Source: Liolophura sinensis
Lineage: Eukaryota; Mollusca; Polyplacophora; Chitonida; Chitonidae
Length of the DNA stretch: 64,000 nucleotides
Assembly (NCBI RefSeq): GCF_032854445.1
Contig: NC_088295.1
Coordinates: 91,753,805 to 91,817,804 of the forward strand
Direction of reading: 5' to 3'
Each line of letters starts with the position of its first letter. Position 1 is the stretch's first letter. A model generated the notes under the pieces. It did not search any database. It worked only from the letters and a program-made list of their open reading frames with translations, and was not told the DNA's origin. A program made the position numbers and the translations under genes. Shown here piece by piece: positions 1 to 64,000 of the stretch.

Positions 1-635
1 CCACAGGCTAATTCTCCAGTTGCTTTACGTTCACCTTGTAGATGCTATCTTCCTGTCACTTATTGCACCATGTTGCCACTGGCTAATTCTCCAGTTGCTT
101 TACGTTCACCTTGTAGATGCTATCTTTCTGTCACTTATTGCAGCATGTTGCCACTGGCTAATTCTCCAGTTGCTTTACGTTCAACTTGTAGATGCTATCT
201 TCCTGTCACTTATTGCACCATGTTGCCACTGGCTAATTCTCCAGTTGCTTTACGTTCACCTTGTAGATGCTATCTTCCTGTCACTTATTGCACCATGTTG
301 CCACTGGCTAATTCTCCAGTTGCTTTACGTTCACCTTGTAGATGCTATCTTTCTGTCACTTATTGCAGCATGTTGCCACAGGCTAATTCTCCAGTTGCTT
401 TACGTTCAACTTGTAGATGCTGTCTTCCTATCACTTATTGCACCATATTGCCACTGGCTACTTCTCCAGTTGCTTTACGTTCACCTTGTAGATGCTATCT
501 TCCTGTTACTTATTGCAACATGTTGCACAAGCTAATTCTCCAGTTGCTTTACATTCAACTTGTAGATACTGTCTTCCTGCGACTTTTTGCAGCATGTGGC
601 TACAATTCTTCAGCTGCTTCCTCTTCACCTTACTG
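1..635. repeat. 75-bp minisatellite, about 8 copies
   Basis: The unit beginning CTAATTCTCCAGTTGCTTTA recurs every 75 bp (starts at 8, 83, 158 and so on). The first six copies are almost identical and the last two are diverged, ending near 635. The array probably extends left of the window. Because 75 is a multiple of three, several frames stay open across it, for example 20-535 and 70-636 on the + strand. The predicted peptides are simple repeats with no recognisable domain, so I do not call a gene. Confidence 0.95.
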
Positions 636-1390
636 AGATGTGAATATTTTACTTGTCAAGATAAACGCACAGACATTTGGGTTGAAGTTATCAGCTCAAA
701 AGAGGAAGCAGAATCATACTTACGGAAGTTTTAAGAATTTAGTGACAACAATTAAAATAACATGTCTTTTGCATAGGACTCCTCTAGACAATCGATCTGT
801 TGTAACTGGATAGGAACGCGTTTAAACGATTTAGTTGAGGGAAAAGGCCTGCCGACTGCCTTTTGCTGTCCTATATTTATTTTTTTTATTTGATTATTGA
901 TTAACGCCATATACTCAAGAAATTTTCTCTCATATATCCTCCGGCAATCAGTTTCATGGATGGAGGAAGGTGAATTGTTCGGCGTAACACACTAACCTTT
1001 GATGACAAGTTATTTTACACCCGGATTACATGTATGTGTTATCTCAACGCTTGTAGCCAACCATTACAGTACGTCCTCGGCTCCTTGGAACTTCATCAGC
1101 AATTAGTTTGCTTCGGTAGAGGCAACCCGATAAACCCGTACTCAAATGTTGTATATCTTTGTTTATTTATTTTATTTATATTAATCATTCCTTCCATCTT
1201 TCTCTAGATTTTTTCATTTATATTTCAGCGGTTGAGGTAATTGACGAAGAAATATTTCATGTCAAATTAGGCCTAACTAGCTGGAAAGCACGCGTGTAAA
1301 GCCGCAACTATACATACAGCTGATCACTTCATATACACCTGTAGGCGTATAATTCAAACGTGAGACTTTATTGATAATTTCCATGTTGTG
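636..1390. other. non-coding stretch, nothing recognised
   Basis: AT-rich unique sequence with only very short open frames. I see no repeat, domain or RNA gene. Confidence 0.6.
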
Positions 1391-1394
1391 GATC

Positions 1395-1765
1395 GAACAG
1401 CAGCTGATCCACTGGTATGATCCCTGTTGTGTCAGGGAGCTAACCATCACTAAGGGGTTAAGGTGCTTGCTTTTCAATCCCTAGGACGCATGAGGTGGGG
1501 TTCAAACCCGGCCTTGTGTAAGAAATTTGTAGAATCCAGCGTTGATGTCGTGGGATCTAGGTGATCATAAGGTTGACGATGTGGACCACTCGTCCTCCAC
1601 CCATATCGTTGGTATAAGGGGATGGTCCATCAGTATAACTTGGCAAAGGTCTGTGGGTTTCCCCACACATAAAACTGACCGCAGTCTTAAAAGTAACTCA
1701 TTCTTTAGAATGCTTTGTAAGTACAATCCCACATAAACCAGTACATACATTTAAAATAAATGAAT
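1395..1765 (+). mobile_element. tRNA-derived SINE-like element
   Basis: A perfect RNA polymerase III B-box-like motif, GGTTCAAACCC, lies at 1499-1509, about 45 bp after a weak A-box-like stretch. The element continues through a body containing GTGGGTTTCCCC and ends in an AAATAAATGAATAAA tail near 1765. This is the layout of a tRNA-derived SINE. It differs in sequence from the common SINE family seen elsewhere in the window, so it is probably another family. The ends are approximate and no target-site duplication was identified. Confidence 0.6.
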
Positions 1766-2924
1766 AAACATACGTGGACCAAATGAGGAAAAGTTGCAAT
1801 TTAAATCTCCACATGATGAACTTGATCATGGATTGAGTGTATGAGAAATTTTATATACATTTGACGGCCTTGAAACAGGCCTGTTAATTGGCCTTCATCA
1901 CGAAATCATTTACATTATGTGTGATTTTATGGCAAGGATGCGTGGTACAGGGATTATGTGAAAGTGTTTTGCCAACAAAAGTTGTTTCCCCTGTACAGAG
2001 TGACAAACGTGAACAAAACCAGACCCCAAAGCCTATACTCAGCAAAAGCCGATTGGCATATGCATGTTAAAATAAGAACGGCTATTCGATCACTCTGGTA
2101 GACATGTCACGTGTTTTCTATAAAACACCAATGTTTTGGAGAAAACGTTGAAATGATTTACTGCAAAAGGTCGATGTTGTGAAAATGATGCCAGCCTATG
2201 CGTGTATAGTCCCACCATATACATGTAAAACGTTCATGGATAAGACGTCAGCGTTCAAACAAAAACAGCAAGGCGTTTGCACATTAATGTGTGTGTTTTT
2301 ATAAATGCGTCATGAGTCGTTAATATTTGCAGTGTAAGCAATACTGTTTCAGGGAAAGACTAGACGAAATAATGAAAATGGTATGTCTGAAAGCTTTTAA
2401 TACCATAACGGAACGTGGACCAGTTATAACATTTCCATGTGGAAAGATAAATAACTTTTAGACGTCGTGTGAAGTCAGCAATTTCATTCCATTCTGTGTA
2501 CATGCCATGCTTGGGTGTTCAAACGGTAATTAGAAAATAATTAAGCTGACCGATTCTCTTCTTCACATATGCAAGATATATGTATTCCATGTATTGGAAC
2601 GTCCATTTTGGTTGACGGCTGGTATACGAATGTCTGTTTTGACGCTTAGACTCTGTCTCTGAACGCCTGTTTTGGTTGATGTCTATACGAATATCTCTTT
2701 TGACGCCTAGATTTGTTCCGTGGATAAGAAATAAACATGCTGATGTAATGTCAAACACTGAATATCACACTCTGTGCTTACATTTGTAATGTCACTTTGT
2801 AGTATGAAGGCCTCCTGCAAACAGGACTATTGTGTCTTTACTGAGCATTATTCCACAAGGCAAGTCGCCGTTCTGGCCACATTCTGTCCCGGGCAGTATC
2901 CATCACGAACACGCTGACATGTTG
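1766..2924. other. intergenic sequence, no gene recognised
   Basis: Unique AT-rich DNA. All open frames are under 80 codons and none gives a recognisable domain. Confidence 0.5.
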
Positions 2925-3050
2925 AGCGGTATTGCAGCACTGAAGAATACACGTATTTCACTTATTCGACGATGGTCAGCATTATAATGGGAGGAAACGA
3001 GACAGAGCCCGAAAAAAACTCACGACCTTCCCAGACATGACCAGAGACGA
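2925..3050 (-). mobile_element. degenerate SINE tail fragment
   Basis: Reading the minus strand, this stretch resembles the tail of the common SINE of this window (compare 9361-9516). It keeps the segments CAGCATTATAATGGGAGGAA and AACTCACGACCTTCCC on the + strand. It is strongly diverged and lacks the A/T-rich tail, so it is an old copy. Confidence 0.6.
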
Positions 3051-3799
3051 TTGTCAGTGAAGTTAGAGATTCCATACTATTGCATGCTTACGTGAACATA
3101 GGCATAATAATGCTGACTGGCTGACATACCTTGCTCCACAACAGAGTAAGCTTATGTGCAGCTTTCCTTCATATGTTTGAGTTCCAAGGATAACTCTTTG
3201 CAATCATACGCCACAGGTGGCAATACAAATGGTACCCCACAGCTAGCACTAATCCGTTATTATTGACCACTAATTAGTCTTTTGCACCCACACTTTCAGT
3301 TCACACAGCATGCAGAGCTTTTAGCTGCGTAGTCAAAACCCTTTGTCCTAACCCTGGCTTACCGTAGGCGCATGTACATCTTCTTAAAAACTGTACCGGT
3401 ATATGATGGCACTCTGAGAGCGCAGTTCATCTACAAAATGTACAAATACACCTTCATGTACTACGCTGACAAAGAGACAAAAATAAATCGCAACCAAACT
3501 GTAATGGACGGATACTTGTGACCAGCACAAGTTTTGCACAAAGTTTTATCAAAATTCGTGCATATAACGTTTTCCGTAAATTTGATTACTTAGAGTCAGA
3601 CATCTTTTACTGTAGCAATCGTGAAGAATCGTTTGAAATTCCCGAATCTCTATTAAAATGGATCAGCACCAAATATAATGGGTCGCCAAGGCCAAGCTGT
3701 GCACAAAGTGTTATGAAAATATTCCTTCATAATTTCCTTACGACGCCTGGTAATGGTAAAGAATCTATATCCGGATCACCATCAAGCTGTAAAGTACAT

Positions 3800-3887
3800 A
3801 TAATAGAATGACGAAAGTTATGGGAGCTGTAAATTTCCATGTAATAATAGAATGACGAAAGTTATGGGAGCTGTAAATTTCCATGTA
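3800..3887. repeat. 44-bp tandem duplication
   Basis: The segment starting AATAGAATGACGAAAGTTAT at 3802 is repeated exactly from 3846. Only two copies exist and no coding role is apparent. Confidence 0.9.
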
Positions 3888-4113
3888 AGTGTTGTCTTTT
3901 GTGGGCAGGTACTTAAAGGTACGATGAAACCCAGACACTAACAGTATTCCAAATACGGCAATATCATATACACAATTTGTATGATTTGTCCGTCGATCCT
4001 GTATATGCAGGGTACGCCTAATCAAATCTTCTAATATCTACAAATAGGACATTTACTTCTTCTGATATTGTGTATAGGCAGGCGAGATTAATAAACTGTA
4101 CATTTTTTCCCTT

Positions 4114-4295
4114 CGTACATGTACGTTGGAAATGTCGGCCAGCAACCCACGGACTGTTGTGGGTTTCCTCCAAGCTGTGCCCGGTTTCTTCCCACTGTAT
4201 GCCTAATGATGTCCGCCGTCGTACATATATACGCCTAAAGTGAAATATATTCTTGAGTACGGAGTAAAAGTCCAATCAAATAAATAAATACACTT
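4114..4295 (+). mobile_element. 5'-truncated SINE with target-site duplication
   Basis: The tail of the window's common SINE family is present: GTGGGTTTCCTCC, GCCCGGTTTCTTCCCAC, then ATTCTTGAGTACGGAGTAAA and CAAATAAATAAATA. The same 12 bp, ATTTTTTCCCTT, flanks it at 4102-4113 and 4296-4307. That is a clear target-site duplication left by LINE-mediated insertion. Confidence 0.88.
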
Positions 4296-4307
4296 ATTTT
4301 TTCCCTT

Positions 4308-7054
4308 GACTTGAAGAATTTTTTGTGTACGTCCTATATGTTTTTTTGTGTGTCAGTTATATATATGAATCATTTGACAGATTATATCACATTGATAGCA
4401 TACGCCACATGTAGGCCTAGTGTATACATGTCCACTTCATATGTACATGTAGGTCCATGGGATATGTGCACCAAGACCTATATGGCAGAGATTGCATCGT
4501 AGTAGAGCGAAGAGACGCAGTGACGTCGAAGCTGAGCTGATTAGCATTGCTCCTCTGGGATGATTCAGTGTTCAGCCTGTAGAAACCACTTCCCTAGTTT
4601 TAGCATCATCCGATGCCAGGCCGGTCTCAATCGATTGGACCCCGACAAGTCGCCATCTTGAATGTTTTGACATATCGGGTTTTGTGTGTTGGGACGGCTA
4701 AACACTGGGCACACGCTGACACATCTCGCCGGCGATGTCGATTTTCAGGTAATGTGTTAGGATCATTTCATATTGTGGATCAGCAGCACTGCAACACCAG
4801 TTATCAATAGTCTATAAGTCAATAAGAATAATAATATGCCAGACTCTCAGCAATATATGTACGTGTGATGGCAACAACAACAACACCATGTGAAACTTCC
4901 CCGACACTTGCTGTGATGAGCGTGCAGACATCAACAGCTAACTGTGGCTGTCCGAAGTTTGCTTTCTCAATCTCTTTGCTTTCATTATTCTAGCCCAAAT
5001 ATTTAAGGTGTGATCTTTGTGATGTCATCGTGTTTGTGGATGTGACTAGCTGTTTACCGATCATGCTGCCGACAGCTGGGCCATGCAGATCGCTGGGACT
5101 GTCTGGGACGCTTTGCGAGGTCGCTAGCTGTATTTTAATTACTGGCATGAAGTAATAGGTAGGTCTGTATCTTTGTAGGACAGTGGTTACGATTGATTAT
5201 CAGTAGATGCACAGACAGAGGTGTGTAAATTTAAGGTGAACCTCAACCGTGACCACTGGAGTAGGTGATCAATGTGATAAAGATAGCTGTTCACTGGTCA
5301 ACCAGTAGTGAACATGAAGATGTATCACTACCTTAGTTTTGTGAGCCGGTTGCAGCTCCTTAGTGTAGCGTTTATAGGGAGATAAGTGTCAACAGGATGG
5401 GAAAAGAGCATGAAATTGAGCTTCTGATCTCATACTCTACATCTGGGCTAATTGTTGCTTTTGATTGGATAGACATGTTTAAAAAAAATGAGCTTCTTTA
5501 GCAATTGGGCACTCAGGTGTGAAATGAGTTGCCATTGATCATGTCAGATGTGCAGTGTTTGCATCAGTGACCTACAGGTAGCATATACAGATCTATCTGG
5601 CTCATCCAATTGCGCAAGTGTATGTTTAATGTATAAGCTTACATATACATTAATGCATGGGTATGCATGTGATAAGTACCAGTATTGTGCTTGACTACAG
5701 GTGTTGCCAGGCCTAGCTCTGGTCTTATGCGACATCAAATGTCCAGTGAGTATAGTCAGATCTCTTTGTGCTAATCCAACTTGTGTACTTCTGAGACCGG
5801 TGCTGTAGTGCCTTCTATGAAGTGAGTGTCACAGTTACCATGCAGCCTCATTGTAGTATACATGTATACATGTGTGCATTAATGGGATTTTTATCCATGT
5901 GAATATTTGAAATGAGAGTTGGGGTGTAAGACATCCAGGTATAAGGGTAACCTGAAGGTCCTATAATGGTGTATTGCACTGTGCATATGGGCATCCAGCA
6001 CAAGTGAAAGACCAGGTGCTGTGATACTACAGGATATGTCCATACCTGTTCAAGTCATATCAATAGCATTCAATGTTTATCTCCTGTCTTTATTACTGGA
6101 CAAAAGGAGTGGCTTCGCCCAAGTGACCTAGTTTAGGAGAAACAATGTCTCGGCCCTATTTTTTCAAATCTTATTTTGAAATTTGGTATCATATCTGAAG
6201 ATATTTTACATGAAGGCATGTACATTTATATATGTGTCCTTGGGTATTTGTGTACATAAGTAACGCTGTACCATCAGAGAAGAATCAAGCTGTACATGAT
6301 TAAATTCCTCAAAACCCATTGCATGTGATCTTGCTATAAATTCTTGAGTTAGTCCAGGCTTTTATACGAGCAGATTTTCATTGCTAAGCAGAATATGTTA
6401 ACAGTAAGATTACTTGTTGGCCAGTGTATTTAAGCTTGACTCAGGGTTAGGAGATGATGCCAAGAGAGGATGACTGATTTCTCTGTTCTAACTTCAGGCT
6501 GACCTCAGCCTCTGTACTGGATGCAGCCTGTTGTGATTGTGAGACTGACAGCTGTCTTCCATGCCATCCTGGCATCCAGTTTACTGTGTTATAATTTTCA
6601 CTACAGATACAGTACATGTAGACTGTACCAGCTTCTCTTACCAGTACTATTATCAGGAAGGCAAATCTCAGTTTTTGGGAACACTCATGTTAGTGATGCC
6701 AAGCTGTGAGAGGACACCACCAATACAGGGCCTCAGGAACAACAAAAAAAGTGTCAACAAAGCGTACACGTGATACAGAAGTTGATTCCAAAAGGAGGAC
6801 ATCTCTGGGCCGTCTTCAGTGGAGCACATCAGTTGTGACATACATCTGACAGGGCAGGGACTATTTTCTGTTGCAGCACTGAAGATAAAAAAAGTGGTGA
6901 AAGTGTTACCAGTGGACAATGATACATGTGGCTTTGGGAGAAATATTACTGTGGGTCAGTGAAAATAACAAGTGCTTATCCCTTCCCCTTGAGCAGTCAG
7001 TCTACACCACCAGGGACCATTGATTATTCCCGTCCTGGCGGAGCAGCAGTGAGG
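4308..7054. other. DIXDC1: upstream region of Dixin; no coding exon supported
   Basis: No recognisable protein is encoded here. The region may hold untranslated 5' exons or the promoter of the downstream Dixin gene, but I cannot place a transcription start. A longer in-frame start for the first coding exon exists at 6926, directly after an in-frame TGA. Possible acceptor sites lie at 6996 and 7000 after a pyrimidine-rich stretch. Confidence 0.4.
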
Positions 7055-10000
7055 ATGGAGTATGACCCAATCAAGTCCCCAGACTCGTCCATGGACAGCT
7101 CCATGGAGGGCATGTCTCATTCCTGGGTGGAGTGGACAGTAAGTTAAAACTTCCATCAGTAGCTACTTTCATTTATACCTTTCCCATTGCATGCGTTACC
7201 GTGTAGTGTACTCAGACCGTTTGTGTACACGAATGATACATTTATGTACACGTGGTATGATCATGTGAAAACAATTCATATACATATATATATATGTGAT
7301 ATGATAACGTGATAAACAATTCATATACATACATGTATGTGATATGATTATGTGAGAAACAGTTCATATATATACATCTATGTGATATGATTACGTGAGA
7401 AACAATTCATATACATACATGTATGTGATATGATTATGTGAGAAACAGTTCATATATATACATGTATGTGATATGATTATGTGAGAAACAATTCATATAT
7501 ATACATGTATGTGACATGATTACGTGAGAAACAATGCATTTACATACATGTTCATGTATAAAAAAGGATCATTGTACTAAATTGCATGTACACGGAACTA
7601 TTTTTTTCTCACACAGATGACTACGTCTATCCTACGACATGAAAATTTTCATTCTGCACAAATAGGCAGATCACTGTTATGTTTCAGTGTTAAAAACTCA
7701 TTTTAAGTCTCTACTTGTGGTTACCGTCTTGACAAATGGTAAACGATGTACAACTCCTACTGTTATTTCTTATATGTGACTTACATTTTTTATTGAGTCA
7801 TTAATTAAATGGGTGAGGCGTGGGATCTCTGGGGTATGGTGACGGAAGTGGGATCCGTCTGGTATCGTGATGGAAGTGGAGTGAACTTTGTTATTCCCTT
7901 CTTTATAGTTTGAGTGTATCACTTCTCCCATAACCTGGTCAGATCACATTAAATGGTGTGGCAAACAGACATCTCTAAACATTGGATAACTTGAGTTAAG
8001 AAAATGTTCTGGAATGATCAATGAAATTTGTGTTGAATGATCTACCACTGGGCCTTAAGTTACCAGTACCTTTTGCCCGACATGATATTTTCCTCCCAAA
8101 ACTCACCATTTCTCTTTGATCTTACAAGAAAATTTCATATTTATTGGACTTGGTAGGCATTCCTGTTGCCTGTCCATCATAGCTTGCAGCCCTGTTAGTT
8201 TATCCAGGGCTGTCCCTCACTGCAGCCTGTCACCTGACCTAATACGCAGTACAACAAGCCAATTGGATGAGCAAACAAAGCCCGCAAGATCTAACACCTT
8301 CCTCACATTTGTGACATTGGTTGAGCTGGACCTTGCTTGAAAGTGGGCTTGGCCTAGACTTATTTGCATTTTTCACATTGTTTGTTTGTTTGTTTGTTTT
8401 CACATCCTCCTTCTAGTGGCGTAAGCCCAGCTTGAAGTTCTGTGGTATGTGATATAAAATATGGTGGAAGTGGGGGCTTACTGGACTACAAGAAGCATGT
8501 CACTTAACAGTATTAAATACAGAGTACATGTAATTCAAATTAGGTTGTCCCAAATTTTTTCTAAAGGTGTTGTTACTGATACATGTCAGTTTCAAACACT
8601 TTAGTGAAGAATGGATGAATCAGTATACCTTTACGCCACTTCCTTAATGTTTCAGCCATGCTGTATCGAGCATAAGTGAAGAAAATGATCAAATATTCTG
8701 TTGTTTTTTTGTGCTCAGAGTTATCGCTTCAGCTAGATCTAAGATCTGTTTCATAAATCCCAGCTTAGCTCTCAGAAATACATATATCTGTACTCTTGCA
8801 TTACCTTACCTGGAACTTGGTCTGTTTGAGTGTTCTGTCCTCAACATGTCAATGCTGTGCTACAAAAGATGTTTCCTTTAATCCAAAAGTAATTTTGACT
8901 TAATATAATCTAGTTATACGGGAATAATAAAGACTATAATATCATACTTTAATAACACAAATATACCTGGTGCGTTGCCAGAAAGCCAAACATGGCTAAC
9001 AGTCATTTTCGATTCAAGTCGTCTGCATTTGACATCGTGCAGAAGAAAGACGCTTGGATTGATACAAAAAAAATGTAGATCATTAAAATTGTGATTGATA
9101 ACTTACTCAAAAACCTTAACATGTCATATTTGTTTTAATGTAATCATCAATAGGAACTATTTGCAACTTTTGTGAAAAAAGAAGATTATCTTGATTTCGT
9201 AAAGAATAGCCTAGTCCTAGTAATGGAGTCACATGATTCGAAAATGGTGGTTCGCAGAGTTCATATGCTGTTCATGTGGCTCTTACATTTGTCTGAATTG
9301 CGATATTATGGTTTTTAGAATTCCTTCATCATGAGGTGATATGAATTTGGAATTACTTCAGTTTATTAATTTTGATTGTTGTTTTACGCCATACTCAAGA
9401 ATATTTCACTTAAATGACGGCAGCCAGCATTATGGTGGGAGGAAACTGGGCACAGCCCGGAGGAAACTCACGACCATCCACAGGTTGCTGGAAGACCTTC
9501 CCACTTATGGCCACAGGGAATTACTTCAAGGAACTTATTTTTGTAGCGCACAGTACAGTTGACATTTTGAATACACCGTAGGCAACAGAACCAAGTTCCA
9601 GGTTAGTGAAGGTAATGACTCCACGTGATTAACGTGGAATCTATGGGAACATGGCCAACCCTTCCCAGATGCTTGATTACAGCCTACATGTATGTACTTA
9701 TTCATTGTAGCCTGTAAGATGGTGTTATGCAGATACTGCTTATGCTGAGGCTTACTGTTCAATTAACATCCAGTGCTATATACAATGTAGTGTACCTGTC
9801 TATGTTAATAACTTCAAGCTCTAAGTACCAAAGATTACACAGCTCCTTTGTGTCCCAACAACACCGTTGTGCTGAGGGAGGTTCTGTGATTGATGTACGA
9901 TTGCATGTTATATTACCATGTTAATTCCCCTTTCAATATTGGCCCTGGATTAAACGTTAAATTTGGTTATAGTATTGTTACCACTACAGAAAACAACACT

Positions 10001-13000
10001 TGTCATAATACATGTCTACATATAAGATGGGCAAGGTGTGTCTTGACAAGGAAGTTCTGTTAAAATGCTTCTGACGTACAGACAGTTGCACAGAGTTAAC
10101 GACGTACAGACAGTTGCACAGAGTTAACGACATATAGACAGTTGCACAACGTTAACACATAGTGTACTGCTGCATCACGTGTACTTTACATACTTACATA
10201 CATGTACTTGGCTCACTGCCATATTTACCTGGTTGGCTTGTGGGTTAGGTGAGGTAAATAAAATGTCTAATCTTACTGTTTCACACCTACATGTGCAGGT
10301 GGAACAAGACATAATGAAATAAACCAGCTCTAAAGCTAATAAAGTGACGGAGTGTAAAGTTACTCACTATCGGTTCATGTACAAGATTATAATGAAGCCA
10401 ATAGGCTCTGTTTGTGTAGTATTTTTATGTGTAATTTCAGGATTTCCTTGAAGTTCTTTCAATGGTGTACGTGTATAATGAGCTCATATACCTGTATAAT
10501 GAGCTGTATACATCACATACCTGTGTAATGAGCTCATATACCTGTATAATGGGCTGTATACATCACATACATGTATAATGAGCTGTATACATCACATACT
10601 CATGTAATGGGCTGTATACATCACATACCTGTATAATGGGCTGTATACATCACATGTGTATAGTGGGCTGTATACATCACATACGTGTATAATGGGCTGT
10701 ATACATCACATATGTGTATAATGATCTGTATACATCACATACGTGTATAATGAGCTGTATACATCACATACTCATGTAATGGGCTGTATACATCACATAC
10801 CTGTATAATGGGCTGTATACATCACATACCTGTATAGTGGGCTGTATACATCACATACCTGTATAATGGGCTGTATACATCACATACCTGTATAATGAGC
10901 AGTGTACATCACATACCTGTATAATGGGGGCCACATACCTGTATAGTGGGCTGTATACATCACATACCTGTATAGTGGGCTGTATACATCACATACCTGT
11001 ATAATGGGCTGTATACATCACATACCTGTATAATGGGCTGTATACATCACATACTTGTATAATGGGCTGTATACATAACATACTTGTATAATGGGCTGTA
11101 TACACATATCTGTATAATGGGCTGTATACATCACATACCTGTATAATGGGCTGTATACATCACATACCTGTATAGTGGGCTGTATACATCACATACCTGT
11201 ATAGTGGGCTGTATACATCACATACCTGTATAGTTGGTTGTATACATCACATACCTGTATAATGAGCTGTGTACATCACATACCTGTATAATGGGGGTCA
11301 CATACCTGTATAGTGGGCTGTATACATCACATACCTGTATAGTGGGCTGTATACATCACATACCTGTATAATGAGCTGTGTACATCGCATACCTGTATAA
11401 TGGGGGTCACATACCTGTATAGTGGGCTGTATACATCACATACCTGTATAATGAGCTGTGCACATCACATACCTGTACTGTTTAAGCTTCATGTCTACTG
11501 ATAAGGTCTGCTTATATGTACATGTAGTTTTCATATGTGTACTTCAAGCACTTGTGCATGTACATGTAAAATTATTCTGTGAATAGTCAGATGGTGATAT
11601 TGCACAAGTATATACATGTACAATCATATTTGTGAAGGATAGTCTTTATACTCACAAGCTTGCAGGGACATTTGGTTTTCTTGTAGTGCATATACACATG
11701 TACATAAAATGACTTGGTCTTTTCTGAGAAACAAGGAATACGACATACCTCTATATTGTTCAATGTTGTTATCAGCAACTGAAATGACTGAACTATGTGA
11801 TGGTCCTAATAGTCTATAATGAAACCTTGTTTAATAATTTTCATACTGCATTTATTAAGTAACAGTCTGTAAACATCGTCACCTATTTATTTTTCTCAGT
11901 CCTTCTCCCATGCCATTGACTGCAAATGTCGCTTTATGAAAATCATATTCATTCATTCATGCATCTGATGTGCACATAATTACCAGTTTACACTAATCCA
12001 AATTAATGTTATGTGCTAGATTTATTTGAGCACAATGTAAAAACATCAATGAAATTTTCAGAAAGCCGAACTGCTCATTTTATTTGTTCAAATTTATCCA
12101 CATCACAAGTATGTAATTTCACAAAACACATACATGTGATAGACGCATATGTACGTTTACCTCTGTTTCACTGATTGGCATTTCTTCCTGCATTACATTT
12201 ACATGTTGGAATTTTTTGTTTGAAATCTTGTCATTATATTTCCTTATTGACCACCCTCATTACATATCTTGTTACATGGCCTTATTGACCACCTTCATTA
12301 TATATCTTGTTACATTACCTTCAGAGACAGCTTCATGCCTACCTAGCCTGGGTCAATTCCCAGCTGAAGAAGAAGCCAGGCACGCGGCTTGTTGAAGATC
12401 TGCGACACGACATGAAGGATGGAGTGGCTCTGATTAACCTGGTGGAGATTGTAGGTGGGTGGTTTGTGACTTTAGTGAAGATGCAGCTTGTGATGATAGT
12501 GACAGGTTCAGCTTTTGATAGTGATAGGTGCAGCTTTTGAGGATAGTGATAGGTGCAGCTTGTAATGATAGTGATAAGCACAGCTTGTGATGATAGTGAT
12601 AGGTGCAGCTTGTGATGATAGTGTTAGGTGCAGCTTGTGATGATAGTGTTAGGTGCAACTTGTGATGATAGTGTTAGGTGCAGCTTGTGATGATAGTGAC
12701 AGGTTCAGCTTGTGGTGATAGGTGCAGCTTGTGATGATAGTGATATGTGCAGTTTGTGATGATAGTGATAGGTGCAGCTTGTGATGATAGTGACAGGTTC
12801 AGCTTGTGATGATAGTGTTAGGTGCAACTTGTGATGATAGTGTTAGGTGCAACTTGTGATGATAGTGATAGGTGCAGCTTGTGATGATAGTGACAGGTTC
12901 AGCTTGTGGTGATAGGTGCAGCTTGTAATGATAGTGATAAGCACAGCTTGTGATGATAGTGATAGGTGCAGCTTGTGATGATAGTGACAGGTTCAGCTTG

Positions 13001-16000
13001 TGATGATAGAGTTAGGTGCAACTTGTGATGATAGTGACAGGTTCAGCTTGTGGTGATAGGTGCAGCTTGTGATGATAGTGATAGGTGCGGCTTGTGATCA
13101 TAGTGACAGGTTCAACTTGTGATGACAGTGATATGTGCAGTTTGTGATGATAGTAATAGGGACATGTAGAGCTTGTGATGATTGTATTTCATAGGTCTTT
13201 TGATTATAATAATAGGTGCAGCTTTTTAGTGCTGATTGATAGTGTGTTGGCTTTACAGGTGGGGAGAAGCTATCTGGCGTCCATATGTGCCCGTCTAACC
13301 TGACTGAGATGAAGGATAATGTGGAGAAAGTGCTACAGTTCATGTCTCTCAACAGAATCAAGATGCATCACATTGTGGCTAAAGGTGAATTACAAAGCAG
13401 TCTGCTTACACGTGCAGTACTGTCTGTCAGATATAGTAGTAGGAAACTGAAGTAAATATTTCTTTTTTTGGAGATATGAATCCTAACAAAGAAGGTAAAT
13501 GATTGTACATGAGATTTCATCATTTGTGTTGTGTAATGATGGGTTGATGTATTAGTGGATTGATGAATATCCGCAATATTCATCAAGGAGAAAATCTGCA
13601 CTCATGGAAGAAGTCAGTATTGATTGTTTTCGTTCTGTTCCCATGTCATGTTTCCATCAGATGAGTTAGAATGAAAACTGAAATCTGTTATAAGGTTGTT
13701 TTTGAAACTTTTCCATGTTTTCTTATAGACATTGTGGAAGGCAACTTGAAATCTGTGATGAGACTGATTCTTGCTCTAGCAGCTCACTTCAAACCCAAAA
13801 GTGTACGACAGTCTGGTTTTGGAGTTCGCTCCCCTGGCAAGAGCCCAAACGTAGCTAGCATTGCTCAGGTAATTGTCAGTAGATTCTGATTTTCTCAAGT
13901 TTTCCATAGCTTCAACCACACTATTTTTCAATGTTTATTCATTGGTGTACATGTAGTTGTTGTTTGAAAAAAGTGATGAAGCCTTAATTCTTGTGTTGCA
14001 GGGTGCAGTGGCCGCTTTGGCAGATGCAAGGCGAGATGTAGCACGAGCAGGCTCAACCCGATATCGCAGACGAGCGGCAGACAAAGACAGACATGATAGA
14101 AGGTGTGTAGAGCCCTATTTTCCCTGTTTATTGTAGTTGTTTTCCATGGTTACGTTTATTAAACTAGAGTGACATTAGGCATCACCTCAATCTAGTAAAC
14201 TTTGCATCCAAAAAATATAGAGATCACTAAAAATTATAAAGGGATAAAAATGTTTACTTATATATTACTTATATAAGTAACTACAAAACAAGTCTACTAG
14301 TCCAATAATATGAAAATTTATGCAAAAATGTTGAATGTTATATACCTGGAATTATGTAAGTAGTTTTAGAAAGAAGAACCATACATGAAATATCCAGAGA
14401 TAATTTGAAATTTCTATCTTTGACATGACCTTCAAGGTCTCTTATATTATGCAGGTGTACAACAACATCAGCATAAGTTCGTGGTTACATTGAATATTGT
14501 GTGACATACATGCACGTGTAAGTAGTGTGCTTCAGCATTTAGCATGCCTGTCTGTTTACATGCACCTCTGTAGACTGTATCGGGAAAGTAGTTCTGACCA
14601 GTGCAGTGATTCAGACCAAAGTTTCTCAGCCTGCGAGCGGCTAAGGCCTGCCCCTACAGGAGGTGACCACCACAGGGACATAGAGGGAGTGAGTGTGGAC
14701 AGCGGATCGGGATCTCGGGGGAGTCCGGTGACCGGTGGAAGCCCCAGGAAAGACCAGCGAACTGGGGTAGTCAGCAAAAGTCGATCCTCAGACCATGTTC
14801 CGGGTAAACTCACTTGATTAAGTTACATCTGATTTCCTCCTCTGGTAAAGCCCACTGCATTCATGTGACTGCGATATTGGAAGAAGCAAAGCATAAAGCA
14901 GTAGAGTATGCCTCCTAATACGCCTTATTTTTGGTGTGAACCATTGGTGGTTCACTAGAGTTTTAAGCCTTTGCGTAAACACTGGTCACCATAACCCATA
15001 GTTCACATAAAAACTTTGCGCTGAAGATTCTCGTTTGTACATAGCAAACAAATCAGCAGTGAACTTTTAATATTGGGTAAGGTGTAGTTCAGAGCCAAGA
15101 CGACATGTCCATAGCAAAATGCCTATATTGTAACAGAGCCTTCCAGTGAATAGTCGGCAGAACAAAAATACTTGCCAAAACCTATATGTCATGGGCAAAA
15201 ATCGGGTGAAATACATTCGCTGTCCATGACAAAAGTTTTATCTCATTCCATGGCATGTATATATATGAGCGGTAATTCCAAGATACCTTGCTTTTGTGCC
15301 CTACTCACAATTGTCACAGCTACATTTAACATGTAAAGCCCTTGTTTTCCCACCCTGCGCATGCGGCCCTGTTAAACTCTTTGTGTGATAGCACATCAGC
15401 TGTCCATTTGTTGTCATTTTAAAAGAAACTGGTACTTAATATTTGTACTTCTGTTTATGTGTATGTTTGCAGCGAGCCACATCCCGGTTCCGGTGAGCCG
15501 CCGTGGGAAGGGGGAGAGTGTGGAGAGGGGCCAGTATGATGAGCTGATGAAGGAACATGAGGAGCTGGATAAACAGATGAGGGAGACGAAGAAACAGTTG
15601 ATGATGCTGCAGGACCTGGTAACACACTCATTCATACCTGTGTATACACAATGAAATATTCTTCATTTATTGTCCCTAACTAACAATAATAATAGTAATA
15701 TACCCTAGCACAGTTGATAAGTCAGATTCATTCCAAGAAGGAGGTGATTTTGTCATGTGGTTGTGATGTAAATGAGAAAAGAGGGCTGACTAAATATGAA
15801 TATCATCAGGAAAGGACTTGTAATACTGCCCAACCATTTCTTTTAACTTTATGAAATCAACCCAATACCAGATGATCATATGGAATGTTTTTACCATTGT
15901 CTATTATGTCTGAAGAGGTCTTGATTCTGCTATGTCATGTTGTTAGCAAGAGCCACAGTTCACGGTAACGGTTCATAATGATCGTTGTGTGCCAATACTA

Positions 16001-19000
16001 CATGGTACATGAACATGTGGGCATAGTGAAAGCTGAAACGTCACAAACCCTCTGCTACATAGGAAGATTTCCTGGTACTGGAGTATCATATTGCAGCTGT
16101 TGAGTGTAGGATATATGTTTTCACCTCATGGTATCATGTAATTGTGGTGCACCGTGTTACAGCTGTTGAGTGTAGGATGTACAGTTTTCACCTGTTTGTA
16201 TCATGTAATTATGTTACAGCTGTTTAGTGTAGGATATACAGTCTTCACCTCTTTGTATCATGTAATTGTGGCCTAACATGTTACAGCTGTGGAGTGCAGG
16301 ACATACATTCTTCACCTCTTTGTATCATGTAATTGTGGCATATCATGTTACAGCTGTTGAGTGTAGGATATACAGTCTTCACCTCTTTGTATCATGTAAT
16401 TGTGGCATATCATGTTACAGCTGTTGAGTGTAGGATATACAGTCTTCAACTGTTTGTATCATGTAATTGTGGTGCATCATGTTACAGCTGTTGAGTGTAG
16501 GATATACAGTCTTCTTCTCCTGGTATCATGTATGAAGAGTTCCTGCTGTTTTGTGTTGCAGCTGTTACGTGGTCAGCTTCCAGATGGAGAAGAAAGCCCT
16601 ACAAAGCTTCCCACAGAAGGATCTCCAAGCTCGGAACAAGTGGTGAGTTCTGCTCTACAGTTTCCCAGTGTTGTGAGAGTGCAGCAGATAATTATACATG
16701 ATGGCTGCACATACATTTATGATAGTACTCATAGCTGTTCAACTGGTTGAGAGATATCTCGCTGATGGATATTCGGGTCATGTCTATTTTGTTAACATAT
16801 GACTGTCACCTCCATATTTCAGTGCTCCACTCAGAATTGTATGGACCATTTTCACTAGCATTGTCATGGTTACCTGATGTTTTAGCACCTGTCTGTCTGA
16901 CAGGAGCTCTGCAGTGGGCTATGTCGGTGTTGTGATGGACAAATCAATACCTGTTCTCCCTGCCTGCTTGTATTGTCATGCTTACCTGATGTTATAGCAC
17001 CTGTGTTTGTCTGACAGGAGCTCTCCAGTGGTCTGTGTCACTGGTGTGATGGACAAATCAATACCTGTTCTCCCTGCCTACTTGTATTGTCATGCTTACC
17101 TGATGTTATAGCATCTGTGTTTGTCTGACAGGAGCTTTCCAGTGGTCTATGTCACTGGTGTGATGGACAAATCAATACCTGTTCTCCCTGCCTACTTGTA
17201 TTGTCATGCTTACCTGATGTTATAGCATCTGTGTTTGTCTGACAGGAGCTTTCCACTGGTCTATGTCACTGGTGTGATGGACAAATCAATACCTGTTCTC
17301 CCTGCCTACTTGTATTGTCATGGTTACCTGATGTTATAGCATCTGTGTTTGTCTGACAGGAGCTCTCCACTGGTCTATGTCACTGGTGTGATGGACAAAT
17401 CAATACCTGTTCTCCCTGTCTACTTGTATTGTCATGCTTACCTGATGTTATGGCACCTGTGTTTGTCTGACAGGAGCTCTCCAGTGGTCTATGTCACTGG
17501 TGTGATGGACAAATCAATACCTGTTCTCCCTGCCTACTTGTATTGTCATGGTTACCTGATGTTATGGCACCTGTGTTTGTCTGACAGGAGCTTTCCAGTG
17601 GTCTATGTCACTGGTGTGATGGACAAATCAATACCTGTTCTCCCTGCCTACTTGTATTGTCATGCTTACCTGACGTTATGGCACCTGTGTTTGTCTGACA
17701 GGAGCTCTCCAGTGGTCGGTGTCACTGGTGTGATGGACAAATCAATACCTGTTCTCCCTGCCTACCTGTATTGTCATGGTTACCTGATGTTATAGCATCT
17801 GTGTTTGTCTGACAGGAGCTTTCCAGTGGTCTATGTCACTGGTGTGATGGACAAATCAATACCTGTTCTCCCTGTCTACTTGTATTGTCATGCTTAATTG
17901 ATGTTATGGCACCTGTGTTTGTCTGACAGGAGCTCTCCAGTGGTCTATGTCACTGGTGTGATGGACAAATCAATACCTGTTCTCCCTGCCTACTTGTATT
18001 GTCATGGTTACCTGATGTTATAGCATCTGTGTTTGTCTGACAGGAGCTTTCCAGTGGTCTATGTCACTGGTGTGATGGACAAATCAATACCTGTTCTCCC
18101 TGCCTACTTGTATTGTCATGCTTACCTGATGTTATGGCACCTGTGTTTGTCTGACAGGAGCTCTCCAGTGGTCGGTGTCACTGGTGTGATGGACAAATCA
18201 ATACCTGTTCTCCCTGCCTACTTGTATTGTCATGGTTACCTGATGTTATAGCATCTGTGTTTGTCTGACAGGAGCTTTCCAGTGGTCTAAGTCACTGGTG
18301 TGATAGACAAATCAATACCTGTTCTCCCTGCCTACTTGTATTGTCATGCTTACCTGATGTTATGGCACCTGTGTTTGTCTGACAGGAGCTCTCCACTGGT
18401 CTATGTCACTGGTGTGATGGACAAATCAATACCTGTTCTCCCTGCCTACTTGTATTGTCATGCTTACCTGATGTTATGGCACCTGTGTTTGTCTGACAGG
18501 AGCTCTCCAGTGGTCTATGTCACTGGTGTGATGGACAAATCATTACATGGTCTCCCTGCCTACTTGTATTGTCATGCTTATTTGATGTTATGGCATCTGT
18601 GTTTGTCTGACAGGAGCTCTCCAGTGGTCTATGTCACTGTTGTGATGGACAAATCATTACATGGTCTCCCTGCCTACTTGTATTGTCATGCTTACCTGAT
18701 GTTATGGCATCTGTGTTTGTCTGACAGGAGCTCTCCAGTGGTCTATGTCACTGGTGTGATGGACAAATCATTACATGGTCTCCCTGCCTACTTGTATTGT
18801 CATGGTTACCTGATGTTATGGCACCTGTCTTTGTCTGACAGGTGCTCCACAGAATCATTACCTGTTGTCCCTGGCTATTTGTATTGTCATGCTTACCTGA
18901 TGTTATAGCACCTGTGTTTGTCTGACAGGAGCTTCACAGTGGTCTATGTCAGTGTTGTGCTAGACAAATCAATACCTGTTCTCCCTGCCTGCTTGTATTG

Positions 19001-22000
19001 TCATGCTTGCCTGATGTTATAGCCTGTGTGTTTGTCTGACAGGAGCTCCACAGTAATCTATGTCAGTGTTGTGCTAGATAAATCAATACCTGGTCTTCCT
19101 GCCTGCTTGTATTGTCAGACTTACCTGTTGTTATAGCACCTGTATTTGTCTGATGGGCACTCCACAATGGACTATGTCAGTGGTGATAAATCAATACCTG
19201 GTCTTCCTGCTTGCTGGTATTGTCATGCTTATCTGATTTTATAGCACCTGTATTTGTCTGACGGGCACTCCACAATGGACTATGTCAGTGGTTTGCAGGA
19301 CAAATCAATACTTGGTCTCCCTGCTTACTGGTATTGTCATGCTTATCTGATGTTATAGCACCTGTGTTTGTCTGATAGAAGCTCCACAGAGTCATTCTCT
19401 GGTCTCCTTGCCTACTTGTATTGCTATACTTACCTGACATTTTTACACCTATGTTTGTGACAGGTGATACTGAAAAGTCAGCTACAGCAGTCTACCTTGT
19501 TCTGTGAAGACATCAAAGAGGAGTTGTCCAAGAGTAAGAATGAGTGCCTCCGTTTACAGGGAGTCAAGGTACGTCTAATCCCTTTGCTCTCTTCTGCAGT
19601 CACATCCTAGGCTAACAGAGCTAGAAATTTTTTTTTAAAACTGCCTTTGGCATAGGCAGGTAGACTTTTTTGTACTTGTCACCTATAGGTATCTACCTGT
19701 ACCCATCAGTCTGACTTTCAGAAAGTCTATTCTGTGCTAGCACTACCGATCGCCATTGTCGGATTTTGCGAACATAATTTAAGTTTGGCGAAATTATTTT
19801 CTGTCAACATCATCACCTTGGCAGAGCAATAACAGTCTACAGTGTTAAACGAATATTTGGTTTTAGTAGCACTTTCCTTTTTATTTAATGTTCTGTCTGG
19901 AGCGGGACTTCTGCACAGTCAATCATCAAATTGAAACTTACTTGTGGGAGTTAAGTCTGTACTTGGGTACGCATGGGCTTCCCATTCAAGGAGAACAACA
20001 GAGGAAAAGCATCTGGTCTGTGTGTTTGGATTTATATGTGCGTGTCTTTTGATATCCTTTACACCTGTGGCGACACGCGTAGTCCTTAAGCAGGAAAAAG
20101 TTAGCAATGCAGTCCTAAAGATGTACATTTTTGGGGGGATAGGAACAGACCGGGACTATAAATATTAACTTCACGTTTTATTATTTATTTATTTGAGTGG
20201 TGTTTCACGCTGTACTTAAGATTTCATTTATATAACAGTGGGAGACTCCTGATCCATGCATGACACTTCAAATTTGGATTGATTCACTGCTCTGTGTTGA
20301 CTGTCATCTAGCTCAGATTGACCGCCACTTGTTGACGCTGTTCATTCCATCATAACTGCATGTGGAGCTCTTAAAATGACTTCTTGCAGATCTAATTTTG
20401 CCATTGCTATGACAACCGAAGATCGTTCTTCAAGATTGAATCTATTTTTGGTCTCGCAGTTGAAAGCGCCAATATGATAGGTTCGTTGACGATGGCCTTG
20501 TCCACTAAATGACGTCCCAGCAGTGCTGATATGTTGGGCCAAAAATGACGAATGTCTTGCAACAACATTTTGATTATGAGAACGCCAAGTAAATATACAG
20601 ACCTTACATACAAACATGCATGGATGATGACTTAAACATGATTGTAAACTTATTGGGCCTACCTGTCGCTGCGACAGGTGAATTTTTTTGTTACCTTTCA
20701 TCTGACAGTTAGTCAGATGTTATCTTGACCACTGGCCCGATATCTGTTATGTTTGTCGATGCTCTCTTCCCCTCCTGCCAAACATTTATAATATTAAATG
20801 TGCTGGTAGGTAAACTACTTGAGTACTTGCTCTGAATTTAAGCTTCTGAAAATTTCTGGGAAACATGTAGTTGTCCTTTATTCTGACTTTCAGTGAGATG
20901 TTTAACTCTACCCGTTTTGTTTTGTTTGTGAGCCATATGTTTAATGTTTGTCAGATGAATAACATATGTTGCTCCAGGTATGCATGTATATCTAATTCAG
21001 ATGTTGTGATCATAGCCCTGTTTAATTTTGACTTGATGCTTTCAGGCTGGATTACAACAGAGACTGACAGAACAGGAGAAAGTTCTTCTCCAAATGAAAG
21101 CAGAGCTGTTGAGGAAGGGATTTGATCTGCAGAATGTGGAATCGGAAAGGGTTTGTAAACAATGAAGGAAGGATTGGGGCAATATAACGCCACACAGGCA
21201 ATAGTTCAATCATATTATGTGCATAACGCCACACAGGCAATAGTTCAACCATATTATGTGCATAACGCCATATTGGCAATACCCATATCACAGTGAGAAC
21301 ATGGGACATTTGTAACATTGCTATTCAGTCAAATTCCTAAACATAGGTTCTTTCTTCACATTTTTTAACAGAAATGTTGTCTTACTGTTTTTAATGAACA
21401 GTATAACTTATGACCAATATTTTGTAATAATTTGTACGAACACGTATATAGGTCTGTGTGTTCATCATTACAGGATGAGATGCAGAAGCTATTACATGAT
21501 AAGGACAAGATTATTGCAGATCTAAAGGTGAGTAGGCATACCTATCAAGGGAGAGGTGTGTGCAGCTAATCAGGAGAGATAGAGCCTCTGATAATGTTTT
21601 TGTATTCTGACTTTCAAACAGGCCACAGGAAGGGGTCAAACAGATCAGTGGAAAATATGTGGTGTTTTCTAGTTGAGTTAGCACTGGTATGGAAGTTATT
21701 CTCTTGAAAGAGACTACTGCGACAGCCTAGCCTTCATCAGGCAGATGTGCAGGGGCCAATGGCCATCGTATTTCCTGAGTTGTCTGACTACCTTTTTTTT
21801 ATCCATTTAGTTTGTCAAAACTTGGCTAGTATTGTCAGTTTAATTACCTCTCAATCCAAACTCCCATCTGCGTCTCACAGTTGGAAATGTTAGAAGAGAC
21901 ACGGAACTTACAGTGCCGGCATAAAGGGTTTGGTATACTCTCCATGTTTTTGTTTCAGACAAGCTTATCAACAAAGGACCACAGAGTAGATAAGTTACAG

Positions 22001-25000
22001 AATGACTTGAAGTATCAGCTCCAGGAGAAAGAGTCAATCAGCAAAAACCTCAAATCCCAGGTCCATGATCTTCACAGCAGATTGAAGACTGTTGGAGAGA
22101 CAGAGGTACATACTAGGGGACAAAAAGAACAAACGAGAGGACAAAGTTAACAAACTGGTGAACAACTGAAATAACTGGGGGACAAAATGAACGAAAGGGG
22201 GAGATAGAGAACAAATTGGCACAGTGTTAATATATCTATGAGGTGGAGTCAAAGAAATGCATGTTTGTTAGGTTAGGGAGAGTTTAAGTGGAACATTGTA
22301 CAAACTGGAGGGACAGTGGGTACAAACATGGAGACAAAGAGTACAAACTGCAAATCATGTACAAGTAAAAGGCAAAGTGTACAAACCATGAGCAAAGTGT
22401 GTAAACCACGTGTACATATAGAGGCCAAAGTGTAGTCTATAAAGTACAGTTCAAAGTGTATAAGTCGGAGAACAGAATGCAACAGACTAGAGCACAAAGT
22501 GTACAAACTATGTACAAAGGGTGTAAACCATGTGTACATGTAGAGGACAAAGTGTAGTCTATAAAGTACAGTTCAAAGTGTCTAAGCCAAAGAACAGGAT
22601 GTAACAGACTAGAGCACAAAGTGTACAAACTATGTACAAAGGGTGTAAACCATGTGTACATGTAGAGGACAAAGTGTAGTCTATAAAGTACAGTTCAAAG
22701 TGTCTAAGCCAAAGAACAGGATGTAATGGACTAGAGCACAAAGTGTACAAACTATGAGCAAAGTGTGTTAATCACGTGTACATGTAGAGGACAAAGTGTA
22801 GTCTATAAAGTACAGTTCAAAGTGTCTAAGCCAAAGTACAGGATGTAACAGACTAGAGCACAAAGAGTACAGACTAGGAGACGAGGCAGGGTACAAACAA
22901 AGAGATACCAGAGCTGACATCGGCAAAACACATGTAGGGAAGGTAATTATGAAGGGCGAAATTGACATTTAATGGAGAATTATAGATATCAGTAAATGAA
23001 TTATTAATTCCAATAAATCATTTGTCAATATTGATAAATTGTGGTATTTAGTTATACCAATAAATCATTTGTCAATATCGCTAAATGGTGGTATTTATTG
23101 ATATCAATAAATCATTTGTCAATATCGATAAATGGTGGTATTTATTGATATCAGTAAATCATTTGTCAATATTGATAAGTTCTGGTATTTATTGATATCA
23201 ATAAATCATTTGTCATTATCAATAAATCTTGGTTTTTATTAATATTGATAATGAATTAACCATATTGATAAATTGCTGTCATTTATTGATATCACTGATT
23301 CATGTATTGATTGGTAACAATAAATACTTATTGCTATTGATAATTATTTATTTATATCTGTAATTTAAATTTTAATTTAGCCTGTCATAATGAATATGTT
23401 GCGTCGTGTTGTCAGTTATGTACATATGTCTTTATATAATGATCACAAATCTGTATTTCATGAGATTTTATTTTGTCATAGGCCAGTCTCTCAGCAAGAG
23501 TGGCTACACAAGATAAGATGATGGCCAAGTTGGAGGGGAAGATCTTGAAGACTCAGATAGAGGGTGGTGCGGGTTCCAACAGATCGTCTGCATTGGTACA
23601 TGTAAATACCCTTCCTCATTTGCTACTGACTGGCAACATGATCAAGTGTCCTACACATAAGGTTTACTATCAGGAAAACCTGAAGGTAGTGAGGTTTAAC
23701 ATATGGGGTTAGCTAACAAAACAGAGGATAGGGGAATAATCAAACCCAATTAGTCTGCTTACCAGTGGGGTATCGTGTGTGATTTCTGGACTATGTGAGG
23801 GTCAGTGATTTACTCAGGGCACATTGACTTCCTCCACATCATCTCTGTCATGTGAGTGAAAACATTCTGGAGTATGGCATTAAAACATCAATTATTAATT
23901 AAATAAACCAAAACCTGATGGGAGGGGTAGAAGAAAATGTTTTACCAGAATAACGGGAAGGAGAAAGTCTTGTGTAACGTGGTTATTGGATAGCCATGTA
24001 CAGTAATGGCGCATTGTACTTCCCGCAGTGTCTCTATTTCTCTTATTACTGACCTAATTTTACATGTACCCAAAGGAGGAATGGTTTCTTTGCCGTCTGA
24101 ATACTCACACATTGTTGCTTTTTTACTGTTAGCTAACAAATGCAGATGAACTGCAAGTTGTGCGAGACTCGTTGCAGAGTTTAAGAAGTGGGTTTCTTGG
24201 TGCAGACCCACACCAACACACAATAGACACGCTGGAACAGAGTATCTCTACCCTAATAGAGAAGTTACACACAGCTCACAGTCAGGTGGGTGACTTCAAG
24301 GGACCCAGTGCATTTAGTCAGTTATTGGTGTTTTTAAAGAAAATCCCAACTATTCAAACATGCCTGGTGTCATTTCAAGACATAAAGGTAAAATTTGGAT
24401 GAAAATGCAAGATGCCACATTTTATCAGTCATGTTATGATGGCAATTTTCTGATAACAAAGATGAATTTCAGCACATATTATAAGGAGAACAACTACATA
24501 TATGCTTATCTATCTTCAATATTGTAGACTTTTCCTTAATGCTGTACATGTAATATGGTTTGTCTGGTTCTGTCTGTGTGACCGCCAGTTGTGGCCATCT
24601 AATGTAATAATAGACTTACTAAGAATTATCGTACTTTTAAGAGTGGCTCAGCGGTAGATGGGTTGTCAAAGCGGCTGAACTTTGATTCAAAAGGAGAAGC
24701 CCACAGATCAAATCTTCCAGGTAATGCAGTTATCTTGTAAGATAATAGTGGTGAAGTGTAACATGTTTACTATTTGAGGGTATCTAGATTTGTGATGTGC
24801 TTTTCCCAGAGTGTTTGGTTGCCACTCCTCTTTACTACATTGTAACTATAGATTGACCACTTTGAAGAGTTCACTATAATGTGTCTGAATCTACACGTAC
24901 CTGTATGGTGTAGTAAAACATTTTCTGAATCTAAATGTACGTGTATGGTGTAGTGTATGACTGGATCTACATGTACGTGTATGGTGTAGTGTATGACTGG

Positions 25001-27469
25001 ATCTACATGTACGTGTATGGTGTAGTGTATGACTGGATCTACATGTACGTGTATGGTGTAGTGTATGACTGGATCTACATGTACGTGTATGGTGTAGTGT
25101 ATGACTGGATCTACATGTACGTGTATGGTGTAGTGTATGACTGGATCTACATGTACGTGTATGGTGTAGTGTATGACTGGATCTACATGTACGTGTATGG
25201 TGTAGTGTATGACTGGATCTACATGTACGTGTATGGTGTAGTGTATGACTGAATGTACATGTACGTGTATGGTGTAGTGTATGACTGGATCTACATGTAC
25301 GTGTTTGGTGTAGTGTATGACTGGATCTACATGTACGTGTATGGTGTAGTGTATGACTGAATGTACATGTACGTGTATGGTGTAGTGTATGACTGGATCT
25401 ACATGTACGTGTATGGTGTAGTGTATGACTGAATGTACATGTACGTGTATGGTGTAGTGTATGACTGGATCTACATGTACGTGTATGGTGTAGTGTATGA
25501 CTGGATCTACATGTACGTGTATGGTGTAGTGTATGACTGGATCTACATGTACGTGTATGGTGTAGTGTATGACTGAATCTACATGTACATGTATGGTGTA
25601 GTGTATGACTGGATCTACATGTACGTGTTTGGTGTAGTGTATGACTGGATCTACATGTACGTGTATGGTGTAGTGTATGACTGAATGTACATGTACGTGT
25701 ATGGTGTAGTGTATGACTGGATCTACATGTACGTGTATGGTGTAGTGTATGACTGGATCTACATGTACGTGTATGGTGTAGTGTATGACTGAATCTACAT
25801 GTACGTGTATGGTGTAGTGTATGACTGGATCTACATGTACGTGTATGGTGTAGTGTATGACTGGATCTACATGTACGTGTATGGTGTAGTGTATGACTGG
25901 ATCTACATGTACGTGTATGGTGTAGTGTATGACTGGATCTACATGTACGTGTATGGTGTAGTGTATGACTGAATCTACATGTACATGTATGGTGTAGTGT
26001 ATGACTGAATCTACATGTACATGTATGGTGTAGTGTATGACTGAATCTACATGTACGTGTATGGTGTAGTGTATGACTGGATCTACATGTACGTGTATGG
26101 TGTAGTGTATGACTGGATCTACATGTACGTGTATGGTGTAGTGTATGACTGAATCTACATGTACATGTATGGTGTAGTGTATGACTGAATCTACATGTAC
26201 GTGTATGGTGTAGTGTATGACTGGATCTACATGTACGTGTATGGTGTAGTGTATGACTGGATCTACATGTACGTGTATGGTGTAGTGTATGACTGAATCT
26301 ACATGTACATGTATGGTGTGGTGTTCAGTACAATTAACCAAACTTGCGGATGGTTGTGGGTTTCCCCTGGGCTCTGCCTGGTTTCCTCCCACCATAATGC
26401 TGGCTGCCGTTGTATAAGTGAAATATTCTTGAGCACGGCGTAAAACACCAATCAAATAGATGAATAAAATATAATTAACCAAAATACGTTTTCATCTATC
26501 TGTTACATATTCTGAAATATTGTCGATAATATAACCAAGAAACGTTACATATACTCTAGTTTTATTTCTTGTGAATGCCTTAACTTGGTTTCAATTTTGC
26601 CAGTCTAAACAAATATTTTCTCCCTTCAGGTTTTCCACTCAGTCGTTTAGATGAGTCCTCTATGAATGGTCAGGGTGGAACTAAAGTGCTATACTTCACA
26701 GACAGAACTGTTACCCCGTTCATGTGTACACTCCCTCAGAAGTAAGATCTTTTATTAATATACCTGTACAACCATTCTGTAAAAAAAGCCTACAGATGTG
26801 GTCTTCAGTCACCAGTATTTTTGTCAGAACTCAAGCCTTATGAATGACATACATGTTACAAATAAATACATTTGACTGTGTTGTTGTTCCAGATTAGGGG
26901 AAATAACTCTTGGGGACATTAAAAGGCTGCATGATCGACCAGGAAGATATAGATATCACTTTAAGGCACAGGATCCTGAGTTTGGAACAGTGAAAGAAGA
27001 GGTACATGTGAGCTAGTGGTGTTCATCTACTGCTACTCATATTGCTAGAGGAAACCCAGTACATTTTCCTCACTTACAATACATGTGTACCAGGCTCTCT
27101 ATGTGTTATGTTGTAAATTCTGATAGAAATCAGTATTTGTTTGAGGAGCTGCAATCTTTGATGTTTAGATTAGATGTTAAATATTTAACAGATTGTTTTT
27201 TTACTTGAATTGGAGGGAAATTCTTTGTTGTACCAGACACAGATGTCTACTGCATATATTTATCTAAACTTGAATAATGCTTAACCAATGAAAACATTTT
27301 CATTTATATGAAAGATGCCTTTTTTTGCCTTCCTTCTTCTGGAGGACCATCATGACTCTTATGTGATATTGTTTACTTGACATTTCAGGTGTCATTTGAC
27401 GAAGATGTGATTCCTGGTTGGGAGGGAAAGATTGTAGCCTGGATAGAGGAGGATACGGATGAACTGTGA
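7055..27469 (+). CDS. DIXDC1: Dixin (DIX domain-containing protein 1), 19 coding exons
   Basis: Dixin is a cytoplasmic Wnt-pathway protein that co-polymerises with Dishevelled and Axin through its DIX domain; long forms also bind actin through a CH domain. Coding exons: 7055-7138, 12325-12454, 13259-13384, 13729-13868, 14002-14102, 14574-14803, 15473-15618, 16562-16642, 19464-19568, 21046-21150, 21474-21527, 21959-22105, 23482-23595, 24133-24285, 24642-24720, 26630-26741, 26893-27001, 27389-27469. Upstream untranslated exon(s) may exist. All junctions are GT..AG and every phase agrees, giving about 698 residues; I recall human DIXDC1 as about 683. Domains: CH about 30-135, Ser-rich linker 190-270, coiled coil about 285-560, DIX about 616-698. 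The ATG at 7055 has A at -3 and G at +4. An ATG at 6926 would add 43 residues. The first exon is the least certain. (This list gives 18 exons; a 19th would come from splitting or adding a 5' exon.) Introns are packed with minisatellites. Confidence 0.93.
7200..7565. repeat. about 43-bp intronic minisatellite
   Basis: The segment GTGATATGATTACGTGAGAA with its CATATACATACATGTAT half recurs about six or seven times with moderate divergence. It begins about 60 bp inside the first Dixin intron. Confidence 0.85.
9361..9516 (-). mobile_element. SINE fragment with 12-bp target-site duplication
   Basis: On the minus strand this is the tail half of the common SINE. On the + strand one reads TTTTACGCCATACTCAAGAA first, then GCATTATGGTGGGAGGAAAC and GGAAGACCTTCCCAC. 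GGAATTACTTCA occurs at 9349-9360 and again at 9517-9528, which marks the insertion. It lies in the first Dixin intron. Confidence 0.9.
10046..10155. repeat. 28-bp repeat, three copies
   Basis: GACGTACAGACAGTTGCACA with GAGTTAAC appears three times in a row, the third copy with two changes. It is intronic (Dixin intron 1). Confidence 0.9.
10460..11480. repeat. 29-bp intronic minisatellite, about 34 copies
   Basis: The unit ATGGGCTGTATACATCACAT plus ACCTGTATA repeats with a 29-bp period over about 1 kb of Dixin intron 1. Shorter variants, such as the one with ATGGGGGTCACATACC, recur several times. This shows higher-order amplification of blocks inside the array. Confidence 0.95.
12241..12318. 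repeat. 38-bp duplication before a Dixin acceptor
   Basis: CCTTATTGACCACCCTCATT followed by ACATATCTTGTTACAT is repeated once with three changes. The second copy runs into CCTTCAG, the acceptor of the exon starting at 12325. Confidence 0.85.
12325..13868 (+). other. DIXDC1: Dixin CH-domain exons
   Basis: Exons 12325-12454, 13259-13384 and 13729-13868 encode one continuous calponin-homology domain. Visible landmarks are [20 protein letters not shown] at the start, the [19 protein letters not shown] helix, GEKLSGV, the NVEKVLQFM helix, and [20 protein letters not shown] ending the fold. The joins are phase 1, phase 1 and phase 0. These blocks match vertebrate Dixin closely ([24 protein letters not shown]), which separates it from generic CH proteins. 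Confidence 0.95.
12475..13215. repeat. 25-bp intronic minisatellite, about 28 copies
   Basis: GATAGGTGCAGCTTGTGATG plus ATAGT repeats through almost the whole 804-bp intron between two CH-domain exons. Variants (GACAGGTTCAGC, GTTAGGTGCAAC) recur in the same order, so blocks of several units were duplicated. I see no exon sequence in the unit. Confidence 0.95.
14574..14803 (+). other. DIXDC1: Dixin serine-rich linker exon
   Basis: This exon is bounded by CTCTGTAG at its 5' end and GTAAAC at its 3' end. It encodes a low-complexity segment rich in Ser, Gly, Pro and Asp, including [14 protein letters not shown] and [15 protein letters not shown]. It corresponds to the Ser-rich, poorly conserved linker between the CH domain and the coiled coil in vertebrate Dixin. 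Confidence 0.85.
16080..16545 (+). repeat. 67-bp minisatellite carrying an acceptor-like site
   Basis: About seven copies of a unit containing TTACAGCTGTTGAGTGTAGG (starts near 16090, 16157, 16216, 16284, 16350, 16418 and 16486) precede the Dixin exon at 16562. The true acceptor context is GTTGCAG/CTGTTACGTGG. The shared stretch around CAG/CTGTT suggests the unit derives from this intron-exon boundary. Confidence 0.85.
16860..19440 (+). repeat. 114-bp minisatellite carrying an acceptor, about 22 copies
   Basis: The unit runs from CACCTGTGTTTGTCTGACAG through GAGCTCTCCAGTGGTC to GCTTACCTGATGTTATAG, with a period close to 114 bp. Roughly 20 copies keep GTTTGTCTGACAG and the last three are diverged. 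The array ends in the genuine acceptor TACACCTATGTTTGTGACAG of the Dixin exon at 19464, whose upstream sequence is clearly a diverged copy of the unit. Because 114 is a multiple of three, open frames of 148 and 202 codons occur inside it. They are not real genes. Confidence 0.93.
20175..20235 (-). mobile_element. SINE tail remnant
   Basis: The + strand reads TTTATTTATTTGAGTGGTGTTTCACGC and then CTGTACTTAAGATTTCATTT. This is the reverse complement of the SINE tail with several changes. Only about 60 bp are recognisable. Confidence 0.6.
21176..21295. repeat. 52-bp repeat, 2.3 copies
   Basis: ATAACGCCACACAGGCAATA followed by GTTCAATCATATTATGTGC recurs just after the Dixin exon ending at 21150. 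Confidence 0.88.
21881..21958 (+). other. DIXDC1: optional 78-nt 5' extension of a Dixin exon
   Basis: Two acceptors precede the exon ending at 22105: GTCTCACAG at 21880 and TTTTTGTTTCAG at 21958. The interval is exactly 78 nt, open in the Dixin frame and in the same phase. Using the upstream acceptor would add 26 residues including the hydrophobic run [11 protein letters not shown], which would interrupt the coiled coil. I therefore prefer 21959 as the main start and treat the extension as possible alternative splicing. Confidence 0.55.
22125..22900. repeat. about 121-bp intronic minisatellite
   Basis: At least four units containing GAGGACAAAGTGTAGTCTAT and CAAAGTGTCTAAGCCAAAG occupy 22400-22900. 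They are preceded by shorter degenerate GGACAAA-type units. The array starts next to the donor of the Dixin exon ending at 22105. Minus-strand open frames here are repeat artefacts. Confidence 0.9.
22985..23310. repeat. AT-rich repeat of about 57 bp
   Basis: About five copies of a unit with GATATCAATAAATCATTTGT and CAATATTGATAAATGGTGG are present. The unit contains the near-palindrome ATTGATATCAATAAAT. It sits in a Dixin intron. Confidence 0.88.
24905..26330. repeat. 36-bp minisatellite, about 38 copies
   Basis: GTATGGTGTAGTGTATGACT plus GGATCTACATGTACGT repeats with an exact 36-bp period in the Dixin intron before the DIX exons. Because 36 is a multiple of three, a 570-codon open frame (24770-26482, minus) and a 105-codon one (24935-25252, plus) result. 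The former simply repeats [12 protein letters not shown] and ends in SINE sequence. It is not a gene. Confidence 0.97.
26343..26472 (+). mobile_element. 5'-truncated SINE with 11-bp target-site duplication
   Basis: The common SINE tail is present: GTGGGTTTCCCCTGGGCTCT, TTTCCTCCCACCATAATGCT and ATTCTTGAGCACGGCGTAAA. AATTAACCAAA occurs at 26332-26342 and at 26473-26483. The insertion sits a few bases beyond the end of the 36-bp array. Confidence 0.93.
26630..27469 (+). other. DIXDC1: Dixin DIX-domain exons
   Basis: Three exons encode the DIX domain, a ubiquitin-like fold that forms head-to-tail polymers. The visible strands are [19 protein letters not shown], then [32 protein letters not shown] and [20 protein letters not shown]. 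The TGA at 27467-27469 follows DEL. The PEFGTVKEE and [12 protein letters not shown] blocks are hallmarks of the Dixin and Dishevelled DIX family. Confidence 0.97.
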
Positions 27470-27476
27470 CTGAGAT

Positions 27477-28030
27477 GAACAGTTCATGAAAGACTATGTA
27501 GTTTGTTGTGTGGGCAACTACATGTACATCAGCCCATTGAGGAACGGTTCATGAAGGGCTATGTAGTCTGTTGTGTGGGCAACTGCCTCAGCCCATTGAG
27601 GAACAGTTCATGAAGGACTGTGTAGTCTGTTGTGTGGGCAAGTACATGTACATCAGCCCATACAGGAACAGCTCATGAAGGACTGTGTAGTCTGTTGTGT
27701 GGGCAAGTACATGTACATCAGCCCATACAGGAACAGTTCATGAAGGACTGTGTAGTCTGTTGTGTGGGCAAGTACATGTACATCAGCCCATACAGGAATA
27801 GTTCATGAAGGACTGTGTAGTCTGTTGTGTGGGCAACTACATGTACATCAGCCCATTGAGGAACAGTTCATGAAGGACTATGTAGTCTGTTGTGTGGGCA
27901 GCTACATGTACATCAGTCCATTGAGGAACAGTTCATGAAGGACTATGTAGTCTGTTGTGTGGGCAACTACATGTACATCAACCCATTGAGGAACGGTTCA
28001 TGAAGGACTATGTAGTCTGTTGTGTGGGAA
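27477..28030. repeat. 65-bp minisatellite starting at the Dixin stop codon
   Basis: About nine copies of a unit with GAACAGTTCATGAAGGACTA, TGTAGTCTGTTGTGTGGGCA and TACATGTACATCAGCCCAT begin 8 bp after the stop codon. Some copies differ in CCATTGAG versus CCATACAG. The last copy fuses directly into the next array. Confidence 0.95.
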
Positions 28031-31000
28031 ACTGGTTCTGATGTACATGACATGGAGAGCACATGATCAGCCTAATAGTCTGATGTATGGAGAACTGGTT
28101 CTGATATACACGACATGGAGAGCACATGATCAGCCATGTAGTCTGATGTATGGAGAACTGGTTCTGATATACACGACATGGAGAGCACATGATCAGCCTA
28201 ATAGTCTGATGTATGGGGAACTGGTTCTGATATACATGACATAGAGAGCACATGAACAGCCATATAGTCAGATGTATGGGGAACTGGTTCTGATATACAC
28301 GACATGGAGAGCACATGATCAGCCTAATAGTCTGATGTATGGGGAACTGGTTCTGATATACATGACATAGAGAGCACATGAACAGCCATATAGTCTGATG
28401 TATGGGGAACTGGTTTTGATGTACATGACATGGAGAGCACATGAACAGCCATATAGTCTGATGTATGGGGAACTGGTTCTGATATACACGACATGGAGAG
28501 CACATGAACAGCCATATAGTCTGATGTATGGGGAACTGGTTCTGATATACACTACATAGAGAGCACATGATCAGCCTAATAGTCTGATGTATGGAGAACT
28601 GGTTCTGATATACACGACATGGAGAGCTCATGATCAGCCATATAGTCTGATGTATGGGGAACTGGTTCTGATATACACGACATGGAGAGCACATGATCAG
28701 CCTAATAGTCTGATGTATGGAGAACTGGTTCTGATATACATGACATAGAGAGCACATGAACAGCCATATAGTCTGATGTATGGGGAACTGGTTTTGATGT
28801 ACATGACATAGAGAGCACATGAACAGCCATATAGTCAGATGTATGGGGAACTGGTTCTGATATACACAACATGGAGAGCACATGATCAGCCTAATAGTCT
28901 GATGTATGGAGAACTGGTTCTGATATACATGACATAGAGAGCACATGAACAGCCATATAGTCTGATGTATGGGGAACTGGTTCTGATATACACGACATGG
29001 AGAGCACATGATCAGCCATATAGTCTGATGTATGGGGAACTGGTTCTGATATACACGACATAGAGAGCACATGAACAGCCATATAGTCTGATGTATGGAG
29101 AACTGGTTCTGATATACACGACATGGAGAGCTCATGATCAGCCATATAGTCTGATGTATGGGGAACTGGTTCTGATATACACGACATGGAGAGCACATGA
29201 TCAGCCTAACAGTCTGATGTATGGAGAACTGGTTCTGATATACATGACATAGAGAGCACATGAACAGCCATATAGTCTGATGTATGGGGAACTGGTTTTG
29301 ATGTACATGACATAGAGAGCACATGAACAACCATATATTCTGATGTATGGAGAACTGGTTCTGATATACACTACATAGAGAGCACATGATCAGCCTAATA
29401 GTCTGATGTATGGAGAACTGGTTCTGATATACACGACATGGAGAGCACATGAACAGCCATATAGTCTGATGTATGGGGAACTGGTTCTGATATACACTAC
29501 ATAGAGAGCACATGAACAGCCATATAGTCTGATGTATAGCAGACTGGTTCTGATATACACGACATGGAGAGCACATGATCAGCCTAATAGTCTGATGTAT
29601 GGAGAACTGGTTCTGATATACATGACATAGAGAGCACATGAACAGCCATATAGTCTGATGTATGGGGAACTGGTTCTGATATACACAACATGGAGAGCAC
29701 ATGATCAGCCATATAGTCTGATGTATGGAGAACTGGTTCTGATATACATGACATAGAGAGCACATGAACAGCCATATAGTCAGATGTATGGGGAACTGGT
29801 TCTGATATACACAACATGGAGAGCACATGATCAGCCATATAGTCTGATGTATGGGGAACTGGTTCTGATATACACGACATAGAGAGCACATGATCAGCCT
29901 AATAGTCTGATGTATGGAGAACTGGTTCTGATATACACGACATGGAGAGCACATGAACAGCCATATAGTCAGATGTATGGGGAACTGGTTCTGATATACA
30001 CTACATAGAGAGCACATGATCAGCCTAATAGTCTGATGTATAGCAGACTGGTTCTGATATACACGACATGGAGAGCACATGATCAGCCATATAGTCTGAT
30101 GTATGGGGAACTGGTTCTGATATACACTACATAGAGAGCACATGAACAGCCATATAGTCTGATGTATAGCAGACTGGTTCTGATATACACGACATGGAGA
30201 GCACATGAACAGCCATATAGTCTGATGTATGGAGAACTGGTTCTGATATACACGACATAGAGAGCACATGAACAGCCATATAGTCAGATGTATGGGGAAC
30301 TGGTTCTGATATACACGACATAGAGAGCACATGAACAGCCTAATAGTCTGATGTATGGGGAACTGGTTCTGGTATACACGACATGGAGAGCACATGAACA
30401 GCCATATAGTCTGATGTATGGAGAACTGGTTCTGATATACACGACATAAAGAACACATGAACAGCCATATAGTCTGATGTATGGAGAACTGGTTCTGATA
30501 TACACGACATGGAGAGCACATGATCAGCCTAATAGTCTGATGTATGGGGAACTGGTTCTGATATACACGACATAGAGAGCACATGAACAGCCATATAGTC
30601 TGATGTATGGGGAACAGGTTCTGATATATATGACATGGAAAACACATCAACAGCCATATAGTCTGATGTATGGGGAACTGGTTCTGATATACATGACATG
30701 GAGAGCACATGAACAGACATATAGTCAGATGTATGGGGAACTGGTTCTGATATACATGACATAGAGAGCACATGAACAGCCATATAGTCAGATGTATGGG
30801 GAACTGGTTTTGATGTACATGACATAGAGAACACATGAACAGCCATATAGTCTGATGTATGGGGAACTGGTTCTGATATACACGACATAGAGAGCACATG
30901 ATCAGCCATATAGTCTGATGTATGGGGAACTGGTTCTGATATACACGACATGGAGAGCACATGATCAGCCATATAGTCTGATGTATGGGGAACTGGTTCT

Positions 31001-31155
31001 GGTATACATGACATGGAAAACACATGAACAGCCATATAGTCTGATGTATAGCAGATTTGTTCTGATATACATGACATAGAGAGCACATGAACAGCCATAT
31101 AGTCAGATGTATGGGGAACTGGTTTTGATGTACATGACATAGAGAACACATGTAT
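28018..31155. repeat. 63-bp minisatellite, about 50 copies
   Basis: The unit CATATAGTCTGATGTATGGG - GAACTGGTTCTGATATACAC - GACATGGAGAGCACATGAAC - AGC is 63 bp long. It resembles the preceding 65-bp unit around TAGTCTGTTGTGTGGGAAAC, suggesting it grew from the edge of that array. All units keep three open minus-strand frames, hence a 1052-codon open frame (28008-31166) with the motif MCSLCHVYQNQFPIHQTIWL, plus overlapping smaller ones. With no start context, no splice signals and a position behind the Dixin stop, I regard it as non-coding. Confidence 0.97.
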
Positions 31156-32444
31156 GGATAAGGCATGTGAAGTTTAAAGTCTGTGTACAGTACAGTATAT
31201 TGTGAATGTGACCAGATTTACCAAACAGATCATTGCAACATGCTACCGCAAATGAAAATATTGAACCGTGTGTGTACATGTATGCAAATTGCCAATACTG
31301 TAACTTATTGGCTGTTTGCTTTCCATTGAATGTGAATGCTTCATGTTCTGGTGATGCTTTCAAATCTGATCTGGCTTTAAAAGATGTTGGGTACTTGTTG
31401 TTAAAAGTTTCTCAAGTCAATGCTTTCACATAGCAGTACTGAATTATTATCCTCAGATCTATCTGAATGTTTTCTTCCCATGATGAACATTGCATGGGCC
31501 TGTTCGGTGCCTTTACATTCTGTCATCAGTTTTTCTGTCCTCTCTTTAGTGTTGTGTTGTGTTGATGTAAGCCAAGCTTATATGTGAATTTGTTCCAAGG
31601 CATAATGTCACATTTTTGAGAGGATAGTTGTATCTGTATTACTATGTCATGTATATCTGAAAGAGCTTTTGTTTTGTTTCATCTAAAGTTTATAAATTGT
31701 TATTTATGTGTACTTAAGGTAACATTGTTCATTACCACTTTACATGTATATGGTTTAAGAAAAAATTTTCTATGTACATGACTAACATTCCTGACTTTAG
31801 TTTAACACTTTGTGATTTCATTTATTCAGTCCACCTTTCTGTTGTGGGAAACCCTAACCATGTTAATTTGTTATGGAGATAAATTATGAAATTATACATT
31901 TATTTATTTATTAATGAAAAAACATACCATGTTATGTGTGGTAAAATAGTTTACCATATGTGTTCATATTGTTGGTATATTCATTTTTGTATGTGCCACT
32001 ATAAATTGAACTTTATTGCACATAGCTGCCAAAAATTCATCCTTGGTTGAGCCCAGCTGAACTTCAGACTGGAGCCTGTCTCTGTGTTAAACTTAGTCGT
32101 TGTTCATGCATTTTATTGATATTCTTTCAGAGCACATCCTATAACATCAATCAGAGAAATAAATAAATACATTTCATGCAGGAACTGTTCGCAATTCACA
32201 GTCTTCCAGTCTCTCTGTAAGACTTTGTTGAGGTTCTCTGGAAACCCGTGGATGTGTGAAAGCTCACCCAAGTTAATCTTCTTATTCTCTCTTTCACAAA
32301 TATCATTATTTAGAACACTTAGCGTAAAGCAAATAGAAATAAAACCGTATGTGGTATCTGCCAGAAACGCTGAACCTTGAGTTCTGTGTCATCATCTCTT
32401 CATGATAAACTCTGCATTAATTGTAATCATCTACATGTAAAGTA

Positions 32445-32580
32445 TCAAATTTGTGAACAGGTAAGCTATACAATCTTGGAACATATATGCTATAGAATAT
32501 GTGAACAGGTAAGCTATACAATCTTAGAACATACAAGCTAAAGAATCTGTGCACAGGTGAGCCATAGAATCTGTAAATGT
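32445..32580. repeat. 55-bp repeat, 2-3 copies
   Basis: GTGAACAGGTAAGCTATACA followed by ATCTTGGAACATA repeats, with a diverged third copy GTGCACAGGTGAGCCATAGA. Each copy contains a CAG/GTAAGC-type donor motif, although no exon is known nearby. Confidence 0.8.
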
Positions 32581-32689
32581 TTTTGATGTTTATTTCAACA
32601 CTGGAGGTATTTTCCCATATTTGTTTTCATCTTTATTTCAACACTGTGTTTTGCCATACTCGACAGTGTTTTGTCTCTAGTGGTGATGT

Positions 32690-32885
32690 CACCAACTGTT
32701 TGTGATGTTTGTCTCTATTGGTGAGGTACTTACTGTTGGTGATGTTTGTCACTTAGGTGATGTTTGTCACTATTGGTGACGTTTGTCACAGAAAGTTATG
32801 TTTTTCACTCTGGGTGATGTTGGTCCATTTAGGTGATGTTTGTCACTCTGGGTAATGTCAGTCACTTTAGGAGATTGTCACTCAG
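32690..32885. repeat. degenerate GGTGATGTTTGTCACT repeat
   Basis: About nine imperfect units of 17-23 bp with the core GTGATGTTTGTCACT occur in a row. It is an old, diverged short-unit array. Confidence 0.75.
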
Positions 32886-34839
32886 GGGAATTTCACCTAT
32901 TCTGGGAGTTTTTCCAGGATTCCATCTGCTATATCCCTTACCAGATACATGTACCATTGTCGCTTTGTGCATTTTTTCATCACACTTGTACTTGTCTACG
33001 CATAAGACATTTATTCTGTGAGCCAGGTGGCTGTGTATTATCTGTCGCCCCTAGCCATTAAGCTACTCAAGGAGCCTTATATAACTCTAGTTACATGCAG
33101 GCCTACTCCAGAAAACATGTGGTTAAGTACTGCCTCTGTGATCAGTATTTTCTGTTATACACACACTTTACATGTTGTACCTCGGATGCCTGTGATTTTA
33201 TTTGGCGAATAAAGCAAACTCCATATACACTTGAAGTCACATATCACAACTGTTGTCGCTCCAGTTTTGTGTCCTGTGTTTTAGTTACTGTTGATTATGG
33301 TTCTTGATACAATAGTTTATGGCTGAGGATTTACCATGGTTCCTTCCTACAGTATTTCTGGCCAATGGGACTTACGGCTTCTGTCATTTCTCTTAACAGT
33401 ATTCCTTTTCCTGGGCAATGGAGGCTCAGGTCCAGTCTGTATGACCATTGTTCTGATAGCATGCACAAGTAATATGCTACCAATTTCTCACAAAACGTTA
33501 TGTAGAAGCAGTTCATGTAATGGCAAATCCTGCTTCACAAGGTGAATTTCTCGTTAAAATGACAGATCAATCACATGAGCATGAGAACGTTTCTATTTAT
33601 TTCTCTACTTACAAAAAAGTAGGACATCAATCAATTTCACACGACGCCATCGCAAAGGCATTAATAAACAATAGACAACCTACCCAACTTTTGGCGGGAA
33701 ATGCTCCTGGTCAGTTGTCGTTTACCAGTAAGGTTTTGGGGTGAAGTTCAGCTCTTTGTTTTACTGAAGCTGTATGCGACAGGAGATACGTTCGGCACGG
33801 CATGATTCCTCCTAATCGTTGGCCGTGGTCGTGTCCACAGGGTTTTGAACCCTGTTTTCTGGCCGATGTCATATGAATGATAATTTAAACAAAAAAGTGG
33901 AACATACTTCACTGAACACTTCATCAGATAAACATAGTTGAGATCTTATTCTTTCGCCATAAAACTGACAATTGAATGAATTGGGATATGTACATCTCAA
34001 ATATGGAGTACTCTGGCTATAGTATGCGTCACAAACACGGCGAAATTATTGGCAAAACTACAGACAAGCCAATCGGCATAGGGACCAACACTAAAAAAAA
34101 TAATCCGTTAAATTTAAATTATGTAGTAATAACAGAATACGATCTAGCATCACTCAAACAACAATTTAACAGATTATATTCTTTTAACGTTTGTTCTGTG
34201 TTAAAGTGGACACTATTGTAGTTAAGTGGCAAAAGGTCGTACACACGTCATCCTGTACAACTTCCCGCCAGTGACCTCGGATCAGAATAAACTCCTTAAC
34301 CAAGAAGTTTTTCAGCACAGGGAGAAAGAAGAGTACCGGTAAGCTAAACGATTCTTGAAAATGAACTCAAAATTTTACATATGGGAAATAGATATGAACT
34401 CTTCACCCATATATTCATGTCGAAAATGTAAAATAATAGCCAGAATCTGTAAATTCGTCGGAATTTTCAATATTAACCCAAATACGTGAAATACTTGTTG
34501 CGTTTCTACCCGAATATATAAGCAGCCAAACCTAGCAGGTGTTGTAAAACGACTACCCAAGCCTATATGTATATGTAGAGATTAAGCGTGAAAGTCGACG
34601 TAATTTGTAATTTTTAATTTGTACGTAAATTTACATTATACGAATTAATACTACAGGTAATGAATCAAATAGTGAGATGTTACATTTTCGGTGAGCATGA
34701 TTTTAAAGACCCTTGTTAAATTGGGGTAAAAGCAGGCCTATATATATTTATAGGCCTACAAATGCATGTAGATGACGTCGGGATCCCAACGTGGTAATGT
34801 GCACATGTACCAGTTGTTCTTTGCTAGTTATATCGCTAC

Positions 34840-35395
34840 ACTGAAGCTCTGAGTGTGTCAGCTAACATGATTTGTAAAAGGACAGCCGGTATATACGTAA
34901 AACTGGATAAAAAGTGTACCGGTATAAGTCTGAAATTCGATAAAGTGGTGTGTATTAGTTGTTCTTTGCTAGTTATAAACACTACACTAAAACAGTGAGC
35001 GTGCCAGTTAACATGATTTGTAAAAGGACAGCCGATATATACGTAAAACTGGATAAAAAGTGTACCGGAATAAGTCTGAAATTCGATAAAGTGGTGTGTA
35101 TTAGTTGTTCTTTGCTAGTTATAAACACCACTAAAACAGTGAGCGTGCCAGTTAACATGATTTGTAAAAGGACAGCCGATATATACGTAAAACTGGATAA
35201 AAAGTGTACCGGTATATTAAGTCTGAAATTTGATAAAGTGGTGTGTATTAGTTGTTCTTTCCTAGTTATATACACTACACTAAAACAGTGAGCGTGCCAG
35301 TTAACATGATTTGTAAAGGACAGCCGCTATATACGTAAAACTGGGGGGAAAATTCTGAAATTCGATAAAGTGGTGTGTATCAGTTGTTCCCTGCG
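34840..35395. repeat. about 143-bp tandem repeat, about 4 copies
   Basis: Units contain CAGTTAACATGATTTGTAAA, AAAACTGGATAAAAAGTGTA and GATAAAGTGGTGTGTATTAG. The middle copies are nearly identical and the outer ones diverged. Open frames on both strands (34959-35291 and 34982-35275) are consequences of the repeat. Confidence 0.93.
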
Positions 35396-35544
35396 GTTGC
35401 ATATGTCACGTGAAACCGGAAGTATATGTATATCAGTCAGTAAATTCTAAATGTTGGTGGAAAAAAGTTTACATTTTCACCTTTATTCGTTCGGAGAAGC
35501 TAAAGTCCCCATTTAGTTTTGAACATTCAACTGGAACCCTTTTC

Positions 35545-35665
35545 TCAAAATCGGCCACGATGGCAGTTGATAGAGCGTCCGTTTCGGGGACGGTAGATCC
35601 AGAATCAATCCTGAGTCGGGTCACAGCTAAGACCTGAAAAGAGGAGTGAGTGAGTGAGTGACTGC
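35545..35665 (+). mobile_element. second-type tRNA-derived SINE fragment
   Basis: TGGCAGTTGATAGAGCGTCC resembles a tRNA A-box region, followed by a B-box-like GAATCAATCC and then GAGTCGGGTCACAGCTAAGA. The stretch ends in a short GAGTGAGTGAGTGAGTGAC repeat. Order and spacing fit a tRNA-derived SINE head of a family different from the common one here. Confidence 0.5.
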
Positions 35666-36198
35666 TTGGAGTTTGACGTCGTAGTTAACAATTTTTCAGC
35701 CATGTGGCGACGAAAGAGTCCTTAGTATGTACGTAATGTGCCTCCTTGTTACAGGACGGATTTCTACAGCTCTTTTATCTAGTGCTTATTCACTGAGACG
35801 GCCGAAGGCAAGTAATCGGCGCCAACCGAGCCATTATACTGATACGGGTCCACACCGGTGCTTCCCTGCGAAAGTCCCACACACATGTGTTTTTGTGGCA
35901 GTCAGTAAACATATCTGTTGTTCCGTGGTATAGTTCCACTCACCGGTGATTCTCTGGCAGCTCCACTCACATGTGTTTCCGTGGCTTCGCCCGTTCTTTC
36001 AGTGACTGTTTCTTCCATGTTTTCTTTCTCGGTTAATTATTATTCAGCATATTGTGTCTACAATCTGCTTATGTTTATAAAAAGAGAAAAAAATTGAAAC
36101 ATTTTCATCCGTTTTCCCCCAAGATCTATTGTTTCAGTTTACCTATCTGTTGTCATACGCGGGCCATACCTGTGTCAAGCCTATACCTGTGCCAACGA

Positions 36199-38420
36199 GG
36201 TTAAACGTCCACAGGCTGGGGTAAATTGCCCACGATGGACGTTTTACCCTCTCTCTCTTCCCTCCCGAGCAAACATTCTTGAAACGCATAAACTCTTGTG
36301 ATATATAATAATGCCAATCTTTTTTGTTCACATATGGTCATATGTTAAATGAAATTTAGTTCACATGAGACAGTTTGAAACACTTAGGCCTACTTAAGTA
36401 GACTATTTCCGACCCACAGGGTTCTTGGGAACACATAACAACAAAGGCGAATTCAAATATTCGGAAAAGAACTTGTCACGAAGTTGGATCGAATGAAAGC
36501 CATTACTAGTATCCCCGTCAACAGCGCCACACATACAGCTTTCCACTTCCGAACTCGCGAGGTAGCCAGCTTTGGTGGCGGGGACAAGCTTCGAATAAGG
36601 TGTTGCATTGTTGTGGACTAGCCTGAAGTAGACAAAAGCAGCCTAAGCTATTAAAAAACAACAACTCGCGTTAAATAATTTATTCTATAGAGAGATTCAT
36701 TCGAACAGTTACAGCGGCCTAGTTATAGTTTATGCTATAGGACTCCCTGGTCGCTTTATACCATAGGTTTGCTGTTACCCACTCAGTACAAATATGCTAT
36801 GATAAAGTTTGAGTACCAGATACACCTTGAGTGCTGGAGCTCGCTACACCTGATAGGGGTAACTGGGCCGCTTTCGTCGCAAAATCAGAAGTTTCTTGTT
36901 CGATGATGGTCATATTTTGCCGTTCTTCAGCTGGACGGGCAATCTCTGGTACTTGTGGAATGAATGCATTCTGTCTATCAGCTGTTGTCTCTTTCTGGGG
37001 TTCAGGATCATCTGTTACTGCAGCCCCGGCGAACTCCGTATCTGGAAATATGTTCTCATCAAAAGGCCATATTCCGCAACATGCAAACCCCGCTCCAGCC
37101 TTATTGGCAGTTGCTGACTTAAGGTAAGCCTTCCCTAATATAACAGCCATTTCGAAAAACGAAATTTGTTTCCGGGGTAGGCAATCACCCACGAGTCAGC
37201 CGCTGCATTGTATGTAGTCTTCATGGATTAAAGTGGACTCTGTCTGAAGGGTGCATCGTGTGAGTGCTGTGGGGTGGAAGTGTTAACAGATGTATGCCAT
37301 GCTCACGTGCATATGTTACAGCCGCTAGAGTTTTGTGACTTTTGTAGCCATCAAGAACAATGATTTGCTGAACATCTGTAGAAGCATTTGTAAATTTAGC
37401 AAAATGTTCTAACCACCTGAGAAAAAGTTCTGCGTCAGTCCACCCATTTGGACTTGCATATCCGATTGCTCGTGGAGGTGCACAAGCCATTAAAGCTTCG
37501 ACCATCCTCTTTCGGGGAAAAATAAGTACGGGGGTACATACACGCCTGCAGCATTCATTTCATAAATTACAGTCACTGTCTTGCCCCGTTCCCCACTTAT
37601 CATCCGGCTCTCTTGTTTCACACCTTTGGTAGCAAGGATTTTTCCTGGTTTCTGTACGCAGTTTGAAGCAAGTCTTTAAACACAGTGACAAACTGTTGAA
37701 CTTTAGGTTTGTTGAACCCAACTGTCCTGGGACATATTAGTTCCTTGGGGCTGTCTTATGTTCAGATCTCGATGGCGAGAGAGAAACCCTGAAAGCCAGT
37801 CCTTACCAGCCATTTTACGGTCATGACTGAAGGGGTGTTGTAATCCAACTCTCTCAGCTAGCTCATAGGCGAGTCTTCTAATATCTCGTGTAGTCAGTCC
37901 ATAAAGAGACTTTTTCATATACTGTACGTGATTGGGATCGAGGTTGTCTGTGAGAATGACCCGATGTCTACCAACACGCGAAACCCCCGGAGTGGCCACC
38001 AGTAGCCTAGATCTCTGTGGCGTCTTATAGTCCTACGAGACACATCAAATTCGACGTTGTCATAAGTGGTATACACTCTTTCACTGCTTCAAGCGCTAAA
38101 TTAAGTTGTTGGTTTCCGTATTCTCCTCTAGTGGACTGCATGACTAGACTAAATTCAAAACAGTTCACCAAATCAAAATAACGCATGGATTATTTACAAT
38201 CAAATTGTAAGGTTTTATCATAAATGCGAGCTCGTCTTTTACATAGCCCAGAAAGTGATATGAACATAAAGACATGTGTATGCATAAGCTACTTGAATTT
38301 CTACATATATAGCGTTCAAGACATATAAATTGGATGGAGCAAAACGCCTAGGCATTGGGGTAAAACGCACACAGGTGGGCGTTTATCCTCACAAACTCAT
38401 GGGCGTTTTGCCCCAGTCAA
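36199..38420 (-). mobile_element. decayed pogo/Tigger-like DNA transposon
   Basis: The interval encloses fragments of a pogo-type transposase on the minus strand. Related sequences in inverted orientation lie at its edges. At 38358-38416 the + strand reads GGGTAAAACGCACACAGGTG then GGCGTTTA. At 36202-36250 the + strand carries the reverse-complement counterpart, ending CCCACGATGGACGTTTTACCC. I take these as degenerate terminal or subterminal inverted repeats. The precise ends and TA target duplication were not established. Confidence 0.6.
36797..37999 (-). pseudogene. pogo/Tigger-like DDE transposase pseudogene
   Basis: Read on the minus strand, 37999-37703 encodes the CENP-B-type helix-turn-helix region: SLYGLTTRDIRRLAYELAER, then MAGKDWLSGFLSRHRDLNIR. 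After a frameshift and an internal deletion, 37660-37224 encodes a DDE_1 catalytic segment. There KPGKILATKGVKQ, GWTDAELFLRWLEHF, IIVLDGYKSHKT and LLTLPPHSTHTMHPSDR are recognisable. A further frameshift precedes the C-terminal part at 37192-36797, with FACCGIWPFDENIF. The first catalytic Asp region is missing, so the enzyme cannot be functional. Nothing suggests domestication. Confidence 0.88.
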
Positions 38421-38555
38421 GCTCGACGTTTTGTAAAAAATTACGTTGAATATTTCTTGCTATAAAGCGGCTGTGTACGAAGCATAATTACAAGGTTCTA
38501 TAACACATCCCACGTCTTGGTCATCAGGCGTTTCTTTTGGCCTTTATCTCATAAT

Positions 38556-38757
38556 ATTTGTTTATTTATTTGATTGGTGTTTTACGCCGTACTCAAGAAT
38601 ATTTCACGTATACGACGGCGGCCAGCATCGCGCAGGTTGCTGGCAGATCTTCCCACTTCCAGCCGGAGAGGAAGCCAGCATGAGCTGGACTTGAACTCAC
38701 AGTGACCGCATTGGTGAGAGGCCCCTGGCGCTAACCAACTGAGCCACTTGGGCCGCC
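38556..38757 (-). mobile_element. near-complete SINE, inverted
   Basis: The + strand starts with TTTATTTATTTGATTGGTGT, TTTACGCCGTACTCAAGAAT and GACGGCGGCCAGCAT. It ends with GAACTCACAGTGACCGC and CTAACCAACTGAGCCACTTG, which are the B and A boxes of the tRNA-derived head in reverse. An internal segment present in the copy at 60801-61070 is deleted between CCAGCAT and CGCGCAGG. Confidence 0.9.
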
Positions 38758-39501
38758 CTATTATATATGATACTATGTTTTTACAAACAAATGTGGCTAT
38801 TATTACAGTTGCCGACATGAGGGAAAACTCTCCTCAAAATTGCCGCTCTGTGACACTTTCATCCTAGATGAAAGCGCGTGTCCTTGCCAGCTCGCGGGGG
38901 TGCCGGATGAGGTCATTACTCCCAAATATGGAGCTTGGGCTTCTTGCCCCGCCCTACATAAGTACCCATTTTAAAAGTCAAGGGGGTAGGCGTAACATCG
39001 ATGGATTGGCGGTATAGGGCCTACGGGTATAAGACCTACATATATCTGAGCCTCTACCAAATGATTTACCTTAGTATTGATTACTGCCCCTGTGTTGGTG
39101 TGGACCTCAGAACGGACTGTATAGCCATATAGCATAGACTACCAAGGTACATTGAATGTAGCCTATATTGTCTAGGCCCTATGTACAGGCCTAGGCTATA
39201 TATGCAAACCATCAATGGAATGAAGATATCTTATATTCCTAACACTGATACTACTCAGTTTCTGATTATATTTTGTGTTAAATACAAGCACATTTGCGGC
39301 AGCATATATTAATAATATTAGTGTTAATATAATTTTACGTTGTCGTAAAACCTCACAAGAAACTTTTGCTGTAAACGTAGTGCGTGCCTTATGTAAGGGA
39401 AGTAAGTGACAGTAAATACAACGTAATGTGTCCAACAGGGGGCGCTGCCTGACAGGTAAACAAACCTGTCACACCCATCTTGGTGTTTGTGTGGGAAGTT
39501 G

Positions 39502-39936
39502 CTAAATTTGGACGGTAAAGTCACGTTTTGGTCGTCTTTTGATCGATTTGTCAATGGGTTCGTGTTTCCATGTCTGAATATTGTGAAACACTGACCATAT
39601 ACCCGACATTTCCCGTCGAAAGATTGCGCTGACGAGGTAGTGTTTTGATGGCACTGCCACTACTGGTAGTGGTATAGTCGACGGCTCACCCCCAGGTTTA
39701 AGGCTTGGGAGCGCTTGTAGTTGTACATTTTGTGCTGAGAGACCAGATTGGACCACTGGTAGATGAGCGGCTGTGGTTTGAGGAAGGTCTATATTTTCTA
39801 CACTATATTTTTCTAGACCTTCTATAGTAATATATTGCCAGACGGACACCAGTTCAGAAAATCTGTCAGTTTCTCCGTGAAGACTGTAGTACAGTATCAG
39901 AGTTGTCAGTACAACTGTGTACGGATATAAATTCAC
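39502..39936 (-). CDS. 144-codon open frame of unknown nature
   Basis: A single minus-strand open frame of 144 codons, without repeats, begins with a non-ATG codon (GTG) and a hydrophobic stretch, TVVLTTLILYY. It continues with a mixed sequence (SELVSVWQYITIEGLEKYSV, then Pro- and Val-rich SLKPGGEPSTIPLPVVAVPS) and a basic end (KRRPKRDF). I recognise no family. It could be a chance open frame, a decayed element or an exon of a divergent gene sharing a promoter with the SPFH-like gene. Confidence 0.2.
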   Translation of the reverse strand: MNLYPYTVVLTTLILYYSLHGETDRFSELVSVWQYITIEGLEKYSVENIDLPQTTAAHLPVVQSGLSAQNVQLQALPSLKPGGEPSTIPLPVVAVPSKHYLVSAIFRREMSGIWSVFHNIQTWKHEPIDKSIKRRPKRDFTVQI

Positions 39937-40079
39937 ACTTACAGGTGAGCTTATTGGAAAGAAACAATGCCAATGACAATAAATGAATAAAACTGACGAG
40001 ATTAAATTTGAGTCAAAGAAAAAGTGAAAAGTAATAAAAAAAATAATTACATCGAAAATAGTCCTAGGCTTATAGGGCC

Positions 40080-40190
40080 TTTATGCCCTGTTTCCTCCCA
40101 CCATAAGGCTGGCCACATGTTGTTTGTTAAGGTGAAATGTTGTTGACTACAGCATAAAACACCAATCAAATAAATGAATAAAGATATAAC
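40080..40190 (+). mobile_element. diverged SINE tail
   Basis: CCCTGTTTCCTCCCACCATA, AAGGTGAAATGTTGTTGACT and GCATAAAACACCAATCAAAT correspond to the common SINE tail with several changes. It ends in AAATAAATGAATAAAG. Confidence 0.85.
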
Positions 40191-40616
40191 TTTTTCTTCA
40201 TTTATATCGCTTCAAAAATTGTTTTAATTGATAGCTGTCACCAGGTATTGATAACTTTATTCACCTTTTCTAGGCCTGCTAATGTTTTCTACATCGTTTT
40301 TTTCTCCAAATTTAAAATACAGTTTTTTAATTTAAGCTATAATAGTAGCTTAGGTCTATGGACAAGATTATGGTAAATTTAAGAAACATTTAATTTTCCT
40401 TCAGTTGATATTTGGTAGATGTAGCTTGCGAGCCTCTAAACTGTATACAATGTCTTAACAATTAATATAGGGATTTCAGTTCGATGAAAGAAAGTAATGA
40501 CCTCATTGAATGAAGAGAAGAATGCAGTCACTCTGCTTCATGAGTTATAATGATTCTACATGCATATACCCATTGGGTGTTTAATGCATGGCTTATCTAT
40601 TTTGCAGAAAATCACA

Positions 40617-41635
40617 ATGAAGTTTATGACTGTGAAAGAAAGGGAAGAAGCTTTAATCTTCAATGTTCAGGGGGAAGGAAGACTTGTGGTCGGTCCTCAG
40701 CGGGTAAATCATTGCAATGCACACATAGAAGCTGTAGATGACATAAGTGAATACTTAAAAGTTTGAAAATTGGATGGTGTTCAGTGATAGGTCATATCAT
40801 ACTAGCACCTGGCAGCTGTCCTTGTTCCTTGTGATTTTTTCCTACATTCCGAAAATAACAATAAATTTCTTCGCCTTTGAATAGTATCGATGAGACAGAT
40901 GGGTTGGGGCTGTCGGGTCTCGCAAACTAAAGCAAGTAAAAGATGTAATTTTACGTTAGGTGCCAAGGGCACTGTCAACTCAACAGACAGATGTGTTTTC
41001 AGTCTTTTATCTATGTTAATTAGCAAGAACCATTACCTCTACAGCCCACCCCCCCCCCCCCCCCCCCCCCACCATTTTAGTCGCTATTTGCGTGAACTTG
41101 CGTGACCCCTAATATGCCGATTGGGCTCATTCTATCAGTACAGGAAGGCATTCATTCTTTCCTTTATTATTCTTCAACAGGAAAGTATGTAGCAGTTAGG
41201 GAGGATTAAGTACATCATTAAAACTTCGTATTTTGATCACAGGTTGTAAAATTAGGAAATGATTTGTTATTTTGTGGATTGTTGTGTTGTAGGTCTTTTT
41301 GTTCAGAGAGAGGTTAGAGCAGCTGAAGCTGGTGTGCGCAAGCCAGTATCAATACCTGGTGATGAAGGACAGGTTTGGGATGGTCACCCACAAGAGAGGG
41401 TAAGTCTGGCTGAGGATCATTTACTACACTGAGCGCCAGAAGGCTAAAAGTCACCAGTCCTAACCATTTTGACTTTCCAGCCCCTTTGTGAAGGATATTC
41501 TGCCTCAGGTGTTTGTGATTGGTATATAACCTTTACCATGAATTTAATCTATAGGTAACCCATAGGGTATCATTGACGTCATCTCCAGACTTGTTGTTTA
41601 AAGTAGTTCATTTCAAGGTACGTTAGGTGAAAGTG

Positions 41636-41690
<55 letters not shown>

Positions 41691-44600
41691 GTATATATAT
41701 ATATGTATGCATTTTGAATGATGGAATTTAGCAGTCAGTTTGCGTTAAGTGGCCAAAACCTGATGTGACGTCACTGTTCCCTATATGGTCAGAAAAAGGA
41801 CACTATAGAATCCAAAGTTTCCAATGCTTCTTACTATGTTGAACAACTTCAGAAAAATATAAATGGAAATATTTCTTTGAACAGTGTTTAATGGTCTTTC
41901 ACCAGACATGTACTGTAAATGCATTGGTATACTTCACACTTTTTGCCCCTAGAATCAAACTTCTGATCGAGGGTGTGTATTATACAGTAAAATAGACCTC
42001 AGGTGATTTATATCCCTCAAAATTGTCTGTTCATATCTCCCACGAACGTTCAGAAAATGTATCCAAAATTGTCTGTTCATATCTCCCACGAACGTTCAGA
42101 AAATGTGTCCAAAACTGTCTGTTCATATCTCCCACGAACGTTCAGAAAATGTGTCCAAAACTGTCTGTTCATATCTCCCACGAACGTTCTGAAAATGTAT
42201 CCAAAACTGTCTGTTCATATCTCCCACGAACATTCAGAAAATGTGTCCAAAACTGTCTGTTCATATCTCGCACGAACGTTCAGAAAATGTATCCAAAATT
42301 CTCTGTTCATATCTCCCACGAACGTTCAGAAAATGTGTCCAAAATTGTCTGTTCATATCTCCCACGAAAATTCAGAAAATGTGTCCAAAATTGGCTGTTC
42401 ATATCTCCCACGAACGTTCAGAAAATGTATCCAAAAACCAGAAGTAAATGTGGCGAAGGGGCGCTGTCAGCATCTACTCTTTAAAGTGTTCAAAATGAAC
42501 AACAACAGAAATGAATTCATGATATATAACTGAGATTTTTCTTAAAGCTAAAGTGAAATTCTTTTAAAGAACGAATCAGCAGAGTTTTTATTTACAGCAA
42601 AATAGGGCCACATCTGAGCCACATGTAGGTCAATGTAGGTCATCTGACCATTTGTGTAAGCAAGTGGTTTTGGGCTGCACTCAAAATTTCTGATATTTCA
42701 GGTTGGTTAGCAGCGCAACGTCTGTTGTAAAACCTTCAAAGTCTGAGGCTTCGTCATTAAACATTTTTAAGTTTTGGTTGAGCAAGTTATTTTTAACAAA
42801 GAAGAAACTAACTTAGGAAACTTTTATAAGGATATGGGAAGCAAAACACTGATCAATGGGGCCCCCCATCTTGTATAACCAATCTACCAAACAGTACAGT
42901 CTCTTGCAGATTGGTACAACAGGTCTCATGAAAACTAAGGAAATTATCTAAATGTCACACAAACAGTACATGTATTTCAATGATACATATACAGGTAGGG
43001 CTTTATTCTGCAACACGTTAGGTATAAACACCGTGGGCTGAGCATGTGTGTTGGCTGGTGTCAAAATCAGCTGTTTATGATTCATCGTGGCAGGACAGTG
43101 AAGGTGTTTAGTCCATAAGCAGGCTATGATGATGAAATACACCAAGTGAATGATGGGGATGCGCCGTATACACAGGTACAGATGTTTTCAAGAGTACTTA
43201 TAGCAAAGTTAACACTGAGAATTATACACGAATGCAAAGTATTCCCGGTGCATTTATGGTACTTTATATTACTGTTAAGGTTTTCTTTCCCTCTAAATGA
43301 ATACATTCAGGTCATTAATACAGTACTGTAATCAGTGATAATTATTTCCCCCCATCACCATTGCTATTTTATACTGTTTTTTTATGCTTGTGGGCCAGCT
43401 GGCCTTATGCGAATAAAGATATACATGTATATATACATTCTTTTTTCAGGCCTTATGAAATGTTTTTATTATACCCTTTTTCATTTTCAGGCCATGTGAG
43501 GTATTTCACAATCTTTGGCTTGTTTTCCAGGCCTGGTGAGATGTTCCACAGTTCTATGGTTCATTTTCAGGGGATGGCAGATGTTTCATGCCTGAAAATA
43601 ATCCTTCTGGATTATTTCCAGGCAAAAGCAAATGTTTCACAACCTTCTGGTTCATTTTCAGGCAATGTGAGCTGTTTTACAACCATCTGGTGTATTTTCA
43701 GACTATGTAGGATGTTTCACAGTCCTCTGATTTATTTTCAGGCCATATAAAATGTTTCATAACCCCTTTGGTTCATTTTTAGCTGATGGCAGATGTTTCA
43801 CAGCCTTCTGGATTATTTTCAGGTGATGGCACATGTTTCACAATCCTCAGGCTCATTTCCAGGCAATGTGAGGTGTTTCAAAATCCTCTGTTTTATTTTC
43901 AGACCATGTGAGATGTTTTACAATCCTCTGGTTTATTTTCAGGCCATGTGAGATGTTTGACAATCCTCTGGTTTATTTTCAGGCCATGTGAGGTGTTTGA
44001 CAATCCTTTGGTTTATTTTCAGGCCATGTGAGATGTTTCACTATCCTCTGGCTTATTTTCAGGCCATGTGACGGTGTTCCACAATCCTTTGGTTTATTTT
44101 CAGGTCATGTGAGATGTTTCACAATCCTCTGGTTTATTTTCAGGCCATGTGAGATGTTTCACAATCCTTTAGTTTATTTTCAGGCCATGTGAGATGTTTC
44201 ACAATCCATTGGTTTATTTTCAGGCCATGTGAGATGTTTCACAATCTTCTGGTTTATTTTCAGGCCTGGTGAGATGTTTTACAATCCTCTGGCTTATTTT
44301 CAGGCCATGTGAGATGTTTCACAATCCCCAGGTTTATTTTCAGGCCATGTGAGATGTTTGACAATCCCCAGGTTTATTTTCAGGCCATGTGAGGTGTTTG
44401 ACAATCCTTTGGTTTATTTTCAAGCCATGTGAGGTGTTTGACAATCCCCAGGTTTATTTTCAGGCCTAGTGAGATGTTTCATAATCCTCTGGTTTATTTT
44501 CAGGTCATGTGAGATGTTTCACAATCCTCTGGTTTATTTTCAGGCCATATGAGGTGTTCCACAATCCTTTGGTTTATTTTCAAGCCATGTGAGGTGTTTG

Positions 44601-47335
44601 ACAATCCCCAGGTTTATTTTCAGGCCATGTGATATGTTTCACAATCCCCAGGTTTATTTTCAGGCCATATGAGGTGTTCCACAATCCTTTGGTTTATTTT
44701 CAAGCCATGTGAGGTGTTTGGCAATTCCAGGTTTATTTTCAGGCCTGGTGAGATGTTTCACAATCCTCTGGTTTATTTTCAGGCCATGTGAGATGTTTGA
44801 CAATCCCCAGGTTTATTTTCAGGCCATGTGATATGTTTCACAATCCCCAGGTTCATTTTCAGGCCATGTGAGGTGTTTCACAATCCTTTGGTTTATTTTC
44901 AGGCCATGTGAGATGTTTTACAATCCTCTGGTTTATTTTCAGGCCTGGTGAGATGTTTCACAATCTTCTGGTTTATTTTCAGGCCATGTGAGATGTTTCA
45001 CTATCCTCTGGTTTATTTTCAGGCCATGTGAGATGTTTTACAATCCTCTGGCTTATTTTTAGGCCTGGTGAGATGTTTGACAATCCTCTGGTTTATTTTC
45101 AGGCCATGTGAGATGTTTCACAATCCATTGGAACATGATTCTGTTTACGTTGAGAATGCAATCAAGATTGATGCTAACCACATGATCATTGTATACCATC
45201 GTGTGAAACAGTCAGTTGAGCGTTCAGTAATCCGGGGGCCTGCAATTTTCTTCCCGGAAGCTGAAGAGTGGTAAGTAAATCTGAAATGTGGCTTGTGACG
45301 TCAAATCGAAACATGCCAGAACTCTTGTGAAGGGTTAGATGACAAATGAGAATAACTAGGGTTTATGCCATCATAAGATATATGGTAAGATTAGATCATG
45401 AATGGTAAGACATGACGTCATCTGGTGGCTGGTGACAAGTGGCAATACCTGTCACCTCTGAAAGAATGATAACAAGTTTGTGACTGGAGGATGTGCAAGA
45501 AGTATAAGAGAAAACAAAGTTATGTGCAAGCTCTGCAGTTTTCATGTCCATCTGTCAAAGGCCTATAGTTCCACATGATGAACCAATATTTCTAATATTT
45601 GAAAGTATAAGGGAATGATTTCCTCTCTCACTTCTGTCACTGATAATGTTTGGTTACACTGGTTAAATTTCCTTTGTGACTTTTGAAGGTTCTTTGAGTG
45701 CCAAAACTAATATTTTATAACTTTTATAAATGGACTTTTAGGGGCAGATTTGTAGAGCAATTCCAATATTTCCTAAAGAAGATGATGAGTTGACAGTGTA
45801 CCTTTGTGTCATGTGTCATGTTCATTGTACATGAAGGTTATGATTGCCCAGGGTATTAACATTGTTGAGGGGGGCTCTTCGTGGCCAAGGTGGTTAGTTT
45901 GCTAGTGACCCAAGAGCCTCTCAACAACGTGATCACTGTGAGTCCAGCCCACCTTTAGATGGTCATGCATTTCCCTAGAGCTCTGCTTGGTTTCCTCCCA
46001 TGATAATGCTGGCGGCAGTTGTGTACCTGAAATGTTCTGAGAACAGCAATCAGGTAAATACATGAACAAATGAAATTCTGGAGTTTGGTAATGAACAACA
46101 ATGAAATAAATGAAAAATGTTGAATATTGTAGGTTACACAAATTTGTGTGGCATGGCAGTGACCCCCAGGACAAAGCTCGAATGATCCCCTCCTCTCGGA
46201 AATTCACGCAGCTTGCAGCCATACCAGACCAGTTCTACTATAATGTAAGTTCACACAGCTCACAGCCTTACCAGACCAGTTCTACTACAGTGTAAGTTCA
46301 CACAGCTTATGGCCATACCAGACCAGTTCTACTATAATGTAAGTTCACTCAGCTTATAGCCACACCAGACCAGTTCTGCTATAATGTAAGTTAACACAAC
46401 TCACAACCATACCAGACCAGTTCTACCATCATGTAAGTTCACACAACTTCAAGCCATACCTAGCCAGTTCTACTATAATGTAAGTTCACATAGCTTACAG
46501 CCATACCAGACCAGTTCTACTATAATGTAAGTTCACACAGCTTATGGCCATACCAGACCAGTTCTACTATAATGTAAGTTCACACAGCTTACAGCCATAC
46601 CAGACCAGCTCACTATAATGTAAGTTCACACAGCTAGTAGCCATACCAGACCAGTTCTACTATAATGTAAGTTCACACAGCTTATGGCCATACCAGACCA
46701 GTTCTACTATAATGTAAGTTCACACAACTCACAGCCACACCAGACCAGTTCTACTATAATATAAGTTCACACAGCTCACAGCCAAACCTGACCAGCAACT
46801 TAAAACACAGTTTGTGGTTGGATATTGTAAGGTATGAGTGATGGTGTTCACAAAGGTAGAACTGTATGTGGCTCGAGTACAGACAGAAACATTCATTATG
46901 AATGCACTACTGAAATTCTCCAAGCTATTTTCAATCTGTTGTGTTAATTTAATTGGGGGACAATTTATTAGTGGGCTCATCATTAGCTTTCTAAGTGTAA
47001 CTAACAGATGGATGGAGACATCTCAGGAATATTGTCAGGAAGTGTGATTTGACTGACTTTGACATGAGACCAGTTGTTGGTATGACAAACGTGCGTAACA
47101 CAGCTCTTGAGTGAATGAAGTAGTGAAGGTTAAGGACTGCTGAATGGGGACTTGTAACATAATAATTTCAAGAGGGTAAAATACAATGCTTATACTCAGT
47201 CAACACCGGGTTGATCTACGCTGAGGCCTGCAGACACAAACAATTTGAAACAATTTGAAACAATATATTACATTACATATGCTTGGAAAACATGGTAATT
47301 TGGATCGTGTAAACCACTTCTAACAAGATTCTGAA

Positions 47336-47376
<41 letters not shown>

Positions 47377-50300
47377 TAGATAGATAGATATACAGTGGCA
47401 AATTAAATCAACACAAAGTACTTAAACAGTGAAATAATAATGAAAGCAAGCGTGAATTTTGCCACCATAACTATGCCAACCAATGGAAGAGATAGGTAAG
47501 TGGGAGACGGCCCATTACCTACCCCTTTCTATCCCTCCAGAAGTTCATGATACACATGCTGAAAGTATAGAACAAGTGAGTGGGTGATGGCCCTTTCCCA
47601 TCCCCTTCTCTTCTGCACATGAGCTCATGTGTACTATGATGGCATTCTCAAAATAAAGTATCATTTTCAGTATATAATCCCTTCAAGATATTGGTTCTAA
47701 AAACACTGAACTGAGTAAGAACACTGAATTTCTTTACTCAAAGGTTTCAGTTCTTGGGAAAGGCGTTTTTAGTTTAACAGCAGTAGTAGATCTTAAATTC
47801 ACAGCAGAGTTTAATTCAGTTGAGAATAGAGCTGAACCATATGCTGGGAAACAGTCATTAAGGGATTTGTATACATTGATAACCTTGCAGTAGTCTACGA
47901 GTTGACAAATAGTAAGGCATTTTAACTTTTGGAAAAGAACTGTTTTTAGGGGTGTGTTTGTCCACATAAGTATTAATGTCTGTCAGCTTCCTGATGGAAG
48001 CATGGTTAGCCCATGGCGTTTGTTTTGTTCATTCCCAAAAACCTGAAAGCTGTATGGAAAAGTACATTAAGTATATATTATTTGGGACATTGTTGTGAAG
48101 GAGCAGTTTAAATAAGATCCAGAACATATATGTGTAGTAGTCTATGCTTTATGTAAGTGTTGTTGACTTAAAGTTGCTGCAGATTAGAATTGAGACCTAC
48201 ATTTATTTTTTATATATCAGTGAAATCCCACCATTTCCTTCATTGATAAAAATGATATCTTCACAAGTTAGATATCACTTTTGTTATTAAATTTTGCTAT
48301 TACACTGCTGAAGACCAGCGCAATATATAGTTTGCCAAAATAAGAGGTAGAAATTCTTTGTGCTTTTAATTTATGGAAATACCTATATTGCATTAGCATT
48401 AAGCACTTTGTAGAATGTATAATTACTTACAGACAGTGTTTAAAACTGTACAAAGGTTTTTTGAGCAAGAGCATGAAAGAAATTGCAGAGCGTATGAATA
48501 GAATCAGAAATATGACGAAGATGGCACATTGCTTATTTTTTTCACGGATGCAACAGATAAACTGATATGCATGTATATACATGTAGAGAAAATGTTGGTA
48601 TAAATAATAGATGGAATGTTGCACTGTGAAGGTTGAATACCATAAATATTGTTCTCTTGAAAGGTATTTTCAGGTATTTATATTTATGGTATTCAACCTT
48701 CAGTGTGCAATACCCTCTATGTATCATCCTTGTGGAACGGTTTGAAATCAGGAGAAAATGTATTAAGGATCAATCAGTAACACACAGTATGTCATTGCTT
48801 CTTTTCTATGATCGTTTCAGGTAAGAGATGTCAGAACAACAGATGACATCATCATTACTGTGAAACTGATGATATTTTATGGACTTCAGGATGTCATCAC
48901 CATGGTAAGAATTGGTTTTTGTGGAAGTATGGTCACATTTTATTATAACTGAAAATCATCGTCATTAAAGTGGAATAGATTTCCCAGCATGCATTCATTA
49001 CAGAATGAAGAAAAAATTGCGCTGTTGTACATTGATTTTAATATTTATAGTTTACTGAAATGAAATGTTTTGTGTGGAAGGCCTATGTTATAGTGTTCAT
49101 TATGTAAACATGTTTACAAGGGACATCTTTTATGGAGTACTGCGTGACCACTTTTATTTACTTTGCTATTTCAGTTAGACACAACACATGATCCAGTCGC
49201 TGACATGATCAAGTAAGTGTGCAAAGGATCAAGTAAGTGTGCAAATGATCAAGTAAGTGTGCAAATGAAAACACATGCAGTTCCTCATTGATGGTAATTG
49301 TGATAGGGATGAAATTGATTCTAATACTGACATGTCTTATGAATGAATCAATACGTCTATTATTTCTTGAGTTAAATTTCCTTACTTTTGTCAGTACATA
49401 GTTTGCAGTTGTAGTGTATATAAACTGTGAAGTACAACTATGGTCTCCAGTAAAAAGAGAATGAAGGTGTTTAAAGTCAGTACATGTACATGTATACCTT
49501 TGCTCTTCAGTGCTGTTTGTGCTGATGTCATCGCCTATGTGGGCAGGCGCACGTAAGTAACAACAGTATTCTGTTTAGACACACATTTTTGCATGAATTA
49601 TTTCACCCTTTTGGACATGTCGAAAGTATGTTGAGTTTGATTTACTTTAAATTTACAGGGAGAATACTGTTTATAGATGACTTGTAAGGGTATTAAGCTT
49701 CATGTTAAGCAAGTCAAGGCTGGATTTGACTTTACTCAAATTATATGGAGTTTACACCAGTGCAGTAAGTTATCTTATGAGATAAATCCAAGATGTAAGA
49801 TGATCAGGTAACAATGTCCATGACAGGTACGCCCAGTTCCTGGAGCAGACGGATGAGCTGAGTAGACTGACCACCTTTCCTCAGCTAGTACAGCGGACTG
49901 AGCGTGTGGGGTTTAGTGTTCATAAGGTGGTCTATAGGGGCTACCATGCCACAGAGCAGCTCCAGGTAAAGCTTTTCTCAACTGTAGTATAGAGGACTGA
50001 TCATTTAGGGTTGAGTGTTCATAAGGTGGTCTATAGGGGCTACCATGCCACAGAGCAGCTCCAGGTAAAGCTTTCCTCAACTGTAGTATAGAGGACTGAT
50101 CATTTAGGGTTTAGTGTTCATAAGGTGGTCTATAGGGGCTACCATGCCACAGAGCAGCTCCAGGTAAAGCTTTTCTCAACTGTAGTATAGAGGACTGATC
50201 ATTTAGGGTTTAGTGTTCATAAGGTGGTCTATAGGGGCTACCATGCCACAGAGCAGCTCCAGGTAAAGCTTTCCTCAACTGTAGTATAGAGGACTGATCA

Positions 50301-53300
50301 TTTAGGGTTTAGTGTTCATAAGGTGGTCTATAGGGGCTACCATGCCACAGAGCAGCTCCAGGTAAAGCTTTCCTCAACTGTAGTATAGAGGACTGATCAT
50401 TTAGGGTTTAGTGTTCATAAGGTGGTCTATAGGGGCTACCATGCCACAGAGCAGCTCCAGGTAAAGCTTTTCTCAACTGTAGTATAGAGGACTGATCATT
50501 TAGGGTTTAGTGTTCATAAGGTGGTCTATAGGGGCTACCATGCCACAGAGCAGCTCCAGGTAAAGCGTTCCTCAACTGTAGTATAGAGGACTGATCATTT
50601 AGGGTTTAGTGTTCATAAGGTGGTCTGTACGTGTTACCATGCCACAGAGCAGCTCCAGGTAAAGCTTTTCTCAACTGTAGTATAGAGGACTGATCATTTA
50701 GGGTTTAGTGTTCATAAGGTGGTTTATAGGGGCTACCATGCCACAGAGCAGCTCCAGGTAAAGCTTTCCTCAACTGTAGTATAGAGGACTGATCATTTAG
50801 GGTTGAGTGTTCATAAGGTGGTCTGTACGTGCTACCATGCCACAGAGCAACTCCAGGTAAAGCTTTCCTCAACTGTAGTATAGAGGACTGATCATTTAGG
50901 GTTTAGTGTTCATAAGGTGGTCTATACGTGCTACCATGCCATAGGTATTGCTATATCCGATCCTGAAGTTAGGATAGCTGCTTCTGGATTGTTTGCTTGC
51001 CCCTGTCAAGACAGGGCTCAATATTATACAAGACAGGACTGTTTGATTGTTATCAGTGTAGATAATTCATACACAGCTTATTTACGTTTGAATGTTAGAG
51101 GTGTACATGATTCATACACAGCCTATTTACCGTTGAATGCTAGAAGTGTACATGATTCATACACAGCCTATTTACCGTTGAATGCTAGAAGTGTACATGA
51201 TTCATACACAGCCTATTTACCATTGAATGCTAGAAGTGTACATGATTCATACACAGCCTATTTACGTTTGAATGTTAGAAGCGTACATGATTCATACACA
51301 GCCTATTTACCGTTGAATGCTAGAAGTGTACATGATTCATACACAGCCTATTTACCGTTGAATGCTAGAAGTGTACATGATTCATACACAGCCTATTTAC
51401 CGTTGAATGCTAGAAGTGTACATGATTCATACACAGCCTATTTACCGTTGAATGCTAGAAGTGTACATGATTCATACACAGCCTATTTACCTTTGAATGC
51501 TAGAAGTGTACATGATTCATACACAGCCTCTTTACTTTTGAATGCTAGAGGTGTACATGATTCATACACAGTCTATTTACCGTTGAATGCTAGAAGTGTA
51601 CATGATTCATACACAGCCTATTTACCTTTGAATGCTAGAGGTGTACATGATTCATACACAGCCTATTTACCATTGAATGCTAGAAGTGTACATGATTCAT
51701 ACACAGCCTATTTACCGTCGAGTGCTAGAAGTGTACATGATTCATACACAGCCTATTTACCTTTGAATGCTAGAAGTGTACATGATTCATACACAGCCTA
51801 TTTACCGTCGAGTGCTAGAAGTGTATGTGATTCATACACAGCCTATTTACCTTTGAATGCTAGAAGTGTACATGATTCATACACAGTCTATTTACCGTTG
51901 AATGCTAGAAGTGTACATGATTCATACACAGCCTATTTACCTTTGAATGCTAGAGGTGTACATGATTCATACACAGCCTATTTACCATTGAATGCTAGAA
52001 GTGTACATGATTCATACACAGCCTATTTACGTTTGAATGTTAGAAGCGTACATGATTCATACACAGCCTATTTACCGTTGAATGCTAGAAGTGTACATGA
52101 TTCATACACATCCTATTTATGCTTGATTGTTATGAATACTTGGCTGGTTATAACCTTTGATTGTACATGTATATAAGACATAATTGTTTGATTGTTACAC
52201 AAAACAAGACTGTTTAATTGTTTTTCAGGTCTTAACTGTTTGAATTTAACACAAAACATAACTTTTTGATTGTTACAGATGACAGGACTTTTTGGTTTTT
52301 ACAAATAACAGGACTGTTAGGTTGTTACAGGTGTTAGGGCTGTTTGGTTGTTACACATGACACTACTGCTTGGTTGTAGTTTGAGACATTGCTGTTTGAC
52401 TGTTTAACCAGGCAATGCAGACAGAGGCCATAGAAGCCAGAACTCGCCTTAGATTGGACGCAGAGATTGAAGGACAAAGACAGCAGTTGGTGGACTACAA
52501 ACTGGAGAAGGAGCAAGCTCGCACAAAACTACGTGGGTTTTACTGGTTCCATTTTTTTTGTTTTTTTCTCATCCTCAGTTTCTGTGGTGAAAATTTGCAC
52601 CACCTTTGAAACTGACAATCCTCGTGCTGTTCCCTCTGTGATATTAATTGTCTAAATACTGGTCTGTAACACAAACAAATTTGTATCAATAAACTGATTG
52701 ACTGTATTGTGTCAGATTAAGCTGCACCCAGTCTCTGCATATCATTTGTGTTCGTGTATTCTTACATGTAGGTCAGAGCATGGAGGAGAGCAAGCAGAAC
52801 CACAAGCAGAAGGTTGATGGGCTGAAGCAAGCCCATGAGCTGGGTATGAAACAGGAGGAGCACAAGTATCAGTTAGAAATTGAGGACAAATGGGTTAGAG
52901 CACGACTGGGTAAGTTAAACGGTAGGACATGAACACTACTCACCTCCAGGCTGGGGGAATTTTACATTAGTCCAGTAGTAGAATTGTAGATGGGAAATCC
53001 AGAGATTGCTGGTTCAAATCGACAGCTGGTGGAATTTTATTTATTTATTGATTTGATAAGATTTCTGAAGAATTTTCCCCAGCTCGTATTAGCCTGTTCA
53101 GACATGGCCCTGTGATCAGATTTAGTAGCTTGCGTAGCACACTCTGGTGTATTGGTGGACTTGCGAGTGATGGAAAGTCACAATGATGTGTATGAGACTT
53201 TATCCTGCAATGGACAACATCGGTCGCGTGGGGGTATGTGTGTATTCTTGCATCAAGCAGCCAACATCATGTCTTCTGAGTAGGTTATCTCCCTTGGTTT

Positions 53301-53774
53301 GTTTGTGAAAATAATGGTCACATCACTGAAGCAGTTTGCCAAATCATTGGTCTTAGCACTTAATCCTTTTGTAGGATAAATTTGTTACATGGTCACAAAG
53401 TGATAGGATACAGAAATATATGGTGTCAGTAATTCTCATATCATGCTCAGGCAGCATGAGGGCTACTGACACCATATCTTTCCGTATCCTACCACATCTA
53501 CTCCATGGTTTGCTTTATGTCTGGAGCAGTGCCAACATGTATGTTCACATTTTTCTTGAGGACTGTTTCACAGCCACACATCAGTGTTAGCGCCTGATAA
53601 AATTTTTTTTTTTTTTGTGCAGATCTCCAGGCTGGGGAGCAGAAGGATGCTGAAGAACACCTGAGAGAGCTTCATCACTTAGGCGTGGACATGACAAAAT
53701 ATATGTTGAGCCAGCAGGCAGCACCTGTCAACGAGGAGGTTCAGTTCGTGGGGCTGGACAGAAAGGGGAGCTAA
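40617..53774 (+). CDS. SPFH/Band 7-like coiled-coil protein, 11 exons, 395 aa
   Basis: Exons: 40617-40703, 41293-41399, 45103-45270, 46133-46244, 48821-48904, 49175-49212, 49511-49552, 49827-49965, 52412-52532, 52772-52909, 53623-53774. All introns are GT..AG and phases agree throughout. The N-terminal 70 residues (EALIFNVQGEGRLVVGPQRV) resemble a beta-rich lead-in. Residues about 75-260 look like an SPFH/Band 7 domain: DVRTTDDIIITVKLMIFYGL, then DTTHDPVADMINAVCADVIA and GFSVHKVVYRGYHATEQLQA. Residues about 260-370 are a charged coiled coil (EARTRLRLDAEIEGQRQQL). There is no signal peptide or membrane segment, unlike stomatins, so it is probably cytosolic. The function is unknown. The start is the first ATG after the acceptor; an in-frame ATG at residue 4 is an alternative. 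Confidence 0.85.
41049..41070. repeat. poly-C tract of 22
   Basis: An uninterrupted run of 22 C in the first intron of the SPFH-like gene, preceded by CAGCCCA. Exact length is likely to vary and to be unreliable in assembly. Confidence 0.9.
41639..41707. repeat. (AT)n microsatellite
   Basis: About 68 bp of alternating AT interrupted by GTATATAT units, within intron 2 of the SPFH-like gene. Confidence 0.95.
42010..42440. repeat. 46-bp intronic minisatellite, about 9 copies
   Basis: GTCTGTTCATATCTCCCACG followed by AACGTTCAGAAAATGTGTCC repeats every 46 bp in intron 2 of the SPFH-like gene. Frames shift from copy to copy because 46 is not a multiple of three, yet 150-176-codon frames remain open by chance. 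No exon sequence is visible in the unit. Confidence 0.95.
43440..45102 (+). repeat. 40-bp array of the exon-3 acceptor, about 41 copies
   Basis: The unit is GGTTTATTTTCAG/GCCATG followed by TGAGATGTTTCACAATCCTCT. It is about 13 nt of intron ending in AG plus about 27 nt identical or nearly identical to the start of exon 3 of the SPFH-like gene (45103, reading GGCCATGTGAGATGTTTCAC in the true copy). The array fills the last 1.66 kb of intron 2 and ends at the real exon. Copies near 43.4-43.8 kb are the most diverged and those near the exon are the most uniform. Confidence 0.95.
45860..46070 (+). mobile_element. diverged near-full-length SINE
   Basis: A tRNA-like head (TTCGTGGCCAAGGTGGTTAG, GTGATCACTGTGAGTCCAGC) is followed by the tail words TTTCCTCCCATGATAATGCT and GCGGCAGTTGTGTACCTGAA. 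It ends in CAGGTAAATACATGAACAAA. It lies in intron 3 of the SPFH-like gene. Confidence 0.82.
46245..46792 (+). repeat. 47-bp array of the exon-4 donor, about 11 copies
   Basis: Exon 4 of the SPFH-like gene ends CCAGTTCTACTATAAT/GTAAGT at 46244. Directly downstream, the segment CATACCAGACCAGTTCTACT - ATAATGTAAGTTCACACAGC is repeated about 11 times with a period near 47 bp. Nearly every copy preserves GTAAGTT. One of the last has ATAAGTT, which destroys the GT. Confidence 0.95.
47342..47392. repeat. (TA)n(GATA)n microsatellite
   Basis: About 30 bp of TA repeats followed by four GATA units, in intron 4 of the SPFH-like gene. Confidence 0.95.
47734..47967 (-). pseudogene. possible non-LTR retrotransposon ORF2 3' remnant
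   Basis: The minus-strand open frame contains VINVYKSLNDCFPAYGSALF and NLRSTTAVKLKTPFPRTETF. The pattern VYKSLN..P.Y...LF followed by an LRS motif and a basic run resembles the C-terminal end of LINE-type reverse transcriptase proteins. The match is short and from memory of the family pattern. No other part of the element is visible, so it would be a 5'-truncated relic. Confidence 0.4.
48618..48712. repeat. inverted repeat with 21-nt perfect arms
   Basis: GAAGGTTGAATACCATAAAT-A at 48628-48648 is exactly reverse-complementary to TATTTATGGTATTCAACCTT-C at 48681-48701, with a 32-nt loop. Weaker pairing continues about 10 nt further out on both sides. It lies in intron 4, about 110 bp before exon 5 of the SPFH-like gene. 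It could be a small foldback element or a precursor-type hairpin. Confidence 0.85.
49204..49268 (+). repeat. about 20-bp triplication of the exon-6 donor
   Basis: Exon 6 of the SPFH-like gene ends GACATGATCAA/GTAAGTGTGC at 49212. The segment GATCAAGTAAGTGTGCAAA is then repeated twice more immediately downstream, giving three consecutive GTAAGT donors about 20 bp apart. Confidence 0.93.
49870..50955 (+). repeat. 99-bp array of the exon-8 donor, about 10 copies
   Basis: Exon 8 of the SPFH-like gene ends CACAGAGCAGCTCCAG/GTAAAG at 49965. The preceding 57 nt of coding sequence, that donor, and about 40 nt more are repeated about nine further times to 50.9 kb with a 99-bp period. The part of the unit matching the upstream coding sequence CTCAGCTAGTACAGCGGACT has drifted to CTCAACTGTAGTATAGAGGA. 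The donor-proximal part is nearly invariant. A final copy at 50.94 kb loses the donor. Confidence 0.95.
51060..52130 (+). repeat. 45-bp intronic minisatellite, about 24 copies
   Basis: GATTCATACACAGCCTATTT - ACCGTTGAATGCTAGAAGTG - TACAT repeats with an exact 45-bp period. A 419-codon + strand open frame (50917-52176) spans it, encoding a 15-residue repeat (HDSYTAYLPLNARSV). It sits in intron 8 of the SPFH-like gene between arrays and no exon boundaries flank it. I treat it as a non-coding minisatellite. Confidence 0.95.
52950..53065 (+). mobile_element. possible tRNA-derived SINE fragment
   Basis: GAGATTGCTGGTTCAAATCG contains a good B-box, with a T-rich end (ATTTTATTTATTTATTGATT) following. 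The A box is poor and no target-site duplication was found. Intronic, in the SPFH-like gene. Confidence 0.35.
53405..53490. repeat. inverted repeat with 27-nt arms
   Basis: 53405-53431 (AGGATACAGAAATATATGGT-GTCAGTA) pairs with 53464-53490 at 25 of 27 positions. The loop of 32 nt contains a smaller palindrome around ATGCTCAGGCAGCATG. It lies in intron 10 of the SPFH-like gene. It could be a foldback element. Confidence 0.85.
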
Positions 53775-53870
53775 CTGGCCACAATTACTTACATTCTACA
53801 TGTACCTGTAGTACTGATTACATGAAATACTTAAATTGTCAGATTTGTACGTCGATAACAGAGCTATAAC

Positions 53871-53938
53871 AATAAACCGTTGTGGATGTCAGAGAGCTAA
53901 CAAAGGGAGATAACTGTCGTGGAATAAATGCAAATGAT
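53871..53938 (+). terminator. polyadenylation signals of the SPFH-like gene
   Basis: AATAAA occurs at 53871-53876 and 53933-53938, about 100 and 160 nt after the stop codon, with a further AATAAA near 54107. Any of these could direct 3' end formation. Confidence 0.5.
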
Positions 53939-55534
53939 CATTAGATATTAGCACGAGATCGTTGGATATTACCTCGTGAACATTGGATATTATTTTGTGA
54001 GCGTGACTTTGCATTCCTTGGGAGCGTGATCGTTGTGCATCATGTTTTGCAGGATATCATGTGACCGCCTCTCAACCAGAGGAAACAAAGAGTATCCCTA
54101 CGAGGTGTAATAAAATGACTTCATGTACAGTTCCTGGTGATTAAATGTAATGTGTACACATTGTACATTTTTGTAAAAGCGATCTATTTAGACATGTATA
54201 CATGTTTGATATTCTTTCAAAGTGGAAGTGACTGACCTGTGAACAATAACAAATATTTTCTCTATCTGTTTTCAGTATGCATTTTAATGATAGTTTGTAC
54301 ACATTTTGTATGTACATGTAGTGTATACATTTTTGATAACTGTTTCCTCATCTTATACATGAAGGAAGTTGGCAGTTACTCCTGTAAATCCATGTGGAAT
54401 TGTGATATAAAACAGCCGTCCATTGACTGGGACTGTAACCATCGAGTGTTAGTAACCCGCAGATCAAAAACCTCTGCAGATTTACACAAGATATATGTCA
54501 TTCTAGGCATAATGTTATGTAATTATCTTTGGTGAACAATTTTTTATTCTTGTGTGTACATTAAGTGGTTGGTTTTAAAACCCCACACTGTAAATATTCT
54601 GATTGGCAATCAATATAATCTTGACTATCACATGAACAGATAAACCGTACATGTATTATTTATGGTCTACCACAAACTGAATGAGGTTTGACAGTGTCAG
54701 ATTTAATAAACTAATACAAAAGTTTTTGAAGCCACAGTGTCAGATATTATTTATGTTATAGATCTTACTGCAAAGTTCTTCAGCATTTATTCTCAGATTC
54801 GTGTTGGTATATTTTTGGAGTTGTGTACAGTCTGTTCCTATGTGGCACTATTCTTTCGTAGTGTGAATGTTGTTGCCAGGCAGTGCATGGCCTCTTGTAA
54901 GAATCCAATGAGCTTGTTTACAGAGATGTTCAATGAAATTTTTAAATCATGGCATAGGCACTGTTTTTAACTGTTCTACGTATACACATTTATTTTTGAT
55001 AAAACACTCTCTGAAGAAATGATGTTGGAGTTGTTTATTTCCATGGCTATTGTTTTATTCCTCAGACCCACAATGACTCCACTGATGTCAGGGCTTTGCA
55101 AGGCCACTAGCATTACACGGGAGCTGGGTGCTAATTTTCACTCAACAACCTATCCTGTAACCTAGCGGTGGCATGCTTACTACATTAAATGTCTGTTTTC
55201 ATTGAAATGTTGCTGCTTTATTGGCCATGAAAAGCAGCTGCATCCACAAACTTCAAAGGCCACTAACCGCAACTAATTAATTAGACTAAGTGCTACTTTG
55301 ACGACAGCTGCTCTGTTGTGGCGAATGTAGTGGCGCACATCCTGAAATGCGACTGTCGCTTATTTACACACAGTGGTGATTAGGTGTATTGTTAAGGTAG
55401 TAACCCACTGCCTTTCACCATGTTCACCAAGTACCTGACAGGTCTCCTGCCGACTTTCAGCGTCCTGGATGCAGACCTTAGCTACATGTACTGGTTATCA
55501 TATAACTGGTGAAAACTATTATTTTCCACTCTTA

Positions 55535-55630
55535 CCTGTTTCCTCCCATGGTAATGCTGGCTACCATCATATAAGTGAAATATTCTGGAGTATTTCGTAA
55601 AACATCAATGAAATAAAATGACCCAATAAA
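55535..55630 (+). mobile_element. diverged SINE tail
   Basis: TTTCCTCCCATGGTAATGCT, CATATAAGTGAAATATTCTG and CGTAAAACATCAATGAAATA match the common SINE tail. It is 5'-truncated and no target-site duplication was found. Confidence 0.82.
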
Positions 55631-56278
55631 TAAAAACCATTGTTTTACATCACAACGGTATTTGTACAAAGAAATGTAAAAAAAATGTTTTTGAGCTAAG
55701 TTGTACATGTACACTATAAATGCTTTCCGAAGCACATGTGTCTCATTTTTTGTTTTACTTTTTTATCCCATTTCAGATCATTTATTTACAATCTTGAATT
55801 CTGCAAGGTTTTTGAAGTAACAACTCTTGCAGTAAAATGCAAACTCCAATGTAAAATGAGAAGAATCGCATAGATTTTCTCATGAAGTTTGCTTTTCATA
55901 TGAGAATGTCATTTATTGTTCTGCAGCTTTGATAAAGAAATGAAGAACAAACACCTTGACAAAGAAGGCTCAGCTTGTATTGGCAGAAAACCACAAGACA
56001 ATAACAAGAGAATAAATACAAGAGAATGTACTAACTTCATACAAAATTATGTTTATACAATTTTGTTGGTATTATATGACAGCACCACAGAAAGTTCCAT
56101 GGCAGTTGTGAAAGCTTCATCTGCCCGTTATCTTGGTAAAAATCTTTGTGGGGAAAAAGGAGCTGTGACCTGCAAATCTATGTGCACTGATAATGCTTAC
56201 CTAACCAGCCTGTACACATATTAGAAAGGGGGTGGTTCAGAGCAACCAATACCTTTGCTCAGTAATGTGTGGATTCGT

Positions 56279-56284
56279 TTTATT
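56279..56284 (-). terminator. IFT46: candidate IFT46 polyadenylation signal
   Basis: TTTATT on the + strand is AATAAA on the minus strand, about 690 nt downstream of the IFT46 stop codon. Other A/T-rich candidates exist nearer 55.9 kb, so this is tentative. Confidence 0.3.
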
Positions 56285-56974
56285 TTTGACGAGAACTAAT
56301 AAGATGATGACTTACAATTAATAATATCAACACCTTCTCAATCAATGTTTGAGATAAAAAGTGCTGAAATATTCATATGTTTCAAAACACATGATGAAGA
56401 CTTCCAAATCATTTTGATCAGTTATTCATAAAACAGTATCAGCAGTTGTACACACCTCTCTTCAAAAACGTGCTATCTCAAAAACATGGTTTGTGAAAAA
56501 TTTCTTGGTAACTGACTCCAATTGAGACACACTGAAATATCAGAAAGCACGGATCAGAAGACGATATACTCCCCCTAACATACATTTGACACTGAATAAA
56601 GAATGGATACCAGATAACTGAAGACACAACATGGGCTGTTGATAGTGACAGCTGAGTAAACGTTCCCACCTATCCCTTCATGAATGAGATCATACAATAA
56701 GCAGTTATGTGCCAGCTACGTGGGCTGCACCATAAAATTACAGGATGCTGGGGCACGCGAAGGCTGATGGTCAATTCAGTCCTGCTATACAACCTGAAAT
56801 AAATCACTTCATCTGTGTTCAGGGAGAACGTGGCGACACATTGATCCCACAGGTTTCAGAATGGACGGATTCTGAGGCAAGGCAACATTTCATTCGTTCA
56901 TGCTTACAGTCCTGCTAAATGGGCAGTGCCTTTCATGGTTTCCTCACATTGGCCCGGTCATCATGGGTACCTTC

Positions 56975-59900
56975 TTACATCATAAGCGAGTCCGGGATAT
57001 CAGAATCTAAATTTGTTCTCTTTAGGGAATTGCTCAACTTGTTTTCTGCTGCCAAAGCACGGAAATGCTGAAATAAAACAAACATATAAGTTATAACAAA
57101 ATGTGATAACCAGCTCTTAACCAAAAAGTTTAAATGTGGATTTTTTATTTTTTCAGAGCATTTGAAAAGCTCTTATTTAAGAAGTGTCAGGTAGTCTACT
57201 TTAATGACATAATCACAACTTACCTGTGAGTTTTTAAACTCTGAGTACAAGGTAAATAACACATGGAGGGCCTGGATTTTCTCATTGTGCTGAGCTGTGG
57301 CCTTATGAATGGGGATGTCAAGGATGGCTGTAATAGACACAAAAACATAACCAGTAAGTGTTATGACAAACAGACTGAGTCTATATAAATGTCTCTTTAT
57401 GTAAACTTTTGATAACTTTTGATGACTTGAGCATGAGGCTGAAGTATATTATATTCTATTGTTATAAAGATGATATGCAGAATTGTACCCTTCCATAATA
57501 AGTGAGGTCAGAGTCTCAGTGTATTTGACCCCCTCCCCCACCCATTCACCCATCTGACAAAGACAAACACAGACAACATCTAGTTAGTTACTCTATTTCA
57601 ATATGTTTCTGGTAACATACATTATTAAACTCTTATCAGTTCTGAGAGTTGACTACAGCAGTGTGATACTGAAAACAGTCTAACAGATCTATTCCGAAAC
57701 ATCTCCCACACCTTCATCACACAGTCTGTAAAGATACCCATTCACACTCATATTACAAAGAAAAAGGCCATGCTACAAAGGAAGTTTGGTCTTACCACAA
57801 ATCATATCAACATACTGTCCCAAGTCACAGTCCAAGTCTGCTGTTGGGAGACCCACCTGTAATTGATAAAATACCATGAATTACAGATTCAAACTGGATA
57901 CTGGTTGATTATCAAGCAGGTGGAAATCCGTGGATTTCTGAGGTGAAGGATATCTGGGGAATCTTCAGCAGGAGGCACTTGTGGATAACAGAACAAGAGA
58001 GAATCAGTGAAATGTGGAATCTGTGGGATTCAGTGGATTACTGAAGGATGGATACTAGTGGATTACAGAATAGGTGACAATCACTGGCATACTGAATGGG
58101 TGGGAATCAGGAGAAGGGGAAAACAGGTAGATTACTGACAGGGCGGGATTCAGGAGAAGGGGAAACGGGTAGATTAATGAATGGGTGGGAGTCAAGACAA
58201 GGGGAAAACAGACTACTGAGTGGGTGGGATTCAGGAGAAGGTGGGGAAAGAAGTAGATTACTAAATCGGTGGGAATCAGGACAAAGGGGAAAACAGGTAG
58301 ATTACTGAATGGGTGGGAATCAGGACAAGAGAAGAAACAGGTAGATTACTGAGTAGGTGGGAATCAGGGCAAGGGAGGGAACAGGCAGATTACTGAGTAG
58401 GTGGGAATCAGGACAAGGGAGGAAACAGGTGGATTACTGAGTAGGTGGGAATCAGGACAAAGGGGAAAACAGGTAGATTACTGAATGGGTGGGAATCATG
58501 ACAAGGGGGAAAACAGGTAGATTACTGAGTGGGTGGGAATCATGACAAGGTGGAGAACAGGTAGATTACTGAATGGGTGGGAATCAGGACAAGGGAGGAA
58601 ACAGGTAGATTACTGAATGGGTGGGAATCATGACAAGGTGGAGAACAGGTACATTACTGAGTGGGTGGAAATCACAACAAGGAAGAAAACAGGTAGATTA
58701 CTGAGTAGGTGGGAATCAGGACAAGGGAGGGAACAGGCAGATTACTGAGTAGGTGGGAATCAGGACAAGGGAGGAAACAGGTGGATTACTGAGTAGGTGG
58801 GAATCAGGACAAAGGGGAAAACAGGTAGATTACTGAATGGGTGGGAATCAGGACAAGGGGGAAAACAGGTACATTACTGAGTGGGTGGGAATCATGACAA
58901 GGTGGAGAACAGGTAGATTACTGACCGGGTGGGAATCAGGACAAGGGAGGAAACAGGTATATTACTGAATGGGTGGGAATCATGACAAGGTGGAGAACAG
59001 GTACATTACTGAGTGGGTGGAAATCACAACAAGGAAGAAAACAGGTAGATTACTGAATGGGTGGGAATCATGACAAGGTGGAAAACAGGTAGATTACTGA
59101 ATGGGTGGGAATCACAACAAGGAAGAAAACATGTAGATTACTGAATGGGTGGGAATCATGACAAGGTGGAGAACAGGTACATTACTGAGTGGGTGGAAAT
59201 CACAACAAGGAAGAAAACAGGTAGATTACTGAATCATGACAAAGTGGAAAACAGGTAGATTACTGAATGGGTGGGAATCACAACAAGGAAGAAAACAGGT
59301 AGATTACTGAATGGGTGGGAATCAGGACAAGGGGGAAAACAGGTAGATTACTGAATGGGTGGGAATCACAACAAGGAAGAAAACAGGTAGATTACTGAAT
59401 GGGTAGAAATCATGACAAAGTGGAGAACAGGTACATTACTGAGTGGGTGGGAATCACAACAAGGAAGAAAACAGGTAGATTACTGAATCATGACAAAGTG
59501 GAAAACAGGTAGATTACTGAATGGGTGGAAATCACAACAAGGAAGAAAACAGGTAGATTACTGAATGGGTGGGAATCAGGACAAGGGGGAAAACAGGTAG
59601 ATTACTGAATGGGTGGGAATCACAACAAGGAAGAAAACAGGTAGATTACTGAATGGGTAGAAATCATGACAAAGTGGAGAACAGGTACATTACTGAGTGG
59701 GTGGGAATCACAACAAGGACGAAAACAGGTAGATTACTGAATGGGTGTGAATCATGACAAAGTGGAGAACAGGTACATTACTGAGTGGGTGGGAATCACA
59801 ACAAGGACGAAAACAGGTAGATTACTGAATGGGTGGGAATCATGACAAAGTGGAGAACAGGTAGATTACTGAGTGGGTGGGAATCACAACAAGGAAGAAA

Positions 59901-62900
59901 ACAGGTAGATTACTGAATGGGTGGGAATCAGGACAAGGAAGAAAACAGGCAGATTACTGAGTGGGTGGGAATCAGGACAAGGGGGAGAACAGGTAGATCA
60001 CTGACCGGGTGGAAATCATGACAAGGTGGAGAACAGGTAGATCACTGACCGGGTGGGAATCAGGGGGAAACTGGTAGATTACTGAATGGGTGGGCGGCCT
60101 AGTATGTGTTAATGATCCTAATTAACTGCTCAGCGCAAACAAAATCTCATAAACCCATGTAGGATTCATTTATTCAAGACAAAAGACAGGCCCATTCTGC
60201 TTTGGCCAAGTCATCTCACACACACATGTAGTTCCCTTCACTACTTACTTCTTTTAGCAACTCTTCAAACTCTGGAGGCCATTCTTGCATCAGATTATCG
60301 ATGTCTGGCATGTTTCTGAAAAATTCAAGATTACATCTTGGCTTAAAATGATCATCACATTTAATTCCTATATGCCTAAACTACACTTCAGCAAACTGGA
60401 CAATCGAGAAGCACTAGAGTACTGGTCAGCTACTGTTCATAAGAAAACAAATTATTATATAAATTATTATACAATTTATTTTATATTCATATGAAACTCA
60501 TCAACTTGGAACATTCTAAAAATTCCCACTTTAAAATACGGCTAACTTAGCAATAAAGATAATACCTCTGCTGCATCAGCAACTGTGGGGACATAACCCC
60601 TGGATGAAACCTAAGCCCACAAAGTATTTAACTGCTCTGGAATCTTACTTGGAATAGTGCACATTAGGAGGTGGTTTAGAGCGATGCAGTTCCCGTATGT
60701 TTTCAATCCAATTCTCAATAGCTTTTGGCTGCTTTTCTGCATCTTCCAAGCTTTTGACAACCTGTAACAGACATTGATTTGGCTTTCACTATCACATATA
60801 GTGGCCTCCGTGGCTCAGTTGGTTAGCGTGCTAGCACAGCGTAATGAGCCAGGAGTCTCTCACCAATCCAGTCGCTGTGAGTTCAAGTCCAGCTCATGCT
60901 GGCTTCCTCTCCGGCCGTACGTGGGAAGGTCTGTCAGCAACCTGTGGATGGTCGTGGGTTTCCCCCGGGCTGTGCCCGGTTTCCACCCACTATAATGCTG
61001 GCCGCCGTCATATAAGTGAAATATTCTTGAGTACGGCGTAAAACACCAATCAAATAAATAAATAAATAAACTCTATCACAAATATCAAACAATAAGTATT
61101 GCTCGGCAACACACAATTCATTATCAAAGGCCTATATTTGTTCTTGAAGTAAATTAATACAATCAATACAGAGAGAGAGAGAAACTTGGTCTACTCTACC
61201 TAGTACTCTAATAAGAAGGTATACCTGTGCAAGGATAGCATGAGAGCATCGCATTATGTACAAATTAAAAGCCTGTCAAGAATTATGTTGCTAGTCATTA
61301 AAAGCTTACCAGCTGTTTACTGGTTGTCTGTTTGGACATAGCCCTCAGCTGTAGGTCCAGTACTGTGGGGTCAGACTGCTTGGCGCAGGGTTCATCAAGC
61401 ACCGTCAGCCCCAGAGAGTCGGGTTTGCCATCAGGACGTGGAATCTGAAGGGAGACAACTTGTGTGTTACTGTACAACATAGCTGAACCATGCTGAGTGG
61501 ACAACACAGGCACATAATGAGTAAATAAACCGTATTTGTGCTACAGAATTACGCTCATAACTTTATTTATTAATATTTACAAGTTAACTATTCTCCACAC
61601 AAAAAAACCCTCCAGAATTTAAGACTTCTGTGTGCAACCATCACCTGATGCAGGAGATCCTATTCATGAAGCAGTTATTTCACTGAATATTAATACCTAC
61701 ATATAATACCTACATCCTCCTCTGCGTAATAACAAACAATGCAACACTTCACAATTACAACAGTAAAATCATCAGAAACACTGATACAATATGACACAAT
61801 ACAATACAATAGTGTTCTCAAAAAGAGTCTCTCACCAATGCAGTTGCCGTGAGTTCAAGTCCAGCTCATGCTGGCTTCCTCTCCGGCCGTACGTGGGAAG
61901 GTCTGTCAGCAACCTGCGGATGGTCATGGGTTTCCCCCAGGCTGTGCCCGGTTTCCACCCACCATAATGCTGGTCGCCGTCGTATAAGTGAAATATTCTT
62001 GAGAATGGCGTAAAACACCAACCAAATAAATAAATCAAAAAGATCAGGGCAAAATTTTGGCTTATATATAAGTATCAATATCCCCTACTACAAGGTAAAG
62101 CTCTGAACTTATTGAAAGCACCAATATCTCTTAATGAAGGGATAAAATTCTGGACATACCTTGATGAAAGCATCAATATCTCTTAATGAAGGGATAAGTT
62201 CTGGACATACCTTGATGAAAGCATCAATATCTCTTAATGAAGGGATAAGTGCTGGACATACCTTGATGAAAGCATCAATATCTCTTAATGAAGGGATAAG
62301 TGCTGGACATACCTTGATGAAAGCATCAATATCTCTTAATGAAGGGATAAGTGCTGGACATACCTTGATGAAAGCATCAATATCTCTTAATGAAGGGATA
62401 AAGTTCTGAACATACCTTGATGAAAGCATCAATATCTCTTCATGAAGGGATAAAGTTCTGGACATACCTTGATGAAAGCATCAATATCTCTTCAAGAAGG
62501 GATAAAGTTCTGGACATACCTTGATGAAAGCATCAATATCTCTTCAAGAAGGGATAAAGTTCTGGACATACCTTGATGAAAGCATCAATATCTCTTAATG
62601 AAGGGATAAGTGCTGGACATACCTTGATGAAAGCATCAATATCTCTTAATGAAGGGATAAAGTTCTGGACATACCTTAATGAAAGCATCAATATCTCTTA
62701 ATGAAGGGATAAGTTCTGGACATACCTTGATGAAAGCATCAATATCTCTTCATGAAGGGATAAGTTCTGGACATACCTTGATGAAAGCATCAATATCTCT
62801 TCAAGAAGGGATAAAGTTCTGGACATACCTTGATGAAAGCATCAATATCTCTTCATGAAGGGATAAAGTTCTGGACATACCTTGATGAAAGCATCAATAT

Positions 62901-64000
62901 CTCTTCAAGAAGGGATAAAGTTCTGGACATACCTTGATGAAAGCATCAATATCTCTTAATGAAGGGATAAGTTCTGGACATACCTTGATGAAAGCATCAA
63001 TATCTCTTCATGAAGGGATAAAGTTCTGGACATACCTTGATGAAAGCATCAATATCTCTTCAAGAAGGGATAAAGTTCTGGACATACCTTGATGAAAGCA
63101 TCAATATCTCTTCATGAAGGGATAAAGTTCTGGACATACCTTGATGAAAGCATCAATATCTCTTCATGAAGGGATAAAGTTCTGGACATACCTTGATGAA
63201 AGCATCAATATCTCTTAATGAAGGGATAAAGTTCTGGACATACCTTGATGAAAGCATCAATATCTCTTCATGAAGGGATAAAGTTCTGGACATACCTTGA
63301 TGAAAGCATCAATATCTCTTCATGAAGGGATAAAGTTCTGGACATACCTTGATGAAAGCATCAATATCTCTTCAAGAAGGGATAAAGTTCTGGACATACC
63401 TTGATGAAAGCATCAATATCTCTTCATGAAGGGATAAAGTTCTGGACATACCTTGATGAAAGCATCAATATCTCTTCAAGAAGGGATAAAGTTCTGGACA
63501 TACCTTGATGAAAGCATCAATATCTCTTCATGAAGGGATAAAGTTCTGGACATACCTTGATGAAAGCATCAATATCTCTTAATGAAGGGATAAGTGCTGG
63601 ACATACCTTGATGAAAGCATCAATATCTCTTAATGAAGGGATAAAGTTCTGGACATACCTTGATGAAAGCATCAATATCTCTTAATGAAGGGATAAAGTT
63701 CTGAACATACCTTGATGAAAGCATCAATATCTCTTCATGAAGGGATAAAGTTCTGGACATACCTTGATGAAAGCATCAATATCTCTTCAAGAAGGGATAA
63801 AGTTCTGGACATACCTTGATGAAAGCATCAATATCTCTTAATGAAGGGATAAGTTCTGGACATACCTTGATGAAAGCATCAATATCTCTTCATGAAGGGA
63901 TAAAGTTCTGGACATACCTTGATGAAAGCATCAATATCTCTTAATGAAGGGATAAGTTCTGGACATACCTTGATGAAAGCATCAATATCTCTTCATGAAG
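56975..64000 (-). CDS. IFT46: Intraflagellar transport protein 46, 3' part (six exons, partial)
   Basis: IFT46 is a core subunit of the IFT-B complex that carries cargo, notably outer dynein arms, along cilia. Exons (+ coordinates, transcribed right to left): 61310-61444, 60649-60761, 60249-60315, 57796-57856, 57224-57327, 56975-57067 with TAA at 56975. Phases agree, giving 190 residues; I recall human IFT46 as about 304. Conserved blocks, N to C: PRPDGKPDSLGLTVLDEPCA with KQSDPTVL, VKSLEDAEKQPKAIENWIE, ELHRSKPPPNVHYS, NMPDIDNLMQEWPPEFEELL, VGLPTADLDCDLGQYVDMIC and LHVLFTLYSEFKNSQHF. The join before 61444 continues a coding stretch ending IPSLRDIDAFIK, seen as the array unit at 62110-64000. 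The true preceding exon and the N-terminus lie beyond the window. The last 20 residues differ from human. Confidence 0.95.
57880..60100. repeat. 44-bp intronic minisatellite, about 45 copies
   Basis: GGTAGATTACTGAATGGGTG with GGAATCACAACAAGGAAGAAAACA-type spacers repeats with a period near 44 bp over about 2 kb of an IFT46 intron. Several ordered variant classes (GGACAAGG, CATGACAAGG, CACAACAAGG) recur as blocks. Older, diverged copies are at 57880-58100. I see no exon sequence in the unit. Confidence 0.95.
60801..61070 (+). mobile_element. full-length tRNA-derived SINE
   Basis: The A box TGGCTCAGTTGG is at 60811-60822 and the B box GAGTTCAAGTCC at 60879-60890. The body GTGGGAAGGTCTGTCAGCAA and CGTGGGTTTCCCCCGGGCTG follows, then ATTCTTGAGTACGGCGTAAA and CAAATAAATAAATAAATAAA. 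CTATCACA occurs at 60789-60796 and 61073-61080 as a probable target-site duplication. This is the reference copy for the other fragments in the window. It is inserted in an IFT46 intron. Confidence 0.93.
61827..62034 (+). mobile_element. 5'-truncated SINE with target-site duplication
   Basis: The element starts within the tRNA-like head and keeps the B box (GAGTTCAAGTCC) and the entire body and tail. It is nearly identical to the copy at 60801-61070, indicating recent activity. TCAAAAAGA flanks it at 61818-61826 and 62035-62043. Confidence 0.93.
62105..64000 (-). repeat. IFT46: 51-52-bp array of an IFT46 donor, at least 37 copies
   Basis: On the minus strand each unit reads ATCCCTTCATTAAGAGATAT, TGATGCTTTCATCAAG, then the donor GTATGTCCAGAAC. 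It contains the last 36 nt of an IFT46 exon (IPSLRDIDAFIK) plus a strong 5' splice site. I count 37 copies before the window ends. Sixteen keep the open TTA AGA form. Thirteen carry TCA TGA and eight carry TCT TGA, which introduce a stop in the IFT46 frame. The real exon should be to the right of the window. Small indels give periods of 51 or 52 bp. Confidence 0.93.

Follow-up and report, generated by a model that had tools for sequence, protein, structure and literature searches.

The window, the whole 64,000-bp stretch of DNA analysed here, comes from the chiton Liolophura sinensis, a mollusc first published as L. japonica, and holds exons of three genes: a CH-domain gene and a gene that we call gene B, both on the plus strand, and IFT46 on the minus strand (Table 1). 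Amphioxus, suggested at first by the literature, was rejected as the source, among other grounds on account of a gene with eight molluscan haemocyanin units. IFT46 was identified by a Pfam match (PF12317, E 1.6e-29) and by matches to PDB entries 4uzz and 8bd7; gene B matched nothing in Pfam over the cut-off and nothing in PDB up to E 0.1. Exon limits were taken from frame-consistent GT-AG pairs read from the sequence and, in two of the three genes, also from matches in Pfam and PDB. Arrays were located with TRF, and those with units of at least 10 bp occupy 21,649 of the 64,000 bp.

Table 1. Tandem arrays and exons of the window and its IFT46 flank
Feature	Position	Strand	Details
25-bp array	12473..13160	+	starts 18 bp past CH-domain exon donor 12454
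67-bp array	16084..16532	+	29 bp before acceptor 16562; TTACAGCTGTT look-alike
CH-domain gene acceptor array	16860..19463	+	114-bp unit; TRF end 19389
Gene B acceptor array	43632..45126	+	40-bp unit x 37.3, 85% identity (TRF)
Gene B exon (PCEMFHNPLEH...EEW)	45103..45270	+	acceptor is last array copy; open frame, GT-AG, phase with next exon
Gene B exon ending TACTATAAT then GTAAGT	46133..46244	+	frame, GT-AG
Gene B donor array	46203..46795	+	47-bp unit x 12.6, 88% (TRF)
Gene B exon ending GATCAA then GTAAGT	49175..49212	+	frame, GT-AG
Gene B donor array	49205..49268	+	20-bp unit x 3.2, 95% (TRF)
Gene B exon ending CTCCAG then GTAAAG	49827..49965	+	frame, GT-AG
Gene B donor array	49875..50941	+	99-bp unit x 10.8, 96% (TRF)
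26-bp array	52185..52377	+	before acceptor 52412
IFT46 exon (ILDIPIHKATAQHNEKIQALHVLFTLYSEFKNSQ)	57224..57327	-	Pfam, PDB, GT-AG edges
IFT46 exon (NMPDIDNLMQEWPPEFEELLKE)	60249..60315	-	Pfam, PDB, GT-AG edges
IFT46 exon (VVKSLEDAEKQPKAIENWIENIRELHRSKPPPNVHYSK)	60649..60761	-	Pfam PF12317, PDB 4uzz/8bd7
IFT46 donor array	62113..64000, on to 65153 beyond the window	-	52-bp unit x 58.8, 96% (TRF)
IFT46 coding exon at array, donor 65108	65108-65201, outside the window	-	GT-AG edges

Splice junctions inside tandem arrays of the window

Five arrays hold a real exon boundary together with exon sequence (8 to 91 exon bases), four of them in gene B (at 45103, 46244, 49212 and 49965) and one in IFT46, while a sixth, in the CH-domain gene, reaches acceptor 19464 with a single exon base; four donors and one acceptor are thus contained, and one further acceptor lies at an array edge. 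An earlier note on this DNA had counted at least six arrays containing an exon boundary in three unrelated genes, a count that stands for these five, and by one exon base for the sixth, but does not extend to three other near-exon arrays, which failed the shuffle control described below.

In the gene B acceptor array the unit joins the end of the intron (TTTATTTTCAG) to the first 24 bases of the exon, and 28 further copies retain the TTTCAGG motif. Judging from the sequence, 45103 is probably the exact first base of the exon, and a longer string across this junction is found again within the array at 44183. The three gene B donor arrays include, in the order of Table 1, 42, 8 and 91 exon bases and 8, 2 and 9 further donors identical to the real one; the first insert of the last of these carries stops in all three frames. 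The IFT46 array includes 46 exon bases and 54 further donors (AAGGTATGT) identical to the real one, the first inner of which would, if used, add 17 codons in frame and with no stop.

Recurrence was scored for 43 junctions with a junction 40-mer, made of 20 exon and 20 intron bases, and with 430 mismatched controls. Four junctions recurred on the intron side with scores of 38-40 (control maximum 20), namely gene B acceptor 45103 (40/40), gene B donors 46244 and 49965 and IFT46 donor 65108, and none of the 43 recurred on the exon side. Donor 49212 scored 16, its unit being too short for that test. For arrays near exons, a local score was also set against the maximum of 500 shuffles; the array at donor 49212 exceeded it (42 vs 21), as did acceptor 19464 (75 vs 30), to which the degenerate last copy of the CH-domain array continues past the TRF end (TTTGTGACAG then GTG). 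Three candidates were rejected by this control: the array at 12473-13160 as a junction array of donor 12454 (16 vs 27; 40-mer score 10), that at 16084-16532 for acceptor 16562 (23 vs 25) and that at 52185-52377 for acceptor 52412 (20 vs 24).

Recurrence in myosin and kinesin genes

An independent sample comprised 29 pieces of the L. sinensis genome carrying myosin genes, picked by a rule fixed before the sequences were seen, and kinesin genes, picked by match count; arrays make up 44,702 of the 279,691 bp in these pieces. Exons were added by tblastn; of 59 candidates, six, in L014 and L017, were dropped because they are exon copies within arrays. Of 340 called junctions, 49 were excluded for poor calling, leaving 291. 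The score threshold, 22, was chosen once the first sample run was complete and narrowly exceeds the best score among the mismatched controls of that run (21). At this threshold 11 of the 291 junctions (7 donors and 4 acceptors) recurred on the intron side, a rate of about 4% for two gene families in one genome, compared with none on the exon side and none of 2,910 mismatched controls (maximum 18). Given that contrast, splice-junction arrays are not confined to the window, and the claim that the copies lie on the intron side holds in both data sets. Moving the threshold from 16 to 30 changed the count from 13 to 7, and exon-side recurrence was seen once at 16 and never at 18 or above. In one of the 11 cases, L013, the TRF array ends 15 bp before the junction. 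Among the 49 junctions left out, an acceptor in L026 also reached 22.

As the earlier note had supposed, the arrays are a source of decoy sites: in 17 of the 19 tabulated arrays, one or more decoys score within 1 bit of the real site, although in some arrays decoys have been weakened or lost. The number of comparable decoys per array runs from 0 to 54; the L012 acceptor has 36-39 intact ones, a single copy besides the real site matches it in one L010 array, and no comparable decoy is left in L027 and L013.

Origin of the arrays and their one-sidedness

We believe that the chiton junction arrays are very probably minisatellites of the kind termed 'mirages' in amphioxus, with founders that spanned a boundary, ordinary turnover, and a one-sidedness imposed by splicing and selection. 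The genome is very rich in intronic minisatellites, and a founding tandem duplication would land almost anywhere outside coding interiors. Some founders would straddle an exon-intron boundary, giving a unit made of an exon end and an intron start, or the reverse, and ordinary tandem-repeat turnover would later multiply the whole unit, splice site included. Splicing would presumably keep using the copy beside the exon body, so that the other copies stay intronic and free to drift, probably near neutrality, while founders inside exons would be removed by selection, as their depletion suggests. An array would thus look one-sided because the exon-proximal copy is spliced and exon-internal founders are selected against. 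The observation of one-sidedness stands, but it is not independent evidence of seeding: whenever a junction has been duplicated in tandem, the copy that ends up outermost forms the edge of the exon for as long as it is the one spliced, and duplications into the exon are selected against.

Do arrays start preferentially at junctions? Were AG/GT microhomology, or breaks linked to transcription or splicing, to make junctions hotspots of tandem duplication, they should. A comparison with all intronic positions (8/97 vs 170/1019) was abandoned, since it is biased by non-terminal copies, which raise the intronic rate; first copies were compared instead. Among 12,450 intronic positions the first-copy rate was 2.36%, and exon interiors were repeat-depleted at about 0.7% (16/1712 and 7/1703), in agreement with the suggestion that duplications into exons are not tolerated. 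Junctions exceeded intronic first-copy positions 1.6-fold (n=291), with a binomial P of 0.086, a P of 0.20 when stratified by piece and a bootstrap range of 0.84-2.56, which speaks against targeting; an earlier, smaller sample had given 10/190, or 2.1-fold (binomial P 0.023, stratified P 0.11). The myosin subset of that first sample favours targeting (8 observed vs 3.3 expected, P 0.016), but the kinesin subset has no excess (2/93 observed vs 3.2 expected), nor does the first-copy rate rise steadily toward exons (0.029, 0.028, 0.022, 0.017 and 0.031 in bins from near to far). Support also comes from a test of array placement, run with six settings under two models, in which all 173 exons supplied edges, even those that were poorly called. 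Of 75 strong arrays, 12 meet an exon edge; the number expected is 5.5 with the unit placed at random (P 0.006) or 6.5 with the whole array placed at random (P 0.023). In the other five settings the excess was 1.9- to 2.3-fold and P did not exceed 0.018. In 63 arrays off called junctions, the sense strand also had higher donor-like scores than the antisense strand (Wilcoxon P 0.013), but acceptor-like scores had no sense excess (P 0.41). This donor excess is explained in part by uncalled exons, since two of the five strongest donor-like arrays (L008 and L015, the latter also by tblastn) adjoin myosin-like exons that had been left uncalled. Arrays with splice-like motifs also lie in L027 (two) and L028. 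Preferential seeding is thus modestly supported and modest at best, 1.6- to 2.3-fold by the test used; the enrichment check that the earlier note had called for genome-wide, run here on the sampled pieces, upheld the intron-side position of the copies and yielded no more enrichment than this. A real bias of about two-fold may exist, and we regard targeted seeding as the source of the arrays as rather unlikely.

It is more doubtful still that the extra copies are retained because they aid or regulate splicing, for example by providing alternative exon ends. Intact decoys in most tabulated arrays, as at the L012 acceptor and in IFT46 with its in-frame first inner donor, would suit such a role, but homogenisation of young arrays also predicts high intactness. 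Among the 17 arrays that have a comparable decoy, use of the nearest would cause a frameshift in 12 and bring in stops in all frames in 3 more, which leaves IFT46 and one L010 array as the sole cases in which the insert is frame-neutral and open; the loss of decoys in L027 and L013, and their near loss in the other L010 array, fits copies that are unneeded or harmful. An artefact, with repeats collapsed or falsely expanded in assembly or exon edges confused with array copies, is already disfavoured and appears the least probable account. Long near-identical arrays are difficult to assemble, and exon edges were called from sequence alone; against this, the assembly is HiFi according to the available part of its description (PMC11068029), array identities of 71-96% make copies distinguishable, the coding copies in the IFT46, myosin and kinesin genes fall in conserved protein sequence, and many junctions pair in phase.

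Relation to known splice-site repeats

The accessible parts of two reports on amphioxus describe mirages as minisatellite-like repeats across exon-intron boundaries in Adh3, the globin genes BflGb6 and BflGb9, troponin C and PGBD5, and already propose them as a source of introns (PMC3087553, PMC3902484). The earlier note's impression that dense splice-site arrays had gone undescribed is therefore mistaken; those reports carry the same intron-gain idea. Like mirages, the chiton repeats have units that take in an exon boundary, and they occur at donors as well as acceptors, in the window as in the sample; in the window arrays the real boundary lies inside the unit with the coding copy at one end, 11 sampled junctions recur on the intron side, and AG/GT signals are kept in many, though not all, copies. 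Unlike them, the chiton arrays reach 58.8 copies, compared with the 3-6 units given for globin BflGb6, and the chiton set is from a mollusc and has a controlled rate over sampled junctions, whereas the RT-PCR and length-polymorphism data come from amphioxus. There, Adh3 data and globin RT-PCR suggest that mirages leave regular splicing undisturbed (PMC3087553). Human genes in segmental duplications likewise have variable internal tandem repeats of minisatellite size at exon-intron boundaries, on average 30 bp x 4, that change gene structure; as far as the available text goes, those cases were found through copy-number variation between paralogs and include transcript-backed novel introns, whereas the chiton arrays are known only from the genome (PMC2812944). 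What is new here is the phylum, the copy number and the rate estimate; the kind itself was already known from amphioxus.

Tandem duplication of an AGGT-containing segment reportedly creates a new intron in the Rogers model. The chiton duplications also cover a segment with splice signals, but they lengthen existing introns, and such lengthening is all that we saw at junction arrays. The available part of a report on potato RdRp describes intron gain of this type (PMC4974935). Among molluscs, an intron of the abalone TSSK1-like gene carries a long minisatellite of 27-bp units that differs in copy number from one animal to another, and the accessible text makes no mention of a splice junction within its unit (PMC6905558); the same holds for what is available on the minisatellites of Conus and of earthworm metallothionein genes. 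In the literature searched, within whose reach subscription papers mostly did not fall, we recognised no description of junction minisatellites in a mollusc, and 'chiton' with 'minisatellite' retrieved only Theileria.

Mirage minisatellites, known from a handful of amphioxus genes, are thereby documented in a mollusc as well, together with a controlled estimate of their rate. Automatic gene models in L. sinensis need care near exon edges, where dozens of equal-scoring splice sites can adjoin the real one. The arrays would also give exon extension and intron gain a raw material that can be measured, and, where identical sites compete, they provide numerous natural tests of spliceosome choice. 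We would venture, with somewhat less than even confidence, that junction duplications persist in L. sinensis at least as often as other intronic tandem duplications, so that a few per cent of exon edges have next to them between 2 and more than 50 copies of their own splice site, all of equal strength. Should splicing always take the exon-proximal copy, this would amount to a genome-wide natural experiment in which choice in vivo follows position next to the exon and not site strength, and mirages would then be general to minisatellite-rich animal genomes rather than an oddity of amphioxus.

Junction arrays in three genes of the window

Gene A, on the plus strand, has a CH domain (Pfam E 4.4e-16; top PDB match neuron navigator 2) and we take it to be DIXDC1-like. 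Gene B, on the same strand, gave neither a Pfam match above the cut-off nor a PDB match; its exons keep a consistent frame from 45103 to about 53.7 kb. Gene C, on the minus strand, is IFT46 (PF12317, E 1.6e-29; PDB matches 4uzz and 8bd7), with upstream exons that sit past 64000, outside the window. For 43 hand-delimited junctions, we built a 40-mer from 20 bases of exon and 20 of intron and searched for it up to 2.5 kb away on the intron side, where it recurred at 38-40 of 40 for four junctions; it recurred on the exon side of none of the 43, and the maximum among 430 mismatched junction-intron controls was 20. Two further cases make six arrays in three genes, which partly confirms the claim of the earlier note that at least six contain an exon boundary; one of the six barely reaches its exon. 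Three nearby arrays (donor 12454, acceptors 16562 and 52412) did not beat shuffles and were rejected.

Minisatellite arrays, in the window or running out of it, whose unit includes or reaches an exon boundary
Feature	Position	Strand	Array
Gene B acceptor array	45103	+	40-bp unit x 37.3; 40-mer passes
Gene B donor array	46244	+	47-bp unit x 12.6; 40-mer passes; 42 exon bases inside array
Gene B donor array	49965	+	99-bp unit x 10.8; 40-mer passes
Gene B donor array (fifth case)	49212	+	20-bp unit x 3.2
IFT46 donor array	donor 65108, array 62113-65153	-	52-bp unit x 58.8; 40-mer passes
Acceptor array (sixth case)	19464	+	includes only 1 exon base

Some units are mostly exon, as in gene B, where 91 bases of exon 49827-49965 fall within its array. 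When the 99-bp consensus is aligned to the coding copy, mismatches lie chiefly in the first third, the intronic copies having drifted, and no frame of the first insert is free of stops. In the IFT46 array, TCCAGA stands at the start of the unit, within the exon, and again right after the donor; this pair is possibly a founding microhomology, which would fit slippage or microhomology-mediated duplication.

Frequency at junctions in myosin and kinesin genes

An independent sample was drawn from the same genome. Under a rule fixed before sample sequence was retrieved, the match-richest stretch was taken at each Pfam myosin-head locus where 10 kb held two or more matches, giving 17 pieces, one of 9 kb. 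For power, 12 kinesin pieces were added from four- or five-match loci: all seven with five matches, the four ranking next by E-value, and one four-match locus outside the E-value order. Six of these pieces were cut back to their matches and about 2.6 kb of flank on either side. Choosing the densest loci biases the sample to compact genes. Profile searches supplied the exon cores, and tblastn among the cores added 53 exons out of 59 candidates; edges were set by phase and profile continuity and by splice-site scoring with general metazoan weights.

The 29 pieces, from two gene families, yielded 173 exons and 340 called junctions, 291 of them well called. At 11 of the 291 (3.8%; 95% interval 1.9-6.7%) the 40-mer recurs on the intron side, at a threshold score of 22 that none of 2,910 mismatched controls reached; opposite-side recurrence was 0/291. 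The 11 comprise seven donors and four acceptors, spread over ten of the 29 pieces (myosin 9/176 junctions, kinesin 2/115). Two more junction arrays, outside the 11, were spotted from the arrays themselves via adjoining myosin-like frames (L008, 82 bp x 12.7; L015, 22 bp x 3.9). Another myosin piece (L007:696-1887) holds one exon (profile about 118-152) in three tandem versions about 500-600 bp apart, presumably alternative exons of muscle myosin and not minisatellite copies.

Since a junction can sit only in the exon-adjoining copy, the fair baseline is a position in an array's first copy, matching on one side and not the other. For 12,450 intronic positions this rate was 218/10022 and 255/10059 (mean 2.36%), and for exon interiors 16/1712 and 7/1703. 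Junctions exceed the intronic rate 1.6-fold (binomial P 0.086; with stratification by piece the expectation is 8.3 and P 0.20; bootstrapping the pieces gives 0.84-2.56); a smaller first version gave 2.1-fold (10/190 junctions; P 0.023, stratified P 0.11). A placement test, nearer to the array-versus-junction comparison proposed in the earlier note, found an exon edge touched by 12 of 75 strong arrays, against 5.5 expected with the unit placed randomly (P 0.006) or 6.5 with the whole array placed randomly (P 0.023), and 1.9- to 2.3-fold excesses under all six strength and tolerance settings (P at most 0.023). The majority of arrays touch no called junction. Taken together, these results make an excess at junctions of up to about two-fold likely but not firm. 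The preferential seeding that the note had claimed, and that a genome-wide count showing no enrichment would contradict, is neither refuted nor strongly upheld by this two-family sample, which is not such a count.

Repeat load and precedents

Arrays with units of at least 10 bp occupy 21,649 of 64,000 bp in the window (31 after merging). The share taken up by tandem arrays is 34% in the window and 16% over 280 kb of sampled gene pieces, whereas the repeat table published with the Liolophura japonica assembly (609.5 Mb, 632 scaffolds, longest 96,433,062 bp) puts simple repeats, microsatellites and RNA together at 0.08% (PMC11068029); the species name has been corrected to L. sinensis (PMC12441733). 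The minisatellite load is thus either absent from that table or concealed in its unclassified repeats.

A dispersed repeat lies in both orientations near 4021-4275, 38488-38833, 55485-55604, 60863-61072 and 61785-62084 of the window; its translation has strings like one of 19 protein letters (not shown), and it is perhaps a SINE-like element. Broken open frames at 36800-38032 (minus strand) resemble a DDE transposase of pogo/Tigger type. Elsewhere in the assembly, mitochondrial COX1 gave seven matches on contig C99 (one partial) at steps of about 15.5 kb, either an assembled head-to-tail mitochondrial concatemer or an array of nuclear copies, and one on C632; all eight matches to molluscan haemocyanin beta-sandwich units fall in one 11.4-kb cluster. 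Such an eight-unit gene fits a mollusc and speaks against amphioxus as the source.

The suggestion that such arrays were undescribed does not hold. Minisatellite-like duplications of intron-exon boundaries, named mirages, are reported from amphioxus globin genes in a paper that gives Adh3 as a prior case and proposes an intron-gain model resembling that of the earlier note (PMC3087553); TnC and PGBD5 were added as amphioxus cases (PMC3902484), and human duplicated genes are reported to carry variable tandem repeats at exon-intron boundaries (PMC2812944). A polymorphic 27-bp minisatellite in an intron of abalone extends such arrays to another mollusc, in passages that mention no junction in the unit (PMC6905558), and the literature searched held no recognised case of mollusc junction minisatellites. 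The chiton arrays are therefore of a known kind; new here are the phylum, so far as the literature was searched, a first rate, and an array length beyond the globin example, the arrays described there being much shorter.

One-sidedness and decoy splice sites

That copies lie always on the intron side was borne out in window and sample alike, but this is expected and is no evidence of a directional process. A tandem duplication would span the exon end and intron start, with the spliced copy forming the exon edge; if the outermost copy stays in use, the remaining copies would all be intronic, whichever is 'new', and duplications adding sequence to the exon would be removed by selection, which the low exon-interior rate fits.

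In amphioxus, splicing is reported to be undisturbed by such arrays (PMC3087553; PMC3902484). We tabulated decoys, extra splice-site copies within the intron, for 19 arrays (six from the window, 11 from the sample and two recognised through the arrays). Seventeen carry one or more sites that score no further than 1 bit from the real site, and 16 carry one or more identical motifs, with 54 identical donors at a 52-bp period in IFT46 and 39 identical motifs at the L012 acceptor; in L027 and L013 no comparable site remains. The nearest decoy, if used, would cause a frameshift in 12 of the 17 arrays and bring stops in all frames in three more; that of IFT46 would give 17 extra in-frame codons without a stop, and read-through past the next donor hits a stop. 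At the L010 donor (3783, minus strand), the real CAG/GTGAGT differs from the unit consensus CAG/GTCAGT and is matched in one other copy of 18, and at the L027 donor (8042, minus strand) the GT is gone from the consensus; this weakening or loss could stem from a founder effect or from decoys being selected against. In classic minigene work, the intron-proximal of two equal donors was reportedly favoured. Given that preference, exclusive use of the exon-proximal site, if true, would be noteworthy.
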